Positions 1-64,000 of a stretch of DNA of 64,000 nucleotides are shown one piece after another (the first letter of the stretch is position 1; every line of letters begins with the position of its first letter). The translations under genes were made by a program, and so were the position numbers. Origin of the DNA: Bacillota bacterium (GTDB lineage: Bacteria > Actinomycetota > Aquicultoria > Aquicultorales > Aquicultoraceae); the NCBI GenBank assembly GCA_023511485.1, contig JAIMBH010000008.1, positions 1-64,000 of the forward strand. Reading direction: 5' to 3'. The notes beneath the pieces are model-generated. The model did no database searches and was not told the DNA's origin. It saw nothing but the letters and a program-made list of their open reading frames with translations.

Positions 1-76
1 ATAGGTGGCCGATTTGCTTCGGAATAGGTGGCCGGAATGCTTCGGAATCGGTGGCCGATTTGGGCCGGAATACGCA
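1..76. mobile_element. Terminal repeats of an IS21-like insertion sequence
   Basis: Three imperfect 23-bp direct repeats lie at 1-23, 24-46 and 47-69, each with the core GGTGGCCG and ending in CGGA, followed by ATACGCA and a terminal CA at 75-76. Multiple short terminal repeats and a CA end are typical of IS21-family elements. The reading frame becomes Mrr-like exactly at 77, so 76/77 is the likely element/host boundary. The istA/istB genes, if present, lie outside the window to the left. The family assignment rests on the repeat style only, because no transposase is visible. Confidence 0.6.
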
Positions 77-472
77 CTTGTAAAAATGGGATACGGTGGC
101 ACTAGGGAAGATGCGGGAAAGGCAGTTGGAAAAACAGGTGATGGTGGAATTGATGGTATCATAAAAGAAGATAGGCTTGGTCTTGATATCATCTATATCC
201 AAGCAAAGCGATGGGACGGGGCTGTTGGCCGCCCGGAAGTGCAAAAATTTGCAGGGGCGTTGCAAGGCCACCGAGCAAAGAAAGGAATTTTCATCACAAC
301 ATCTGCCTTTTCAAAAGAAGCCAAAGAATATGTAGCACAGATTGATAGCAAAATCGTCCTAATAGACGGGCAAACTCTTGCAAATCTTATGATAGAGTTT
401 AATGTTGGGGTATCCCCAATTGCATCATACGAGATAAAAAAGATTGATTCAGACTACTTTGTTGAGGAATAA
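77..472 (+). pseudogene. Truncated Mrr-type restriction endonuclease (C-terminal catalytic part)
   Basis: The fragment encodes about 131 residues matching the Mrr_cat (restriction endonuclease-like) domain. GDGGIDGII supplies the catalytic Asp of the PD-(D/E)xK fold and IYIQAKRW supplies the QxK motif. The helix region with VGRPEVQKFAGAL and the strand GIFITTSAFS follow, as in Mrr homologues. Full-length proteins have an N-terminal winged-helix half, which is absent here. An open frame extends back to a GTG at 5, but its first 24 residues are translated IS terminal repeat. The fragment keeps its catalytic residues but has probably lost its DNA-recognition domain and promoter. Family members cleave modified DNA. 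Confidence 0.75.
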
Positions 473-545
473 GGCAGGATATAAATATAGAATAGCATTT
501 TTACGTGTGCTAGAATAATTTAAGCGTATGGCAGTTGAGGTATAT

Positions 546-938
546 ATGAGAGAAGAAGCTAAGCTATGGCTTGATGATGCCAGATATGATCTTGATAGTG
601 CACAAGATTTATTTAGGAGTGCGCGCTATAACTATGCAGTATGGCTCGCCAGGCAATCGTCCGAAAAGGCGCTTAAGGCAGCCTATCTAATTGCACTAAG
701 AAAACCTATCCCTAAGTCACATAACCTAATGGAGCTAGCTCGTGGGTTAGGCTGGGATATTCCTCCAGCCATAAGCGAGCACCTCCAATTCTTAAATCCA
801 CACTATACGGTTACTCGTTATGTAGATGCTGCCGTCGGCAAGCCATCCGATCTTTATGATGAGGCAATCGCAAGCGAGGCGATTGAGAAATCTAAGGAGG
901 TCTTGGATTGGATACAAGACAATCTCAAGATATCGTAG
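546..938 (+). CDS. HEPN-domain protein (putative RNase toxin of a HEPN/MNT pair)
   Basis: About 130 residues, all-helical HEPN domain (pfam05168 type). The opening WLDDARYDLDSAQ and the segment RKPIPKSH followed by NLMEL are characteristic; the latter gives an R-x6-H arrangement like the catalytic motif of HEPN ribonucleases. I start at ATG 546, which has GAGG five bases upstream. An in-frame ATG at 528 lacks an SD site. The 3' end overlaps the downstream nucleotidyltransferase gene by 31 bp, so the two are translationally coupled. HEPN/MNT pairs act as toxin-antitoxin modules in which the MNT partner AMPylates or otherwise neutralises the HEPN RNase. It could instead be an accessory nucleotide-binding pair without toxicity. 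Confidence 0.8.
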   Translation: MREEAKLWLDDARYDLDSAQDLFRSARYNYAVWLARQSSEKALKAAYLIALRKPIPKSHNLMELARGLGWDIPPAISEHLQFLNPHYTVTRYVDAAVGKPSDLYDEAIASEAIEKSKEVLDWIQDNLKIS

Positions 939-1228
939 AGCAGATAAGAGAATTTCTTAAGAAAATTGGAGCCGAGGAGGCAATACTTTTTGGGTCAAGG
1001 GCAAGAGGCGATGCTCTTGAGACCAGCGATGTCGACCTTATAATTATTGATGATAAATTCGCCGACATTTCCTTCCCGCGCCGACTTATATCTATAAGTC
1101 GACACTGGACACTGCCATACTTCCTGGAGGCGCTACCATATACGCATGCCGAGTTTGAGAGGCTATCAAAAACACGCGGCGTGATTGTCGATGCGTTAAA
1201 GAACGGCATACGAATAAAAGCTGCCTAA
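908..1228 (+). CDS. MNT-type minimal nucleotidyltransferase (putative antitoxin)
   Basis: 106 residues. The polymerase-beta-like signature GSRARGDALETSDVDL (residues 29-44) gives the GS turn and two metal-binding Asp residues (D41, D43). It starts with TTG at 908, preceded by a near-perfect SD AAGGAGG at 894-900, inside the end of the HEPN gene. The overlap and order (HEPN first, MNT second) match HEPN/MNT modules. Its likely role is AMP transfer to the HEPN partner. No other defence gene follows, apart from the broken Mrr gene upstream. Confidence 0.8.
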   Translation: MDTRQSQDIVEQIREFLKKIGAEEAILFGSRARGDALETSDVDLIIIDDKFADISFPRRLISISRHWTLPYFLEALPYTHAEFERLSKTRGVIVDALKNGIRIKAA

Positions 1229-1236
1229 CCTAACCA

Positions 1237-1452
1237 ACGGTGACAGGCACTGGGCAGTTTATCTACCAGGCAATATACCTTATTCTTGCTTAAAAAGTGT
1301 GCGATTGTGAAATATTAAGTAGCTAAAAATTAAATAGCCAAAAATTAAAAAGCCTTTAGAGGCTATAGCCTGCAGGGTTCACAATCACACACTTTTTTGT
1401 TGATTATTCTCTATATACGCTGGTTAGAGATTTGAGCGGTGCCTGTCACCGT
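1237..1452. repeat. Nested inverted-repeat element (MITE- or REP-like)
   Basis: The outer arms are a perfect 14-bp inverted repeat, ACGGTGACAGGCAC (1237-1250) and its complement (1439-1452). A second pair inside, at 1292-1311 and 1378-1397, matches over 19 of 20 bases. The centre is AT-rich with repeated AGCTAAAAATTAAATAGCC-like units. There is no ORF. The element could fold into one long hairpin. The core GGTGCCTGTCACCG recurs at 27448, followed there by a relative of the inner arm. I suspect a non-autonomous element mobilised in trans (for example by a REP-associated tyrosine transposase), but this is inference. Confidence 0.7.
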
Positions 1453-1480
1453 GAAAAAAGATTAGTTAGGTGTGTCATAA

Positions 1481-1675
1481 ATGGAATGCAATATTAATGC
1501 AAACAAGCAAAAATGCAGCTGTACCTATGAGCCATGCTCGCGCAAAGGGAAGTGTTGCGCCTGCTTAACCTACCACCAGAGGTCTCGCGAGCTACCAGCT
1601 TGCTTCTTCCCGCCGGAAGTGGAACGGACTTATGACCGTTCCATAAGAAAATTTATAGAGATAAATTCGCGTTAG
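1481..1675 (+). CDS. Small cysteine-rich DUF6485-like protein
   Basis: 64 residues with seven cysteines clustered in the first half (CSCTYEPCSRKGKCCACL) followed by PACFFP and an aromatic/charged tail ending RTYDRSIRKFIE. This is the pattern of the short DUF6485 family, which probably binds a metal (zinc or Fe-S), although its function is unknown. Start ATG 1481; the preceding TTAGGTG is a weak SD. It stands alone after the inverted-repeat element. Confidence 0.65.
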   Translation: MECNINANKQKCSCTYEPCSRKGKCCACLTYHQRSRELPACFFPPEVERTYDRSIRKFIEINSR

Positions 1676-1785
1676 GTAAGTATGCCCTAGATATTGCAGC
1701 CAGGCCATCTGAATGTTTCTAAAGCTGCGGTCTGGGTACTTTGTATCTGTATATAAATCTGGCTGGACCGAGGAAAGGTAAGGAG

Positions 1786-1893
1786 ATGCCTATCGGGTGG
1801 CCTTTAGCAGCGGTCTTGATATCTATTATTACGTTTATTGGCATAGCCATTGTAACAATAGCGGGCGGCAGGGCAGATATTGCCAAAGAATAA
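1786..1893 (+). CDS. Very small single-span membrane protein
   Basis: 35 residues from ATG 1786, preceded by AGGAAAGG (1771-1778). One hydrophobic helix (residues about 4-28, rich in Ile/Val/Ala) is followed by a short charged tail. The TAA at 1891-1893 falls inside the start of another frame (1880 onward) whose product looks like the cytoplasmic coiled-coil tail usually joined to such a helix. This may therefore be the N-terminal half of a frameshifted gene. Function unknown. Confidence 0.45.
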   Translation: MPIGWPLAAVLISIITFIGIAIVTIAGGRADIAKE

Positions 1894-2092
1894 AGCAAAG
1901 AGTCAATCTGGTGAACAGTACCGCACGCTTGCTTCCAGCTGCGAGAATCTGGTAAAGGAGATGCGGGACATTCGAATGGCAATCCGGGCCCATATTAGCA
2001 GATACATTCTTGATAGCAGATACATTCCTAATAGCGGGTGCCCAACTGGCAGGTCGTTGCCTTTTACTATCTCGCAGAATGATATGATATAA
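1880..2092 (+). other. Coding-like continuation (coiled-coil tail), probably frameshifted
   Basis: This frame (TTG 1880) encodes EQYRTLASSCENLVKEMRDI followed by RMAIRAH, an amphipathic helix of the kind found after the transmembrane span in small membrane proteins. It lies +1 relative to the 35-residue ORF. After about 1995 the protein character is lost and an 18-bp tandem duplication begins. I read this as the rest of the upstream small gene after a frameshift, not an independent gene. Confidence 0.35.
1996..2031. repeat. 18-bp tandem duplication
   Basis: TAGCAGATACATTCTTGA (1996-2013) is followed directly by TAGCAGATACATTCCTAA (2014-2031), with two differences. It lies in the decayed 3' part of the small membrane-protein locus. 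Confidence 0.85.
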
Positions 2093-2094
2093 AG

Positions 2095-4632
2095 ATGAGG
2101 CTGGCTGACCAGGTGAAAAAGACTGAAGCGTTTTGGAATAAACCCCCTTCAATTCTTCTTGAGGAGCTTAAATCAGGCCCAGGCGGACTATCCAGCGATG
2201 AGGCTGCAAAACGGCTTGCCTTTTACGGCCCCAACGTTCTCAGGGCGAAAAGAAGGCCCACCTCGCTTGCGCTTTTTCTATCTCAATTTAAAAGCCCGAT
2301 TATCCTCATCCTTATCTTTGCCTCGGGAGTAGCGTTCTTTCTTGGAGACCGTACGACATCCCTTATAATTCTGGTAATTATCCTTATAAGCGGGTTTTTA
2401 GGGTTTTGGCAGGAGAGGGGAGCTAGGGATGCGGTTGAGAAACTGCTTACGATTGTAGAGATAAAGGCAGATGTCCTGCGGGATGGTGCTGAGAGGCAGG
2501 TTCCAATCGATGAAGTAGTGCCGGGGGACATTGTTGCCTTAAAGGCGGGGGATAGCATTCCGGGGGACTGTTTAATCTTAGAATCGCGCGATTTATTTGC
2601 AAATGAGGCCACGTTAACCGGTGAAACCTATCCGGTAGAAAAATCGCCCGGTATATTGCCGCAGGATACTCCCTTAGGCAGGTTAACAAATGTTCTTTTT
2701 ATGGGGACGCATGTGGTCAGCGGCAGCGCAAAGGCGGTTGTTGTCCGCACTGGCAAAGAGACAGAGTTTGGCAAAATATCTGAGCGGCTTAGACTAAAAC
2801 CCCTGGAAACCGAGTTTGAACGTGGCGTAAGGCGTTTCGGGTATTTTCTTCTGGAAGTAACGCTCATTCTTGTGGTTATTATTTTTGCGATTAATGTGTT
2901 TTTAAACCGTCCTGTATTGGATTCCTTCCTCTTTTCTCTTGCTTTAGCCGTCGGATTAACCCCACAGCTTCTACCTGCTATTATTACCGTTAATCTTGCG
3001 CACGGAGCAAGACGGATGGCCGGGGAAAAAGTTATTGTAAAGCGCCTTGCTTCTATTGAAAACTTCGGCAGCATGAACGTTCTTTGTTCGGACAAGACCG
3101 GAACTTTAACCGAGGGTGTAGTGCGTGTACATTCGGCTATCGACACCGGCGGCAAGGAAAGTGAAAAGGTTTTTCTTTATTCTTACTTAAACGCGGCCTT
3201 TGAGAGCAGCTTTCTTGATCCTATTGATGAAGCAATCAGGACATACAGGCAGCCCGATATTTCCGGCTATCAGAAGCTGGATGAGGTGCCATACGATTTT
3301 GTTCGCAAGCGCTTAAGCGTGCTGGTTTCAAAGGACGATATGCATTTGATGATTACAAAAGGAGCGGTGGCAAACATACTCGACGTTTGTTCAAAAGCAG
3401 AGACCTACACAGGCGAAGTAGTTGATATTGCTGTAGTAAAGTCACAGGTTGAACAGAAATTTTATGATCTCAGCGCAAAAGGTTTCCGTGTCCTTGGGGT
3501 TGCATACCGTGACGTCGGCTCTGATTCGGTTATTACTAAAGGGCATGAAACTAATATGGTATTTTTAGGTTACCTTGTTCTCTTTGACCCTCCTAAAGCC
3601 GGGATCGCCGAAACTCTGGATGATTTGAAGAACCTTGGGGTTTCTCTAAAGGTTATTACCGGAGATAACCGTCTGGTTGCTTCAAGTTTGTGCAGCCAGA
3701 TAGGATTGGAAACTCCGCGAATTATAACAGGAGATGAGCTTCACAAGATGAGCAACGACGCTCTGCTAGGGCAGGTAAACCGTGTAAATGTTTTTGCTGA
3801 GATCGAACCAAATCAAAAGGAGCGCATTCTTATTGCGCTAAGGAGGTCTGGTAATGTAGTTGGGTATCTGGGCGATGGGATAAATGATGGCCCTGCGCTT
3901 CACGCAGCCGATGTTGGCGTTTCGGTCGACAGCGGCGCTGATGTTGCCAAAGAGGCGGCAGAGATTGTACTGCTTGAAAAAGACCTAAGAGTTCTCGGCC
4001 ACGGTGTGAAAGAAGGGCGAGCGACCTTTGCCAATACGCTGAAATATGTATTTATGGCAACCAGCGCTAACTTTGGAAACATGTTTAGTATGGCGGGGGC
4101 ATCTCTTTTCCTGCCGTTCTTACCCATGCTGCCCACACAGATCCTGCTGACCAATCTCCTGACTGATTTTCCGGAGATGACCATCTCAACCGATAGTGTT
4201 GACCACGAGTTGATTGATAAGCCCCACCGCTGGGACATTAAATTTATACGCAGCTTCATGCTGGTTTTTGGGCCGCTTAGTTCAGTGTTTGATTATCTGA
4301 CATTTGGAGTACTGGTATTTATTTTACGAGCTGGGGTAGCAGAATTTAGAACCGGCTGGTTTGTTGAATCTGTTGTCTCAGCGGCGCTTATTGTGCTTGT
4401 CGTGCGAACCCAAAGGGCGTTTTTTAGAAGCAGGCCAAGCAAGTACCTGCTGGGCGCCACTTTAATAATCATAGGGCTGACAATCCTTATACCGTTTACA
4501 CCGTTGGTAAAGCTTTTCTCATTTACACCGCTGCCCCCAGTGTTTTTCCCAGTTTTGGGCGTAATTCTCGTTCTTTACGTCATTGGGGCAGAGGTGGCAA
4601 AAAGGATTTTTTACAGGAGAGTTGTATTTTAG
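2095..4632 (+). CDS. mgtA: Mg2+-transporting-type P-type ATPase (MgtA/MgtB family)
   Basis: 845 residues, the full length of a type III-B P-type ATPase, acting in the inner membrane to import Mg2+ at the cost of ATP. Domains run in order: an N-terminal cytoplasmic segment (residues 8-60), a first membrane pair (about 62-110), the actuator domain with TGE at 175-177, a second membrane pair (about 250-300), the phosphorylation site DKTGTLT (D333), the nucleotide-binding domain, the hinge GDGINDGPAL (593-602) and a C-terminal membrane domain. MgtA is favoured over a Ca2+ pump by the overall pattern and the VGLTPQLLPAI segment. ATG 2095 has no clear SD. No M-box leader is visible upstream. The gene appears monocistronic. 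Confidence 0.85.
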   Translation: MRLADQVKKTEAFWNKPPSILLEELKSGPGGLSSDEAAKRLAFYGPNVLRAKRRPTSLALFLSQFKSPIILILIFASGVAFFLGDRTTSLIILVIILISGFLGFWQERGARDAVEKLLTIVEIKADVLRDGAERQVPIDEVVPGDIVALKAGDSIPGDCLILESRDLFANEATLTGETYPVEKSPGILPQDTPLGRLTNVLFMGTHVVSGSAKAVVVRTGKETEFGKISERLRLKPLETEFERGVRRFGYFLLEVTLILVVIIFAINVFLNRPVLDSFLFSLALAVGLTPQLLPAIITVNLAHGARRMAGEKVIVKRLASIENFGSMNVLCSDKTGTLTEGVVRVHSAIDTGGKESEKVFLYSYLNAAFESSFLDPIDEAIRTYRQPDISGYQKLDEVPYDFVRKRLSVLVSKDDMHLMITKGAVANILDVCSKAETYTGEVVDIAVVKSQVEQKFYDLSAKGFRVLGVAYRDVGSDSVITKGHETNMVFLGYLVLFDPPKAGIAETLDDLKNLGVSLKVITGDNRLVASSLCSQIGLETPRIITGDELHKMSNDALLGQVNRVNVFAEIEPNQKERILIALRRSGNVVGYLGDGINDGPALHAADVGVSVDSGADVAKEAAEIVLLEKDLRVLGHGVKEGRATFANTLKYVFMATSANFGNMFSMAGASLFLPFLPMLPTQILLTNLLTDFPEMTISTDSVDHELIDKPHRWDIKFIRSFMLVFGPLSSVFDYLTFGVLVFILRAGVAEFRTGWFVESVVSAALIVLVVRTQRAFFRSRPSKYLLGATLIIIGLTILIPFTPLVKLFSFTPLPPVFFPVLGVILVLYVIGAEVAKRIFYRRVVF

Positions 4633-4731
4633 CGGATGAACATATGCTTTAACCTCTTAGAAGCTTTAAATACTATAAATGCAACCCCCGAATCTAAGCC
4701 CATCAAGCGTAAGTGGAGTAACTGGAGTATT

Positions 4732-4758
4732 TGAGGAAACCCCCTGTTTAACCGATAT
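4732..4758 (+). promoter_or_regulatory. Sigma-28/WhiG-like promoter of the HD-GYP gene
   Basis: TGAG (4732-4735), a 15-bp spacer, then ACCGATAT (4751-4758). The -10 matches seven of eight bases with the ACCGATAC found at pilA, pilD and the minor pilins. The -35 is weaker than the TAAA consensus. Predicted RNA start is near 4765, leaving a leader of about 38 nt with SD GGAGAGG before ATG 4803. Confidence 0.45.
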
Positions 4759-4802
4759 AAAATTATGTGCTGTTTATAACCTGTACTGGAGAGGGAAAAG
4801 TG

Positions 4803-6071
4803 ATGGAGCAAGGAATCAATCTTTTAGACGTAACTATGTGCATCTCTGATGCTGTTGACCTTGTAGATAGAGCCATTAACAACCACCATAGGCAAGTTGC
4901 CTATATTGCTTATTGCATCGGAGATACCTTAGGCTTATCAAAAGAGGAGCAAAGCAAGCTGCTCTTAGCAGGAGCAGTGCACGATATTGGCGCGCTCTCT
5001 CTTAAAGAAAGATTAGATTCGCTGCATTTTGAGCTTAGGTGTCCCCACGAACATGCTGATTCAGGCTATCGCTTGCTGAAGATGTTCCAACCTTTTTCCG
5101 AAGTAGCGGAAATTGTTCGGATGCATCACGTCCCCTGGAACAACGGAGAAGGTGTTGAATTTAACGGCTTACGTGTCCCGATTGGAAGTCATATTCTGCA
5201 CTTAGCCGATCGAATTGCTGTATCTATTGAGAAAGATGAGGAGATACTTGCCCAAACTGAGCGCATATGCAATAAGATTAGGGAGCGTTCAGGAAAGATG
5301 TTCATGCCGGAGGCGGTTGATGCTTTCATGGAGCTGGCCCGTAAAGAGAGCTTTTGGTTTGATGTCACGTTAAAGATATCGGAGTCTATTTTACCTTCCG
5401 ATACAAGTCTGCCAACCAAAACAATTACGCTTGATGTTGCACAAAGCCTGGCAGAATTGTTTGCTCACATAATCGACTTTAGAAGTAGGTTTACCGCAAC
5501 CCACTCAAGTGGGATAGCAGCCAGCGCAGAAGAGCTGGCGCGATTGGCTGGGTACTCACTCAATGAGCGCAAAATGATGAGAATAGCCGGTTATCTTCAC
5601 GATTTAGGCAAGCTCGCAGTTCCCGCAAAGATTCTAGAAAAACCCGCTCTCCTAACAAAGGATGAGTTTAGGGTTATTAAGAGACACCCGTATCTTACCT
5701 ACCGCATCCTCAAAACTGTAAAAGGGTTTGAGACAATTAATACCTGGGCCGCTCTTCACCATGAGCGCCTGGATGGTAAAGGTTATCCTTTTCATTTAAA
5801 AGGCGAGTCTTTCCCCGAGGGGTCAAGGATTATGGCCGTTGCAGATGTGTTCACTGCGATAACTGAGAACAGACCCTACAGGGAAGGTATGCCTGAGAAA
5901 CGTGCTCTTCAGATCTTGCAAAAAATGGTCGCAAATTCGGCACTGGATAACAATATTGTTTCAATATTGTTTGATCACTTTGATGAGATAAATCATATAC
6001 GCGTTAATGCCCAAGAATCGGCGCTAAGAAAATACCAGAAATTTGAAGGTACCATGATGAAATGCGCTTAA
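4803..6071 (+). CDS. HD-GYP protein with a second N-terminal HD domain (c-di-GMP phosphodiesterase)
   Basis: 422 residues from ATG 4803, chosen because GGAGAGG (4788-4794) lies eight bases upstream; a GTG at 4767 is in frame but lacks an SD. Two HD domains lie in tandem. The first (residues 15-170) has HD at 60-61 (GAVHDIGALS) and a later HH. The second (residues about 220-400) is a canonical HD-GYP with HD at 266-267 (YLHDLGKL) and HHERLDGKGYP at 319-329. HD-GYP domains hydrolyse c-di-GMP to pGpG/GMP. The first HD lacks the GYP signature and may be regulatory. No membrane span or receiver domain is present, so the enzyme is cytosolic. A WhiG-like promoter upstream ties it to the pilus genes at 51-61 kb. 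Confidence 0.85.
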   Translation: MEQGINLLDVTMCISDAVDLVDRAINNHHRQVAYIAYCIGDTLGLSKEEQSKLLLAGAVHDIGALSLKERLDSLHFELRCPHEHADSGYRLLKMFQPFSEVAEIVRMHHVPWNNGEGVEFNGLRVPIGSHILHLADRIAVSIEKDEEILAQTERICNKIRERSGKMFMPEAVDAFMELARKESFWFDVTLKISESILPSDTSLPTKTITLDVAQSLAELFAHIIDFRSRFTATHSSGIAASAEELARLAGYSLNERKMMRIAGYLHDLGKLAVPAKILEKPALLTKDEFRVIKRHPYLTYRILKTVKGFETINTWAALHHERLDGKGYPFHLKGESFPEGSRIMAVADVFTAITENRPYREGMPEKRALQILQKMVANSALDNNIVSILFDHFDEINHIRVNAQESALRKYQKFEGTMMKCA

Positions 6072-6203
6072 GATAGACATAATAAGCGTATCAGCACCGA
6101 TTATATAGAGCAGTCATATCATATTTCTCTGGTTTAATCTTATTCTTACACGGGAACTCAAGAGAGGGCGCCTGCGGAAATCGAGAGAAAGGTTTCAAGA
6201 TAA

Positions 6204-6377
6204 ATGGGTACGAGAGGTGCGGCATCGAGCACTGGCATTAGCATATTTACGGCAATTGGCGTTGCAATTGCTGTCCAGATTTCCTGGGGTTTTAATCATT
6301 CAATTGGTTGGGCGATTCTTCATGGTTTTTTTGGCTGGTTTTATGTTATCTATCGATGGCTAGTTGGCTCGTATTAG
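6204..6377 (+). CDS. Small two-helix membrane protein
   Basis: 57 residues from ATG 6204, with GAGAAAGG about ten bases upstream. Two hydrophobic stretches, residues about 12-30 and 33-50, are joined by a short NHS turn. The second contains IGWAILHGFFGWFYVIY, a pattern I associate with a widespread family of uncharacterised small membrane proteins. The rest of the interval 6072-6434 shows nothing else recognisable. Confidence 0.6.
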   Translation: MGTRGAASSTGISIFTAIGVAIAVQISWGFNHSIGWAILHGFFGWFYVIYRWLVGSY

Positions 6378-6434
6378 CCAGCGCAAACCAGCTGGTGAAG
6401 GCCTTCACGCACAGCCAAACACCCTTTTTTACTA

Positions 6435-7076
6435 TTAGAGGTGTTTTTTAAACCAATCAACTGTAAGGATTAGAGCCTGCTCAAACAACACAATATCGAG
6501 AAACCGGTGGTCAGCTCCCTCTATTATTTCTAATTTAGCCGGTGCGGTCATGGCCTTAATAAATCTTTCGGTGTAGGGTATAAGCTTATCTCGAGAACCA
6601 TGGATAAATAGCGTTGGTGTTTTAATTTCTGGTGCATGTTTATAAAGGTTAGGGAAAAAACCATTGGTTCTTGCAGACCTTAAAACCATTGCCGAAACTT
6701 TACGCTCAAGGCTGTAGTAAAGACAGGATAAGCAGCCAGTACTGACACCATGAAGCCCAATTTTCTCAAGCGTGATGTCTTCTTCTAGCCTCAGGGCATT
6801 CACCGCCTGTTTTAAATCATCGAATTGCTGAAAGATAGTGGACTCTTTTCTTGTCCCCTCACTTTCGCCGTACCCTGTGAAATCGAAAAGAAAAGAAGCG
6901 ATTTTTTCGTCCACAAGCTTTTCCGCGATTGGCACGCTTCTTGTGCTGTGTTTTCCCCTATCAAAAAAACTATGCGCAAAGACGACAACCGGAAATGGCC
7001 CCGGTTTTAAGGGAGAGTAGAGATTCCCTACAAGTTTGTATCCCTTTTTATTGGTGAACACTATTTCTTCAATCAT
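6435..7076 (-). CDS. Alpha/beta-hydrolase (serine esterase/peptidase family)
   Basis: 213 residues. The nucleophile elbow is GVSTG (110-114, Ser112), with Asp163 in HGSRDKLIP and His190 in GADHRF completing the triad. The oxyanion region AHSFFDRG and strand FDFTGYGESEG are typical of the dienelactone-hydrolase/YqiA-like cytosolic group. There is no signal peptide. The substrate cannot be told from sequence. It is transcribed divergently from mutM, with a strong inverted repeat in the shared upstream region. Confidence 0.8.
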   Translation of the reverse strand: MIEEIVFTNKKGYKLVGNLYSPLKPGPFPVVVFAHSFFDRGKHSTRSVPIAEKLVDEKIASFLFDFTGYGESEGTRKESTIFQQFDDLKQAVNALRLEEDITLEKIGLHGVSTGCLSCLYYSLERKVSAMVLRSARTNGFFPNLYKHAPEIKTPTLFIHGSRDKLIPYTERFIKAMTAPAKLEIIEGADHRFLDIVLFEQALILTVDWFKKHL

Positions 7077-7099
7077 TTCAGTGTTATTGGTACAAAGTA

Positions 7100-7128
7100 G
7101 GATAAATAAACTACGAGTTTATTTATCC
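7100..7128. promoter_or_regulatory. Perfect 12-bp inverted repeat between divergent genes
   Basis: GGATAAATAAAC (7100-7111), loop TACGA, GTTTATTTATCC (7117-7128). It lies between the hydrolase start (7076, minus) and the mutM start (7153, plus), so it cannot be a terminator for either gene. The most likely roles are an operator or a leader hairpin. Confidence 0.55.
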
Positions 7129-7152
7129 CTTATTTTAGGTTGGTGAATTGGG

Positions 7153-7968
7153 ATGCCAGAACTCCCTGAAGTCGAGGTTGTAAGGCGATCTCTTAAAGCC
7201 AGTGTTTTAGGAAAGAAGATAGTTTCATTTGAGGTTGTCCGACGGCCAGGTAAAAAGACAAGGGTTCTTCAAAATATTTCCGAAGAAGAGTTTAGAAGTG
7301 GGGTTGTCGGTGCTTCGTTCAAGGATATAATTCGCAAAGGAAAGTTTCTGATAGCCCCTTTAACAAATGGAAAATCCATAGTTTTTCATTTTATGCTTAC
7401 AGGTTGGCTTAACTATTTCAGATCCGAATCGGAAGCGGATGAAAAAACGCGCCGTGATAGCAGGCTTAAATTTAGTTTTGAGGATGGTTCAGTCCTTCTT
7501 TTTGTTGACTCTAGAAATATGGGACGGGTTTTTCTGGTGGAGAGGGAGGATTTTAGCCAGATTGGGGTGCTTGCCCGCATTGGGGTTGAGCCGCTAAGCC
7601 CAGATTTTACTTTCGAGCGCTTCAGGAAGGTCATCTCAGAATCTGCAGGTAAAACTCTCAAGGATTTTCTAACAGACCAAGAAAAAATAGCAGGTATCGG
7701 CAATATCTACTCAGATGAGATATTGCGCCGGGCAAGACTGAGGCCAGACCGGCGTGTGGCCACGCTTACAGATGCTGAGATTGAAAAGCTCTATGAGATC
7801 ATTCCCACTGTTCTAAAGGATGGGGTAGCCGAGATAGAAAGCGGCATACCTGGTCATATGCTGGCCTGGCGAAAGAAAGGCAGGACTTGTCCTGAATGCG
7901 GTGGTGAAGTTGCTGCGGTGAAGCGAGGTACAACCCATTATTACTGGTGCCCATCATGCCAGAGGTAG
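7153..7968 (+). CDS. mutM: Formamidopyrimidine-DNA glycosylase (Fpg/MutM)
   Basis: 271 residues, the standard length. It begins with PELPEVE, in which Pro2 is the catalytic nucleophile and Glu3 the proton donor. RKGKFLI carries the conserved Lys of the beta-hairpin loop. The helix-two-turn-helix contains GIGNIYSDEILRRARLRP, and the C-terminal zinc finger has four cysteines (CPEC ... CPSC). The enzyme removes 8-oxoguanine and other oxidised purines and nicks the strand (base excision repair). It appears monocistronic. Confidence 0.95.
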   Translation: MPELPEVEVVRRSLKASVLGKKIVSFEVVRRPGKKTRVLQNISEEEFRSGVVGASFKDIIRKGKFLIAPLTNGKSIVFHFMLTGWLNYFRSESEADEKTRRDSRLKFSFEDGSVLLFVDSRNMGRVFLVEREDFSQIGVLARIGVEPLSPDFTFERFRKVISESAGKTLKDFLTDQEKIAGIGNIYSDEILRRARLRPDRRVATLTDAEIEKLYEIIPTVLKDGVAEIESGIPGHMLAWRKKGRTCPECGGEVAAVKRGTTHYYWCPSCQR

Positions 7969-8091
7969 TTTTAAACGAGGTAATTTTTAAAACACAACCA
8001 TAATTGAAATTTAATTACCCGTATCTTTTGCCTTACTGGATATTTTTTCTCGGCAAGGGAAATCAAAGAAGATGACCATACGGAGGGCGAG

Positions 8092-10086
8092 TTGAGCGAA
8101 GTTGTTGGAAGAGAACACTTGAGCTACATAATCGATACGATCAAAGAAGGTGTTATTGTCTTTGACGCAAATGGCCAAGTAGTGTTTGCCAATAGTTCGG
8201 CAGCGGCTATTCTGGGCATCAAACGTGAATTCATTATCGGGCGATCCTATAATGATCCAATATTTAAAATAACCGGGGAAAACGGTAAGGCTCTTCCAGA
8301 AACGGAACTACCCTTTACGAGGGCGGTAGCCGGAAGGCAGGTATCAAACGAAGAGCTCGTTGCTGAGCGCCCGGATGGAACTAAAGTAATGCTCTCGATT
8401 ACAGCTATGCCGTTTCGCGATAAAACGGGCGCTGTTGTGAATGTAATCCAATTGTTTATGGATATTACCTGGCAAAAAGCTACTGAATGGTTGCTGGAGG
8501 AGAGTGAAGAACGCTACAACCGTTTAGTAGAGAATTCACCTGATATGATCGCCATTCATACAGACTGGCGATTTGTTTTCATCAACCCTGCAGGGGCAAG
8601 AATGCTGGGAGCAGAAAGGCCTCAGGATATTATCGGCAAACCTATTCTGGGGTATGTTCATCCTGATTACCGGGTAGCAGTCAAAGAGCGCATTCTTCTA
8701 GCCCAACAGGGCATTTCAGTAGGAATGGTTGAGGAAAAGTACAAACTTCCTGATGGCCGGCTTATTGAAGCCGAGTCGATATCAATACCTATCAAATACA
8801 GGGGTGAGCCATCTGTGCAATTAGTTGCCCACGATGTAACTGAGCGCAAAAGGGCAGAAATGAGGTTAAAAAGAGCAAAGGACCTCAGTGATGCCCTAAA
8901 TAGAATCAATGCCGCCATAAACTCAACGCTAAATTTTGATGCGATAATGCAGAGAGTGGTCAGCGAATCCGCTAAAGCCCTAGGGTCTGAGACCGCTGGA
9001 ATAGCTTTACTTGAGGAAGGCTTCTGGGTAACCAGGTATGTCTACGGATTGCCTAATATAGCGGTTGGGTCAAAAATCCGGGTAGAGGAGTCGGTAATAA
9101 CGCGGATTGCTATTGAGACAGGCAGACCGGTGCATGTCGACGATATTTATACCGATAAACGAGTCAAGCGAGGGATGATGGAAAAACATGGGGTTCGGGC
9201 GTTCATGGTTGTGCCGATATTGCTCCGGGGTGAAGCAATTGGAGCATTATCCTTCAACTATTCTAAGCCGGTTACTTTTACTGATGAGGAGATAGATTTT
9301 GCCGGTAAACTTGCAACAGCACTTTCGCTTGCTCTTGAGAATGCCCGTCTTTACACGACTGAGCGAAATATTGCCGATACTTTGCAAGAGGCATTGTTGA
9401 TACTGCCGCCGGAGATAGAGGGCATTGATAGCGGCCATTTTTACCATTCAGCAACTGGCGTCTCCAAGGTTGGGGGAGATTTCTATGACCTATTTGAACT
9501 GGAGCATGACAGGGTTGGAATTCTAATCGGCGATGTGTCGGGCAAAGGGCTGCAAGCGGCGACATTAACATCTCTGGTTAAAAATACAATCAAGGTATAT
9601 GCGTATGAGAGTATTTCGCCGGCATCGGTTGTTTCAAAGACAAATGAGGTTGTTATAAGATCGTCGCCTGCTGGATTGTTTATCACCCTGTTTTTTGGGA
9701 TTCTCGATATAAACTCGGGAAGGCTTAACTATTGCAGTGCGGGCCATCCCCCACCTATTATTAGAAGAAGCACATCCGAAACTTTATTTCTCGAAACTAG
9801 GTCTCCAATTATTGGAGCGTTTGCCGGACTCGATTACTTTGATGAAGGTGAAGCTCTTACACCAGGAGATGTGCTTCTTCTTTATACCGATGGAGTTATC
9901 GAGGCGCGGCGTGATCAGGAATTTTTTGGCCTGGAGCGTCTACGAGATGTTGTTCAAAAAATTACGCTTCCAAACGCAAAGGGATACCCGGCTGCGATCT
10001 TTAACTCCGTTATTGAATTTACCAGTGGGACGTTGCTTGATGACCTTGCTATTCTTGCAGTGTCCCTCAGAGATGCCACGCACTAG
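8092..10086 (+). CDS. PAS-PAS-GAF-SpoIIE (PP2C) sensor phosphatase
   Basis: 664 residues, soluble. PAS domain 1 (residues about 8-125) and PAS domain 2 (about 135-255) lead into a GAF domain (about 275-420) and a PPM/SpoIIE-type phosphatase (about 440-660). The phosphatase shows the metal-binding motifs GGDFYDL, GDVSGKG and YTDGVIEA. Proteins of this RsbU-like class dephosphorylate anti-anti-sigma factors and so release a sigma factor in response to small ligands or redox state. TTG 8092 is preceded by GGAGGG, although spacing is only four bases. No anti-sigma or STAS partner is adjacent. Confidence 0.85.
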   Translation: MSEVVGREHLSYIIDTIKEGVIVFDANGQVVFANSSAAAILGIKREFIIGRSYNDPIFKITGENGKALPETELPFTRAVAGRQVSNEELVAERPDGTKVMLSITAMPFRDKTGAVVNVIQLFMDITWQKATEWLLEESEERYNRLVENSPDMIAIHTDWRFVFINPAGARMLGAERPQDIIGKPILGYVHPDYRVAVKERILLAQQGISVGMVEEKYKLPDGRLIEAESISIPIKYRGEPSVQLVAHDVTERKRAEMRLKRAKDLSDALNRINAAINSTLNFDAIMQRVVSESAKALGSETAGIALLEEGFWVTRYVYGLPNIAVGSKIRVEESVITRIAIETGRPVHVDDIYTDKRVKRGMMEKHGVRAFMVVPILLRGEAIGALSFNYSKPVTFTDEEIDFAGKLATALSLALENARLYTTERNIADTLQEALLILPPEIEGIDSGHFYHSATGVSKVGGDFYDLFELEHDRVGILIGDVSGKGLQAATLTSLVKNTIKVYAYESISPASVVSKTNEVVIRSSPAGLFITLFFGILDINSGRLNYCSAGHPPPIIRRSTSETLFLETRSPIIGAFAGLDYFDEGEALTPGDVLLLYTDGVIEARRDQEFFGLERLRDVVQKITLPNAKGYPAAIFNSVIEFTSGTLLDDLAILAVSLRDATH

Positions 10087-11169
10087 TTAAGAGCAGCGGC
10101 GAACGAGCACCGGCTTTTTTGGTATGTAACTGCAAAACGAATCTTCTCTCAAATAATCACCGTGAATTGAATAAGCCCTGGCTCTGCAGCCACCGCAAAC
10201 GGTAATATATTTGCATTCACCGCATTTGCCCTTATATTCACCGAGGTTTCTTAGTTCTTTAAAAAGTTCAGAATTCTCCCAGATATTCTTCAGTGATTGC
10301 TCTCGCAGGTTGCCTGCGGCTTTAGGGAAATAACTGCATGGAAGCACATTTTCATCTACATCTATAACACATATTACTTTGCCGACAACGCAACCTCTGG
10401 AATTACTTGGGGCAAATTTTAATGGTCTTGTTTTTGGCTTAGACTTGCCAGCTTTGGCTTTCTCGATCACTATCCTGTAATAATGTGGCGCACAGGCCGG
10501 CCTAACAATTAATTCATCTTCGTCTTTTTCCATTTGATAATGCCATTCAAGAACTTCTTCATAATCATCGCCTGAAATTAGTTCGCTCATTAAATCCTCG
10601 CCTCGGCCTGTGGGTATTACCATAAACATGTACCAAGCCGTAGCACCGAGCTCCTTTGCTAGCCTATATGTAGCCGGGATTTCTTTCTGGTTTCTTTTTG
10701 TAAAAGACGAATTAATAACAAATTCGATATTGTGTTGTTTAAGCAATTGTGCGGCCCTTACTGCGCTTGCAAATGCACCGTCTTGGCCCCTGAAGTTGTC
10801 GTGTACCTCTGCGGTTGGTCCATCAAGGCTAAGGGATATTATCTCTATACCGGATTCTTTTATTTTTTTGCAGGCATCCTCCGTAACAAAAACGCCATTG
10901 GTTGCAAGAGCCATTCGCAAGCCTCTATCAGCGCCATACCTGGCTATGTCAAAAATATCCTCCCGAAGCATGGGTTCACCGCCGGAAAGTACAACAACCG
11001 AATTGGTATAGCTGGCTATATCGTCTAAAATCCTAAAGGCCTCTTCGGTAGAGAAATCGGGATGCCCTTTTACTTCCATCTCGGATCCAGACCGGCAGTG
11101 GACGCACCTCAGGTTGCACCTTCTTGTTACTTCTAATGCTATCCATTTGGGTTTTAACTCCATTAACAA
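10087..11169 (-). CDS. Radical SAM/SPASM protein of the NirJ/AhbC/AhbD type
   Basis: 360 residues. The radical-SAM cluster motif CNLRCVHC (Cys18, Cys22, Cys25) is followed by SGGEP, SLDGP and the TIM-barrel core. A SPASM-type C-terminal domain has CGECKYITVCGGCRARAYS and auxiliary Cys residues. The combination RGCVVGKVICVIDV ... LPCSYFP ... AGNLREQSL closely resembles enzymes of haem d1 and alternative haem synthesis (NirJ, AhbC, AhbD), which modify sirohaem-derived tetrapyrroles. No other tetrapyrrole gene is adjacent, so a peptide-modifying role cannot be excluded. It is convergent with the SpoIIE protein gene, with no gap at 10086/10087. Confidence 0.75.
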   Translation of the reverse strand: MLMELKPKWIALEVTRRCNLRCVHCRSGSEMEVKGHPDFSTEEAFRILDDIASYTNSVVVLSGGEPMLREDIFDIARYGADRGLRMALATNGVFVTEDACKKIKESGIEIISLSLDGPTAEVHDNFRGQDGAFASAVRAAQLLKQHNIEFVINSSFTKRNQKEIPATYRLAKELGATAWYMFMVIPTGRGEDLMSELISGDDYEEVLEWHYQMEKDEDELIVRPACAPHYYRIVIEKAKAGKSKPKTRPLKFAPSNSRGCVVGKVICVIDVDENVLPCSYFPKAAGNLREQSLKNIWENSELFKELRNLGEYKGKCGECKYITVCGGCRARAYSIHGDYLREDSFCSYIPKKPVLVRRCS

Positions 11170-11542
11170 GCCTTCCTTCCGTAAAAGTCAACTAAAACCA
11201 ACGATGCGCACGCAAAAGTGCCTTGTATTGGGCCTAGATTGGGTGTGCATTTGCGCATAACTACGTTGGAATAGGACTTAGGATATATAGAATTGTGCAA
11301 CATAGCAACTTTTAGATTCGCTGCCCATCGCAAATAATCATTCTACCAGCACATTTAATGTTAAAAAACTTGGGATCAAAGCAATAAGGGAAGAGGATGT
11401 CTGGCTCCCATGCGCCGGCAAAGAGAGGCAGGACATATAAAGACGTATATTATCTTATATTAGATGTAGTTTCAGAATGGGTTAAGTGGGTATACATTAC
11501 TTTATTAGGGCAATATTCGGTTGTTTAGGAAAGGGGCAGTGA
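11170..11542. other. Intergenic region without recognised genes
   Basis: This 373-bp gap separates divergent genes and contains both promoters. An imperfect inverted repeat (CCAACGATGCGCA near 11198 and TGCGCATAACTACGTTGG near 11254) is the only structure I see. There is no RNA gene or convincing ORF. Confidence 0.5.
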
Positions 11543-12223
11543 ATGGCAGCGAAAGATTTTTCTGTTGGGGATGTACTGCGCGATAGTTGGGAGACGTTTA
11601 AAGGGAGCCCCGGTCTTTTCGTTGGCCTTGCGTTAATATCGTTTATTATTTCCGTGATAGCGAGTTCAATTGATAATGCGATAAGCGGACCTGGCTCTGC
11701 TGGTGGCTTCAGGGTTCAGGTAAGTATCTTCTCGTTTCTCGCAGGCGCATTTATTGGTATGGGAGCTATAAACGTAGCGCTTAAATCTATAAAAGGCGAG
11801 AAAGCTGAACTTGGCGATTTCTTTGCAGCTTATCCATTGTATTTAATTTTTCTTGTCAGTAATTTCTTATTTAGTCTTGCCGTAGGTATCGGTACCATTT
11901 TTCTTATTATTCCGGGTATTTATCTCTTTGTTAGATTGCAGTTCTTCGGTTATTACATTGTTGATAAAAATGCGCGCGGTACAGATGCAATTATCGGATC
12001 TTTGCAGAGGAGCTGGGAGCTTACAAAGGGTATAGCAGGCAAAGTATTCCTACTTGACCTGGCGCTTCTTGGCTTTATTATACTTGGCGCAATACCGCTT
12101 GGCCTTGGTTTGCTTATTGTGTTCCCGCTTGTTTTTATTGCCAATGCCTATGTGTATCGTAAATTTGAGGGGGCGGTGGCATCTAAAGCTGAAACAGCCC
12201 TGGAGGGTCCAACGGCACAGTAA
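11543..12223 (+). CDS. Multi-pass membrane protein (DUF975/GPDPase-membrane-domain-like)
   Basis: 226 residues starting at ATG 11543 after AGGAAAGGGG. It opens with a short cytosolic helix (VGDVLRDSWETFKGSP) followed by four or five hydrophobic segments at about 24-45, 62-82, 103-135, 168-190 and 192-210. The repeated pattern of an amphipathic IGSLQRSWELTKG helix between spans is typical of DUF975 and the membrane domain of glycerophosphodiester phosphodiesterases, both of unknown function. A GC-rich hairpin follows at 12238. Confidence 0.6.
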   Translation: MAAKDFSVGDVLRDSWETFKGSPGLFVGLALISFIISVIASSIDNAISGPGSAGGFRVQVSIFSFLAGAFIGMGAINVALKSIKGEKAELGDFFAAYPLYLIFLVSNFLFSLAVGIGTIFLIIPGIYLFVRLQFFGYYIVDKNARGTDAIIGSLQRSWELTKGIAGKVFLLDLALLGFIILGAIPLGLGLLIVFPLVFIANAYVYRKFEGAVASKAETALEGPTAQ

Positions 12224-12237
12224 CTATAGGTTAGTAT

Positions 12238-12266
12238 GGCGGTCCCCCGAAACCAGCGGGACCGCC
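12238..12266 (+). terminator. GC-rich hairpin after the membrane-protein gene
   Basis: GGCGGTCCC (12238-12246) pairs with GGGACCGCC (12258-12266). No U-tract follows, so termination efficiency is uncertain. It lies 15 bp after the stop codon and before a convergent gene. Confidence 0.5.
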
Positions 12267-12290
12267 TGAAATAATGGCTGATGCCTCTTA

Positions 12291-12524
12291 TTAGGCTGCC
12301 ATTTGTTTTGTGCTTTCGATCTTCTGTACGATTTCTGGACAGCCGACAACGTCATGTGGATTCTGGTAGTTTTCTTTTGTGCAAACGTTTAAGAGTTCCC
12401 TCATCGAGAGCGTTTGTCCGGTGACAATTTCAACTTCGCGGTCGCCGATTTGCTCGATAAGGTCTTTCTTATTAATAGGAAATTCTACTCCCTCTAGGGC
12501 TGAGACAATTGATGGATAAGCCAC
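12291..12524 (-). CDS. Small DUF2795-like protein
   Basis: 77 residues, soluble. The N-terminus YPSIVSALEGVEFPINKKDL and the following EQIGDREVE resemble DUF2795 proteins, small helical proteins common in actinobacteria with proposed nucleic-acid or stress roles. GTG 12524 is preceded by a strong SD, AAGGAGGTT. It has its own leader of about 280 bp with no recognisable structure. Confidence 0.55.
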   Translation of the reverse strand: MAYPSIVSALEGVEFPINKKDLIEQIGDREVEIVTGQTLSMRELLNVCTKENYQNPHDVVGCPEIVQKIESTKQMAA

Positions 12525-12761
12525 TGTTTTAACCTCCTTCCGATTATGGGGGTTGCTACGTGTATTACAAGTTTTGTTCTACCCGCGGATGCCGTGATGA
12601 AACGTATATAAAACGTGATTGGAGTTAAAGAAGCAGTTTAGGGCGTCTTGGACGTGAAGATTTTTTATGATTTCGCCTTGCCTGTGTTATCCCTCTATAC
12701 GCCCAGGTCGGGCAGAAAGCAAGCAGAGAGTTTATTGGTTTGCCGTATTATAAACAGACTT

Positions 12762-12790
12762 AGGGCCGGCAAGCCGCCGGCCCTTTTACG
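12762..12790 (-). terminator. Hairpin downstream of the cytochrome gene
   Basis: AGGGCCGGC (12762-12770) and GCCGGCCCT (12776-12784) form a nine-pair stem. It lies 29 bp beyond the stop of the minus-strand cytochrome gene and is followed on that strand by a moderately T-rich stretch (TAAGTCTGTTTAT). The plus-strand side has TTTT only. Confidence 0.6.
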
Positions 12791-12812
12791 CTAATGATTT
12801 TCCAAGGAAACG

Positions 12813-15179
12813 TTATTTATACAATATTTCTACTCGATAGCCGCTGGCTAAAACCGGTGAAGTTGTTTTGTGATCCTCCCCGCCGTAGAACCAGATGATT
12901 GCCTTTTGGGCTTGCTTTGTAAAGGCTACAGAGTAGAAGTTAGATCCGGCAGCCGGTTCACTTGATGCCAACGTCCAGCCTCTGGCGGCCATCTCGTTCT
13001 TGTAGAAATTCCAGACCTGATCGCCCGTCACATCGATTCTGCGGCTTGAGATAAGTACTTTGCCTCCGGATGCGAAGTCGTCGGGCACCCACGATTCTCC
13101 TGCCCATAATAGAGCCTCAAGAGGCACCGTCCATCTGAATCCGCTATAAAGTGGGATGTCAGATGGCATAGCCGCCGACAAACTTATGTTGTGTGCCTGG
13201 CTATGACATGATACGCAGTGTTTATCGCCCGATGAAATGGCGCTTATAACTTCGGGCCTGGTACTGCTGTGACAACTATCGCAGGTCAATTTTTTCGTTT
13301 GCGTAGTCGGGTTATTTAAGTGCTCCTGGAATAAGTTGTTCTTATGGCAGGTAGTGCATTTGCTGTCAAGAGCGTTGGTGGCGTGCACAGTCTCGTGGCT
13401 GGACGAACTGGCATGGCAAGCACCACAATCTTTGTTTTTACTTTCTATAGCCAATCGCACTTCAGTTCTGGTGTTTGCATGACAGGTGTAGCAATCCAGA
13501 TTTTTACCGGTTGATGGATCAATCCTTCTGCCATGCTCCTGAACTAAAGATGTCATATGGCACTCGCTGCAAAGCTCCATCGAAGAGGTTGTGTTATGAT
13601 ATGCCGCATTATCTGCAGGGTGAACCGGGATCTTGTAGCTGTAAGTTGAGTTGTGACAGTATTCGCAGGAGTACTTGGAGACGTTGTGATCCTCAGGGTA
13701 CCACTGATACTCATGGCATTCCCGGCAGTCTTCGATTGGCTCACCGCCACCATGACAGGCGTTGCAGTTTGTCATTGGGTGGGTAGACGGAAAGTTTGTA
13801 TGGCAGGCAGTACAGTTTCTCGTTCTGAAATGCCAGGTTGCAGTAGAAGATAAGCCGAAAGCGTCAGTAACTGTTAGGGTTACTGTTTGATCGAAGTCGG
13901 ACGGGAGAGGCGACAAAGGAGTAAAGCTCACCACTTTAGTCACCTCGTTATATATAGGTACGACCTCGACTCCATTCAGATGCATTTTAACGCTGGAGAC
14001 AAAGCTAAAGGTCTCAATTTTGGCAGAGACTGTCGGCATGTCACTGCTGGCGACTGACTCGGGAGCCGGGGTCAGCTCTGTGATTTGTGGGGGAGCCGCT
14101 ACGTTAAAGGACCAGGCAAAAGAAGACGGCACACCGTTGGTATTACGGATAGAGGCAACGACAGTGTGAGTTCCGTTGCTGAGAGACAACGGCGTATAAG
14201 ATATCGTGCCTTTGGTATAATCAGAAACCGTTTGCCCGTTGACCATCGCTGTCCCGCGTGTAAACGAGGCTTTCATGCTTATGCCGTCGATTACCATGGT
14301 AGCGGTACTTCCGTCAAGGGTTACTTCGTCATCTACCTGGATGCTTATGGTAGGACTGGACGAGTTTACCGTGGAGCCATCAGCGGGTATAGCCAAGGAG
14401 AATACGGCGTTGCTCTGCGGTATACTGAAGTGCCAGGATGCAGAGGCGGTGTTTTCCGCAGTATCTCTCGTATTTAAGCATATATCGTGTCTGCCAGCGC
14501 TTAACGGCAAAGATGGAGTATATGAGACGACTCCAGTACCTGCATCAAACGTGAAGTTGACCGCATTTCCATCGATGGCAAGAGTTGTAGCTGAGGTATC
14601 GATTGTGCCGTTATCCGATATTCTGGCTGACACATTGGGCATGGTAGTATTTACAGTTGAGCCATCCAATGGAGAGAGAATGTTTATTACTGGCTTCTTG
14701 TTGTAGTTAAAATTCCACTCGGCAGAGGATACGTTTCCGATCTGGTTGGCAGCCGATACCCAAACAGCGTTTCCTGTGTCGGTTAGGCTGTTATAAGTCA
14801 CAGGATATCTTGCCTCTATTTTTGCTTTTGTGTAATCGTAGCCGGTAACTATCCATGTCTCATATCCGTCTTCATCTAATCCCCAGTAACCAATCTCCTG
14901 AAAGCTTACCGTGATGTCGCTGGATGGGATACTGTGTCCATTTATCTTTACCTGGATAGACGATTGGTCTATTTTCTCCGGATCAGATGCTTCTAGAGAA
15001 ATTCTAAGCGTACCCATTGTTACGGTTGCTTCGGTGCCAGGTGCAGGCGTGAAGCTGCTAAACGTCGGGCCAGAGCTGCTGGCAAGTGCAACTATGATTG
15101 AAAATGCGGAAAAAGCGATCACCGCAGCAATGATGATTACCAGCCTGGTAGGAAATGGTAATAATTTGCGAGCTCTCAT
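12813..15179 (-). CDS. Exported decaheme c-type cytochrome with Ig-like repeats
   Basis: 788 residues with an N-terminal signal or anchor helix (residues about 12-33). Residues about 35-450 form four Ig-like/cadherin-like beta-sandwich repeats (repeated PxxGSTVN ... VSxxI and SxGxHxxxxxxRDT patterns). A haem region at about 455-665 contains ten CxxCH motifs: CTACH, CNACH, CRECH, CEYCH, CSECH, CYTCH, CGACH, CTTCH, CDSCH and CVSCH. A C-terminal domain of about 110 residues (DIPLYSGFRW ... FYKNEMAARGW) resembles a small secreted domain of unknown role. Start ATG 15179 follows AAAGGAGGTG. The likely role is extracytoplasmic electron transfer, perhaps extracellular respiration. It lies downstream of the hydrogenase operon on the same strand but has its own leader of about 250 bp. 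Confidence 0.85.
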   Translation of the reverse strand: MRARKLLPFPTRLVIIIAAVIAFSAFSIIVALASSSGPTFSSFTPAPGTEATVTMGTLRISLEASDPEKIDQSSIQVKINGHSIPSSDITVSFQEIGYWGLDEDGYETWIVTGYDYTKAKIEARYPVTYNSLTDTGNAVWVSAANQIGNVSSAEWNFNYNKKPVINILSPLDGSTVNTTMPNVSARISDNGTIDTSATTLAIDGNAVNFTFDAGTGVVSYTPSLPLSAGRHDICLNTRDTAENTASASWHFSIPQSNAVFSLAIPADGSTVNSSSPTISIQVDDEVTLDGSTATMVIDGISMKASFTRGTAMVNGQTVSDYTKGTISYTPLSLSNGTHTVVASIRNTNGVPSSFAWSFNVAAPPQITELTPAPESVASSDMPTVSAKIETFSFVSSVKMHLNGVEVVPIYNEVTKVVSFTPLSPLPSDFDQTVTLTVTDAFGLSSTATWHFRTRNCTACHTNFPSTHPMTNCNACHGGGEPIEDCRECHEYQWYPEDHNVSKYSCEYCHNSTYSYKIPVHPADNAAYHNTTSSMELCSECHMTSLVQEHGRRIDPSTGKNLDCYTCHANTRTEVRLAIESKNKDCGACHASSSSHETVHATNALDSKCTTCHKNNLFQEHLNNPTTQTKKLTCDSCHSSTRPEVISAISSGDKHCVSCHSQAHNISLSAAMPSDIPLYSGFRWTVPLEALLWAGESWVPDDFASGGKVLISSRRIDVTGDQVWNFYKNEMAARGWTLASSEPAAGSNFYSVAFTKQAQKAIIWFYGGEDHKTTSPVLASGYRVEILYK

Positions 15180-15297
15180 GCGTGTACACCTCCTTTCTGC
15201 TACAAACTAAAGTAAGTTCCAATAAGATATAAATCGAAAAGATGCATGGAAAACTTAATATTAATAATACATATGTCGGTTGATATATAAACGATTT

Positions 15298-15320
15298 TAA
15301 AGTAACTAGGAGTTACTTTA
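15298..15320. promoter_or_regulatory. Perfect 10-bp inverted repeat
   Basis: TAAAGTAACT (15298-15307), loop AGG, AGTTACTTTA (15311-15320). It lies between the end of the hydrogenase operon and the cytochrome start on the same strand. The minus strand has no U-tract after it, so an operator for the cytochrome gene is more likely than a terminator. Confidence 0.5.
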
Positions 15321-15428
15321 TCTTGCGACATACCCTAGAATTTAAATTAATGGCTATAGGATGAGATTTTCAGTTGGGAAAATATAGAGCGTTTAGGTGA
15401 GGGATGTGTTCATATTCTCAGCATAATC

Positions 15429-15911
15429 TCAACGCTTATTAAGTTTATGTGTCATATGTAACAAGTATGCGACTAAAACCTTCTCAAGTTTGGGCAAAGC
15501 TGCAGCAACCGAGGGTGATAAATCCTCAACAAAGCCAAACGAATTGCCGCCTATGGTAATAATAATTACTGTATCAGGAAACACTCCGTAAAGCCCTTGG
15601 GTGAAGGTGAGTAAGCCGGATGGTTCGAGATGGTGGGTGGTAATTCCAGTGATGGATGGGCCTGGCATAACCATCTTACAAGAGAGATGCCCCGGCGGTT
15701 GATTCCAGCTCGCATCGATGAAGATAACAAGTTTGGCCTTGCTGATATCGTCGGCCAGTTCGGGTGTTAGCTGATGAAGTGACAGGATTTTTATGTTATC
15801 ATGCGCACTAAGCTCGCTTAGCTTACTTAACTGCCGAGCTACAAATAGGCCTGCGCCGTCATCGCCACGCAGCGGGTTTCCGTATCCGATAACGAGTATG
15901 TGTGCTATCAG
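15429..15911 (-). CDS. hoxW: [NiFe]-hydrogenase maturation endopeptidase (HoxW/HyaD family)
   Basis: About 160 residues. HILVIGYGNPLRGDDGAG at the N-terminus and FIDASW in the middle give the Glu/Asp/His nickel-sensing set of hydrogenase proteases (the usual Glu of GNxLxxDDG is replaced by Arg, as in HoxW-type enzymes, but Asp is kept). It cleaves the C-terminal extension of HoxH after nickel insertion. There is no ATG, GTG or TTG near the expected start: a CTG at 15911 overlaps the hoxH stop (CTGA) and has GTGAGG five bases upstream. The nearest ATG in frame (16007) would add 32 residues that merely translate hoxH out of frame. Confidence 0.8.
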   Translation of the reverse strand: MIAHILVIGYGNPLRGDDGAGLFVARQLSKLSELSAHDNIKILSLHQLTPELADDISKAKLVIFIDASWNQPPGHLSCKMVMPGPSITGITTHHLEPSGLLTFTQGLYGVFPDTVIIITIGGNSFGFVEDLSPSVAAALPKLEKVLVAYLLHMTHKLNKR

Positions 15912-17341
15912 TCTCGCCTCACTTCGCTGAGGATAGACCCATCCGGCCCGACGAGTCGTACCTCCAACGGCATCTGTCCAATAGCATGACTTGCGCAGCT
16001 TAGACACGGGTCGAATGCACGCACCACTGCCTCCAGACGGTTTAAGGCTCCCTCGGGTATCTCGGGGCCTTTTATATAGTGCTTGGCTACTTGGAGAACG
16101 CCCTGGTTCATTGCATAGTTGTTAAAGCCCGTCGCAATAGTGAGGTTGGCCCAAGTAACAAGACCGTTATCGTCGATTTTGTAGTGATGGATGAGCGTGC
16201 CGCGCGGGGCTTCTGCCGCACCGATTCCTTCTGAGCAGTTGGGCTCGGCTTTTGCCCGTATGCGCGCACCAAGGATATGAGGGTCATTTAAGAGATCTTG
16301 TACCTTCTCAACGCAGAACAGGATTTCAATAAGTCTTGCATAGTGATAGTGAAACGAGCTGAAGATGACTCCTCGTTCAAGTTCTCGAAATTCTGCCCAT
16401 TCCTGGGATGCAAGCGGCGCATTTACTTTATCGATAATGTTAAGACGCGCCAGCGGCCCGACCCGCAGGATGTTGTCCGGGTAATCTTTTTTCTTGTAGG
16501 CGGGAAACTTCATATAAGTCCAGGATTCTGCACTCTCATTGATATAGTCCATATAGCTAGAAGGGTCAATACCATCAGCTATGATCTTGCCAGAGGAGTC
16601 GATGATGCGCACGAGGCCGTCGGTGAACTCAAGCTCACCGTCCGGTCCCACGATGCCCATGAAGAGGGTGGGGAAGTTTGCGAACGTACGGATCTCATCG
16701 CGGTAGTCCTCCATTGATTGTTTATACCAGCTAAGTGAGCGCTGTATCGCCATAATTGCCTCAGGAATCATCGCCTTTATCTGTGCAAGAGCCTCACCCG
16801 TAAGCGGTGTGCTCACTCCTCCAGGAACCATCCAGCCAGGATGGACGCGCTTGCCCGTGCTTGATATGAGGGCGATGATCTGCTGGCCAAATTTACGGAG
16901 GTAGATACCGTCTCGGGCAAGTTGAGGGTTGGCTTCTGCAACCCCGTGTAGGTTGCGTTTTGACGGCTCCATATTCATCCCCAAGAGAAGGTCGGGGGAG
17001 GAGAGGTAGAATACGCTAAGCGCATGTGACTGGATGATTTGAGCAAGGTTAGCAAGCCTTCTAAGTTTAGCGCCCGTTTCAGGTACTTTTACGGATAAGA
17101 TTTGATCGCATGCCTTTGACGAAGCAATTGCGTGGCTTATTGGACATATTCCGCAGATGCGCTGCATGATAAAGGGAAGCTCATAGAAGGGCCGCCCCTC
17201 GCAGAGCTTCTCAAAACCGCGAAGCTGGGTAACATGCAGGCGGGCATCTTTAACCTGTCCATCGATATCTAGATGTATGGTTATCTTGGCGTGTCCCTCA
17301 ATGCGGGTCACCGGAGATACTTCGATATTATGTTGCGCCAT
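15908..17341 (-). CDS. hoxH: Bidirectional [NiFe]-hydrogenase large subunit
   Basis: 477 residues. The active-site cysteines lie in RICGICPISH (Cys63, Cys66) and in DPCLSCASH near the C-terminus (Cys446, Cys449). The N-terminal VTRIEGHAK is the L0 motif. Maturation would remove 25 residues after His452. The sequence pattern and the neighbouring diaphorase genes place it in group 3d (NAD-linked, cytoplasmic). It is the catalytic site for reversible H2 oxidation. It is preceded by hoxY with a 23-bp gap and followed by its protease gene. Confidence 0.92.
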   Translation of the reverse strand: MAQHNIEVSPVTRIEGHAKITIHLDIDGQVKDARLHVTQLRGFEKLCEGRPFYELPFIMQRICGICPISHAIASSKACDQILSVKVPETGAKLRRLANLAQIIQSHALSVFYLSSPDLLLGMNMEPSKRNLHGVAEANPQLARDGIYLRKFGQQIIALISSTGKRVHPGWMVPGGVSTPLTGEALAQIKAMIPEAIMAIQRSLSWYKQSMEDYRDEIRTFANFPTLFMGIVGPDGELEFTDGLVRIIDSSGKIIADGIDPSSYMDYINESAESWTYMKFPAYKKKDYPDNILRVGPLARLNIIDKVNAPLASQEWAEFRELERGVIFSSFHYHYARLIEILFCVEKVQDLLNDPHILGARIRAKAEPNCSEGIGAAEAPRGTLIHHYKIDDNGLVTWANLTIATGFNNYAMNQGVLQVAKHYIKGPEIPEGALNRLEAVVRAFDPCLSCASHAIGQMPLEVRLVGPDGSILSEVRRD

Positions 17342-17364
17342 GTCTCCTCCTACTCAAGCTCCTC

Positions 17365-17889
17365 CTATCCAAAGCGATTCTTGAATTCGGGCTGACGTTC
17401 CTCCAGGAGTTCGGCCAGAACGTAGTAGATCAAATCTGCCGGGGGCGGGCATCCTGGAATATAGATATCCACGCCGACGATTTCGTGGACAGGTACAGCA
17501 TAAGGTAGAAGCGTTGGGATATCCTTGCTAGGTTGCGATGTGCCACCCTCCGCCGTTTCGACAAACACGCGGTTTATGACATCGGCAACCCTAAATGTGT
17601 TGCGGTATGCCAGGATATTGCTGGTTACCGCACAGTCGCCGAGCGATATAAAAGTTTTTGTGCGCTTGCGTATTTTGTGGGCAAGCTCGCGCTGTTCTTC
17701 GTCGCCAACCGCACCCTCGACCAGTACTATATCGACGTTTTCAGGATACTCCTTGGCGTCGACAAGGGGACTGTAAACAAGCTCTATCTTATCAGCCAGA
17801 TCAAGAAGGCGCTCATCCATGTCGAATATAGACATGTGACAACCCGAACATCCATCGAGCCACACAGTTGCTACACGCGATTTTGCCAT
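17365..17889 (-). CDS. hoxY: Bidirectional [NiFe]-hydrogenase small subunit
   Basis: 174 residues, the short form that carries only the proximal [4Fe-4S] cluster. The ligands are Cys14 and Cys17 (DGCSGCHMS), Cys86 (GDCAV) and Cys147 (PGCPPP). The long C-terminal part with medial and distal clusters found in uptake hydrogenases is missing, as in HoxY. There is no Tat signal, so the enzyme is cytosolic. It passes electrons from HoxH to HoxU. The start overlaps the end of hoxU by 19 bp. Confidence 0.92.
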   Translation of the reverse strand: MAKSRVATVWLDGCSGCHMSIFDMDERLLDLADKIELVYSPLVDAKEYPENVDIVLVEGAVGDEEQRELAHKIRKRTKTFISLGDCAVTSNILAYRNTFRVADVINRVFVETAEGGTSQPSKDIPTLLPYAVPVHEIVGVDIYIPGCPPPADLIYYVLAELLEERQPEFKNRFG

Positions 17890-18605
17890 AAACCTTCACT
17901 CCTCATGATCCGTAGGTAAGGCAAGAACTTATGCTCTTTGCGTGCTTCGCCGATGGACATACCCCTCTCATAGATGGCTCCAACAGGGCAGACGTTTACG
18001 CACTTGCCGCAGCTCGTGCAGGTCGGAGATTCGCCCCAGGGTTGGTTAAGGTCGGTGATTATCTTATCGCCAATGCCGCGTCCCATCAGGCCTAAGGTGT
18101 TAGCCCCTTCGACTTCTGCGCATGCGCGTATGCAGCGGGTACACAGGATACAGCGGTTATGGTCAATGATAAATTTATCGTGTGACGAGTCGATCTCTAA
18201 ACCCTGGTATAGGTAAGGATAGCGGATATGGTCGACTCCAAGTTCAAGCGCTAGGCTTTGCAACTCACAGTTGCGGTTTGCCACACAAATCGCACATATA
18301 TGGTTGCGCTCGGCGAAGAAAAGCTCAAGCGTCATCTTGCGGTAGTTAAGCAGCCTCTCAGAATTGGTTGTGACCTCCATACCCTCCCAGATATAGGTGG
18401 TGCACGATGTGAGAAGTTTAGGCACGCCTTTTATCTCAACAAGGCACATGCGGCACCCCCCATAGTTGGTCAGCCCATCAAGCTGGCATAAGGTTGGTAT
18501 GCGGATGTTATTCTCACGGGCCACATCGAGTAATGTTTGGTCTTCACGACCAGCTACATCAAGGCCATCTATCTTAAGGGTTTTGACACGGACTTCTGGC
18601 CTCAT
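17871..18605 (-). CDS. hoxU: Hydrogenase diaphorase subunit with Fe-S clusters (HoxU/NuoG N-terminal type)
   Basis: 244 residues. A plant-type [2Fe-2S] domain has Cys40, Cys51, Cys54 and Cys68. A NuoG-like His-Cys [4Fe-4S] site follows (His102, Cys104, Cys107, Cys113). Two ferredoxin-type [4Fe-4S] motifs lie at Cys152/155/158/162 and Cys196/199/202/206. This is the electron wire between HoxF and HoxY. It overlaps hoxF by 4 bp and hoxY by 19 bp. The C-terminal molybdopterin-like part of NuoG is absent, which separates it from complex I NuoG. Confidence 0.92.
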   Translation of the reverse strand: MRPEVRVKTLKIDGLDVAGREDQTLLDVARENNIRIPTLCQLDGLTNYGGCRMCLVEIKGVPKLLTSCTTYIWEGMEVTTNSERLLNYRKMTLELFFAERNHICAICVANRNCELQSLALELGVDHIRYPYLYQGLEIDSSHDKFIIDHNRCILCTRCIRACAEVEGANTLGLMGRGIGDKIITDLNQPWGESPTCTSCGKCVNVCPVGAIYERGMSIGEARKEHKFLPYLRIMRSEGLWQNRV

Positions 18606-20281
18606 TCTCGCACCTCCAGGATTTCCTCATGCTCGCCGCCCCCTTTGGCATATTGTAACTGGCATACGCCGGCAGGACATTTCTTTTCCTTAATATGCGC
18701 TATGTATTCGTCTTTGAAGTAGCGGAGTGTGCTTAAGACTGGGTTTGGAGCTGATTGGCCGAGACCGCACAGGCTTGTACTGCGCACCATGTCGGAGAGG
18801 TTTTCCAGCAATATGAGGTCATTCATTGTCGCCGCGCCATTGGTTATTCTCTCTAAGATGCCGTGCATCTGGACGGTGCCAACGCGGCAGGGAATGCACT
18901 TGCCGCACGACTCGGATTTGCTAAAACTCATGAAGTACTTGGCTACATCGACCATGCAGGAGGTCTCATCCATGACGATCATGCCGCCGGAGCCCATGAT
19001 AGAGCCGACTTTCACCAGCGATTCGTAGTCGACCGGCAGGTCGATATACTCTTCCGGAATAGTGCCGCCGGATGGGCCACCGGTCTGCACCGCTTTTAGA
19101 TTACGCCCTTCAGGGATGCCGCCTCCAAGATCATAGATGATCTCGCGAAGCGTCATACCGAGCGGCACCTCGATAAGACCCACATTATTAACCTTACCAA
19201 CTAGGGCAAATACCTTGGTGCCTTTGCTCTTTTCAGTGCCGATGCTCGCGAACCAGTCACCGCCGTTTCGTATGATAGGGGCTATGTTAGCAAAAGTCTC
19301 GACGTTATTTATAAGAGTGGGTTTTCCCCAAAGTCCACGCTCAGAGGGGTAGGGAGGTCGTGGATGGGGTACGCCCCGGTGACCCTCGATTGAGGATATA
19401 AGCGCCGTCTCCTCACCAGTCACATAAGCGCCTGCACCGTAGCGCAGCTGGATGTCAAAGCTGAATCGTGTGCCGCCGATGTTTTGTCCAAGAAGCCCTT
19501 TCTTCTCCGCCTGTTTTATCGCAGTTCTGAGTCGCTCTATGGCCAGTGGGTACTCGGCTCTCACATAGATGAAACCATGGTTGGCGCCAATTGCATAAGC
19601 GCCGATAACCATCCCCTCGATTATCTGATGCGGATTACTCTCCATGATACTTCGGTCCATATATGCTCCAGGGTCTCCTTCATCGGCGTTGCAGATAACG
19701 TATTTATCTCCGTTGCTTTGCGCTTTGGCAACAGTGCTCCATTTTAAGCCAGTCGGGTAGCCGGCACCGCCACGTCCGCGCAGGCCGCTCCGCGCTACCT
19801 GGTCTATAATCTCAGCAGGGGTCATCTCGATTAATGCGTTGAGCATTGGCTCGTAGCCGCCGACGGCGATATAGTCTTCTATGCGCTCTGGGTCTATGTT
19901 GCCGGAATGTTCGAGAACGATTTTATGCTGCCGTTTGAAAAACGGCGTTTCCATCGAGCGCTTCAGTTCCTTAGTCGGTGCTTTGTCCAGGTTTTTGATA
20001 ATAGTTTTAGCCTTATCCGGACTGACGCCCTGGTATAGCACCCGTGTTGTCTCTGCAATAACGATTGGCCCTTTCGAACAAAGGCCGACACAGCCGACTC
20101 TTTTGATGAGCACTTCATCTTCAATTCCACGCTCAGAGACCTCTTTTTCCAGCGCCTCTTTAACCTTGTCACTGCGAAGCGACACGCAACCGGAGGCCAT
20201 GCAGACATTTACCGTGTGCCTGTACTTTTGTTTGCGCTCTTGTTCGGTCTTTCTTATCTTACGAAGCTCTTCGCGTGTCAC
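18602..20281 (-). CDS. hoxF: Hydrogenase NAD(P)H-binding flavoprotein subunit (HoxF/NuoF type)
   Basis: 559 residues. An N-terminal thioredoxin-like [2Fe-2S] domain (residues about 22-110; Cys in CMASGC and CVGLC) precedes the NuoF core. GRGGAGYPTGLKW binds FMN/NADH, followed by a SLBB domain and the [4Fe-4S] site ESCGKCIPCRVG with a later Cys in SLCGLGQ. It oxidises or reduces NAD(P) with electrons exchanged through HoxU. The last 40 residues include CPAGVC, a possible extra ligand pair. It overlaps hoxE by 23 bp and hoxU by 4 bp, so the operon is tightly coupled. Confidence 0.92.
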   Translation of the reverse strand: MTREELRKIRKTEQERKQKYRHTVNVCMASGCVSLRSDKVKEALEKEVSERGIEDEVLIKRVGCVGLCSKGPIVIAETTRVLYQGVSPDKAKTIIKNLDKAPTKELKRSMETPFFKRQHKIVLEHSGNIDPERIEDYIAVGGYEPMLNALIEMTPAEIIDQVARSGLRGRGGAGYPTGLKWSTVAKAQSNGDKYVICNADEGDPGAYMDRSIMESNPHQIIEGMVIGAYAIGANHGFIYVRAEYPLAIERLRTAIKQAEKKGLLGQNIGGTRFSFDIQLRYGAGAYVTGEETALISSIEGHRGVPHPRPPYPSERGLWGKPTLINNVETFANIAPIIRNGGDWFASIGTEKSKGTKVFALVGKVNNVGLIEVPLGMTLREIIYDLGGGIPEGRNLKAVQTGGPSGGTIPEEYIDLPVDYESLVKVGSIMGSGGMIVMDETSCMVDVAKYFMSFSKSESCGKCIPCRVGTVQMHGILERITNGAATMNDLILLENLSDMVRSTSLCGLGQSAPNPVLSTLRYFKDEYIAHIKEKKCPAGVCQLQYAKGGGEHEEILEVRE

Positions 20282-20921
20282 CGATGGTCACCCCCTCTAT
20301 GATAGGATTTTGGGCTGCGGGACCTTCCTCTGGCATAGTTGGAGTACCCCTTGGTGGCTTACCGCCGGTATCTTCTGCTATAGAAGTCCACTCTTTCACG
20401 CGTCTTTTTAGCTCATCAGTGCTTATTTTGCCGACCACTTCGCCATCAAAAATGGCGATTGGGGCAAGGCCACAAGAGCCGATACACCTGGCGGTAACAA
20501 CGGACACTTTGTTGTCTGCGCTTGTCTCGCCCGGCTTTGCTCCGGTGATATCCTCAACAGCTCTCAGAAGGTCATCAGCACCTTTGATATAGCACGCGGT
20601 TCCGGTGCACACGATGCAGGTATGCTCGCCCTGGGGTTTTAGCGTGAAGAAGTGGTAAAAAGTTGCGACACCATAAACCTCACTTAATGGTACACGCAGC
20701 GACGTGGCCACGTACTTCATGATATCCTCGTCAAGATATCCAAACGTCTCTTGAGCAGTATGGAGTGTCTGTATGAGGGCATAGGGTTCGTATCCATAGC
20801 TTCGCATTGTTCTCTCGACCATCTTCCACCTCCGGTCACCTGGAGGTGGGGATGGCTTCTCCAGAGCCATCAAGGGCACCGTCCTTTCAACTATCTTGTA
20901 TATGATAGATATGGCTTTCAT
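20259..20921 (-). CDS. hoxE: Hydrogenase diaphorase [2Fe-2S] subunit (HoxE/NuoE type)
   Basis: 220 residues from the first ATG, but the conserved part begins after PLMALEKPSPPPGDRRW. An internal TTG-ATG at 20873/20870 has AAAGGA upstream and gives about 203 residues, so either start is possible. A helical N-terminal domain precedes a thioredoxin-like [2Fe-2S] fold with CTGTAC and ARCIGSCGLAP as ligands. First gene of hoxEFUYHW. Its presence, together with HoxF, HoxU, HoxY and HoxH, marks the cyanobacterial-type pentameric bidirectional hydrogenase. The upstream region is shared with the divergent archease gene. Confidence 0.9.
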   Translation of the reverse strand: MKAISIIYKIVERTVPLMALEKPSPPPGDRRWKMVERTMRSYGYEPYALIQTLHTAQETFGYLDEDIMKYVATSLRVPLSEVYGVATFYHFFTLKPQGEHTCIVCTGTACYIKGADDLLRAVEDITGAKPGETSADNKVSVVTARCIGSCGLAPIAIFDGEVVGKISTDELKRRVKEWTSIAEDTGGKPPRGTPTMPEEGPAAQNPIIEGVTIGDTRRAS

Positions 20922-20989
20922 TACCCGAACGGGACATGAATTATTACCGGAATGCGCAGATGAAAAACTTTTCGCACTCTGTTAATGCA

Positions 20990-21009
20990 GGGTAATATTT
21001 ACCCTTTTT
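20990..21009. promoter_or_regulatory. Inverted repeat in the hoxE/archease divergent promoter region
   Basis: GGGTAA (20990-20995), TAT, TTACCC (20999-21004), then TTTTT. It sits 70 bp upstream of hoxE and 35 bp upstream of the archease start. It could be an operator for either gene, or a short intrinsic terminator in the archease leader. Confidence 0.4.
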
Positions 21010-21039
21010 AAATTTCTCAAGGTGGGAAATGAATTTCTT

Positions 21040-21450
21040 ATGAAATTCGAGTTTTTAGAACATCCGTCTGACCTATTAATCAAGGCGGTCGGTAAGACCG
21101 AGAAAGAGGTATTTGAAGCAATGATGCAGGGTGTCGCTGCTTACTTAAGTGGCGAAACTAAAATTGAAGCTGAGCCTTTAGCAAAGGAACAGGCTTATAG
21201 TGTAGAGATAAAAGGCGATGGATATTTAAACCTGCTAATCAAATTCTTGAACGAGATACTGTACCTGACTGAGACAGAGAGAAAGATATTTACAAAAGCA
21301 GAGTTCGAGGAGCTGACAGAGACATCCCTGAAAGCGAAAGTTTACGGATTCGAAGGCGAATTTGTGGAGCAGATAAAAGGTGCGACATACAGGTCTTCTT
21401 TTGAGAAAACTCCGGAAGGATATGAGGCAAGGGTAGTATTCGATGTCTAA
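21040..21450 (+). CDS. Archease (RtcB activator)
   Basis: 136 residues beginning MKFEFLEHPSDL, the canonical archease N-terminus; an in-frame GTG at 21022 would add six residues. AAGGTGGG lies about 13 bases upstream. A metal-site Asp is expected near the C-terminal VVFDV. Archease accelerates guanylylation and turnover of the RtcB ligase. The coding region overlaps rtcB by 8 bp, which supports the assignment strongly. Confidence 0.9.
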   Translation: MKFEFLEHPSDLLIKAVGKTEKEVFEAMMQGVAAYLSGETKIEAEPLAKEQAYSVEIKGDGYLNLLIKFLNEILYLTETERKIFTKAEFEELTETSLKAKVYGFEGEFVEQIKGATYRSSFEKTPEGYEARVVFDV

Positions 21451-22873
21451 TACAGTCCAAAAACAGGATTTAAAGCAAATAGGAAATTATCTGTATGAGA
21501 TTCCTAAAACGTTTAGACCCGACATGAAAGTTCCTGCTAGGTTTTATTCGACTCCTGGTTTTATAGAAAAGTTGCTTGAGGAAAGAGCAATAGAGCAGCT
21601 AATCAACACAGCGACTCTTGATGGCGTTTATAAATACGTTGTGGCAATGGCGGATATCCATGAGGGCTATGGATTTCCTATAGGCGGGGTGGTGGCGGTT
21701 GATAAGACAAGGGGAGTAATTTCACCGGGAGGTGTTGGCTATGATATCAACTGCGGGGTAAGGCTGCTTAAAACGGGCTTAACGGTGGAAGAATTAAACG
21801 CCAGAAAAATAGACCTGATGGAAGAGATTTTTAAGACTGTACCAGCAGGGCTTGCAAGCAAAAGCGCCGTAAAAATATCATTTGAGGAGCTTGATAAATT
21901 CTTGGAAGGGGGTGCCGAATACGCAGCACAGAAAGGTTTTGGGACTGTAAAAGATCTAGAAAATATAGAAGAAAACGGCAGGCTGAGGATCGCCGATTCT
22001 GGCAAAGTAAGCGATAGGGCAAAGAAGAGGGGCAGGGACCAGCTTGGAACCCTGGGTTCAGGAAACCACTTTTTAGAGATTCAGCGTGTAACAGACATTT
22101 TTGATAAAGAGGTGGCGGATAAGCTGAACATCCAACAAGATGAAGTTTTTGTGATGATTCACACCGGTTCTCGGGGTCTGGGCCATCAGGTAGCATCCGA
22201 TTATATCGAGATAATGCGCGCGGCAATGAAGAAATATAATATAAAAGTTCCCGACCCTGAGCTGGTTTCGGCACCTTTTAACTCGGAAGAAGGACAGGAT
22301 TACTTTAAGGCAATGGCCGCAGCTGCAAATTTTGCCTGGGCAAATAGGCAGATAATTATGGAGAAGACAAGGCGGGCTTTCAATAGAACCTTAAGGATTC
22401 CCAAGGAGCAGATATACTTGATTTACGATGTAGCCCATAACATTGCAAAAGTAGAGGGTAATTTAATTGTCCATAGGAAGGGAGCTACAAGGGCTTTTGG
22501 CCCCGGTAACTCAAATATACCGCCGGTTTATAGAGATATCGGTCAGCCCGTTATTATCCCGGGAAGCATGGGAACTGCTTCATACCTGATGCTGGGAACA
22601 AAGAAGGCCGAAGAAGAGACGTTTGGCTCTGCGGCACATGGCGCCGGTAGGGCATTGAGTAGGCACAAAGCCAAACGTATAGTTAGGGGAGAAGAGTTAA
22701 GAACGGAGCTAGAAAAAGAAGGAATCGCCGTATTCTCTACAAGCAATGTAGGTTTAGCCGAAGAGGCTCCGGTTGCCTATAAAAACATAGATGAGGTGGC
22801 AAATATTACCGCTGAGACAGGTATAGCCAAAAAGGTTGTGCGACTTAAACCCATAGGCGTCGTTAAGGGATAA
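21443..22873 (+). CDS. rtcB: RNA-splicing ligase RtcB (3'-phosphate/5'-OH ligase)
   Basis: 476 residues, full length. The Mn-binding and guanylylation motifs are present: MADIHEGYGFPIGGV, GYDINCGVR (metal Cys), LGSGNHFLE, HTGSRGLGHQ and the C-terminal HGAGRALSR, which contains the guanylylated His. It joins RNA 2',3'-cyclic phosphate or 3'-phosphate ends to 5'-OH ends using GTP. Translationally coupled to archease. In bacteria the pair serves RNA repair, since tRNA introns are rare. No RtcR-type regulator is visible. Confidence 0.95.
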   Translation: MSNTVQKQDLKQIGNYLYEIPKTFRPDMKVPARFYSTPGFIEKLLEERAIEQLINTATLDGVYKYVVAMADIHEGYGFPIGGVVAVDKTRGVISPGGVGYDINCGVRLLKTGLTVEELNARKIDLMEEIFKTVPAGLASKSAVKISFEELDKFLEGGAEYAAQKGFGTVKDLENIEENGRLRIADSGKVSDRAKKRGRDQLGTLGSGNHFLEIQRVTDIFDKEVADKLNIQQDEVFVMIHTGSRGLGHQVASDYIEIMRAAMKKYNIKVPDPELVSAPFNSEEGQDYFKAMAAAANFAWANRQIIMEKTRRAFNRTLRIPKEQIYLIYDVAHNIAKVEGNLIVHRKGATRAFGPGNSNIPPVYRDIGQPVIIPGSMGTASYLMLGTKKAEEETFGSAAHGAGRALSRHKAKRIVRGEELRTELEKEGIAVFSTSNVGLAEEAPVAYKNIDEVANITAETGIAKKVVRLKPIGVVKG

Positions 22874-22933
22874 ACTTCATCGGCCTATATTATAATGCAT
22901 ATCGAATACATATATTGCTGCGCATTTAAGTCC

Positions 22934-24895
22934 TTATTTAAGATTAACTTCAAAACAATCTACCACAACAATGTTGCCTGTTGAACTGGCGTTCTTCTTT
23001 GATGTTACCTCAACCTTTACAGTGTGAGTCCCATATGGGAGGTTTTCTTTTACGTAAACAGGACTCTGGAACTTAATGGTTGGTGAGTAAAGATCAACCT
23101 CACGGTCAAAGACGCCATCAAGGTATACCTTTGCGATGCCGCAGTTTGGTGCAACAGCCGAATACCAGGTAACCGAATTGCCGGTAAAGGTAAACGTTGC
23201 GGTGGCTGGTTTGGTATAGTCAGTTGAATATTTATAGGCACTGCCGGAGGCGTTCTGGCTGCTTGCCAACGACCAAGTCCCCGTATAAACGATTGATGTG
23301 CTTGGTTCTTCAAATCTTGTCCCGCTTGGAGTTGCAACAGATATGGCGTTTGAGTAACCCGACATATTGCCGGCTGCATCATATGCACGCACGCGGTAGT
23401 AGTAAGCATGGCCAGGCAGGACTGTTAAATCCTTATATGAAGGTGTTACAGAGGATCCTATCTCAACGAAATCTGCTTCATCTGTGCTCCTTTCGATCTT
23501 ATATCCAATAACACCAACGTTATCTGTTGAGATTGCCCATGATAGATTGATTTCATTAGCGGAATTAACGGTAGCGGACAACCCTGTGGGCACTGTAGGT
23601 GCCTGCTCATCGGGTGTGGTAACGTTCGCAATATTTGAATAGCCAGATAAATTTTCAAAGGCATCGTAAGCGCGCACCCTATAATAGTAGGTTATAGCCG
23701 AGGTGGTTGAGTTATCCTGATATGAGTTAGTCGTAGATGTGCCAATCTCTGTAAAGTTTGCTCCATCGGTTGAACGCTCTATCCTATATCCCGCAACAGA
23801 CACATTATCTACAGAAGCATCCCAGGTCAAGCTTACCTGTGTAGAGGAGATTGCTGTGGCCGTAAGGTTGGCAGGTGCTGTTGGCGGCTGGTTATCATGT
23901 ATAACAACGCCTGAAACTACCCTTGTTCGAGCAGTCGGCATAGGTGTTTTAGTCTCCCATACAAGAGGAGTGGATTCCAGGTTTGCAGCTTCATTTATAT
24001 TGTAGTACGTCAGTGGGGGGATGTTTTCGTCTCCTCCAACAACATATAGATAACCGTTGACTGCTTCAACGGCTGGTCCGGACCTCGTTGTTGGCAGAAA
24101 ACCAAGCGATTTCCAGGTATCGGTTGCAGGATCGTATTCCTGAATTTGCGATATTGCAGTTACGACATATATCTTTCCGTTTAATACGGTTGCTTTACCT
24201 GCCGCGGCCGTCTGCATAGGGCTTTTTGAGACGAAAGTGTTTGAGGCAGGGTCATATTCCCAGCAGTCATTAGTTGCCTTACCGCTGCTGTCATAACCGC
24301 CCATTATATATATTTTACCTCCAACCTGGGCAACGGCCGGCAAATCTCGTGATGCCGGGAGGTCTGCTTTATTGATACTTACATTGGTATCTAAGTCGTA
24401 TTCTTCAATCGAATAAAGCGCATTTGATCCGGGTTTTCCGCTTGTTGTTGTACCCCCGATAACATATATTTTATTGTTGAGAAGCGCAGAACCTGCCCTG
24501 TAGCGGGCGGTGTTTATTCTACCAATGATCGTGCTTGACCCATCATCTGTATTGTAGGCAAGGATGGTGCTAGTGACATCGGTTGTTGCAGTACCGCCTG
24601 TTTTGTTTTTACCGCTAATAACGTAAATAATGTTGTTTAGCGTAACACTACTGGCTGAGCCTCTCGGTTCGCTCAGAGGAGGCATTGTCGTCCAGCTATT
24701 GGTTTCAGGGTTATACATTTCTACTGTGCTTAGAAGGTTAGAGGCGTCGTTGCCCCCTAAGACATAAATCCTGGCGCCAGTGGTTGCTGCATATGCCGGG
24801 GTGGGTATATTCGGTGAAAAAGGAAAGCTCGGTATGGAGCTAAATACCATTGCTGCTATAAGTAAAAGAGTTACAAATTTACGCCGTTTTAACAT
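22934..24895 (-). CDS. Secreted kelch-repeat/fibronectin III protein
   Basis: About 653 residues. ATG 24895 is preferred to GTG 24904 because AGGGAG is eight bases upstream. A signal peptide (residues 1-36, ending AYA) leads to about six kelch repeats (residues 40-340, recurring IYVxGG and YDxxTDTW). Two fibronectin type III domains follow (about 345-435 and 440-530, both beginning APxNLTATxxS or TGLSATVNS). A C-terminal beta-sandwich (about 540-653, TGTWSLASSQNASG ... YLDGVFDREVDLYS) resembles carbohydrate-binding or discoidin-like modules. Probably a cell-surface binding or adhesion protein. Confidence 0.8.
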   Translation of the reverse strand: MLKRRKFVTLLLIAAMVFSSIPSFPFSPNIPTPAYAATTGARIYVLGGNDASNLLSTVEMYNPETNSWTTMPPLSEPRGSASSVTLNNIIYVISGKNKTGGTATTDVTSTILAYNTDDGSSTIIGRINTARYRAGSALLNNKIYVIGGTTTSGKPGSNALYSIEEYDLDTNVSINKADLPASRDLPAVAQVGGKIYIMGGYDSSGKATNDCWEYDPASNTFVSKSPMQTAAAGKATVLNGKIYVVTAISQIQEYDPATDTWKSLGFLPTTRSGPAVEAVNGYLYVVGGDENIPPLTYYNINEAANLESTPLVWETKTPMPTARTRVVSGVVIHDNQPPTAPANLTATAISSTQVSLTWDASVDNVSVAGYRIERSTDGANFTEIGTSTTNSYQDNSTTSAITYYYRVRAYDAFENLSGYSNIANVTTPDEQAPTVPTGLSATVNSANEINLSWAISTDNVGVIGYKIERSTDEADFVEIGSSVTPSYKDLTVLPGHAYYYRVRAYDAAGNMSGYSNAISVATPSGTRFEEPSTSIVYTGTWSLASSQNASGSAYKYSTDYTKPATATFTFTGNSVTWYSAVAPNCGIAKVYLDGVFDREVDLYSPTIKFQSPVYVKENLPYGTHTVKVEVTSKKNASSTGNIVVVDCFEVNLK

Positions 24896-24963
24896 TATGA
24901 CCACTCCCTAAGCAGCTGGCGTCATTTGCGGATATTACCCTTTTCCTCTATGGATTAGCTATT

Positions 24964-24990
24964 CGTAAGTTACAAATAGCTTAACTTACG
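24964..24990. promoter_or_regulatory. 8-bp inverted repeat upstream of the kelch protein gene
   Basis: CGTAAGTT (24964-24971) and AACTTACG (24983-24990), separated by 11 bp. It lies 70 bp upstream of the kelch gene start on the minus strand, the spacing of an operator or promoter-proximal site. The remaining bases of 24896-25161 show no other structure. Confidence 0.4.
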
Positions 24991-25161
24991 CATTTTCCAT
25001 TATGTGAGGATTGCCTTGCAATCATAGTACTTCAAGCAAGGAATAAAGGTAATACCAGTATCTAACATTATATGGCATAACTTAGCAAAAAAGCGCCTGG
25101 TTTGCAATAGTCAGATGAATATTAATGCGTTAGTTACAGTTAGTTATAGTTGCATGCCCAA

Positions 25162-26208
25162 CTAAAACTTGTAGATTAGCACACTACCGTGGCTATCGGG
25201 CACCCAAAGATCGCGGTTTGTAGAATCATATTGAGCATAGCCGTTTATATCAACAGCAAACGCTTCAACTGCTTTTCCTGCCTTAAGGTCTACTATTGTG
25301 GCTATACTTTGCTTGTTTTCTGAAGCTATTAGGCGGTATCTGGTTTCATCTACAATCAACTGGTCTATCTTTCTGCCGGTATCAATCTTCTTTTCCCTTT
25401 TAAGGGATATGCCGTTTAGGATGGTGATAATCCCGTTCTTTTTGCAGGTGACGTATACTTTGGAGTTGACATCGTCGGCCCTTACTATTGCAGGGTTTTC
25501 TATTTCTTCAAAGGCTGGTTTTCCAAAAGAGCCGTTATTAAGCCTTACAGCTGCAATTTTATTTTCCTTAGGCATGGTAAGGTAAAGGGTTTTGTTTTTA
25601 GCGCTATATGCAATATCAGAAATAGAGGAGCCCAACTTTACTTCGCCAATATATGTTTTGGACGGCGGATTTATTGCGATAACGGTGTTTGCATTTTCTG
25701 AAAGCGCAAAGATTATGCTTCCTTTAGAATCTACCAGGAGTTTCTTTGCCGATTTTTGCATCTTAAGGATTGGATTGAGTTTTTTTCTTGCTATATCGAT
25801 TGAATATAGCATATTAGAATTTTTTGAACAGGCAAAAATGGTATTGGCGCTTTCGGCATAAGCTATGCCGCTCAACCCCTCATCGAGCTGGAAGGCATAG
25901 GTTTGGTTATTATTCTTCCGGTTTTTTAAAACAATCTGATTGATTTGGCTATTAAGGATAAATATATCATCTGTCTTTTTATTAAGCCCAAGCCAAGTTG
26001 GACTAAAACCTATCTTTATCTCTTCGGGTTTAGACTTATATGGTTTTGCTTTTAGAGGCACTGCTTTTCCGCTACAGCCTGCAACTAAAGCTAATGCGAG
26101 AACAAAAGACACTATGTGCAAGAAGACTATACTATATGCGTTTTGGGGAACTTTACCGTGCTTCTTACTTGAATTTGGGTAAGCAGTGTCATCGTGATAG
26201 ATCCGCAT
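25162..26208 (-). CDS. Lipoprotein with a YncE/NHL-like beta-propeller
   Basis: 348 residues. A hydrophobic segment ends in the lipobox LVAGC (Cys45), so the mature protein is lipid-anchored. The rest consists of repeated beta-propeller blades (SGIAYAESANTIFACSK, SDIAYSAKNKTLYLTMPK and similar at 40-residue intervals). The SD AGGAGG lies four bases before ATG 26208. No catalytic motif is visible. Similar proteins act as binding scaffolds on the cell surface. Confidence 0.7.
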   Translation of the reverse strand: MRIYHDDTAYPNSSKKHGKVPQNAYSIVFLHIVSFVLALALVAGCSGKAVPLKAKPYKSKPEEIKIGFSPTWLGLNKKTDDIFILNSQINQIVLKNRKNNNQTYAFQLDEGLSGIAYAESANTIFACSKNSNMLYSIDIARKKLNPILKMQKSAKKLLVDSKGSIIFALSENANTVIAINPPSKTYIGEVKLGSSISDIAYSAKNKTLYLTMPKENKIAAVRLNNGSFGKPAFEEIENPAIVRADDVNSKVYVTCKKNGIITILNGISLKREKKIDTGRKIDQLIVDETRYRLIASENKQSIATIVDLKAGKAVEAFAVDINGYAQYDSTNRDLWVPDSHGSVLIYKF

Positions 26209-26345
26209 GTTGCCTCCTGTTCAACTTTTTAGTCGACGCTGCTGGTCACATAATCTCACGCTTGGTAGCTGGATATTAGCACATATGAACATTGGCAGCA
26301 ATGATAATTTGCGTTGTAAATATAAGCCATTTTGCCTTCTAATTT

Positions 26346-26366
26346 AAAGCAGATGATCTGCTTTTT
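26346..26366 (+). terminator. Terminator-like hairpin in the divergent region 26209-26586
   Basis: AAAGCAGA (26346-26353), loop TGA, TCTGCTTT (26357-26364) with a T-run on the plus strand. No plus-strand gene ends upstream of it, so if it functions it would attenuate the leader of the CAP-domain gene 220 bp downstream. Nothing else is recognisable in this 378-bp interval. Confidence 0.35.
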
Positions 26367-26586
26367 AGTTTGTTTAAATCGAAATAAAACAATTGGCGTA
26401 GAAACAATATTCTGTCTGGTGCAGTTAAGGATATAGAGAGCGCTTGCACATATATAGATTTGTTAACAGAAGCTGTTTTGCTTGGTAAGCAACCCATTGT
26501 AGCTTGAAACCGGCGATTAAGAGTATTAAGGTATGGTGAAGTTCGTTTCGGATTTACCTTTAGAGCTTAAGGAAGGACGGTGCGAT

Positions 26587-27483
26587 ATGTTGTATGTTAG
26601 CAAAAGAAGTAAAAGAGCATCTGTAATTTTACTGGCCCTAACTTTCTTTTTCATCCTATCAATGCCGGCTGCGGTATTGGGCACATCGAGGCAGCAAGAT
26701 GGGCTTTTTGCAGAGGTCAATACATATCGCCAGAAGAATGGCAGAGCGGTTCTTAAAAGAGATGCCGATCTTGAGCGCAGGGCACAGGAGTTTGCCCAGG
26801 ACATGGCAAACCGTGATTATTTTTCACACACTTCTCCTGATGGCGCTACGTTTAGTGTAAGAATTGCTGGCTATGAAGGTGCAGCCGCTGAGAATATTGC
26901 CGCAGGGCAAACTAGCGCAGTGGCAGTTGTTCAAGCGTGGTCAACGTCGCAGGGGCATAATGCCAACATGCTTAACTTAAATTACAGGGCGATGGGTGTG
27001 GGTTATGCATATAACGCACAGTCGACCTATAAACATTATTGGGTTCTGATATTGGGATCAAAAGACGTTGCAGGCCAGTCATATAAGCCTACACATGACC
27101 AACTTGCTAAATCGCAACCAGCTGAAATATCTAAATCCGTGCAACCACAATCAAAGCAGTCAAAAATAACGCAAACCGTTAAGCAACCGGCTCCGATCAA
27201 ACCCACGCCGGCTACACCAGGTAGAAAAGCGCCGGAGCCGGTAGAGACAAAGCCATGCAACCCAAAAAAGCCTGGGTCTAATGTGATAGAGCAACAAACA
27301 TCCCGAATGCAGGAGGCACCCAGGACACATCAGGGCAACCCAAATCTTGTTGAGCCTGTTAAGACAATCCAACCACCCGATCCGGCTTCTGAAGATATGC
27401 ATAGAAGAGTATTGCAGCAGATAAGAGAACTCATCGCCTTGCTTTCCCGGTGCCTGTCACCGCTCAGGTTCGCTGCCTGGTAA
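26587..27483 (+). CDS. Secreted CAP/SCP-domain protein
   Basis: 298 residues from ATG 26587, with GGAAGG ten bases upstream; the in-frame ATG at 26533 lacks an SD. A signal peptide (to about residue 37) precedes a CAP domain (about 40-165) with EVNTYRQKNG, ANRDYFSHTSPDG, AAENIAAG, AWSTSQGHNANMLN and HYWVLILG, the family of bacterial YkwD-like proteins. A long Pro/Lys/Gln-rich tail (about 170-290) follows, probably disordered or wall-associated. The last 14 codons run into the repeat GGTGCCTGTCACCG, so the native C-terminus may have been replaced by the insertion. Confidence 0.8.
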   Translation: MLYVSKRSKRASVILLALTFFFILSMPAAVLGTSRQQDGLFAEVNTYRQKNGRAVLKRDADLERRAQEFAQDMANRDYFSHTSPDGATFSVRIAGYEGAAAENIAAGQTSAVAVVQAWSTSQGHNANMLNLNYRAMGVGYAYNAQSTYKHYWVLILGSKDVAGQSYKPTHDQLAKSQPAEISKSVQPQSKQSKITQTVKQPAPIKPTPATPGRKAPEPVETKPCNPKKPGSNVIEQQTSRMQEAPRTHQGNPNLVEPVKTIQPPDPASEDMHRRVLQQIRELIALLSRCLSPLRFAAW

Positions 27484-27522
27484 GATAGCGGCTATAGTCG
27501 CAAAAAGTGTGCGTTTGAGAAA
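27448..27522. repeat. Partial copy of the 1237-1452 inverted-repeat element
   Basis: CGGTGCCTGTCACCG (27448-27462) matches the outer arm of the element at 1237-1452. CAAAAAGTGTGCGTTTGAGAA at 27501 onward matches the inner arm at 1292 with a few changes. The spacing differs and the second halves are missing. The repeat supplies the end of the CAP gene. Confidence 0.6.
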
Positions 27523-27626
27523 TTATATTTATCAAAAAGTTAAGATAAGCCAGCTATTACTGTGGATGGCAGCAAGCGCGCTTATTGTCACAACTGTGCT
27601 TCCTAAAATACCTCGACCCATCGATC

Positions 27627-27671
27627 GAGCTCATAGTAATAGAGCTCATAGTAATAGAGCTCATAGTAATA
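27627..27671. repeat. 15-bp tandem repeat, three units
   Basis: GAGCTCATAGTAATA occurs three times in a row (27627-27641, 27642-27656, 27657-27671). It is non-coding as far as I can tell, although an open frame (27509-27691) with one hydrophobic stretch crosses it. It lies between the CAP gene and mscS. Confidence 0.9.
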
Positions 27672-27764
27672 GAGTCGTTTGCATCTCATGAGAGCGTCTA
27701 ATAGAATGTAGGCAGCAGCGTGTATCTTAAGCTGCTAGCGTCGCTATGTAAAAGGAGAGATGAT

Positions 27765-28667
27765 TTGAAAGAAGATTTAGTGACCGCAGGCGAGAAAATG
27801 GTAACTGTGCCTAAAGGTTTTGCCAAATTATACAGCGATTTCATTGAGTGGCTACCAATATTGATAGAGGTGCTCGTTGTATTAATTGTTTTCATAATTG
27901 TTGCACGCACAGTGAGAAGGGTTGTAAGAAAGGCGATGGCAAGGACGAGTACCGACGGGCACGTCGATATCCTGGTGGCTCAAATCGCCTACATCGGGAC
28001 GCTATCAGTTGGTATCATAGTGGCGCTTAGTTTTGTAAGCACAAACCTCTCTGCGCTGTTTACAGGGCTTGGTGTGGCCGGTTTTGCAGTTGGTTTTGCG
28101 ATGAAAGACATCCTTGGGAACTTTCTGTCCGGGATAATCCTCTTGATACAGCGCCCGTTCACAATAGGGGATAATGTTGTCATCGGTGATGTGGAAGGGA
28201 CGGTTACAAATATAAGGATAAGAGACACACAGATCGAAACATATGATGGCCGGCTTATTTATATCCCAAACAATGCTCTGTCAACCAGCAACATCATTAA
28301 CCTCACTGCGTTGCCCAAAAGGCGGGTTGATGTAAACGTTGGTATCTCGTATGCAGCCGATATTGGAACTGCTATGCGGGTTTGTCTTGATGCCGTGCGC
28401 AATATAAAGGGTGCGGTTTTAGAGCCGGCCCCCGAGGTTCTTGTTACAGGGTTTGCCGACAGCTCGGTCATGCTTCAGGTACGGGTATGGGTCGACTGGC
28501 AAGAGGATGGTTTCCTGCAGATAAAGTCGGAGGCGCATAAAGCAGTTAAAGAAGCTCTCGATAACGCCGGTATAGAGATACCTTATCCGGTACGCACGGT
28601 TTACCTTCGCGAGCTGGGCAAGGCTAAGAGCTATGAAATCGGGTCGGAAATCAAAGACCTTACCTGA
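27765..28667 (+). CDS. mscS: Small-conductance mechanosensitive channel (MscS family)
   Basis: About 300 residues from TTG 27765, preceded by AAAGGAGAG. Three membrane helices (residues about 30-55, 72-95 and 100-130) are present. The third is the pore helix, with GLGVAGFAVGFAMKDILGNFLSG, the Ala/Gly packing pattern of MscS TM3. The beta domain (PFTIGDNVVIGDVEGTV ... RDGRLIYIPN) and an alpha/beta C-terminal domain follow. It releases solutes under hypo-osmotic stress. It appears monocistronic. Confidence 0.9.
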   Translation: MKEDLVTAGEKMVTVPKGFAKLYSDFIEWLPILIEVLVVLIVFIIVARTVRRVVRKAMARTSTDGHVDILVAQIAYIGTLSVGIIVALSFVSTNLSALFTGLGVAGFAVGFAMKDILGNFLSGIILLIQRPFTIGDNVVIGDVEGTVTNIRIRDTQIETYDGRLIYIPNNALSTSNIINLTALPKRRVDVNVGISYAADIGTAMRVCLDAVRNIKGAVLEPAPEVLVTGFADSSVMLQVRVWVDWQEDGFLQIKSEAHKAVKEALDNAGIEIPYPVRTVYLRELGKAKSYEIGSEIKDLT

Positions 28668-28833
28668 TAAAACCTTACCTGATATTTGAGATTGTTTCCA
28701 GTTAAGGATGAAGTTAACGTTTCAGTTAAGGCAACATAGTTGGTAAACTCTCAGTAAATCGTAGGGAAATTTTTAGGGTGCTTATAGGGTAAATAATAGA
28801 AGGGATGCGGGTTAAATACCCATAGCATTTCCC

Positions 28834-30183
28834 TTATCCTTTAATCCTTTTTAGGAAGGTAAGCGTCTCTATATGATAAGTCTGCGGAAATAAATCAACC
28901 AGCATAATTGAGTCGATATAGTATCCTGCGGATAGCTTCTTTAGGTCGCGGGCAAGAGTTGATGGGTTGCACGATACATAGACGATTTGTTCTGGCTTTG
29001 CTTTAAGCAGACCCCCGGTAACCTTATCTGCAAGGCCGCTCCGCGGCGGGTCAAGGATTACTATATCAAACGGCCCATAGTTGCTCATGTTATAGTTCTC
29101 AACAGGCATGTTAAAGAACCTGACGTTTCTGATATGGTTGAGCCGAAGATTTCGCTCCCCATCTTCGACCGCCGATTTCTGATTCTCGATTGCGATGACT
29201 TCTTTTGCCTCGGTTGCCAAAGGAAGTGCGAAATTTCCTGCGCCCGAATATAAATCGAGAACTCTCTTTCCTTGCAGCGGACGCAAAGTTTCTTTGACGA
29301 AGCTTACCATGATTTGGTTTAGTCTCCAGTTGGCCTGGAAGAAGCTAGCCGGCGAGATTGTATAGGTGATTTCGTCCAGGTAAAGGACGAGCGAATCTCT
29401 GCCATACTTTAAACGGCCTGCAGGAGCGGTCCCTTGGGTTTCAATAATTACGCCTTCAAGACCTGTATCAAGCAACATAACGGCAAGTTCATTCCAGAAT
29501 CCCTCATGCGCTTTAGTTTTGGGTTTTACCTTAAGGAGAGCAAAAGATCCGTTGCCGTAAGAGAGGTGAAGCTCGGCGATGGTTTGGAACTTGTCCGGGT
29601 TGCCATGGACCGCCTTATGGACCTTCCTTAAAACATCGTTTAACTCGTTAATCAGAAGAGGTGAGTAGTCGGTATCGGCTATCTCGTTTGTTCGCTCCTT
29701 GTAGAAACCGATCTTACCATCACCCAGCTTAAGTTGAGCCCTGTATCTGTAGTTCCAGATATTGTTCTTTAAGATTATGGGGTCAGAAAGTTTTGTCTCA
29801 ATACCGCCGACTCGCCGCAGCGAGTCCAGGAGGACTTCTTCTTTTATCGCGACCTGCCGCTCGTATGCGATATAGTCAAGCTGGCAGCCTATACAGCGTG
29901 GGTTTGGTTCTATCCTATCCGGGGATGGGTCAATAACGGCGATAACATCTGCGAGATAGTAGTCCTTTTTCTCCTCATATAAGCTCACCTGGACCTTCTC
30001 ATCCGGTATTGCACCCCGGATAAAAACTACCTTTGACCGTCGCTTACCAGATTCTGGCGCTGTTTCTTGGGGCATGCGTCCGAGAGTGTATCCACCGTAT
30101 ATGGGTGGACCGGCCTTTATGATGGCGATTCTAGGTAGGAAAGATCCCTCTTTATATTTATTATCTTGCGTTTGTTTGTAAAT
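28834..30183 (-). CDS. rlmD: TRAM-domain 23S rRNA (uracil-C5)-methyltransferase, RlmD/RumA family
   Basis: 449 residues if started at ATT 30183, or 413 from ATG 30075. SAM-dependent RNA m5U methyltransferase. LDLYSGAGNFALPLA is the SAM loop, DIVILDPPRSGL is motif IV and YVSCNPSTLARDL holds the catalytic Cys. The N-terminal Fe-S motif is reduced (CIGCQL, only two Cys close together). The TRAM domain continues upstream of ATG 30075: the in-frame codons encode IAIIKAGPPIYGGYTLGR, the usual TRAM start. No ATG, GTG or TTG exists between there and the stop at 30187. GAGGTGAT lies five bases before ATT 30183, so I take that as the start. Confidence 0.8.
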   Translation of the reverse strand: MYKQTQDNKYKEGSFLPRIAIIKAGPPIYGGYTLGRMPQETAPESGKRRSKVVFIRGAIPDEKVQVSLYEEKKDYYLADVIAVIDPSPDRIEPNPRCIGCQLDYIAYERQVAIKEEVLLDSLRRVGGIETKLSDPIILKNNIWNYRYRAQLKLGDGKIGFYKERTNEIADTDYSPLLINELNDVLRKVHKAVHGNPDKFQTIAELHLSYGNGSFALLKVKPKTKAHEGFWNELAVMLLDTGLEGVIIETQGTAPAGRLKYGRDSLVLYLDEITYTISPASFFQANWRLNQIMVSFVKETLRPLQGKRVLDLYSGAGNFALPLATEAKEVIAIENQKSAVEDGERNLRLNHIRNVRFFNMPVENYNMSNYGPFDIVILDPPRSGLADKVTGGLLKAKPEQIVYVSCNPSTLARDLKKLSAGYYIDSIMLVDLFPQTYHIETLTFLKRIKG

Positions 30184-30341
30184 GTTTTATCACCTCATTG
30201 ATTTATCCCCAAATAAAGGAAAGAATAAAGCAATAGTTTTAGAGTCTGATATACTTAATTCTAGTTCCAATTAGAATTCTGATTTAGAATTCAGTATATC
30301 GTTAGTGTTAAGTGGGTCAAAGCTGTCAGGAGGAAATGCCT

Positions 30342-30662
30342 ATGATTATTACTACAACGCCGTCTGTTCAAGGGCGGGAAGTATCCGAGTATCTTGGGAT
30401 AGTTGCCGGCGAGGCCATCATGGGAGCGAATATATTTAGAGATGTCTTCGCATCGATAAGGGATATAGTGGGCGGACGCTCAGCAGCGTATGAGCGCGAG
30501 CTAAATAATGCAAGAGAGATAGCGATTAATGAGATGTCCGAGAAAGCTGCAAGTATAGGGGCCGATGCAGTGATCGGAGTCGATCTTGACTATGAGGTGC
30601 TGGGCCAGACACAGGGCATGCTTATGGTCAGCGCTAGTGGCACTGCCGTCAAGCTAAAGTAG
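30342..30662 (+). CDS. YbjQ/DUF74 family protein
   Basis: 106 residues beginning at ATG 30342, eight bases after AGGAGG; the in-frame start at 30312 is less likely. It contains the family motifs [22 protein letters not shown] and [13 protein letters not shown]. YbjQ-type proteins form pentamers of small alpha/beta domains. Their biochemical role is unknown, and a heavy-metal-binding suggestion is not proven. It is convergent with rarA. Confidence 0.85.
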
Positions 30663-30779
30663 TGTAACTAAAGTAGGCAGCCCTTCGGCAGAGTTTATTC
30701 TAAGCAAAACAAAGGGACCGGGCAAGCCCTTTAGGGCTACTAAACTAAAAATCATAGTGCATCTTTTTAAGGCTACCAG

Positions 30780-30802
30780 GCAGTGCTAAAGCCCTGCACT
30801 GC
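30780..30802. terminator. Palindromic hairpin between convergent genes
   Basis: GCAGTG (30780-30785) pairs with CACTGC (30797-30802) around GCTAAAGCCCTGCA, a member of the GTGCAGGGCTTTAG repeat family seen also at 37920 and 40396. It lies between DUF74 (plus) and rarA (minus) and may terminate both. Confidence 0.45.
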
Positions 30803-30815
30803 ATTTTATTGCTTA

Positions 30816-32141
30816 TTATTGATTATTTTTATTCTTGCGCAGCCGGTTGAGTCGCTCTTTAATGTTCTTCTCGTATCCATTATCGGTTGGGCGGTAGTAT
30901 ATCTTGCCTTTTAAGCCCTCAGGTAGGTATGTCTCTTCGACATAGTTTCCAGCGTAATTGTGTGGGTATTTGTATGCTTTGCCATGGCCAAGTTTTTTTG
31001 CTATGGAAGTTGGAGCGTTTCTTAAATGATTTGGTATCGGCTCAACCCGCTTTTTCTGCACATCTGCAGTAGCATCAAATATGGCTGTCTTAGCAGCATT
31101 TGATTTTGGCGCACTTGCTAGGTAAGTCGTACACTGTGAAAGCGTAATTTTAGCCTCAGGAAGTCCAACGAAGTTTAGTGCGTCTACCGTTGCCGTGGCA
31201 AGCATAAGGGCATGCGGATCAGCGTTTCCGATATCTTCTGACGCAAAGATGACCAGACGGCGTGCGATAAATTTCGGATCCTCACCGCTCTCAAGCATCC
31301 TGGCCAGGTAGTATACAGCTGCGTCAGGATCGCTTCCCCGCATGCTTTTTATAAAAGCACTTATAGTGTCATAGTGCGCGTCTCCTGCTCGGTCGTATTG
31401 AAGCTGTTTTTTATTGATGACACTCTCGGCTATCTTCAGAGTTATTATGTTACCATCACCTTCAGCCGTATCTTTTGCAAGGCTGTTTGCCGCGATCTCA
31501 AGGGCAGTGAGAGCGACCCGGGCATCGCCGTTCGCATTCTTTGCTATGTGGGTAAGGGCGCTGTCTTCGATTTCAATCCCAAGTTTGCCTAGCCCTCGTT
31601 CTTTGTCTCTGATCGCTCTTTTTAGTATCTCTGTGATATCTTCATCGGTTAACTGCTCAAGCCTGAAAAGACGGGATCGTGAAAGGATAGGAGCATTGAC
31701 TTCAAAGCCCGGGTTTTCAGTAGTAGCGCCTATCAACACGATGGTGCCGGCTTCGATATGCGGTAGGAAGGCATCCTGCTGCACCTTGTTGAAGCGGTGT
31801 ATTTCGTCAACAAATAGAATGGTTTGTTTTGCCTCAAGCTTTCTTCTGTCAGCTGCATCTTTAATTACTTTTCGTATGTCAGAAATACCGCTTGTTACTG
31901 CAGAGAACTCAACAAAGTGTGCGCTTGTCATAGCGGCGATTATCCGGGCAATAGTCGTCTTGCCGCTGCCCGGTGGCCCCCAAAGAATCATAGATGGCAG
32001 CATGTCGCTTGAGATAATCTTGCGCAGCAAACCATCTTCCCCCAATAGTTCATTCTGCCCAACAAACTCACTAAGGGTTCTTGGGCGCATCCTCTCGGCA
32101 AGCGGAATATGCGAAATGTCATTTACGGAAAACAAAGTATC
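30816..32141 (-). CDS. rarA: Replication-associated recombination protein RarA (MgsA)
   Basis: 441 residues from ATG 32141 (MDTLFSV ... PLAERMRP), the usual N-terminus of the family; ATG 32186 would add 15 residues. The AAA+ core has Walker A GPPGSGKTT, the arginine-bearing segment DEIHRFNKVQQDAFLPHIE and sensor I IGATTENP. The C-terminal MgsA tetramerisation domain (SAFIKSMRGSDPDAAVYYLARMLE) is complete. It acts at stalled replication forks, interacting with SSB and the clamp loader. The start lies 122 bp from a divergent broken gene. Confidence 0.93.
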   Translation of the reverse strand, partial: DTLFSVNDISHIPLAERMRPRTLSEFVGQNELLGEDGLLRKIISSDMLPSMILWGPPGSGKTTIARIIAAMTSAHFVEFSAVTSGISDIRKVIKDAADRRKLEAKQTILFVDEIHRFNKVQQDAFLPHIEAGTIVLIGATTENPGFEVNAPILSRSRLFRLEQLTDEDITEILKRAIRDKERGLGKLGIEIEDSALTHIAKNANGDARVALTALEIAANSLAKDTAEGDGNIITLKIAESVINKKQLQYDRAGDAHYDTISAFIKSMRGSDPDAAVYYLARMLESGEDPKFIARRLVIFASEDIGNADPHALMLATATVDALNFVGLPEAKITLSQCTTYLASAPKSNAAKTAIFDATADVQKKRVEPIPNHLRNAPTSIAKKLGHGKAYKYPHNYAGNYVEETYLPEGLKGKIYYRPTDNGYEKNIKERLNRLRKNKNNQ

Positions 32142-32263
32142 CATGCCTGAAATTGTAGTGTTAAAGCTACGAAAATACCAGAACATATAATGAAGGTATC
32201 GCAGGTTTGGAGATAGAATTCATTTTGCATGTCTAGATATCAAGACCTAATCCGGAGGATTAT

Positions 32264-32716
32264 ATGGACCTTAGGCAGAAACAATTCTTCGCAGTAATAG
32301 TTATGGTAATGGTGGCATTTGGGCTTATTTGGTTTCTACGGCCACCTGCCGAGTTGACCGAGCTTAACAGGGTGATCGAAAAATCCGATCTGTTGTCGGT
32401 TTATAGCGGTGATATGGTAAAGCGAAAATTTATCGAGGCTTATGACCGTGACGACGCGATATTTCACGAGATAAAATCAGCAATGGCGTCGGTGACAAGA
32501 TTCGGTAAGCCCTGACGATGACTCCAGGGTTATACTCTTCGCTGGTACAGCGGAGATGAGCGGCTGGCCGAGATTTTCATCCATGAAGATTCCGGTTTGA
32601 TGCAGATAACCTATATAAGAGGTACAAAGTTAAAGCATTCGCAGCAAGAGAGAATGTTCGTACCAAAAAATATGCTTGAGCTTATTAAGTGTGCAGCAAC
32701 CAAAGGTTTGAATTAG
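32264..32716 (+). pseudogene. Broken gene for a small membrane-anchored protein, paralogue of the next gene
   Basis: The first 83 codons (ATG 32264, SD CCGGAGGA) encode one N-terminal helix (residues 8-25) and an acidic soluble part ending TRFGKP. TGA-CGA-TGA then interrupts the frame at 32513-32521. The same frame resumes with GYTLRWYSGDERLAEIFI and runs on to TAG 32714. In a neighbouring frame the interrupted stretch reads DDDSRV, so two compensating small indels about 20 bp apart explain the break better than nonsense mutations. The restored protein aligns with the downstream protein (KIYVMRWYKKYKKLAEAVI). Function unknown. A sequencing error is possible. Confidence 0.6.
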
Positions 32717-32853
32717 ATATAGCCCTGTGGTTGCAGAACTAACCCATTGCTAATAGAAAAATTTATGGCAAGGATGTTTAAGGAATTCTCAATCGGGAAT
32801 ATAAACAACAGAGAGCTGAAGGGCAAACGGAAGGAATAAAAAGGTAATCCTGT

Positions 32854-32882
32854 GAAAGACCCGCCAAGGTGCGGGTCCTTTC
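32854..32882 (+). terminator. Intrinsic terminator-like hairpin
   Basis: AAAGACCCGC (32855-32864) pairs with GCGGGTCCTTT (32871-32881) with one bulge, followed by a short pyrimidine run. It lies between the broken gene and its paralogue. Confidence 0.6.
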
Positions 32883-32950
32883 CTATATGGATAACTGATA
32901 GCAGGGTATTATAATAATGTAAATGCCAATCATCTAACCAAAGGAAGCGC

Positions 32951-33604
32951 ATGAAATTAATAAAGAAAGTTGCGGTTAGCATTGTTGCTGCGGTGCTGCT
33001 TATTATAGTAGGCTTCCTTGCAGTACATGGATTTGAAATCAGGAAATACCGGATAGTCCATGGTAATAATCCAGTTGAAGAACAGGCGAAAAGGGCAGTT
33101 GATCCAGATGAAGAAGCGCAGAAGATTAAGCCAAGTTCAGAGCTGGCGCAGTTTTTTAGTGAGGTCAAAAGCGCAGAACGCATTATCTTTATCGAAAGCA
33201 CCGAGACTCCAACCGACGAGCGTGACCTGCATCCGGTTAGCGTTTTTGATGTGACCGAGCCAATGTACTGGAAGGTGATGGATGCTGTCGTATCGGCATC
33301 GATAGGGGATCCTGTTAATGAACAGGGCGGGAACAAGATTTACGTGATGCGTTGGTATAAGAAATACAAAAAGTTGGCCGAGGCCGTAATAAACACAAGA
33401 ACCGGAGAGCTGGAAATTCGGTATCCGGAGAAAATAACTGGCAAAGAGGCCTTCAAGAATTCCCTGACAAAAAGCGAAACGAGACCCTACAGCAAGAAAC
33501 TGTATATCAAAATGCCAAAACTGGGCGTTATTGCCGAGGCCGCAGAGTTTTACCAAAAAGGCCAAAACCTCCCGGAAGAAAAACCGCCCGTCAGAGAGAT
33601 CTGA
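32951..33604 (+). CDS. Membrane-anchored protein of unknown function (paralogue of the broken upstream gene)
   Basis: 217 residues. One N-terminal transmembrane helix (residues about 7-27) with Lys residues before it suggests an outside-facing soluble domain. The soluble part has KSAERIIFIE, an alternating hydrophobic pattern and the segment MRWYKKYKKLAEAVINTRTG shared with the upstream broken gene. There are no catalytic motifs and I recognise no family. Start ATG 32951 has AAGGAAGCGC upstream. No operon link is apparent; uvrA follows 153 bp later. Confidence 0.5.
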   Translation: MKLIKKVAVSIVAAVLLIIVGFLAVHGFEIRKYRIVHGNNPVEEQAKRAVDPDEEAQKIKPSSELAQFFSEVKSAERIIFIESTETPTDERDLHPVSVFDVTEPMYWKVMDAVVSASIGDPVNEQGGNKIYVMRWYKKYKKLAEAVINTRTGELEIRYPEKITGKEAFKNSLTKSETRPYSKKLYIKMPKLGVIAEAAEFYQKGQNLPEEKPPVREI

Positions 33605-33757
33605 CTTATGATACCGACTGTTTGATCTAACTGATTGTTTGTTGTATAGAACATACGTATCCTTACCAATTAGGCGCTTGGGCATTGCCCTTACTGGTAT
33701 AATTGAACAGGATAAATAATTAAGAACGAGCACATCAAACAAGAAAGAGAAAATGAA

Positions 33758-36598
33758 ATGCACGAAGACAAGATAATAATCCGCGGTGCGCGAGAGCACA
33801 ATTTAAAGAATATCAACCTTGAATTACCAAGGAATAAGCTTATCGTTATGACGGGCTTGAGTGGCTCAGGCAAGTCGTCTTTAGCGATAGACACAATCTA
33901 TGCCGAGGGGCAGCGCCGATATGTCGAATCGCTATCGGCATATGCCAGGCAATTTCTGGGCCAGATGGATAAGCCCGATGTCGATCACATCTATGGGCTA
34001 TCTCCTGCTATCTGCATCGACCAGAAATCAACGTCTAAAAATCCGAGGTCAACTGTAGGTACTATCACTGAGATCTACGACTACCTGCGTCTGCTTTATG
34101 CGAGGATAGGCATTCCGCATTGCCCGAACTGTGGCAAGCCAATAGCGCAGCAGACATCGCAGCAGATAATCGAACAAGTGATGAGGTTTGAGGGTGGCAC
34201 CAAGCTGCAGGTGCTCGCCCCAGTTGTTCGTGGGCGCAAAGGTGAGTACCGCGAGCTCTTTGAGCGGCTGCGCAAGGATGGTTTTGCCAGGGTTCAGGTT
34301 GATGGTAAAGTGTATAACCTGGAAGAGGATATAAAGCTTGATAAGAAAGAGCGCCATGACATTGACGTAGTAGTCGATAGGATAGTCATGAAAGATGGGG
34401 TGCAGCGCAGGCTTGCCGACTCGGTCGAGACCGCATTAAACCTAGGCGAAGGTATCGTGTCTATCCAGGTAATCGGTGGTGAAAGGCAGGATTTTAGCAC
34501 GCACTTTGCCTGTATCGATTGTGGAATAAGTTTTGAAGACCTCGAGCCCAGAATGTTCTCGTTTAATAATCCTTATGGGGCATGCCGTGAATGCTCTGGT
34601 CTTGGCACTAAGATGGTTGTCGATCCGGAGCTTGTAATCCCGGATGAGAACTTAAGCATAAATGAGGGTGCAATTCACCCGTTTTATTACACGCGCGTCG
34701 ATTTTTATCCCAAGATAATTAGAGCGGTATGCGAAGAATACGACATTGACATGGATACGCCGTGGAAGGATTTGCCTGAGCAGGCACGCAGGGTATTGCT
34801 GCTTGGTACCGATGGCCGGCAGATTTATGTTAGATATCGCAGCCTTACCGGCCGGGTACGGAGTTACCACACTGCGTTCGATGGTGTTTTAAAGAATCTT
34901 GCACGCCGTTATCGCGAATCCGATAGCGAGTATCTGCGCGAGCAGATATCCCAATACATGGCAATGAGGCCATGCCCGGCCTGCAACGGGGCACGGCTTA
35001 AGCCAGAAAGCTTGGCGGTTAGAATAGGCGGGCTTAACATACACGAGCTAAGCGAGATGTCGTCAAAAGACGCACTTAGTTTTATAAATCAGCTTGTTCT
35101 TTCCAACCGAGAGCAGATGATAGCCCACCGTATCCTAAAAGAAGTACGCGAGCGCCTAAAGTTCTTGATTGATGTTGGGCTTGACTATCTAACGATTAAC
35201 AGGTCATCGGCATCGCTATCAGGCGGTGAAGCGCAGCGCATACGCCTTGCAACTCAAATAGGCTCAGGGTTAGTTGGAGTGCTTTATGTGCTGGATGAGC
35301 CGAGCATCGGTCTGCACCAACGCGATAACAAAAGGCTGATACAAACGCTTAAGCGACTGCGAGACCTTGGAAACACGCTAATAGTCGTCGAGCACGATGA
35401 GGAGACGATGGTTGAAGCGGACTATATTGTAGATATCGGACCGATGGCTGGGGAACACGGCGGTCGAGTCGTTGCTACCGGCACAATCGAAGATATCAAG
35501 GCAAATCCGCAGTCGATAACAGGTCAGTACTTAAGCGGGAAGCGTAGCATAGATATTCCTAAGAACAGGCGAGCGCCGGGAAATGCATGGTTGCGCATCA
35601 AAGGTGCGAGCGAGCATAACTTAAAAAATATCGACGTAGATATACCAATCGGGCTCTTTGTATGCGTAACCGGCGTTTCCGGCTCAGGTAAGAGCACCCT
35701 GGTGACCGATATCCTCTCAAAGGCGTTGGCCAGGAGGTTTTATCGCTCAAGGGAATTGCCGGGGAAGCACGAAAAAATAGAAGGTCTTGAGTATATCGAC
35801 AAGGCAATAGAGATAGACCAATCTCCAATTGGCCGCACACCAAGGTCAAACCCGGCTACTTACGTAAAGCTCTTTGACGATATACGCGCTTTATTCAGCC
35901 AGGTTCCTGAATCACAGGTCAGGGGATACAAGCCCGGACGGTTCAGCTTCAACGTAAGGGGTGGCCGTTGTGAGGCATGCAGCGGTGACGGCACGATAAA
36001 GATAGAGATGCATTTTCTGCCCGATATATATATCCCATGCGAGGTTTGCAAAGGAGCACGATACAACAGCGAGACTCTCGAAGTAAAATATAAGGGTAAA
36101 AGCATAGCAGATGTCCTTGATATGTCGGCCGAAGAGGCCCTTGCCTTTTTTGAAAATGTGCCAAAAATAAAGCGAAAGCTTCAAACGCTTTTCGACGTGG
36201 GCTTGGGATACATAAAACTTGGCCAGCCCGCGCCAACCTTATCCGGAGGCGAGGCGCAAAGAGTAAAGCTTGCGGCTGAACTTTGCAAGGTTGCAACAGG
36301 CAAAACTTTCTATATATTGGATGAGCCGACAACCGGCCTGCACTTCGCAGATGTCCAAAAGCTTTTGGACGTTTTAAACAAATTGGTCGCACAGGGCAAT
36401 ACCGTGTTGGTAATCGAGCACAACCTTGATGTAATAAAAACCGCCGATTGGATAATTGACCTTGGCCCAGAAGGCGGCGATGACGGGGGGTGGGTCATAG
36501 CCGCAGGACCGCCTGAGGCAATATCAGAGGTCGAAGCTTCCTACACAGGTCAGTTCCTAAAAAGCCTGCTGAATCGAGGTAAGGTAGCGGTAGGCTAA
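33758..36598 (+). CDS. uvrA: Excinuclease ABC subunit A (UvrA)
   Basis: 946 residues, full length. Two ABC ATPase modules are present: Walker [10 protein letters not shown] near residue 32 and GVSGSGKST near residue 641, with ABC signatures LSGGEAQRI and LSGGEAQRV. Zinc-finger cysteine pairs are CPNC, CIDC, CREC and CEAC/CEVC. [25 protein letters not shown] is the usual UvrA signature region. It recognises bulky DNA damage and loads UvrB in nucleotide excision repair. UvrB and UvrC are not adjacent; the gene appears monocistronic with a hairpin at 36735. Confidence 0.97.
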
Positions 36599-36734
36599 AG
36601 AACAACCCAAAACTTACTCCCTAAACTTTACTATTATACTTTAACGTGTTAAACTATTAAATAGCAAAGCTTTAATAACCATTGGAAATAGCCGATTAGT
36701 AAAGCAGCCAAAAGGCCAATAACAAGCGGTCTTT

Positions 36735-36770
36735 AAGCGCCAATAAAGTGCCAAGGCATTGGCGCTTTAA
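36735..36770 (+). terminator. Terminator-like hairpin between uvrA and hisG
   Basis: AAGCGCCAAT (36735-36744) pairs with ATTGGCGCTT (36758-36767), followed by TAACTG. The stem of ten pairs is strong but the U-tract is poor. Confidence 0.55.
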
Positions 36771-36811
36771 CTGATTGACCTTGGCACATGAGATCTAATC
36801 CGGAGGATTAT

Positions 36812-37684
36812 ATGCTAAGTATTGCGCTACCAAAAGGAAGTCTGGAAGAGCAAACGCTAATGCTTTTTGCGGAAGCGGATCTTGAGATAAAAAAACACTC
36901 GAGAGGATATAATCCCATAATTAACGATCCCAGGATCAGCAAAGTAAAAATACTCAGGCCCCAGGAGATTCCTAAATATGTTGAAGAGGGATATTTCGAT
37001 CTAGGGATTGGCGGATATGACTGGATAGTGGAATCTGCTGCCGATGTTGTAGAAGTAGCCGATATGCCATACGCAAAGACGGGTGCAGGCGTAATGCGCC
37101 TGGTCGTGGCGGTGCCTGAGGCCTCACCAATCAATGATCCGGGAGATATACCGCCAGGTAGCCGTGTAAGCACTGAGCTTCCGAATGTAACAAGAAGATA
37201 CTTCGAGAAAATAGGGGTTCCGGTAAAAATATCGTTCTCATATGGCGCAACTGAGGCAAAAGTACCTGAACTTGTTGATGTTGTCGTCGACTTAACAGAA
37301 ACGGGCGAGACCCTGCGACGCAACAGGCTAAAGATTATAGGTACGATCCTGGAATCCACGACCCGTCTTATGGCCAACAAAGATGCCTGGGCAGACCCGG
37401 AAAAGAGGCGGGCAATAGAAGAGGTAAAAACACTTCTGCTAGGCGTTATAGAGGCACGCGGTAAGGTCCTCATCAGCATGAATGTCCCTGAGGACAAGCT
37501 TGAAGACGTCGTTTCAGTATTGCCGGCTCTTAAGAATCCAACAGTGTCAAAGCTCTATAATTCCAATTACTTTGCTATAGAGACAGTGGTTGAGAAGGCA
37601 AGTGTAAATATCCTGATACCTCAGCTAAAAGCCAAGGGTGCGGAAGACATCATCGAGCTTGCGATATCAAAAATAGTGAGATGA
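36812..37684 (+). CDS. hisG: ATP phosphoribosyltransferase, long form (HisG)
   Basis: 290 residues from ATG 36812, five bases after GGAGG; an upstream ATG at 36788 would add eight unlikely residues. Catalyses the first committed step of histidine synthesis, ATP + PRPP to phosphoribosyl-ATP. The PRPP-binding region DVVVDLTETGETLRRN and the periplasmic-binding-protein-like core are present. A C-terminal ACT-like regulatory domain of about 80 residues makes it the long, histidine-inhibited form that needs no HisZ. It stands apart from any other his gene. Its translation-start region shares a 20-mer with the gene at 32264. Confidence 0.93.
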   Translation: MLSIALPKGSLEEQTLMLFAEADLEIKKHSRGYNPIINDPRISKVKILRPQEIPKYVEEGYFDLGIGGYDWIVESAADVVEVADMPYAKTGAGVMRLVVAVPEASPINDPGDIPPGSRVSTELPNVTRRYFEKIGVPVKISFSYGATEAKVPELVDVVVDLTETGETLRRNRLKIIGTILESTTRLMANKDAWADPEKRRAIEEVKTLLLGVIEARGKVLISMNVPEDKLEDVVSVLPALKNPTVSKLYNSNYFAIETVVEKASVNILIPQLKAKGAEDIIELAISKIVR

Positions 37685-37831
37685 CATTCGCTTGGCAAGT
37701 GCGGCATATCTAAGCTACGCTTTTACCATGCAAACAATTTTTCGTTAAATTTCGTTAAATTATCTCTTGCAAGAAAATGCTAAATAGTGTAAAACTAACA
37801 CAAAATCTGTTTGGTATGTCAGCCTCTTTAG

Positions 37832-37866
37832 CGGGCACCCAACCAACCAATGGGTGCCCGTTTTTT
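37832..37866 (+). terminator. Strong intrinsic terminator after hisG
   Basis: CGGGCACCCA (37832-37841), loop of nine, TGGGTGCCCG (37851-37860), then TTTTTT. Perfect ten-pair stem with a U-tract. It lies about 150 bp after the hisG stop. Confidence 0.9.
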
Positions 37867-38129
37867 GGTATTTCTTTCTATTGTTGCTTTATGGCTTTCG
37901 ATTGAAAGACATGGAGATAGTGCAGGGTTTTAGCCAAGCCTAGTAGTGGCTAAGCAAAGTAGTGCATGGCTTTGGCTCTACCTGGCTTAAAATGCCAATG
38001 TTTTGAAGCAGCAAAGCACCGATGTCTGTGTTTTAGTACTGCAGAGTACCGCAATTACTCATAACTATAGTACTATAGTTAATTTCGGAAGATTACGGTA
38101 AAAATAGCTGCTATAGCAGAGGAGCGTAA
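37867..38129. other. Leader region of pabB with short repeats
   Basis: It holds one GTGCAGGGTTTTAG repeat (37920-37933) overlapping a small hairpin (TTAGCCA at 37930, TGGCTAA at 37947), and a run of TAGTACTATAGTTAAT-like sequence near 38068 that may be the promoter. No leader peptide or T-box is recognisable. Confidence 0.4.
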
Positions 38130-39560
38130 TTGCAGGCACGACCTGAATTATTCATCAGAGATATTGAGCACATACAGGAGCCTTCTCTTGCTTTTGAGGG
38201 TCTGCTTGATGAGCCCATGCCGTTTTTTCTGGATAGTGCGCTGGAAATGGAACGATATGGGAGGTACTCCATTATGGGAAGCAGACCTCGAATAGTCGTC
38301 AGATCGAAAAACGGCATTACAGAAGTTGTTGCGAGTGGTAGGATAACCCGAAAGAAAACCGACCCTTTCCAAGTTGTTGCCGAGGTCTTAACAGCGTTTG
38401 GTATGCTGGATAACGATGAGTTCTCATGGCTACCTTTTACAGGAGGTGCGGTTGGATATCTGGGATACGACTTGAATCGGCAGATTGAGATAATGCCGGA
38501 TATCGCTGTAGATGACCTTAAAGTCCCTGACCTATACCTTGGTTTTTACACCGAAGCAATAGTTATAGATCACAAAGACAAGAGAACCTATGCGGTCGCA
38601 TACAATCAAAACAGCAACAAGGCAAGCGAACTGGAGGCAAGGCATAGACTTAACAAACTTATTGCGAAGATAAGACCGGCGGTTAATTCTCCTGCACGGC
38701 AGGTCTTACACAGCGGCAAAGTAGCCGCAAATTTAAAATCAAATTTCACCCTTGGGCGGTATAGGCAGATGATAGAGAAAGCGAGACAATATATAAACGA
38801 AGGTGAAATATTTCAGGTAAATCTAGCTCAGAGGTTTAGTGTCGACTTGTCAATCGACCATTACGGGCTTTACAAAAGGCTTCGCTTGGCAAATCCAGCC
38901 CCATTTGGTGCTTTCTTAGGATATGGGGGTTTCTCAGTGTTAAGCTCATCACCAGAGCGGTTTATGTTCATGAACGACCGCTATGTTGAGACGAGGCCGA
39001 TAAAGGGTACAAGGCCGCGCTTTGATAACCCGGTTAAAGATAAGTTGTCGATAGAAGAGCTAACAAAGAGCGAGAAAGATGCAGCAGAGCATGTTATGAT
39101 TGTTGATGTAGAAAGGAACGATTTGGGCAGGGTTTGCGAGCACGGTAGCGTAAGTGTCCCTGAACTAATGGTAGTTGAAAGTTATGAAGCTGTACATCAC
39201 CTTGTCTCTACCGTGATCGGCAGGCTGAAGCCTGAAGTAGGCCCAATGGATTTGTTTAGAGCAAGCTTTCCCGGCGGTTCGATAAGCGGCGCACCAAAGA
39301 TCAGGGCCATGGAGATAATAGAAGAGCTTGAGCCTCATCGTAGAAATATATACACAGGCGCGATAGGATATATAAGCACCAATAAAGTTCTCGATACAAG
39401 TATTGTTATCCGCACGATAACGGCTCTTGGAAATAGAGCTTATTTGCAAGTAGGAGGGGGCATAGTTGCGGACTCGGACGCCGATGCCGAATATGCCGAA
39501 ACGCTAGATAAAGCGCGTGCGCTATTTAGCGCACTTGGCTTAAGGGAGGACGAGCTTTAG
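38130..39560 (+). CDS. pabB: Aminodeoxychorismate synthase component I (PabB)
   Basis: 476 residues of the chorismate-binding TrpE/PabB family. PIKGTRPR carries the Lys that marks ADC synthases (anthranilate synthases have Ala, PIAGTR), so pabB is favoured over trpE; the pabC gene next door agrees. Other motifs are NEGEIFQVNLAQRF, SSSPERF, VERNDLGRV and FPGGSISGAPKIRAME. It converts chorismate with ammonia to 4-amino-4-deoxychorismate for folate. TTG 38130 has GAGGAG six bases upstream. The glutaminase partner PabA is not in the window. Confidence 0.9.
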   Translation: MQARPELFIRDIEHIQEPSLAFEGLLDEPMPFFLDSALEMERYGRYSIMGSRPRIVVRSKNGITEVVASGRITRKKTDPFQVVAEVLTAFGMLDNDEFSWLPFTGGAVGYLGYDLNRQIEIMPDIAVDDLKVPDLYLGFYTEAIVIDHKDKRTYAVAYNQNSNKASELEARHRLNKLIAKIRPAVNSPARQVLHSGKVAANLKSNFTLGRYRQMIEKARQYINEGEIFQVNLAQRFSVDLSIDHYGLYKRLRLANPAPFGAFLGYGGFSVLSSSPERFMFMNDRYVETRPIKGTRPRFDNPVKDKLSIEELTKSEKDAAEHVMIVDVERNDLGRVCEHGSVSVPELMVVESYEAVHHLVSTVIGRLKPEVGPMDLFRASFPGGSISGAPKIRAMEIIEELEPHRRNIYTGAIGYISTNKVLDTSIVIRTITALGNRAYLQVGGGIVADSDADAEYAETLDKARALFSALGLREDEL

Positions 39561-40409
39561 GTGAAGGTGTACATCAACGGCGAATTTGTTGATGAAAAAC
39601 ATGCATCAGTAAGCGCATTTGACACTAGTTTTTTATACGGAGAAGGGCTTTTTGAAACAATGCGGGCCTATGGCGGGCATATTTTTGCGCTCGAGGATCA
39701 CCTAAAGAGATTAACCGATTCCGCAAGAGTTTTAGAGATAAAAAATGCGCCCGACAAAGAGAGACTAGCTGACGCGTGCAATAAAACGCTGGATGCAAAT
39801 AAGCTGGTTGATGCGCGGGTACGTCTGACCTTAACGCGAGGTCCTGTAGGCTCAAACAACCCAACTGTAGTTATTACAGCAACACAATATGACGGCTACG
39901 ACAAGGCATTTTACGAAAAGGGCATGTCAGCTATTGTTCTAGCCAGCTATCGCATCTCAAACAGCCCGATAGCGAGCATAAAATCGACCAGCTATCTACC
40001 ATCGGTTCTTGCCAGAAGAAGAGCTAAAGCGGCGGGTTGCAACGAAGCAATTCTTCTCAACGAACAGGGCAACATCACGGAAGGATCGTACACAAATGTT
40101 TTTGCTATTAGAGAAGATAAGATATACACCCCGCCTGTTGTAGACGGGCTTCTGCCTGGCATTATGAGGAACCTAGTTATAAAGACGGCAGGTAAAGCTG
40201 GATATCTAGTGCTTCAGCGAAGCATCAGCATGCGCGAGCTGCAGGGGATGGAAGAGCTTTTCCTAACCAATACTTTAATGCAAGTTATGCCTCTCACAAG
40301 GTTAAACGGTAAGCCTGTTGGAGATGGTAAGCCCGGCCCGATCACCAAGAACATGATGGAGCTGGTCAGCAAAGAAATCATGGCCGCAACTAGTGGTGCA
40401 GGGCTTTAG
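39561..40409 (+). CDS. pabC: Aminodeoxychorismate lyase (PabC), class IV PLP fold
   Basis: 282 residues. GTG 39561 follows the pabB stop directly, so the two are co-translated. The fold-type IV aminotransferase pattern is complete, with the PLP Lys in SIKSTSYLP and NEQGNITEGSYTNVFAI following. It releases pyruvate from aminodeoxychorismate to give p-aminobenzoate. A branched-chain or D-amino-acid aminotransferase would look similar, but the pabB linkage decides. The 3' end coincides with a repeat (40396). Confidence 0.88.
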   Translation: MKVYINGEFVDEKHASVSAFDTSFLYGEGLFETMRAYGGHIFALEDHLKRLTDSARVLEIKNAPDKERLADACNKTLDANKLVDARVRLTLTRGPVGSNNPTVVITATQYDGYDKAFYEKGMSAIVLASYRISNSPIASIKSTSYLPSVLARRRAKAAGCNEAILLNEQGNITEGSYTNVFAIREDKIYTPPVVDGLLPGIMRNLVIKTAGKAGYLVLQRSISMRELQGMEELFLTNTLMQVMPLTRLNGKPVGDGKPGPITKNMMELVSKEIMAATSGAGL

Positions 40410-40444
40410 ACCTGCTTCGGATTGTGCAGGGCTAAAGCCCTGCA
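40396..40444. terminator. Bidirectional palindromic terminator/repeat
   Basis: GTGCAGGGCTTTAG (40396-40409) and a second hairpin TGCAGGGCTAAAGCCCTGCA (40425-40444) lie between convergent pabC and the PBP gene. Either strand can form a nine-pair stem; the U-tract is absent. It belongs to the GTGCAGGGCTTTAG family. Confidence 0.55.
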
Positions 40445-42901
40445 TCACTTATGCGTATTGAGCCATATCACGACTTCTGACCCCTTTGCGGCTAATGTGC
40501 CGCCTGGAGGGTTCTGCGATCCAACGCAGTCGTAATCCACGGACTTACCATAATCATAGTACTTTTTGCTCACTGTAAATCCAGCATTTAGTAGTTCTTC
40601 GGTCGCTTTTTGAGAAGATTTTTTAATAACATCGGGCACCGTGATTTGTTTTTGTTCTTCCTGTGCCGGTGGTGGTTCCGGCGTAGGATTTGCAATAGTG
40701 CCGTCACCTATTCCCACTTCGATAACAGTCCCTTCTTTGACACCTGTGCCTGCAGCCGGATTCTGGTCGACCACGGTTCCGGCAGCGCCCGGCTTACTTA
40801 CAATACTGAATCCAAGCTTAAGATCTGTGAGCTGTTTTATTGCCGCATCCTGCGATAATCCCGCAAGGCTGGGAACGGGAATTGCCTGGTGTTTTTTACA
40901 CCTCTTGAGCTCTTTTGGTTTGAAATATTTACGTATATACATATGTTTACTAACCTTTGGGCACCATTCTGTAGGCGCTAAGTTAGTCTCATCGCATACC
41001 TCAACCCAAGTTAGCGCCTGTCTAGGGGCCTTTTCAAAATAGCTTGGCTTAACGCCATCCAAAGCCCGCTTCATGAAAGAAGCCCAGATTTGTGCTGGGA
41101 AGGTGCCGCCTGCCACTCTTATGCCATGCACGTTCGTCATCGGCTTTGCATCCTTTCCATTGCCTGTTCGGTAGCCTACCCAAACAGCCGCGGCAAGGTC
41201 CGGCGTGTAACCGCAGAACCAGGCATCTATGTAACCGGAAGTTGTACCAGTCTTGCCCGCTGCAGGGCGGCCTATTCTGGCTCTTGTGCCGGTCCCGCCT
41301 GTGATAACTCCCTGAAGGATATCGTTGACTACACATGCAACTTCCTTGTCAATTACCTGCTTAGGCGCTGGTTTGTGTTCGTAGACCAACTGCCCGTTGC
41401 TGTACTCGATTTTTTCCACGCCGAACGGTTCATTATAAACGCCGTTATTGGCAAACGTTGCATACGCTGAAGCCATCTCAAGCGGCTGAACTCCGTATTT
41501 AAGCCCACCGAGAGTTATAGCCGGGTTTTTATCGCTTAAATCGCACTTCTTAAGGCCTAGCGCCCTTGCCGTTTCGACTACTTTATCCATACCTACTCGC
41601 ATCGCGAGCTGCGCGTAGACAACATTAATGGAAGCTGCAGTTGCCCTGCGAAGGCTTACAAAGCCGGAGCCAGATTCGCCTGAATAGTTATGTACAATCC
41701 ACGGTTTGCCACCACCAATATCTATCTCCTGCGGTGACGATGCATCAAACCCGTCATCAGGTGATATGCCACTTAGCAGAGCTGCGGTAAGAGTGAACGG
41801 CTTAAAAGAAGATCCTGGTTGACGGCCATTTCCCTGGCCAGCAATATTATAGTTATCCTTATTATAATCTCTGCCACCGACCATCGCTTTGACAGCACCT
41901 GTTTTTGGATCGATGGCTACCAGGGCGGCCTCAGGGTCATCTGGCCTTGGCAGGTACTTCTTCCAGGCCAGCTCTGCATATTCTTGTATTTTAGGATCAA
42001 GGGTTGTATATATTTTAAGGCCGCGTGATGCAATGTCCTTTTCGTCTTCGATAATTTTCTTGTCTATGAGATCTCGTCTTACCCAATCGGCAAAATATGG
42101 GGCGATACCAGTATAGTTTCTTTTTCGCGGTACAACACCGATCGGGCTAGCTTTTGCCCTATCAGCCTCCGCTTGCTTTATATAACCGAGCGAAAGCATG
42201 TTATCGATGACCAGGTTACGCCGCTTAAGTGCAACATCGGGGTTTTTGTATGGATTGTACGACTCAGGAGCCCTAATCAGGGCGGCCAGCAGGGCGCTTT
42301 GCTCCAGATTTAGCTGGCTGGCCGGGATACCGAAGTAAGTCTGGCTTGCTGCCTCAATACCGTATGCCTGGTTCCCGAAATATATGGTATTAAGATACTT
42401 CTCGAGGATTTGCTCCTTGGTGTAGTTGCGTTCGAGTTTTGTTGCAAGGAAAGCCTCTCTGATTTTTCTCTGGATAGTTTTCTCAGGACTGAAGTACGCA
42501 TTCTTGACGTATTGCTGTGTAATTGTTGAGCCGCCCTGTGTGGCTTCTCCACTTTTTATGTCTCTTAGCAAAGCGCCTATAATGCGAATATAATCGACTC
42601 CGCTGTGCTCATAGAAGCGTTGATCCTCAATTGATATCACTGCTTTTTGCAGGGTTGGAGATATTTTATTAAGTGGAACAATAGTGCGGTTATCGACGTA
42701 CAGCTTTGTTATAAGAGTCCCGTCTTTTGCATAGATATAAGTAGCCTCGTTTTTGATAACGCTTTTGACGTCACCTATATCGGGTAAGTTGCGTACCGAT
42801 TCATATATAAAAGCAACTGCCGATCCCGCTGCCAGGATCATAAGGACAATTACTGTAACGACGATTTTTCTCTTTAAGAAAAACCCTAGGATAGCCCTCA
42901 A
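40445..42901 (-). CDS. Class A penicillin-binding protein (PBP1A type) with two PASTA domains
   Basis: 818 residues from TTG 42901, preceded by AGGGGGG nine bases away (the open frame extends to 43009 without an SD). One membrane anchor (residues about 10-32) is followed by a GT51 transglycosylase (SIEDQRFYEHSGVD, TITQQYVKN, RKIREAFLA) and a transpeptidase with GSSFKPF (SxxK), SIN and GKTGTT. Two PASTA domains close the protein (about residues 665-730 and 750-818), expected to sense muropeptide. It polymerises and crosslinks peptidoglycan. PASTA-bearing PBPs are typical of Gram-positives and actinobacteria. Confidence 0.92.
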   Translation of the reverse strand: MRAILGFFLKRKIVVTVIVLMILAAGSAVAFIYESVRNLPDIGDVKSVIKNEATYIYAKDGTLITKLYVDNRTIVPLNKISPTLQKAVISIEDQRFYEHSGVDYIRIIGALLRDIKSGEATQGGSTITQQYVKNAYFSPEKTIQRKIREAFLATKLERNYTKEQILEKYLNTIYFGNQAYGIEAASQTYFGIPASQLNLEQSALLAALIRAPESYNPYKNPDVALKRRNLVIDNMLSLGYIKQAEADRAKASPIGVVPRKRNYTGIAPYFADWVRRDLIDKKIIEDEKDIASRGLKIYTTLDPKIQEYAELAWKKYLPRPDDPEAALVAIDPKTGAVKAMVGGRDYNKDNYNIAGQGNGRQPGSSFKPFTLTAALLSGISPDDGFDASSPQEIDIGGGKPWIVHNYSGESGSGFVSLRRATAASINVVYAQLAMRVGMDKVVETARALGLKKCDLSDKNPAITLGGLKYGVQPLEMASAYATFANNGVYNEPFGVEKIEYSNGQLVYEHKPAPKQVIDKEVACVVNDILQGVITGGTGTRARIGRPAAGKTGTTSGYIDAWFCGYTPDLAAAVWVGYRTGNGKDAKPMTNVHGIRVAGGTFPAQIWASFMKRALDGVKPSYFEKAPRQALTWVEVCDETNLAPTEWCPKVSKHMYIRKYFKPKELKRCKKHQAIPVPSLAGLSQDAAIKQLTDLKLGFSIVSKPGAAGTVVDQNPAAGTGVKEGTVIEVGIGDGTIANPTPEPPPAQEEQKQITVPDVIKKSSQKATEELLNAGFTVSKKYYDYGKSVDYDCVGSQNPPGGTLAAKGSEVVIWLNTHK

Positions 42902-43192
42902 GCTATCAACCCCCCCTAGTGCAATTATAGTGCGATCATTGCTAGAACTTAGCTTGACATAGGCAAGCGAATTTTGCCAGTTATTACTCTCGACAAGCTG
43001 GAAAACCAACCGAGAGTCAGGAATAAGTATATCATAAACTGAGGATTGGAAGGCATGGGCAGGGGCTAGGATGGATATAATTTAAAAATCTTTTGCAAGG
43101 GGCTGATCATTGGTTGGGTTTATGTTCTTATTTGCAAATTTATATGCTAGCATAGATAATTACATTAGAAGTGAGCCCGGGAGGTGAACAAA

Positions 43193-43420
43193 TTGCGCGA
43201 GAAGGTTGAGGAAGCGCTTGGACGCATAAAGCCCGCCCTTCAGGCGGATGGTGGAGATATCGAACTTGTAGATGTTACCGAGGATGGAGTCGTTAAGGTA
43301 AGGTTGTTGGGTTCATGTGCTGGCTGTCCGATGTCGCAGATGACATTGACCCATTATGTCGAGCAGACCCTGAAGGAAATGATTCCGGGGGTAAAAGCGG
43401 TAGAAAATGTTCTGCTGTAA
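43193..43420 (+). CDS. NifU C-terminal-domain Fe-S scaffold protein
   Basis: 75 residues from TTG 43193, six bases after GGGAGGTG; a GTG within that SD (43184) is unlikely. LQADGGDIELVDV and LGSCAGCPMSQMTL are the hallmarks of the Nfu domain, with the CxxC pair holding a transient [4Fe-4S] cluster delivered to apoproteins. It stands alone; the divergent PBP gene is 290 bp upstream. Confidence 0.92.
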   Translation: MREKVEEALGRIKPALQADGGDIELVDVTEDGVVKVRLLGSCAGCPMSQMTLTHYVEQTLKEMIPGVKAVENVLL

Positions 43421-43464
43421 AATCTAAGATAAATAATTATCGCTGTAATAGAATTAATTTACCG

Positions 43465-43485
43465 GCCGAGGCTTCTAGCCTCGGC
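43465..43485 (+). terminator. GC-rich hairpin after the NifU-like gene
   Basis: GCCGAGGC (43465-43472), TTCTA, GCCTCGGC (43478-43485). No U-tract follows directly; a T7 run occurs at about 43515. Confidence 0.5.
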
Positions 43486-43579
43486 TAGTGGTTTAGGAAA
43501 ACTATGCCACAGCAGTTTTTTTAATCTTCCTTTTTCCTCTTCGTGAAGGAGGATGGCAGGGTGAGGTGGATTAAGGCGT

Positions 43580-44806
43580 ATGAAAAAGCCGGAGATTTTA
43601 TCCCCGGCGGGCAACATGGAAAGGCTTGAATACGCAATAGCTTACGGCGCCGATGCGGTCTATGTGGGCGGACGTGATTTCAGCCTGCGGTCAAAAGCCG
43701 GAAATTTTTCAATAAATGATATAAAAATCGCCGCTAGGATTGCTCACGAGGCAGGCAGGAAGCTTTATGTCGCGCTGAATATTTTTGCCAGAGATACCGA
43801 TTTTGCCAGCCTAGGACACTACGTGTCCGACCTTGCAGGTGCCGGCGTTGATGCGGTAATCATTGCGGACCCCGGGGTACTTGCATTCGTAAAGCAGGTG
43901 GCTCCAGAGTTAAAAATACATATCAGCACTCAGGCAAATGTTACCAATACCGCAGCGGCCGATTTTTGGGCTGCCCAAGGTGCTTCAAGGGTGGTTCTTG
44001 CGCGCGAACTTTCGGCAAAAGAAATAGCTGAAATATCGAAAAATAGCAGCATAGAAACCGAGATTTTTGTTCACGGAGCTATGTGTATTTCTTACTCGGG
44101 AAGGTGCCTTATGAGCAAATTTCTGGCTGGCAGAGATGGCAACCGGGGGGATTGCGCCCATTCCTGCCGTTGGAAGTACTATCTCATGGAGGAGAAGAGG
44201 CTGGGCCAGTATTATGAGGTGCAAGAAGATGAGAAAGGCACATATTTTTTCAATTCTAAAGACCTAGCGTTAATAGGTCATATCCCTGAGGTTGTGCAAT
44301 GCGGCCTGACAAGCCTTAAAATAGAGGGACGAATGAAGAGTACGCATTACGTAGCTGCTATAACTAAGATATATCGTAAAGCCATCGACCGCTATTTTGA
44401 AGACCCTGATAATTACAAGCCCGACCCTGAATGGTTTGAGGAGATAGAGAAGGTAAGCCACCGCAAGTATTCAACCGGTTTTTTCCTTGGAAACAAGGGA
44501 GAAGAGATACTCGACTACGCGCGCTACGAAAAAACGCATGATTTTGTAGGGCTTGTAGATGGGTATGATAAGGCCAATGGGCTGGTCATGATAGTTGTAA
44601 GAAATAGGCTAAGCATAGATGAGCCGATTGAGATATTAAGCCCAAGTGGCCTGGTTAAAGATTACAGGATTCCAATGATGGTGAACCTTGGCGAAGATAA
44701 TATACTTGAGCCGGTAGAAGTCTCTCATGCCGGTTACAAGGTAGGGATACCATCACCCGAGCCCTGGCCATCATATGCGATTCTTAGACGGAGAATCGCG
44801 AAGTAG
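43580..44806 (+). CDS. Peptidase U32 family protein (TrhP/YegQ-like)
   Basis: 408 residues. The TIM-barrel half contains SPAGNMERLEYAIAYGADAVYVGG and the family signature EIFVHGAMCISYSGRCLMS. Conserved Cys residues in CISYSGRC, GDCAHSC and the later C (VVQCGL) form an Fe-S site. A C-terminal beta-barrel (about residues 330-405) follows. U32 proteins of this subgroup are known in tRNA uridine hydroxylation (TrhP) with prephenate as a precursor of the donor; others act in ubiquinone hydroxylation or proteolysis. Start ATG 43580 has AAGG upstream. Confidence 0.85.
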   Translation: MKKPEILSPAGNMERLEYAIAYGADAVYVGGRDFSLRSKAGNFSINDIKIAARIAHEAGRKLYVALNIFARDTDFASLGHYVSDLAGAGVDAVIIADPGVLAFVKQVAPELKIHISTQANVTNTAAADFWAAQGASRVVLARELSAKEIAEISKNSSIETEIFVHGAMCISYSGRCLMSKFLAGRDGNRGDCAHSCRWKYYLMEEKRLGQYYEVQEDEKGTYFFNSKDLALIGHIPEVVQCGLTSLKIEGRMKSTHYVAAITKIYRKAIDRYFEDPDNYKPDPEWFEEIEKVSHRKYSTGFFLGNKGEEILDYARYEKTHDFVGLVDGYDKANGLVMIVVRNRLSIDEPIEILSPSGLVKDYRIPMMVNLGEDNILEPVEVSHAGYKVGIPSPEPWPSYAILRRRIAK

Positions 44807-45011
44807 AAATTAGGCTATGGCAATCTATAGTTATTAAGCTATATAGTCAGTAGTTAACGGCGATTAACGGCGCCGAAGACAACAGGGGTTAAATCCCTTC
44901 TACACCGTTTCGGCTGTTCTATGGCCGCACGAGCTTTAAAAAAATCGTAATACAGGATAATAGCTATAGGATAATATAAATTGCCGTAAGGATTTGCTGT
45001 AGGGAGTGGCG

Positions 45012-45512
45012 GTGCTAAAAAGATTCTTACCAGATCATTATTATGATTCGATATTTGATATCGATTTAACTCGTCTGAAATTAAACGGGATTAAGGGTAT
45101 TATCCTTGACCTCGATAACACTATCATTGCCCGCAATAGCTCAACAGTCACCGATGATTTGAAGCGCTGGCTGATAAAAGTGCAAGAACAAGGTTTTCGC
45201 GCCTGCATACTATCAAACAACTGGAAGCAAAGGGTAAGCAATGTAGCATCGCAGGTAGAGCTGCCGCTTGTTGCCAGGGCTGCAAAGCCCCGTAAGGGTG
45301 CATTTAAACGTGCTCTTAATGTACTTGGCACTGAAAAACATGAGACCGTTGTTGTTGGCGACCAAATCTTCACCGACATCTTAGGCGGAAATGTTGCAGG
45401 CTTACGTACGATTCTAGTTATGCCGATGAGTAATCATGATGGGATTCATACAAAGCTTCTGCGCTATCTGGAACGGTGGATAATAAAGCGTTGGCAGAAG
45501 CGAAAGCCGTAA
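45012..45512 (+). CDS. YqeG-family HAD phosphatase (subfamily IIIA)
   Basis: 166 residues from GTG 45012; AGGGAG lies five bases upstream, overlapping another GTG at 45006. HAD motif I is GIILDLDNTI, motif II ILSNNW, the Lys is in AKPRKGAF and motif IV is VVGDQIFTDILGG. Members dephosphorylate phosphatidylglycerophosphate (GEP4-like) or unknown small phosphates. YqeG is often next to aroE in Gram-positives, and the spacing to aroE here is 46 bp. Confidence 0.88.
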   Translation: MLKRFLPDHYYDSIFDIDLTRLKLNGIKGIILDLDNTIIARNSSTVTDDLKRWLIKVQEQGFRACILSNNWKQRVSNVASQVELPLVARAAKPRKGAFKRALNVLGTEKHETVVVGDQIFTDILGGNVAGLRTILVMPMSNHDGIHTKLLRYLERWIIKRWQKRKP

Positions 45513-45558
45513 ATTGAAGTTGATGAAAAATCCCAGTAGCTGGGCAAAAGGATATAAA

Positions 45559-46440
45559 ATGAACGGAATCACCGGAAGAACCAAGGTAACCGGGATAATT
45601 GGATATCCGCTAACTTATACATTATCGCCTTTGATGCACAACAGGGCTTTCAATATATGTAGCCTGAACTACGTATATGTGCCGTTTGTGGTGGAGCAAA
45701 AGGACTTAAAAAATGCAATAGAGGGCTTAAAAGCTTTAAATATCAAGGGCGTAAACGTTACCATGCCACATAAAGAGGCCGTATTAAATATGCTGGATGG
45801 ATTATCGGAGCAAGCCAGGCTGATAGGTGCTGTAAACACCATAAACAACGAGGATGGGTACTTTATTGGGTACAACACCGATAGCGCAGGCTTTTTAAAT
45901 TCACTAATGGAAGAGGGGTTTGATCCCGCTAATAAAACTGCGATTATTATAGGTACAGGTGGTGCAGCAAAAGCTGTAGCGGTTGCCCTGGCGCAGGCCG
46001 GCGTTCGGGAGATCGCTGTAATCGGTAGGTCCGCCACGAAAGCCCAAGACGTAAAAACCCGCATAACTGATGCAAACAGGTACATTTTGGTAAAAACTCT
46101 TACTTTTGAAGAAAATCTGGCCGATATATTCAAAAAGGGAGAACTAATCGTAAATGCTACGCCTGTCGGCATGAAGGAAAGCGGAGGTCTCCTGCCGGTA
46201 CCTTTAAAGTACATAAATGCAGAGCATTTTATATACGACCTTATTTATACGCCACAAGAAACCGCACTAATAAAAGCAGCAAGAGATAAAGGAGCCCGCG
46301 CTATTAACGGGCTTGGCATGCTTGTTTACCAAGCGGCCGAAGCTTTTGAGATATGGACTGGTGTCTCCGCGCCGATTGATGAGATGCGTCAGGCGTTGAT
46401 TCATGGGCTAAAAAGCGGAGAACGGCCAGAAAATGTTTAA
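45559..46440 (+). CDS. aroE: Shikimate 5-dehydrogenase
   Basis: 293 residues from ATG 45559 (MNGITGRTKVTGIIGYP), seven bases after AAAAGGA; the open frame back to TTG 45514 adds an atypical leader. Substrate motif YTLSPLMHN, catalytic Lys in VTMPHKEAV and NTINN, NADP-binding IIGTGGAAKAVA and the C-terminal GLGMLVYQAAEAFEIWTG are all present. Reduces 3-dehydroshikimate to shikimate. Its end overlaps pilB by 8 bp. With aroC, aroK and aroB on the far side of the pilus genes, the aromatic pathway brackets the pilus locus. Confidence 0.95.
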   Translation: MNGITGRTKVTGIIGYPLTYTLSPLMHNRAFNICSLNYVYVPFVVEQKDLKNAIEGLKALNIKGVNVTMPHKEAVLNMLDGLSEQARLIGAVNTINNEDGYFIGYNTDSAGFLNSLMEEGFDPANKTAIIIGTGGAAKAVAVALAQAGVREIAVIGRSATKAQDVKTRITDANRYILVKTLTFEENLADIFKKGELIVNATPVGMKESGGLLPVPLKYINAEHFIYDLIYTPQETALIKAARDKGARAINGLGMLVYQAAEAFEIWTGVSAPIDEMRQALIHGLKSGERPENV

Positions 46441-49345
46441 GAGAAAGAACAAGAAAGACCCATTTAAATTTAATACTAACGATAGTTCATCTGAGGAATA
46501 TCTTAATAAAGAAGACGACCTTGAGGTTGTTATCAATACATACATCCCAGAAGATGGTGGCAAGGATGATGGCCAGAGCGTGTCTCAAGAAGCAGATGCT
46601 GGCGACAACGTCGTTCCTTTCCCAAACAATGACCAACCCATTGATAGCTCATATTTAGACGAATCTAGCTCACCGCTGGTTAATGTTGCCAGTATAGATA
46701 GCTACATAACCAAAACAGAGGAGCGCCATATTTTAGAGCAAGACGTCTTTAGCCCCAAGAGCGCCAGGCAAACTCCAGGTGAAGAACCGCAGAAAAAGAA
46801 AAGCTCTAAAGAAGATATTTATGAGGAAAAAGTAGCAAGAATGATAGCCAAGCAATTAAATATAGAATTTATCGATATTTGCTCATACAAGATTGATGAA
46901 AAAGCGGTATCGCTTATATCAAAGGAAGAGATTAGACATTATCACTTACTTCCGGTTGGATTTGAGGAAGGCCGTATAATTGCTGCAATATCCGGAAAAA
47001 CCAATATTGCAGCTATAAACGAGCTTAATATAGCGACCGGGCACTATGTTGTACCGGTTGTTACAACAGATAGCGCGCTTCAAAAAGCCATAAATAAGTA
47101 TGCAGGCGCCGGTAAGGAAGACGAGATTGAAGAAATAGGCTACGAACCAATAAGTACGGTACCGTTGAGTGAAGGCAAACTTCCAAGCGAGGCAGACGGT
47201 ATTGCGGCTAAAGATACAGCATTGGATGGCAAAGAAGAGTTAACAGTAAATGGCGAGGGTAATAAAGAACTTTGGATAGGGGCAGATAGGATAGATGAAA
47301 AATTTAATGTCAAGACGCCTTCACTTAAATTGGAAGAAGAAAAAGAGGAAACAAAGGAAGAAGCAGAAATAGTAGAAGCAGCAGATTCAGAAGCAGCAGC
47401 AGAAGAAGAAGAAGCGAAGATAGAACTAGAAACAGCAGAAAAAGATATCGACGTAATTATACCTGATAATGTACAGGATCCGATAAACGAGAGCGGGACA
47501 ACCAAAACTGAGGATCAAAAACACCCGCTACTAACATCAGACGAAAGTACCACGCAAGAGCTTCATAACATCATAGGAAACGATATACAATCGCTCATTA
47601 ATATAAGCAGTGAGGATATTCTCAGTCATGATCGAGCAGATGGGCAAAAAGCAGCTGCTGTTGAAGATATCAATAGCACAAAGGACCTAAGTATAAGTTT
47701 AGATAGTATAGATGAGGTTGTGCTTGTTGAAGACGTTGAGCTGGGTAAAGAAACCAAGAGCATGACCAAGAATGCAGATGCATTGGAGACGTTTGACCTA
47801 AATACAGTTTCTGAAGCCGATGTAGCAAGAAACGTAGCTAAACAGCTACATATCGATTTTGTCGATCTGGCAAGCTATGAGATTAATCCGCAAGCATTAT
47901 CACTTGTATCGAGCGAGCATATAGGGCGGTACAAGCTTTTACCTATAGATTTCATGGACAACAAGCTGGTTGTTGCAATGGCCGACCCGACTGATATTTT
48001 CACGATAGATGATCTGCGTGTTATGACAGGCTACGAGATTGTTCCTGTGGTTGCAGCAGAGAGTGAGCTTCTTACAGCGATAAGCAGGTATAGAACTGGT
48101 GATATCGCCGTCCAGAAAGCACTGGAAAATATAGATAGCGACTTTGACCAAAAGGCAGATCACTTAGAAATTGACGAAAACTCTGAGGACGCTCCGGTAG
48201 TAAAGCTGGTGACCTTGATAGTAACCGAAGCTTTCAGAGAAGGAGCCAGCGATATTTTTATCGAGCCTCAGGAGAAAGAAGTAAGGGTTAGGTACAGAAT
48301 AGACGGCGTGTTGCAGGAAGTTATGCGCTCACCAAAACATGTCCAAGCCAGCATTATCCAGAGGATCAAAATCATGTCGGGTCTAGACATTGCCGAACGC
48401 CGGTTGCCTCAGGACGGGCGTTTTGGGCTGGTAATCGACAAAAAGAATGTCGATTTCCGTGTAGCTACCTTACCTACTATACATGGAGAGCAAGTAGTGT
48501 TAAGGCTATTGGAGAAAGGCAGCAGCATGCCTGCACTTGATGATTTAGGATTCTTGCCCGACTCGCTTGAAAAGTTTAAAGCATCATTCAGCAAACCTTA
48601 TGGGGCTATACTTATCACCGGACCAACTGGAAGCGGTAAAACGACAACGCTCTATTCTGTCCTGAATATACTTAATGCAACAGAGAAGAATCTGATTACT
48701 GTTGAAGATCCGGTTGAATACAGGTTGCCAGGCATCAATCAGGTACAGGTAAACACAAGAGCGGGCTTGACTTTTGCAAGCGCGCTAAGATCGATCCTTC
48801 GCCACGACCCAGATATCATAATGATCGGTGAGATAAGAGATGAAGAGACGGCTACAATAGCTATCGAATCGGCTCTTACCGGCCACCTTGTCCTGTCCAC
48901 GCTTCACACAAACACCGCCCCTGCAACACTCACAAGGTTGATAGAGATGGGGATAGAGCCTTTTCTGGTGTCTTCTGCAGTTGATTGCATAGTAGCCCAG
49001 AGGCTTGCGCGAAAGCTTTGCACGAAATGCAAGGAATCTTACAAGCCTACAAAAGAGGAATTAAAAGAGGCGGGCTATAAAATCGATGGTTCCGAACCGG
49101 TGGAGCTATATAGGGCGCGGGGCTGCAAGTTCTGCGGAAACACTGGCTATCAAGGACGTATAGGAATTTACGAAGTCATGAGCGTATCCGAAAGTATAGA
49201 GAGGGTTTTGGTTGGCAAATTCACAGTTGAAGATATCAATAGAATCGCGATAAGCGAAGGGATGAGAACGTTGCGTGAGGATGGTCTAGAAAAAGTACGG
49301 TCTGGTCTTACCTCAATCGAAGAAATAGCAAGGGTTACAATGTAG
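46433..49345 (+). CDS. pilB: Type IV pilus assembly ATPase PilB with duplicated N-terminal domains
   Basis: 970 residues, about 400 longer than usual. A charged leader (1-125) precedes a T2SSE_N/MshEN-like domain (131-225), a Glu/Ala-rich acidic linker (about 290-350), more low-complexity sequence and a second T2SSE_N domain (460-557). The GspE/PilB ATPase follows (600-970) with Walker A GPTGSGKT (730-737), Asp and His boxes and a CxxC-x~29-CxxC zinc site. The protein powers pilus extension. MshEN domains bind c-di-GMP in some homologues; the RLG segment of the first half is missing in both copies, so binding is uncertain. Overlaps aroE by 8 bp and precedes a second PilB gene by 20 bp. Confidence 0.9.
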   Translation: MFKRKNKKDPFKFNTNDSSSEEYLNKEDDLEVVINTYIPEDGGKDDGQSVSQEADAGDNVVPFPNNDQPIDSSYLDESSSPLVNVASIDSYITKTEERHILEQDVFSPKSARQTPGEEPQKKKSSKEDIYEEKVARMIAKQLNIEFIDICSYKIDEKAVSLISKEEIRHYHLLPVGFEEGRIIAAISGKTNIAAINELNIATGHYVVPVVTTDSALQKAINKYAGAGKEDEIEEIGYEPISTVPLSEGKLPSEADGIAAKDTALDGKEELTVNGEGNKELWIGADRIDEKFNVKTPSLKLEEEKEETKEEAEIVEAADSEAAAEEEEAKIELETAEKDIDVIIPDNVQDPINESGTTKTEDQKHPLLTSDESTTQELHNIIGNDIQSLINISSEDILSHDRADGQKAAAVEDINSTKDLSISLDSIDEVVLVEDVELGKETKSMTKNADALETFDLNTVSEADVARNVAKQLHIDFVDLASYEINPQALSLVSSEHIGRYKLLPIDFMDNKLVVAMADPTDIFTIDDLRVMTGYEIVPVVAAESELLTAISRYRTGDIAVQKALENIDSDFDQKADHLEIDENSEDAPVVKLVTLIVTEAFREGASDIFIEPQEKEVRVRYRIDGVLQEVMRSPKHVQASIIQRIKIMSGLDIAERRLPQDGRFGLVIDKKNVDFRVATLPTIHGEQVVLRLLEKGSSMPALDDLGFLPDSLEKFKASFSKPYGAILITGPTGSGKTTTLYSVLNILNATEKNLITVEDPVEYRLPGINQVQVNTRAGLTFASALRSILRHDPDIIMIGEIRDEETATIAIESALTGHLVLSTLHTNTAPATLTRLIEMGIEPFLVSSAVDCIVAQRLARKLCTKCKESYKPTKEELKEAGYKIDGSEPVELYRARGCKFCGNTGYQGRIGIYEVMSVSESIERVLVGKFTVEDINRIAISEGMRTLREDGLEKVRSGLTSIEEIARVTM

Positions 49346-49365
49346 CCTAAACAGGGGTTAATTAT

Positions 49366-51039
49366 ATGATAACAGAGAAATCTGATCAGATAATGGCAGA
49401 ATTGCTTGTGAAGAAAGGGATAGTATCGCAAGATGACTTAGCTGTTATAGAATCCCGGGTAAATGGTGACATGTCTTTGATAGAGGCTTTGGTAAGCAGC
49501 GGCCTTGTTAGCTCATCAGCCATTAGTGAGCTCGTAGGAATTAAAGATTTTAGTATTGTCGACTTGAGCGAGTACAATATTAATCCTGAGGCGGTTTCCC
49601 TGTTGCCGGAGGCTTTTGCGAGGAGATACCAAGCGATACCTATAGATTTTGAGAACCAGAAACTGGTTGTTGCAATGGCAGACCCTATAAATGTGCTTAT
49701 ATCCGACGACCTTCATATGGTAACTGGCCGCGATATAAAAACCGTAGCCGCCCTCGAAAGCGAGATAGAGGCGGCTATCAACCATTACTATAAGGCAACT
49801 GAAGTAATCCAGGAGGAAATAAGCGGTCTTGACCCAGAAGATGGGCAGGCAGATTTGTCAAAAATACGGGCAGTTTCAGAAGAAGCTCCTGTAATAAAGC
49901 TGGTAAATACGCTTATCATCAAGGCGGTAAATGAAAGAGTTAGCGACATCCATATCGAGCCTCAAGAGAAAGACCTGCGCGTAAGATACAGGGTGGACGG
50001 CGTTCTCAAAGAGGTAATGCGATCACCTAAACATATCCAGGCGGGCATTATCTCGAGACTAAAAGTCATGGCCAACCTAGATATTGCCGAAACCAGAGTG
50101 CCGCAAGATGGACACTGCGACCTTAATGTTGCTGGAAATGTTGTTGATTTCCGTGTGGCGACGCTACCCACAATATATGGCGAAAGGGTCGTCCTAAGGA
50201 TATTAAGAAAAGAAAGCATCCTTCTAAACCTGGACGACCTTGGATTTTTGCCAGATAGTCTTTCGAAATTCAAATCCTCTTTTAATAAACCCTATGGCGC
50301 CGTATTGGTAACTGGACCTACAGGAAGCGGAAAATCAACAACGCTATACGCTGCTTTAAATATTCTAAACAGCAGCAATAAAAATATAATCACCGTGGAA
50401 GACCCGGTAGAGTACAGGTTGCCCGGCATCAATCAGGTGAACGTTAATACAAAGGCGGGTTTGACTTTTGCGAAGGTGCTCAAAGCGGTTCTTCGCGCAT
50501 CGCCAGATATTGTAATGGTGGGTGAGATAAGGGACAAAGAGACTGCTCAGATAGCGATAGAGGCAGCACTAACAGGCCACCTGGTCCTCTCCACGCTTCA
50601 CACCAACGATGCACCAAGCGCAATAAGCAGGCTCACAGAGATGGGCATTGCACCATTTTTGACATCATCTGCTCTTGAGTGTGTTCAAGCACAGCGTTTG
50701 GCCAGGCGTCTTTGCCCGGACTGTAAGGAGCCTTACGAGCCTTCCATTGAAGCGCTTCAGAGAATAGGTTTTCCGCTCCGGGACGGGGAAAAAATCACGC
50801 TCTATAAGGCAAATGGTTGCCCAAGATGCAACGGCACGGGCTATAAAGGCAGGATAGGAATATATGAAGTAATGCCTTTTAGTGAGGCGATTGAGGAACT
50901 ATGCGTAAAGAGGGCAACGGTTGAAGAAATCAAGCGTGTTGCAATTGTGGAAGGTATGAAAACCCTGAGACAAGATGGCTACGAAAAGGTAAAGCTCGGC
51001 ATCACGTCTCTTGAGGAGATAATGAGAGTCATTGTTTAG
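49366..51039 (+). CDS. pilB: Second PilB/GspE-type pilus ATPase
   Basis: 557 residues, the usual size. A complete MshEN domain occupies residues about 1-150 (AELLVKKGIVSQDDL, then YNINPEAVSLLPEAFARRY). The ATPase has Walker A GPTGSGKST and DPVEYRLPGINQVNV, and the tetracysteine site CPDC ... CPRC. It closely resembles the C-terminal half of the preceding protein, so the pair arose by duplication. The two may form mixed hexamers or serve different pili. The conserved Arg of RLG in the c-di-GMP motif is not evident at the N-terminus. Confidence 0.92.
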   Translation: MITEKSDQIMAELLVKKGIVSQDDLAVIESRVNGDMSLIEALVSSGLVSSSAISELVGIKDFSIVDLSEYNINPEAVSLLPEAFARRYQAIPIDFENQKLVVAMADPINVLISDDLHMVTGRDIKTVAALESEIEAAINHYYKATEVIQEEISGLDPEDGQADLSKIRAVSEEAPVIKLVNTLIIKAVNERVSDIHIEPQEKDLRVRYRVDGVLKEVMRSPKHIQAGIISRLKVMANLDIAETRVPQDGHCDLNVAGNVVDFRVATLPTIYGERVVLRILRKESILLNLDDLGFLPDSLSKFKSSFNKPYGAVLVTGPTGSGKSTTLYAALNILNSSNKNIITVEDPVEYRLPGINQVNVNTKAGLTFAKVLKAVLRASPDIVMVGEIRDKETAQIAIEAALTGHLVLSTLHTNDAPSAISRLTEMGIAPFLTSSALECVQAQRLARRLCPDCKEPYEPSIEALQRIGFPLRDGEKITLYKANGCPRCNGTGYKGRIGIYEVMPFSEAIEELCVKRATVEEIKRVAIVEGMKTLRQDGYEKVKLGITSLEEIMRVIV

Positions 51040-51060
51040 TTTTCTATTTACGATTTCCAG

Positions 51061-51082
51061 TTATCGATTTTTAAATCGATAA
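51061..51082. promoter_or_regulatory. Perfect palindrome between pilB and pilT
   Basis: TTATCGATTT, TT, AAATCGATAA (51061-51082). It could be an operator or a weak terminator between pilB and the predicted pilT promoter at 51107. Confidence 0.45.
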
Positions 51083-51106
51083 ATCACCAACAGAGTTTAC
51101 AGGGCT

Positions 51107-51133
51107 TAAGCAATCCCACATCAATTCCGATAT
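51107..51133 (+). promoter_or_regulatory. Sigma-28/WhiG-like promoter of pilT-pilC
   Basis: TAAG (51107-51110), a 15-bp spacer, TCCGATAT (51126-51133). It matches the TAAA-N15-CCGATA pattern with one mismatch in the -35. Predicted start is near 51140, with a leader of about 34 nt including SD AGGAGG before TTG 51174. Confidence 0.55.
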
Positions 51134-51173
51134 TTAAGGAAACCCCTTTAAGAAGTTATCAGGAGGCTAAAAA

Positions 51174-52238
51174 TTGCTGGATATTAATGATTTGTTGATG
51201 CAGGTAATTGAGAAGGGAGCATCCGACCTTCACATAACAGTTGGATCGCCCCCAATGATTAGGCTACACGGTGACCTTGTTCCGCTTGATTATCCGAAGC
51301 TTACCCCTGAGGATACTAAAACGCTGTTATACAGCATTATGGATCAGGAGCACAAGGACAGGCTCGAGCAACAACTCGAGTGCGACTTTTCCTATGCGCT
51401 TACTGGCCACGCAAGGTTCAGGGTAAACGTGTTTTATCAGAGGGGAAACGTTGGGGCCGCTTTAAGGATAATTCCAATGCAAATAAGAACGTTAGAGGAA
51501 CTTGGGCTCCCTCAATCGCTTGAAATTCTGGCCAAGAAGCCAAGAGGTCTGATCCTAGTTACCGGCCCCACAGGTAGTGGTAAATCAACTACGCTTGCAT
51601 CGCTCATAAACATCATAAACGAAACGAAATCGCACCACATAATTACAATCGAGGATCCGATTGAGTTCATACACAATCATAAAAAATCACTAGTAAATCA
51701 GAGAGAAGTTGGCTCAGACACTAAATCCTTTGCAAACGCTTTAAAATATGTCCTTCGCCAAGACCCGGATGTAATTCTGGTGGGTGAGATGAGGGACTTG
51801 GAGACGATCTCGGCGGCCCTAACTGCAGCTGAGACAGGGCACCTGGTTTTTGCGACGCTTCACACACAAGACGCTCCGCAGACAATAGATAGGATTATTG
51901 ATGTATTCCCGCCGCACCAGCAGCAACAGGTAAGGATACAGCTTGCGGGCACACTCCAGGGTATTATCTGTCAGCAGCTTCTCCCAACAATTGATGGGAC
52001 AGGACGAGTTATTGCTTACGAGGTCATGCTGCCAACTCCGGGTATTCGCAATATGATTCGCGAAGGGAAAACTCACCAGCTATATAACGCGATACAAACA
52101 GGACAGAAAAACGGCATGATAACAATGGACCAGTGTCTCTCCGACCTCTATAGATACGGAAAGATATCGTTTGAGACGGCTGTTACTAAGGCAAGTGATC
52201 CAAATGAGATCAAGCAGCTTTTGGGCCGTACAGCCTAG
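51174..52238 (+). CDS. pilT: Twitching motility/retraction ATPase PilT
   Basis: 354 residues, standard length. It has the PilT N-terminal GASDLHITVGSPP, Walker A GPTGSGKST, the Asp box, the His box (HLVFATLHTQDAP) and the C-terminal AIRNLIREGK-like segment (PGIRNMIREGKTHQL) specific to PilT. It powers pilus retraction. TTG 51174 follows CAGGAGG. Presence of PilT with two PilBs supports a dynamic type IVa-like pilus, not a secretion-only system. Confidence 0.95.
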   Translation: MLDINDLLMQVIEKGASDLHITVGSPPMIRLHGDLVPLDYPKLTPEDTKTLLYSIMDQEHKDRLEQQLECDFSYALTGHARFRVNVFYQRGNVGAALRIIPMQIRTLEELGLPQSLEILAKKPRGLILVTGPTGSGKSTTLASLINIINETKSHHIITIEDPIEFIHNHKKSLVNQREVGSDTKSFANALKYVLRQDPDVILVGEMRDLETISAALTAAETGHLVFATLHTQDAPQTIDRIIDVFPPHQQQQVRIQLAGTLQGIICQQLLPTIDGTGRVIAYEVMLPTPGIRNMIREGKTHQLYNAIQTGQKNGMITMDQCLSDLYRYGKISFETAVTKASDPNEIKQLLGRTA

Positions 52239-52301
52239 GGATTTACGATTTTTGATTGTCGAATTATTAAATAGGAGATCAGGGCAAACCTGGGGGTCTT
52301 A

Positions 52302-53513
52302 ATGGCGACAACATTTGTATATAAGGTAAGAGACAATAAGGGGCAGTTAATAAATGGGCAGATAGAGGGCGATGGTATAACGATGGTTGCGACAAAGCTC
52401 CGTCAGATGGGCTATGTCGTAGTGGAGCTAAAAGAGAAAAGCCTTGCTCAAAAAGAAATAACACTGCCTTTTTCCAATAGAGTAAAAGCCAAGGATGTAA
52501 TAATCTTCAGCCGCCAGTTCGCTACTATGGTGAGCGCCGGCCTATCTCTTACCAGGTGTTTAGGTATCCTAGAGGAACAAACCGAGAGCAAGCCGCTAAA
52601 GAAGATAATCGCTGAGGTATTGCAAGACGTAGAGAGAGGAAAAGCCCTATCAGAAGCAATGGCAAAACATCCTTCCGCATTTCCGCCGATATACATTAAC
52701 ATGGTAAAAGCAGGCGAAGCCGGCGGTGTGCTCGATACCGTGCTACACCGGGTTGCCGAGCACTTTGAGAAAGAAGCATCGATCAAAGCGAAGATAAAAT
52801 CCGCGATGGCATACCCGACGGCAATGTTTGCCTTTTCGATCTTGATAACTATTGTTCTTATAACCTTTGTCGTGCCAGTCTTTGTAAACATGTTTGATAG
52901 CATGGGTGGTCAATTGCCGCTTCCAACAAAGATGCTCCTTTGGGCAAGTTCTTTTATCAGGAGTTTTTGGTTTATTATAATTCCTGCTCTTGTTGGTGCG
53001 GGCTATGGGTTTAAATACTATGCAAAAACGCCTGTCGGAAAGAGCAATCTCGATAGGATGAAGCTTAAGTTACCGGTGTTTGGCAGCCTTATAAGGAAGA
53101 TGGCGGTATCAAAGTTTACCCGAACATTAGGCACACTTATGGCAAGCGGTGTACCAATACTTCAAGCCCTGGATATCGTAGCAGATAGCTCAGGCAACAC
53201 TGTTATCGCTGGTGCAGTAAGAAACGCACGCGTAAGCATTAAAGAGGGCGAAACCATAGCAAAACCCTTATCGCAAGAAAAGGTCTTCCCTCCGATGGTT
53301 GTTCAGATGATATCGGTGGGTGAAGAGACAGGCGCACTCGACTCAATGCTTTCAAAAATTGCCGATTTTTATGACGACGAGGTATCAAGCATGGTCGATG
53401 CGTTAACATCTATTATTGAGCCGATGATGATTATGATGATGGGCGGCATCGTTGGCGGTATCATTATCAGTCTATACATGCCGATGTTCCAGGTAATTAA
53501 CCTTATTAAGTAG
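52302..53513 (+). CDS. pilC: Pilus inner-membrane platform protein PilC
   Basis: 403 residues. Two GspF domains of about 120 residues each (about 65-190 and 270-395) share the FSRQFATMVSAGLSL/KFTRTLGTLMASGVPI and GEAGGVLDTVL/GEETGALDSML motifs. Three membrane spans lie at about 168-192, 215-235 and 370-395. It anchors the motor ATPases and pilin assembly in the cytoplasmic membrane. It lies 63 bp after pilT without its own promoter-like site, so it is probably co-transcribed. Confidence 0.95.
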   Translation: MATTFVYKVRDNKGQLINGQIEGDGITMVATKLRQMGYVVVELKEKSLAQKEITLPFSNRVKAKDVIIFSRQFATMVSAGLSLTRCLGILEEQTESKPLKKIIAEVLQDVERGKALSEAMAKHPSAFPPIYINMVKAGEAGGVLDTVLHRVAEHFEKEASIKAKIKSAMAYPTAMFAFSILITIVLITFVVPVFVNMFDSMGGQLPLPTKMLLWASSFIRSFWFIIIPALVGAGYGFKYYAKTPVGKSNLDRMKLKLPVFGSLIRKMAVSKFTRTLGTLMASGVPILQALDIVADSSGNTVIAGAVRNARVSIKEGETIAKPLSQEKVFPPMVVQMISVGEETGALDSMLSKIADFYDDEVSSMVDALTSIIEPMMIMMMGGIVGGIIISLYMPMFQVINLIK

Positions 53514-53590
53514 CACTAGGCACCATAACTGGTTTTATTAAGGCGTATCCGCAAGAGCCATTGTAATGGAAAAACATAACAAATTAACCC

Positions 53591-53617
53591 TAAAGTATTT
53601 CCAGTAATTACCGATAC
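53591..53617 (+). promoter_or_regulatory. Sigma-28/WhiG-like promoter of the riboswitch-pilA unit
   Basis: TAAA (53591-53594), a 15-bp spacer, ACCGATAC (53610-53617). This is the closest match in the window to the sigma-28 consensus TAAA-N15-GCCGATAA (10 of 12 bases). The expected start (about 53624-53626) falls just before the riboswitch aptamer at 53631, as a functional promoter requires. Confidence 0.7.
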
Positions 53618-53630
53618 AAATAGTACAAAA

Positions 53631-53708
53631 AACGAAAGAGGCAAACCCATCGTGAGATGGGGACGCAAAGCCACGGGACTCTTCGAGTCGGCCGGGTTGC
53701 CGTTTTAG
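53631..53708 (+). ncRNA. Cyclic di-GMP-I riboswitch (GEMM-I) upstream of pilA
   Basis: The conserved cores GGCAAACCC (53640-53648) and GGACGCAAAGCC (53661-53672) are both present in the right order. Between them a hairpin CCCATC-GTGA-GATGGG carries a GNRA tetraloop. After them a second hairpin (GACTC-TTC-GAGTC) leads to GGCCGGGTTGCC, whose TTGCC closes P1 with GGCAA. This is the c-di-GMP-I architecture. Ligand specificity, c-di-GMP versus cGAMP (the GEMM-Ib variants), depends on one core base that I cannot place without an alignment. It controls the terminator at 53716. Confidence 0.88.
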
Positions 53709-53715
53709 ACGAGCT

Positions 53716-53774
53716 CCACTTTATCAGGCGCAGGCAAGTGGCTATATGCAAAAAAGACGCGCCTTTTCTTTTTG
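53716..53774 (+). terminator. Riboswitch expression platform: anti-terminator and terminator
   Basis: AGGCGC (53726-53731) can pair with GCGCCT (53759-53764), followed by TTTCTTTTTG, an intrinsic terminator. The alternative hairpin CCACTT (53716-53721) with AAGTGG (53736-53741) encloses AGGCGC in its loop and would prevent the terminator. The two states are mutually exclusive, as expected for a transcriptional switch. Whether ligand turns pilA on or off cannot be read from sequence. Confidence 0.75.
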
Positions 53775-53815
53775 TTCCGACTACATAGATTGCTTCTAAT
53801 GGGAGGTGAAGAAGA

Positions 53816-54184
53816 GTGAGACATCTTAGAAATGACAAAGGCTTTACCTTAATCGAGTTAATGGTCGTAATCCTTATTATCGGCATCTTAGTTGCCATTG
53901 CTATTCCGGTGTTTAATACATCGAGGGATTCTGCCTATCAAAGGACCTGCCAAGCAAACTTAAGGACCATCGAGGGTGCTGCATCAACTTATAGGGCTGA
54001 TAATGGTGGTGTGCCTACAACAGTTGCCGCTCTGTCTCCAACCTATCTAAAGGCAGTACCTCAATGCCCAAAACCAAAGACCGATGGCACCAAAGCAGAC
54101 CCTTATACTATTGATTCATCAGGAACAGCTCATTGCCCAACCTGGGAGAATGATCCAACAAGGCCGCACGTGCTGGCACCGTAA
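53816..54184 (+). CDS. pilA: Major type IV pilin
   Basis: 122 residues. Class III prepilin signal MRHLRNDKG|FTLIE, with cleavage after Gly9, Phe+1 and Glu+5 (Glu14), then a hydrophobic helix to about residue 36. The globular domain is small with two cysteines (QCPKPK, HCPTWE), a probable disulphide. GTG 53816 has GGGAGGTG about ten bases upstream. It stands alone between a riboswitch and a strong terminator, so its output can be set separately from the assembly genes. The small DSSGTAHCPTW loop resembles actinobacterial and Thermus-type pilins. Confidence 0.93.
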   Translation: MRHLRNDKGFTLIELMVVILIIGILVAIAIPVFNTSRDSAYQRTCQANLRTIEGAASTYRADNGGVPTTVAALSPTYLKAVPQCPKPKTDGTKADPYTIDSSGTAHCPTWENDPTRPHVLAP

Positions 54185-54238
54185 AAGGGTAAAATTAGCC
54201 TAACGGCTGTTAAAAATAGCCTCTAGGCTATTAAAAAA

Positions 54239-54263
54239 GGGCGGCAGCTAAGCCGCCCTTTTT
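54239..54263 (+). terminator. Intrinsic terminator after pilA
   Basis: GGGCGGC (54239-54245), loop, GCCGCCC (54252-54258), then TTTTT. An A-run precedes the stem, so it can also be read on the minus strand. A smaller hairpin (AATAGCC/GGCTATT) lies just before it at 54215. Confidence 0.9.
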
Positions 54264-54278
54264 GAGCTTTAAAGCGCT

Positions 54279-54304
54279 TAAATTGTTAATTGTTTAACCG
54301 ATAC
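54279..54304 (+). promoter_or_regulatory. Sigma-28/WhiG-like promoter giving a leaderless pilD mRNA
   Basis: TAAA (54279-54282), a 14-bp spacer, ACCGATAC (54297-54304), identical in the -10 to the pilA promoter. RNA would start seven or so bases later, at 54311-54313, exactly at the pilD ATG (54313). There is no SD sequence in front of that ATG, consistent with a leaderless transcript. Confidence 0.6.
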
Positions 54305-54312
54305 TTATTAAT

Positions 54313-55116
54313 ATGGAAACCATTCTTTCGATTGTAATTTTTATATTTGGTTTAGTTGTTGGTAGCTTTTTAAACGTATGTGCCTACCGGATACCAAAAG
54401 GTGAATCCATAGCTTACCCGCCTTCTCATTGTCCAACCTGCGGGTCGCAAATAAAGCCGTGGGATAACATACCGCTACTAAGCTATATTATCCTTCGAGG
54501 AAAGTGCAGGAGCTGTGGTCAAAAAATAAGCCTTAGATATCCAGTTGTTGAGCTTTTAACAGGTATTTTGTGGGTTAGCATATACTGGCAATATGGCGTA
54601 TCCAACCGGATGGTACTTGGGATATTTTTTGTGACCGTGCTGATTGTGCTCTCGGTTATCGATTTTAATATCCGTCTTATCCCGGACAAAATCCTTTTAC
54701 CATCTATGCTTGTAAGCTTTGCATTCTTGATTCTTTGCCCGCTCAAAATAGCATCTTTGCCAGTAATCGCTGGAATTAGGCCATTATGGGCTATAGCAGG
54801 ATTTTTTGCTGGCGGAGGCTCCCTGTACCTGATTGCCGCGCTTGCACCCCTCATATTTAAAAAACAGGCGATGGGCGGCGGCGATATCAAACTTGCAGCT
54901 TTTATGGGTCTTTACCTTGGTGGATACGTCTTTGTTGCGCTTTTCATAGGTTTTTTTCTTGGCGCATTAATTGGAATCGCTCTCATTGTGCTAGGAAAGA
55001 GAAGTATGCAGGATATGATCCCGTTTGGACCATTCCTCGCCGCAGGCGCGATTCTAACCATATTTTTCGGACCTCAGCTCTGGCATGGATATCTTTCGCT
55101 GGCAGGGCTGCAATAG
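54313..55116 (+). CDS. pilD: Prepilin peptidase/N-methyltransferase PilD
   Basis: 267 residues, integral membrane. The N-terminal half has the GSFLNVCAYRIPKGESIAYPPS motif and the zinc-type cysteines CPTC and CRSC of the methyltransferase domain. The aspartyl protease residues lie in VIDFNIRLIPD and GGGDIKLAA. Seven or eight hydrophobic segments span the membrane. It removes the prepilin leader and methylates the new N-terminus of PilA and the minor pilins below. No SD precedes ATG 54313. Confidence 0.94.
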   Translation: METILSIVIFIFGLVVGSFLNVCAYRIPKGESIAYPPSHCPTCGSQIKPWDNIPLLSYIILRGKCRSCGQKISLRYPVVELLTGILWVSIYWQYGVSNRMVLGIFFVTVLIVLSVIDFNIRLIPDKILLPSMLVSFAFLILCPLKIASLPVIAGIRPLWAIAGFFAGGGSLYLIAALAPLIFKKQAMGGGDIKLAAFMGLYLGGYVFVALFIGFFLGALIGIALIVLGKRSMQDMIPFGPFLAAGAILTIFFGPQLWHGYLSLAGLQ

Positions 55117-55160
55117 CCAGAATGGTCTAATGCCCGTACCTTAATGGCCCAATAGTCTAT

Positions 55161-55187
55161 CAAGAAACTCCCAGTATTTACCGATAC
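55161..55187 (+). promoter_or_regulatory. Sigma-28/WhiG-like promoter of the minor-pilin operon
   Basis: CAAG (55161-55164), a 15-bp spacer, ACCGATAC (55180-55187). The stretch from 55171 (CCAGTATTTACCGATACAAATAGTA) is nearly identical to that at 53601 before pilA, differing in one base. Predicted start near 55194; AAGGGG precedes ATG 55213. Confidence 0.6.
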
Positions 55188-55212
55188 AAATAGTATAGAA
55201 AAGGGGAATAGT

Positions 55213-56640
55213 ATGCCTGTTATCAGCCGCATGTTAGGAAAGCTGCGGGATGAGAGGGCTTTTGGCATTATAGAAGCACTAATAGCGATGACGATAATGT
55301 CGTTAGTGTTGATTGCGCTACTTGGGCTTTTGACCGTAAGTGTTAGGGCGGTGACAAGCAGCAAGCTCTCTACCTCGGCTACCCAATTGGCTAATGAGCT
55401 TATAGAGGAAATCAGATCTAGAGATTATGAACTCGTGGGCATAATAGGCCGTGATGCCAATGGTTCTATTCCGGCAGAGGAGTCGCGTACGGTTGGCGGC
55501 ATTACCTATACCATAAACTACGATGTTCTGTGGGTAGACGACCTAGCTGATGGCACCGGAGCGGATGATACTGATTCTGACGGATCCAAAGACTATAAGC
55601 AGGTCAATGTGACCATCCACTGGACTATAAACAATACGCCGCAGACTCTAAGTGTAGTCACGTATGTAAAGAGTAAGCAAAAGAAGACAGACCCGCCAAC
55701 TGTCAACTTTATTTTTGGAAATTATGGGGTTTTGGATGCTAATAAAATGCCGCCTGATGGTACAGTATTTGGCACGGATAACTCACCATATAAAGCTTGG
55801 TTTGATAGTGGCATTATACCCCTAAAAGCCGTTGGCACTGACCCGAACGGCGATCTTGTTACTATGCGTTTCTTTGTAGGGCTAAAGACGCCAAACGGTG
55901 GCTTTTATGATATAAACCCGACAAACCAGTTTGAGAATTTACCAATATGTTATTGGAATCCGCAAACTATCGATACCGATACAGGGGATTATCTCTGGGG
56001 GGAAGGTACGCACGAGGTAACGGTTGAAGTTTGGGATGCACACGGAAACAGGGATGCCAAAAGCATTTACTGGGTTATAGACCGATATCCTCCGCTGGCA
56101 CCAACAAATCTTGTTCTAGTGCCGCAAGATAGAGATAAGTTTATTTTAAATTGGGATCCTTCGTACGATGGTTTAGATAAAATCACACGCTACAAGATTT
56201 ATCGTAAAGGGCCAGGTCTAACCGGTAGTTTTGACCTGTTAACCGAATCAACCTTTACTGTAACCACTTTTACGGATGTGGGGTTGGCGGAATGGTCGAC
56301 CTATCAATATTATGTTGTGGCGGTAAGTCCTGGAGGTCGGACTTCACCTGATAGCAATATAGTTACCGGGATAACACAGTTTAACCTAACAAGTGAGATT
56401 GAGGGCAACAAAAAGAGCGTCGAGCTTGAGTGGAATAGAGTGCCGGCAGGTATTTTAGTAGATCGGATCGACGTGGTGCGAAATGGTACTGTACGTGCAA
56501 GTTTATCAGGTTCAGCTTATGAGTATACCGATAGCCTGCCGTCGGGTCACGCAACTTATCAGTACCAGATCAAGGCATACTATCAGGGCAATCTGGTGAA
56601 CCAGAGCATAGTAACGACGGTGACTACTAAACGGGGATGA
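55213..56640 (+). CDS. Pilus minor pilin-like protein (PilV type) with FN3 domain
   Basis: 475 residues. Class III prepilin-like N-terminus ERA|FGIIEALIAM, with Ala at -1 and Glu at +5, then a hydrophobic helix (residues about 18-45). The large exported part includes cadherin/Ig-like segments (about 150-290) and a fibronectin III domain (about 295-385), with a second beta domain after it. Such large minor pilins initiate assembly and may sit at the pilus tip as adhesins. First of three co-transcribed minor-pilin genes; it overlaps the next gene by 4 bp. Confidence 0.75.
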   Translation: MPVISRMLGKLRDERAFGIIEALIAMTIMSLVLIALLGLLTVSVRAVTSSKLSTSATQLANELIEEIRSRDYELVGIIGRDANGSIPAEESRTVGGITYTINYDVLWVDDLADGTGADDTDSDGSKDYKQVNVTIHWTINNTPQTLSVVTYVKSKQKKTDPPTVNFIFGNYGVLDANKMPPDGTVFGTDNSPYKAWFDSGIIPLKAVGTDPNGDLVTMRFFVGLKTPNGGFYDINPTNQFENLPICYWNPQTIDTDTGDYLWGEGTHEVTVEVWDAHGNRDAKSIYWVIDRYPPLAPTNLVLVPQDRDKFILNWDPSYDGLDKITRYKIYRKGPGLTGSFDLLTESTFTVTTFTDVGLAEWSTYQYYVVAVSPGGRTSPDSNIVTGITQFNLTSEIEGNKKSVELEWNRVPAGILVDRIDVVRNGTVRASLSGSAYEYTDSLPSGHATYQYQIKAYYQGNLVNQSIVTTVTTKRG

Positions 56641-57215
56641 GTATGTTTTATTTACTGGAGGCAAAAAGAGATGAAAACGGATTGTCGCTTGTTGAACTGG
56701 TCATCTATATGGCGATGCTTGCCGTAATAATTGGCGGTGCTTATGTGATATATGACGGAGCTGAGACCATCTACAGTTCCTCTGGTGGGCAGGCAGATGC
56801 GCAAAGAAGCGGCAGGCTGGCCCAGATGCTGATGACTAAAGACTTGCGGATGACCGAGAGTTTCATAACAGCGAATGACTATGAGGTCGATATTAGGGCT
56901 GACCTGGATGATGACAATATATGGGAAGAGGTAAAGTACTACGTAGAACAGGATGCAGCTGGGATCTATCGTCTATATAGACAGGAGGATGGCGGGAGTC
57001 CAAAAGAGTTGGCGTTCGGGGTCAGAAATGTGGCTTTAAGCCAACCGCTTTTTATCTACTACGACCAATACGGCATGGCCATGACGACCGACACGGCGTC
57101 GAGAAAGACCAAGACCTGCAAAATGGGCATTAACTTAATTATTGATACTGATACAAACAGGCCACCCGGTGCTTTTACGCTTTATACAAAGGCAACGCTT
57201 CGTAACAGTCAATAG
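56637..57215 (+). CDS. Minor pilin-like protein (PilW type)
   Basis: 192 residues. Prepilin motif NENG|LSLVELVIYMAML, with Gly-1 and Glu+5, followed by a hydrophobic helix and a soluble domain typical of PilW/PilJ-like minor pilins. Overlaps the preceding gene by 4 bp (translational coupling). Exact name uncertain; the call rests on position and the N-terminal motif. Confidence 0.75.
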   Translation: MSMFYLLEAKRDENGLSLVELVIYMAMLAVIIGGAYVIYDGAETIYSSSGGQADAQRSGRLAQMLMTKDLRMTESFITANDYEVDIRADLDDDNIWEEVKYYVEQDAAGIYRLYRQEDGGSPKELAFGVRNVALSQPLFIYYDQYGMAMTTDTASRKTKTCKMGINLIIDTDTNRPPGAFTLYTKATLRNSQ

Positions 57216-57223
57216 GGGTATAA

Positions 57224-58669
57224 ATGAGGGATTCTCTGTTTAAGGATGAAAAAGGAATAGCGATGGTTGTAGTGCTCGGGGTCATGCTAATCCTGACGAC
57301 GCTGGCGTTTGCAGCTGTGGCCATCTCTGAGAACGAGCTCGTTTCGTCATCGCATGATCGGGATTCTACAGAAGCGCTGCATATAGCAGAGGCGGGTGTT
57401 CAAAAGGCTCTCTGGCAACTTGAACAATTTGGCAACTCAATGAATCCTAAAACATTTACCATAACTGTCAATGGTGGTACTGCAGAGGTTAACGCAGTTC
57501 AAGACATGGGTCAGAATTGGTATTGGACAGTTGAATCGACTGGAACTTATGGGAATGCCCACAGGAAAATTAAAGTTACAGTATTTAATTTCTCGATGTG
57601 GAATATGAACATAGCTACAGGCAGCAATAAGTCCCTGGCATCAGGGGGCAACGGTATCCTCGGTACCGCATCGGTCGATGGTCCTTTTTATGTGCGCGGA
57701 AATGTTGAACTTTCCGGTAACTCAGCGATCACAGGAGGACCCCTGTTTATAAAAACTGGCTCGCTCGTGCTTTTAAATAACTCGGCTACGCTTGGTTTAC
57801 CCGGTAGTCCTATAAGTGCGTATATTGAGCCATCCGGAAACAATGGCGATATAGTCGATAAAGATGGATTGCGAATATTAGATAATCCAAACCAAAGCCA
57901 GGTCTTTTTGAGTCAGCTTTCAAACCAGTGCCCTGATATAGAGGTGCCGCCTATGGATTCAATGGAGAGCTATAGAAATATAGCGAAATCAGAATCAAGT
58001 GTGCCGCCGCTTCCCAGCACATACTATAGAGATACGTATGTATCGGTCGACCCAAATATTTCGGGCGGCTATAAAGTACTTGATGATGATGGAAGTGTGG
58101 CCATGGGGGATGTAGACCTCAGGCATACATATCATCTCGATAGCTCGGTCAGCAATTTTGGCAGTTCTACGTGCGGTATTGGATGGGATACCAGCGGGGG
58201 AAGCAAGAAACTGCATGTGATGGGCACTGTCTATGTTGATGGGAACCTGGTTATCGGAGATAGCAAAAATGACACGGTTGTATACGATGGGCGGGGCACC
58301 CTCATTGTTAACGGCAATATAACAATAAGAGGCAAGCTTATACCAGCAAGCGCAGGAGTAATGGATAGCGCACATGTTCTGGGCTTGGTTACTAATGAGG
58401 AGATTACAGCAGATGTTCAGCATTGCGGAGGTACAGGCAGAGATAACCCGGATATTGCTGGTGCGCTATTTGCCGCCAAAAAAGTAAGCCTCGTACAAAA
58501 CAATACAACCTTTGTAGGTAGTATGATCGCTGGCACTTTGAATTTTGCGTATGGTACCAATAACTGCCATCTATATACGGATGATAGTCTGCCTTCATTT
58601 CTTCCGCCATCTCTGCCTGGCAGCACGAAGTTTATGGCAATGACAGCTTCGTGGCGCGAAGCAAAATAA
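57224..58669 (+). CDS. PilX-like minor pilin with large beta-rich domain
   Basis: 481 residues. N-terminus DEKG|IAMVVVLGVMLILTTLAFAAVAISE matches PilX_N, a prepilin-like helix lacking the usual Glu+5. A following Asp/Ser-rich helix (TEALHIAEAGVQKALWQLE) is the PilX signature. The C-terminal 300 residues include repeating short beta strands (FYVRGNVELSGNSAI, VDGNLVIGDSKN, LIVNGNITIRG) suggestive of a right-handed beta-helix. Last gene of the minor-pilin operon; likely a tip or adhesion component. Confidence 0.75.
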   Translation: MRDSLFKDEKGIAMVVVLGVMLILTTLAFAAVAISENELVSSSHDRDSTEALHIAEAGVQKALWQLEQFGNSMNPKTFTITVNGGTAEVNAVQDMGQNWYWTVESTGTYGNAHRKIKVTVFNFSMWNMNIATGSNKSLASGGNGILGTASVDGPFYVRGNVELSGNSAITGGPLFIKTGSLVLLNNSATLGLPGSPISAYIEPSGNNGDIVDKDGLRILDNPNQSQVFLSQLSNQCPDIEVPPMDSMESYRNIAKSESSVPPLPSTYYRDTYVSVDPNISGGYKVLDDDGSVAMGDVDLRHTYHLDSSVSNFGSSTCGIGWDTSGGSKKLHVMGTVYVDGNLVIGDSKNDTVVYDGRGTLIVNGNITIRGKLIPASAGVMDSAHVLGLVTNEEITADVQHCGGTGRDNPDIAGALFAAKKVSLVQNNTTFVGSMIAGTLNFAYGTNNCHLYTDDSLPSFLPPSLPGSTKFMAMTASWREAK

Positions 58670-58681
58670 TCCCTAAAAAGC

Positions 58682-58708
58682 TAAAGTTCACGAGTCTTTA
58701 TCCGATGA
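58682..58708 (+). promoter_or_regulatory. Sigma-28/WhiG-like promoter of the pilMNO operon
   Basis: TAAA (58682-58685), a 15-bp spacer, TCCGATGA (58701-58708). Six of eight -10 bases match GCCGATAA and the -35 is exact. Predicted start is near 58715, just before the leader hairpin at 58720. Confidence 0.55.
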
Positions 58709-58719
58709 AAAATAAAAGT

Positions 58720-58811
58720 GCTGTAAAAACCGGTGAGGTTTGCAGCAGGCCCCGTCCCGAACGTAGATAAGGAAACAGTAAAACTTAAGGCTCAGATGTA
58801 GGAGGTAAGTT
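58720..58811 (+). promoter_or_regulatory. Structured 5' leader of pilM
   Basis: GCTG (58720-58723) with CAGC (58743-58746) and AAACC with GGTTT build a hairpin with a short asymmetric bulge and a GGTGA loop, followed by a GGCCCCGTCCCG stretch and GTAGATAAGGAAAC. The hairpin lacks a U-tract, so it is not a terminator. It resembles no riboswitch class that I can name (GEMM-I and GEMM-II cores are absent). SD TAGGAGGTAAG precedes TTG 58812. Confidence 0.4.
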
Positions 58812-59960
58812 TTGGGATTTTTAAACCTGGGCGGAGGGGCTGCCCCTGTTGGTTTGGATATTGGAAGTAGCACTTTTAGGATAGCTCAACTTAAGCCATC
58901 CTCAGGTAAACCAACCCTTATAAAATATGCAAGCCTTAAGGCTCCCCTTGGTTTGATCAACGAAGGCGAAGTCACCGATGTAACCGGAGTTTCCCAGGCA
59001 CTTTCCAATTTATGGCGCGAGCACAGGGTCGGTGAGAAAAAAGTAGTGGTCGGCTTGGCGAATCAGAAGGTAATCGTAAGGGTAATTGAGATGCCTTATA
59101 TGAGCGAAGCCGAGTTTAGAAGCGCTTTACAGTTTCAGGCAAACGATTATATCCCAATACCTATAGAGGAAGCGGTAGTTGATTTTCAGATTATATCTGA
59201 GCACGAAAACGATCAGGGCGAGCGCATGATGGATGTCCTGATTGTAGCCGTTCGAAAAGATATGGTTGAGAATGTGGTTGCTGCGGTTGAGGGGGCAGGT
59301 CTCAAGCCGGTAGTCATAGACGTATCGTCACTGGCTTTTGCGAGAAGTGTTATGAGCAACGGCTTTAAAGCTTTTTTGGAAGATACTGAAAACCCCAGTG
59401 CTACCGCGCTTATTAATGTGAGCTCGAATTTAACTGATATTGTCGTGGTTGAAGGCGATGCTCCGCGATTCACAAGAATAAGCAGCATCGGTGGAGATAC
59501 TTTCACCGAGGCTTTAATTGACCAGCTTGGGATATCTTACGAGGACGCGGAAGACCTAAAAATTGGCATTGGCCTACCAACACCTGAATGGGCTACAAAC
59601 GAAGAGGATGTTAAAATTCCCGATATTACACCTGATATGCAGCAGTATGTAGATATAGTACATAACATACTTGAGCAAGAGATGATAAAGTTTATTGCGG
59701 AAGTTAGAAGGTCACTGGATTATTACCTTGTCCAGGCTACAAGGGTTAAAAGCATAGATAAAATAATTGTTACTGGCGGTGGGGCTAAGCTGCGTAACTT
59801 TATGCATCATCTTAAGGATAACCTTCAGATAGAGGCTGTTATGGGCAGTCCGCTTCATAGCGTGCAACTAAGCAGCAAGCTGAAGAAAATGAATATAGAG
59901 GAAGAAGAACTTTCTATGGCCATTTGCCTTGGTTTAGCAATGAGAGGGATCGATAAATGA
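58812..59960 (+). CDS. pilM: Pilus assembly protein PilM
   Basis: 382 residues, actin-like fold (FtsA/PilM family). ATP-binding motifs are VGLDIGSSTFRIAQL at the start, an acidic phosphate-2 region ALINVSSN and IIVTGGGAKLRN near the end. It is cytosolic and recruits PilN to build the inner-membrane alignment complex. TTG 58812 overlaps nothing upstream; pilN begins inside its stop codon (4-bp overlap). Confidence 0.93.
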   Translation: MGFLNLGGGAAPVGLDIGSSTFRIAQLKPSSGKPTLIKYASLKAPLGLINEGEVTDVTGVSQALSNLWREHRVGEKKVVVGLANQKVIVRVIEMPYMSEAEFRSALQFQANDYIPIPIEEAVVDFQIISEHENDQGERMMDVLIVAVRKDMVENVVAAVEGAGLKPVVIDVSSLAFARSVMSNGFKAFLEDTENPSATALINVSSNLTDIVVVEGDAPRFTRISSIGGDTFTEALIDQLGISYEDAEDLKIGIGLPTPEWATNEEDVKIPDITPDMQQYVDIVHNILEQEMIKFIAEVRRSLDYYLVQATRVKSIDKIIVTGGGAKLRNFMHHLKDNLQIEAVMGSPLHSVQLSSKLKKMNIEEEELSMAICLGLAMRGIDK

Positions 59961-60550
59961 TAAAGATACACATAAATCTTCTTCCAAGGGACATTAAAGA
60001 TAAGCAAAAGACAGAAAAGTACGTGTTTCTGGCAATCTTTGGCATAGTTGTTTTTGCCGTTCTTCTAGGCGGTCTTTACGCTTATAACACATGGCGTATC
60101 AGAAATGCAGAAAACGAGGTTTCAATGCTGAAGCGGCAGACGGCAAAGATGGAGGCGGCTATCCAATCCCTAAAAGTATATGAGCAGAAGCTTAAAGAAG
60201 TGCAGGATAAAAAAGCTATATTAGATAAAGCTATAAGTGGGCAAATCGTATGGTCTAAAACACTTGAGGAGTTAATGGTAGTAACGCCAAGTGACGTTTC
60301 GCTTGTATCGCTAAGCGGCAATTCAGATGGAATAACCTTTAATGGCCAAGCTCTTGATATTAATGATAATCCTGATTTAGGGCACAAGCCGGTGGCTAAT
60401 TGGCTTACACAACTTGCGAAGATTCATCCTGAGCCGGAAGTATGGCTGACTTCGTCAGATAAACAGGCCAACGTAATTAACTTTGTAAGCACAGTAAAGT
60501 TCAAAAAAATGCCGATGCTTCCTGCCCCGTCCAATCCTTCCGGGAAGTGA
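59957..60550 (+). CDS. pilN: Pilus assembly protein PilN
   Basis: 197 residues. HINLLPRDIKDKQK at the N-terminus is the PilM-binding motif. One transmembrane helix (residues about 24-45) is followed by a coiled coil (about 48-85) and a ferredoxin-like periplasmic domain. Forms a complex with PilO. Overlaps pilM by 4 bp and lies 4 bp before pilO. Confidence 0.93.
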   Translation: MIKIHINLLPRDIKDKQKTEKYVFLAIFGIVVFAVLLGGLYAYNTWRIRNAENEVSMLKRQTAKMEAAIQSLKVYEQKLKEVQDKKAILDKAISGQIVWSKTLEELMVVTPSDVSLVSLSGNSDGITFNGQALDINDNPDLGHKPVANWLTQLAKIHPEPEVWLTSSDKQANVINFVSTVKFKKMPMLPAPSNPSGK

Positions 60551-60554
60551 TAGT

Positions 60555-61187
60555 ATGAACAGTGCAGTAGCTAAACGACAAATATTAATACTAGTTGCGG
60601 TACTGATTTTGATGCTGGTCGGATTTTATTTTCTGGCATGGCAGCCGCAAACCGGGAAGCTCGCAGATTTGGAAAATCAAAAGTTGGTAGAAGAGACAAA
60701 GATCAAAACGTCAAAAACGACCTTAGAAGTGCTTGAGCAGAAGAAAAAAGACGCAGCAAATGTCGAGGCAGAGCTGGTGAAGATTCAGGATAAAATGCCA
60801 ATCAGGGCTGAGCTACCAGATCTTATCACCCAGCTACAGGATATAGCCAATGATGCGGGTGTTAACCTTGTATCGGTAAAGCCCGGCCAGCTAACTTCAA
60901 AAGGTGAGTTCAGTGAATTGCAGATAAGCGTTTCCGTTGAGGGAAGTTATATCGCGCTTATCGATTTCCTGAAAAGAATAGAGAAGGCGCAGAGAATGCT
61001 AAAGACATCGACAATAGACATAAAAGTAAAGCAATATCCGGACCTTACGATGAATACAGGGTTGGTCGCTTTTACAATGGGAAGCGAAGAGACTTCGACC
61101 ACAGCGGCACCGGCAAAAAGCGCACAGGTGGGTTCGGGTGCGGCTGATCAAACAGTACGGGTCAGTCAGAGCATGACCAATAAATAA
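60555..61187 (+). CDS. pilO: Pilus assembly protein PilO
   Basis: 210 residues. One membrane helix (residues about 9-27), a long coiled coil (about 32-80) with LEQKKKDAANVEAEL, and a C-terminal ferredoxin-like domain (about 85-175, IALIDFLKRIEKAQRML). Partner of PilN. A Ser/Ala-rich tail follows. ATG 60555 is four bases after the pilN stop. Confidence 0.92.
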   Translation: MNSAVAKRQILILVAVLILMLVGFYFLAWQPQTGKLADLENQKLVEETKIKTSKTTLEVLEQKKKDAANVEAELVKIQDKMPIRAELPDLITQLQDIANDAGVNLVSVKPGQLTSKGEFSELQISVSVEGSYIALIDFLKRIEKAQRMLKTSTIDIKVKQYPDLTMNTGLVAFTMGSEETSTTAAPAKSAQVGSGAADQTVRVSQSMTNK

Positions 61188-61198
61188 TGGTGGTTGAA

Positions 61199-61795
61199 AT
61201 GGGTGCAAGAGCTAAAAAATCATCGTCTGGAAACATTAAGGAAATAATAAAAACACCAAAAGGAAAAGGGCTTGCCGCAGGTTTGGTGCTGGTTTTACTA
61301 ATTCTAGTCATAATGATGGTCATGACATTCGCATTTCCAGTTTCAAATAACAGCCCTGCGCCTACCTCAAATGACCTTACGGAAAAGAAAACGTCGCCCA
61401 GCACTGTCGCCAAGACAGAAAGCAGCCAGACAGTGACAAGTGATACTGCGGAAACTGACTTAGTGGTAGGTGCTGATTTATCAAATTATAATGACCCGTT
61501 TAAGCCATTGGATGTAGTGGTGACTACTGCGGCGGCTGTCGGGCAAAATAATACCGCGACAGCTACCAGCTCGAGCGAGAATTCTGTAGATGTGCTATCG
61601 CTGCAGAGCATCAATGACCAGGGCGGCGAAAAATATGCTACCGTGCTCTATGGAGGACAACAGTATGTTGTTAAAACAGGGGACCAAATCGATAGCTCGC
61701 CTTTTTATGTTGAGGATATTGGGACGAGTAACATAACGTTGATATATGGTGACTCAAGGCTTAGCTTACAGATTGGAGATACGATTGTAAAGTAA
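61199..61795 (+). CDS. PilP-like pilus protein
   Basis: 198 residues from ATG 61199 (another in-frame ATG at 61187 overlaps the pilO stop). A membrane helix (residues about 25-48) leads to a Ser/Thr-rich spacer and the motif YNDPFKPL. A C-terminal beta domain (about 130-198, ATVLYGGQQYVVKTGDQIDSS) resembles PilP/GspC HR domains, with IGTSNITLIYG and LQIGDTIVK. Last of the pilMNO operon. In Proteobacteria PilP ties PilNO to the PilQ secretin; no secretin is seen here, as expected for a single-membrane cell. Confidence 0.7.
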   Translation: MGARAKKSSSGNIKEIIKTPKGKGLAAGLVLVLLILVIMMVMTFAFPVSNNSPAPTSNDLTEKKTSPSTVAKTESSQTVTSDTAETDLVVGADLSNYNDPFKPLDVVVTTAAAVGQNNTATATSSSENSVDVLSLQSINDQGGEKYATVLYGGQQYVVKTGDQIDSSPFYVEDIGTSNITLIYGDSRLSLQIGDTIVK

Positions 61796-61861
61796 TAGGT
61801 TAAGGTAAGAAAAAGAAGGAGCGAGGGTCTAGAATCCAGAAGAAAAGCAAATTATAGAGCA

Positions 61862-61887
61862 AATGGGTGGGAGAAGTCCCACCCATT
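61862..61887 (+). terminator. Perfect 11-bp hairpin after the pilus operon
   Basis: AATGGGTGGGA (61862-61872), loop GAAG, TCCCACCCATT (61877-61887). The stem is perfect but no U-tract follows (AGTAAATAAG). It lies 66 bp after the pilP-like stop and upstream of aroC. Confidence 0.6.
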
Positions 61888-61991
61888 AGTAAATAAGTGG
61901 GGGAATTTGCTTTACCTTGAGGTCCATGAACGATGAACCAAAAACGAATTTATGATAAGTTATACTTATTAAAAATGGAGAGGTATTTTAA

Positions 61992-63152
61992 GTGCTTAGA
62001 TATGTAACCGCAGGCGAATCGCATGGGCCTGCTTTATTTGCAATAGTAGAGGGAGTTCCAGCGGGTCTTATGATTACTGCTGAGAAAATAGATAAAGAGC
62101 TTGCCCGGAGGCAGTTGGGCTTTGGCAGGGGCGGGCGCATGAAAATAGAGAGAGATAGGGCTGATATCCTTAGCGGAGTAAGGTTTGGAAAGACTCTTGG
62201 GTCACCGATCACGATGAAGATAGATAACCGAGACTGGCAGAATTGGCAGGTTAAGATGTCAGTTGAGGAAGTCGCTGGTATTGAGGCGATTGAGCTGGTT
62301 ACCCAACCAAGGCCGGGACATGCTGATTTAAGCGGCATTCAGAAAACTGGGCAGAAAGATATTAGAAATGTTCTGGAGCGTTCAAGCGCACGTGAGACCG
62401 CAGCAAGGGTGGCTGCAGGCGCGGTTGCTAAAATTCTTCTTGAGGAATTCAACATAAAGGTTATAAGTCACGTTATCTCTATCGGGGATGTAAGGGCAAA
62501 CCTTGAGCGATTGCCAGCTCCACATGACCTTGAGCAAATAGACGAGTCGCCGGCAAGATGCTTTGACCCAGAAGCGACTGTCAAAATGGTAGAGAAAATT
62601 GAAGAGATAAGAAAGGCTAAAGATACTATTGGCGGGGTATTTGAAGTCCTTGTTTACGGGTGCCCACCAGGCCTAGGCGGTTACACATCGTGGGAGGAAA
62701 AGCTCGATGGGAATATTGCCCGAGCGGTTATGTCTATTCAGGCCATCAAAGGTGTTGAAATAGGCTTGGGCTTTAATGCTGCATATAGCCAGGGCTCGGA
62801 AACGCACGATGAGATATTTTATGACCAAGATCGAGGCTATTTCAGGAAGACTAATAACGCAGGTGGCATTGAGGGCGGTATGACTAATGGCGAGGTCATA
62901 ATCGTAAGGGCAGCCATGAAGCCAATTCCGACGTTGATGAGGCCGCTCAAAACAGTGGATATCAATACAAAAGAGCAGGCAGATGCAGTAAAAGAGAGGT
63001 CGGATGTGTGCGCGGTTCCGGCTGCTGCGGTTATCGGAGAGGCGGTAGTGGCCTTTGAGCTGGCAAAGGCATTACTAAATAAGTTTGGCAGTGATGCATT
63101 AGAGGATATAAAGGCTGCTTACAATTTTTATTTGAAGAGGTTAAAAGATTGA
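61992..63152 (+). CDS. aroC: Chorismate synthase
   Basis: 386 residues from GTG 61992, eight bases after GGAGAGG. Signature motifs are present: LRYVTAGESHGPAL near the start, RPGHADLSGI and RSSARETAARVAAGAVAK in the middle, and GGIEGGMTNGEVI and AVPAAAVIGEAVVAFELA near the end. Converts 5-enolpyruvylshikimate-3-phosphate to chorismate using reduced FMN. First gene of aroC-aroK-aroB; its stop codon overlaps the aroK start. Confidence 0.96.
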   Translation: MLRYVTAGESHGPALFAIVEGVPAGLMITAEKIDKELARRQLGFGRGGRMKIERDRADILSGVRFGKTLGSPITMKIDNRDWQNWQVKMSVEEVAGIEAIELVTQPRPGHADLSGIQKTGQKDIRNVLERSSARETAARVAAGAVAKILLEEFNIKVISHVISIGDVRANLERLPAPHDLEQIDESPARCFDPEATVKMVEKIEEIRKAKDTIGGVFEVLVYGCPPGLGGYTSWEEKLDGNIARAVMSIQAIKGVEIGLGFNAAYSQGSETHDEIFYDQDRGYFRKTNNAGGIEGGMTNGEVIIVRAAMKPIPTLMRPLKTVDINTKEQADAVKERSDVCAVPAAAVIGEAVVAFELAKALLNKFGSDALEDIKAAYNFYLKRLKD

Positions 63153-63679
63153 AAAACATCGCGTTAGTCGGGTTTATGGGCTCCGGTAAAAGTACGATCG
63201 GTAATATTATTGCAAAAAGGATTGGATATTCATATATCGACGTTGATAAGCGCATAGAGGAAAAGACCGGAAGGACGATCTCGGATATATTCAGGAAGGA
63301 CGGTGAGAATACATTCCGGCGAATAGAAGCCGCGGTGTTAAAAGATGTCCTCAAAAGCACAGCTGCAGTGATATCTTGTGGTGGTGGTATCGTCATCCAG
63401 AAGGAAAACAGAAGGCTCCTAAAGCAAGGTTCGTTAGTTGTCTATCTGAAGGCAGAACCAGAGGAAATTTATAGGAGGGTAGGCAACACCGGAAGGGAGC
63501 GCCCGCTTCTTAAGGTAGATGACCCGCAGGCGGAGATAAATAGGCTACTTAAAGAAAGAGAGCCTGTTTACCAAGAGGTAGCAGATATAGTCGTTGACAC
63601 CACCGGAAGAACGGCAAGCGAAGCGGCTGAATTAGTTATAAAAGAATTAGAACTAAGAGATTATAGGCAAAGGTGTTAG
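63149..63679 (+). CDS. aroK: Shikimate kinase
   Basis: 176 residues. P-loop GFMGSGKST, shikimate-binding DVDKRIEEKTGRTISDIF and CGGGIVIQ. TTG 63149 overlaps the aroC stop by 4 bp. Phosphorylates the 3-OH of shikimate. The lid residues lie in RERPLLKVDDP. Confidence 0.95.
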   Translation: MKNIALVGFMGSGKSTIGNIIAKRIGYSYIDVDKRIEEKTGRTISDIFRKDGENTFRRIEAAVLKDVLKSTAAVISCGGGIVIQKENRRLLKQGSLVVYLKAEPEEIYRRVGNTGRERPLLKVDDPQAEINRLLKEREPVYQEVADIVVDTTGRTASEAAELVIKELELRDYRQRC

Positions 63680-63681
63680 GC

Positions 63682-64000
63682 TTGATAAAGCAGGTAGTTA
63701 ATATATCGCTTGGTACAAGAAGTTATCCAATATATATTGGCGACAATATTCTTCACGGCTTCGTAGAGAAGCTTGAAGAGAGGTTTGAGCATGCAAAGGC
63801 AGCTATAATCACCAACTCAACGGTGTGGGACCTGTATGGGAATCAGATAACTGAATCTTTAATATCGGAGGCGGTTGATTATGAGCTGATACTGGTTCCG
63901 GATGGCGAGAATGCAAAATCACTGAGTATTGCAGAGCGGATCTATGGCGAGCTGATAAGCAAAGGCTTTGAGAGGAAAGATGTTATTATCGCATGTGGCG
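63682..64000 (+). CDS. aroB: 3-dehydroquinate synthase (N-terminal part, runs off the window)
   Basis: 106 residues are visible, from TTG 63682, two bases after aroK; the gene continues beyond 64000. GTRSYPIYIGDN is the usual start, AAIITNSTV and PDGENAKSLSIAERIYGELI are NAD-binding parts, and DVIIACG is the beginning of the glycine-rich motif. Cyclises DAHP to dehydroquinate. The order aroC-aroK-aroB is typical of Gram-positive bacteria. Confidence 0.93.
   Translation, partial: MIKQVVNISLGTRSYPIYIGDNILHGFVEKLEERFEHAKAAIITNSTVWDLYGNQITESLISEAVDYELILVPDGENAKSLSIAERIYGELISKGFERKDVIIACG

Follow-up and report, generated by a model that had tools for sequence, protein, structure and literature searches.

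The pilus cluster in the 64,000-nucleotide stretch of DNA analysed here (the window) raises the question of whether a single second messenger, c-di-GMP, acts on one locus at three levels: at initiation through WhiG-type promoters, at elongation through a riboswitch upstream of pilA, and at the motor through MshEN-type domains of the PilB ATPases. The original prediction proposed all three; our sequence analysis supports the first two and not the third. Second messengers usually reach a gene via a single sensor. Here, with a probability that we put at roughly 0.6, pilA would be transcribed from a WhiG promoter into an RNA with a c-di-GMP-I riboswitch leader, so that its transcript would pass two serial c-di-GMP sensors, an anti-sigma checkpoint and a riboswitch, both closing at high c-di-GMP. 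Such an arrangement poses a question of circuit design: why are there two sensors, which thresholds do they have, and do they provide a sharper switch or a guard against leak, for instance from FliA?

The pilus cluster, its promoters and their probable sigma factor

The cluster is flanked by aroE, which overlaps pilB1 by 8 nt, and aroC, and all its genes lie on the forward strand. It begins with two extension ATPases, PilB1 (46433..49345, 970 aa; PF00437 and PF05157, the latter twice) and PilB2 (49366..51039, 557 aa; Pfam, with a single PF05157 match), followed by the retraction ATPase PilT (51174..52238; PF00437, E 2.3e-52), the platform protein PilC (52302..53513; PF00482, E 7.3e-70), the major type IV pilin PilA (53816..54184, 122 aa; PF07963 N_methyl, E 2.7e-10) and the prepilin peptidase PilD (54313..55116; PF06750, PF01478). 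Three minor-pilin-like genes (55213-56640, 56637-57215 and 57224-58669) give N_methyl, fn3 and PilX_N/DUF7305 matches, and the pilMNO operon (58812..61795; PF11104, PF05137 slightly under the cut-off, and PF04350) contains an extra, fourth gene with no family match (61187-61795). The presence of PilB, PilT, PilC, PilD, PilM/N/O and N_methyl pilins in one cluster identifies it as a type IV pilus locus. Elsewhere in the window, a multihaem-cytochrome-like protein with Ig domains (12813-20281) adjoins Ni-hydrogenase and NuoF-like genes, and a HEPN-domain protein (528-938) is followed by a nucleotidyltransferase-like sequence reading ILFGSRAR, with which it possibly forms a HEPN/MNT pair.

Scanning with the consensus TAAA/GCCGATAA, and counting mismatches for each site, we found forward-strand WhiG-type promoters before pilA, pilT, pilD, the minor pilins and pilM, as had been predicted, and none in the locus before pilB1 or pilB2. 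The pilA promoter, of WhiG/sigma28 type (53591..53617, at most two mismatches), reads TAAA-N15-ACCGATAC; its TAAA box (53591-53594) is separated by 16 nt from CCGATA (53611-53616). The pilT promoter (51107..51133; TAAG/TTAAG ... TCCGATA) and that of the minor-pilin operon (55160..55187) have three mismatches, and those of pilD (54279..54304) and of the pilMNO operon (58682..58708) at most two. Each of these matches is weak by itself, because matches with three mismatches are common in 64 kb. The relatives, however, retain them: 11/11 genomes of the family, representing six genera, share identical pilA boxes (TAAAG...CCGATA) set exactly 16 nt apart, while the spacer sequence between them diverges. 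The pilT promoter is kept 36-64 nt upstream of the gene in 7/7 genomes and the pilM promoter 101-109 nt upstream in 6/6; the minor-pilin promoter, 27-29 nt upstream of the first gene, recurs in G007, G002 and G005 (four genomes in all), and the pilD promoter, about 10 nt upstream, in G006 and G007 (three to four genomes in all). Genome-wide we counted 66 copies of TAAA-N15-17-CCGATA, roughly half of them outside long ORFs, whereas the reversed control gave 29. Given this excess, the invariance before pilA and the recurrence before pilT, pilM, the minor pilins and pilD, we regard the promoters as solid. Single sites depart from the full consensus by two or three mismatches, and several by themselves give a P of about 0.1, so that one might take them for chance matches and suppose that pilA is read from a housekeeping promoter; conservation in 11/11 genomes at fixed spacing, and the 26/27 riboswitches with such a box against 1.3 expected (see below), strongly disfavour this reading and leave it next to no probability. 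We also observed TAAA-N17-CCGATA upstream of a gene for a Flp-like small pilin (L092; G000 C7:68074, minus strand), so the regulon may extend to a second type of pilus.

Absence of whiG or rsiG had been named as a finding that would speak against the prediction; both are present. The genome has two genes for sigma factors of the FliA/WhiG type. One, a factor of the WhiG clade encoded between xerC and rpsB, has S. venezuelae WhiG (6PFJ, E 5.8e-94) as its nearest solved structure and keeps the c-di-GMP-contacting K-G-R triad (PLVKYIAGRI). The other, FliA, is encoded separately, with PilZ-like genes as neighbours, and does not have the triad. RsiG is a protein of 101 aa (68.3 bits to PF22802) with a single motif, EERISFRRRVLHGKID, that fits E(X)3S(X)2R(X)3[Q/H](X)3D. 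A genome scan with a strict DNA pattern for this motif (Q only) gave three matches, none reading as RsiG; the gene was recovered by a consensus query that allowed H and was validated on PDB RsiG chains (E 3e-10) and PF22802. We infer that this RsiG binds c-di-GMP. At high c-di-GMP, WhiG would then be held by a pair of RsiG chains together with two molecules of c-di-GMP, and initiation would drop. The triad in WhiG, the single-motif RsiG and the conserved promoters together support sensing at initiation, as far as sequences can.

In Rubrobacter, WhiG and RsiG have been shown, or suggested, to control type IV pili as well as c-di-GMP enzymes (PMC8325347), in keeping with the putative WhiG control of pilus genes on which the prediction drew; the initiation level is therefore known biology in a new lineage. 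The Rubrobacter radiotolerans (RsiG)2-(c-di-GMP)2-WhiG complex resembles the present system in its single-motif RsiG and the K-G-R contacts of its WhiG, and there, too, WhiG promoters lie within the cluster for type IV pili and upstream of genes for c-di-GMP enzymes; it differs in that a riboswitch is unmentioned there, whereas pilA here has one downstream of its promoter (PMC8325347). Our riboswitch scan of two Rubrobacter pil loci (L207, L215) found none. The same 2021 study found single-motif RsiG in Rubrobacteria and Thermoleophilia (PMC8325347); the class of the present genome, judged by GC content and genome size, appears to be neither, which would extend RsiG to a further class. Among its 36 genomes, 33 encode RsiG and 34 a sigma factor of the FliA/WhiG type, many of them exactly one. 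In two WhiGs of the class (G029, G030) S-K replaces G-R, which counts against a double lock on pilA. RsiG has a single motif throughout the class except in G020, G023 (L143) and G024, where it has twin motifs (176-185 aa); both states therefore coexist in one class, which is useful for dating the duplication.

The consensus is common to sigma28 and WhiG (PMC8325347), and the encoded FliA, which would recognise it as well, likewise counts against a double lock. If FliA rather than WhiG read the promoters, initiation would track flagellar assembly (FlgM-like control) and the riboswitch alone would sense c-di-GMP. The separate FliA without the triad, next to PilZ-like genes, and a chemotaxis receptor gene among the predicted targets speak for this; but several relatives with the promoter-riboswitch pair have one such sigma factor only (a lone one is found, for example, in the riboswitch genomes G019, G024, G026-G028 and G030), and the Rubrobacter data link WhiG to pil promoters (PMC8325347). 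We consider control by FliA unlikely, and infer that WhiG reads the pil promoters.

The pilA leader

The GEMM-I riboswitch that had been predicted before pilA is indeed there: a c-di-GMP-I (GGC type) aptamer at 53631..53705 on the forward strand matches Rfam RF03167 with 70.7 bits (cut-off 59, E 9.8e-15) and is the sole copy in the 2.37-Mb genome. It starts 14 nt beyond the CCGATA box of the pilA promoter, which leaves room for a +1 directly before it. At the position of G20 in the Vc2 aptamer, c-di-GMP binders have G and cGAMP binders A, and the Geobacter cGAMP riboswitches have A. The base of the present aptamer that we take to be equivalent to Vc2 G20 is, in an alignment read by eye, a G (GAGGCAAACC); we thus rejected cGAMP as the ligand, and the aptamer probably binds c-di-GMP. 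A WhiG/RsiG layer is not known to us from Geobacter. The Geobacter GEMM-Ib riboswitches share with the present one the GEMM-I fold and the position before type IV pilus genes, but they sense cGAMP, and the pilM switch among them is ON (PMC9262584).

The aptamer is absent from two genomes of the same genus (G006, G007) and two more of the same family (G005, G009), all four of which retain the pilA promoter; in G006 and G007 the ribosome-binding site comes directly after the -10. The promoter is therefore not a riboswitch artefact. As judged from these genomes, the promoter is the constant part and the riboswitch a layer gained or lost, and the same-genus relatives, missing only the riboswitch, offer a natural control.

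About 20 nt after the aptamer begins an intrinsic terminator on the same strand (53726..53774, dG -11.7 kcal/mol), AGGCGC...GCGCCUUUUCUUUUU, in which AGGCGC pairs with GCGCCU and is followed by UUUCUUUUU; terminators lie at about the same place in the leaders L101, L102, L105, L106 and L113. A forward-strand antiterminator is predicted at 53669..53743, with AGCCAC (53669-53674) pairing with GUGGCU (53738-53743) and, in a second helix, UUGCC (53697-53701) with GGCAA (53733-53737). Folding of the nascent RNA gave a ligand-free minimum of -37.6 kcal/mol, against -30.2 with the aptamer enforced, and in this minimum the P3 strand of the aptamer is paired to the 5' half of the terminator, with the AGCCAC/GUGGCU helix included. 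The antiterminator match of the window leader is only 6 bp long and not significant alone (P 0.12-0.25), and the full-length ligand-free RNA divides between antiterminator (0.57) and terminator (0.30), both of which count against a double lock; folding the 213-nt leader to its MFE without constraints was uninformative (z -0.47). Elsewhere in the class, four unrelated leaders (L107/L117, L108, L111 and L110) have 9-bp matches between aptamer and terminator 5' arm (P <= 0.003), differing in sequence. The terminator lies after the aptamer without overlap, starting 13-36 nt beyond it in most leaders. Two leaders (L097, L099) look translational by eye, with a stem over the ribosome-binding site.

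From the non-overlapping terminator, the 9-bp matches and the nascent folding, we predict that the pilA riboswitch is an OFF switch. Once an RNA has been started, its aptamer would fold; bound to c-di-GMP it would retain its own helices, the terminator would form and the polymerase would stop before pilA, whereas without c-di-GMP the 5' arm of the terminator would pair with aptamer strands and transcription would go on. Riboswitch followed by terminator thus supports the predicted elongation level on sequence grounds, and an OFF switch would make both c-di-GMP layers act in one direction, a coherent double lock on pilA. The pilT, pilD, minor-pilin and pilMNO genes would be subject to the first lock only, and the pilB genes to neither.

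An ON switch would have a different consequence: with initiation blocked at high c-di-GMP and c-di-GMP needed for read-through, pilA would be made only at intermediate levels. Aptamers that are very similar can be ON or OFF switches (PMC9262584). In C. difficile all seven functional class-I switches are OFF, as predicted here for a class-I aptamer with a transcription terminator, but type IV pili there increase with c-di-GMP, pilA1 being under a class-II ON switch (PMC6366702); this opposite sign of the pilus response counts against the double lock. C. difficile differs further in that its class-I switch Cd1 controls a sigD-bearing operon and is not downstream of a promoter gated by c-di-GMP and an anti-sigma factor (PMC6366702). 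Against an ON switch, the overlap of aptamer and terminator seen in the Geobacter pilM type is absent, given the 13-36 nt between them in most leaders, and the alternative pairings that we found set aptamer strands against the terminator. We therefore hold production restricted to intermediate c-di-GMP to be doubtful, and retain the OFF switch as the preferred reading.

PilB motors and c-di-GMP enzymes

MshEN binds c-di-GMP via its N-terminal half, with a 24-residue motif, and a receptor domain has two RLGxx(L/V/I)2xxG(L/V/I)2xxxxLxxxLxxQ motifs separated by a 5-residue spacer (PMC5013675). The three MshEN-type domains that had been proposed do appear as Pfam matches (PF05157), two in PilB1 and one in PilB2, but the c-di-GMP-binding residues are missing. 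Both matches in PilB1 span the MshEN_C half only, and the RLGxx...Q motif is absent before either. In PilB2 the MshEN_N fold is present and residues 8-142 align with V. cholerae MshE (5HTL), with a degenerate motif, IMAELLVKKGIVSQDDLAVIESRV (IMAELLVKKG...) and SLIEALVSSGLVSSSAISELVGIK (SLIEALVSSG...), that retains roughly 2 of the 12 key residues; the RLGxx...LxxxLxxQ residues of MshE are lost, as they are in the non-binding XpsE/GspE (PMC5013675). We therefore rejected the motor level: judged by the published motif, the PilB motors would not be c-di-GMP sensors.

A phosphodiesterase within the regulon had also been proposed, namely a forward-strand HD-GYP gene (4767..6071; PF13487, E 2.6e-48) that lies about 40 kb away from the pil locus. 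For this gene the case is weak, since only a -10-like ACCGATAT (4751-4758), without a -35 at the right distance, precedes it, and its orthologue in G007 likewise retains the -10 only. Full-pattern WhiG-type promoters are, however, found elsewhere in the genome before two GGDEF genes (L053, and L072 with HDIGKIG, an HD-GYP signature) and before two PilZ-like genes (L058, L073). The WhiG regulon is therefore likely to feed back on c-di-GMP, as in Rubrobacter, though not via the named HD-GYP gene.

Promoter and riboswitch across the class and phylum

RF03167 matches occur in 22/36 genomes of the class and provide 27 usable riboswitch copies. YCGATA lies at most 100 nt upstream of 26 of these 27, against 1.3 expected from shuffles; most of the boxes lie 13-53 nt away from the aptamer and have a TAAA-like -35 element spaced 14-16 nt from them. 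In the rest of the phylum a -10 is found upstream of 30/62 c-di-GMP-I riboswitches (5.6 expected), where coupling is complete in three families (f22, f43 and f55) and others apparently rely on housekeeping promoters. RsiG is encoded in 143/152 genomes with the riboswitch and 103/244 without it, an odds ratio of 22, uncorrected for relatedness, over 396 genomes. On this evidence we find it probable, if well short of assured, that in deep-branching Actinomycetota c-di-GMP-I riboswitches as a rule sit in WhiG-promoter transcripts, where anti-sigma factor and aptamer would gate one RNA serially. If true, this would give the whole lineage a two-sensor module, serving pilins and secreted surface proteins, and its interest would exceed the locus, as promoter and riboswitch for one messenger travel together across a class. 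Our literature search returned no paper in which a riboswitch and WhiG or RsiG are linked at one locus, co-mentions being reviews or incidental; WhiG/RsiG control of pili having been published for Rubrobacter, the class-wide pairing is the part that looks new.

At least 16 of the 27 copies precede a type IV pilin gene, counting L100 by its near-identical leader since the contig ends. A massively expressed c-di-GMP riboswitch RNA, merRNA, has been proposed as a reservoir of c-di-GMP in Bdellovibrio (PMC3627812), and the pilA leader might by analogy be mainly a sink rather than a cis switch. We regard this as highly improbable, since terminator, ribosome-binding site and pilA come directly after the aptamer and 16/27 class copies precede pilA. 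The attack-phase FliA regulon of Bdellovibrio resembles the present promoters in that its surface, protease and chemotaxis genes carry TTAAG-N16-CCGATA, and merRNA is likewise a c-di-GMP riboswitch RNA, there an abundant one, but it has no listed FliA promoter and no downstream gene (PMC3627812). We checked merRNA as a precedent for the pilA leader and found it not to be the same.

The remaining copies of the class mostly stand before genes for secreted proteins, which by sequence reading are HExxH proteins, a subtilase, a CAP protein and an NlpC/P60-like protein. In L098, L104, L109 and L114 (as well as L097 and L099) the first ORF after the riboswitch encodes a small secreted protein with an HExxH-like motif, and four such riboswitch-linked proteins have a C-terminal domain in common (NNWQGCAYY...HE..HIIDWR). 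Among the targets of c-di-GMP riboswitches in C. difficile is the secreted metalloprotease Zmp1/PPEP-1, which these HExxH proteins recall. We also observed, 73 nt past the riboswitch in L110 and L123, a gene for a conserved protein of 61 aa (MSEE.KRGR.MC..INCEFLSASGFFCLKGVP) with no known family, whose leaders carry a WhiG-type promoter and an antiterminator match of 9 bp in L110 and 7 bp in L123.
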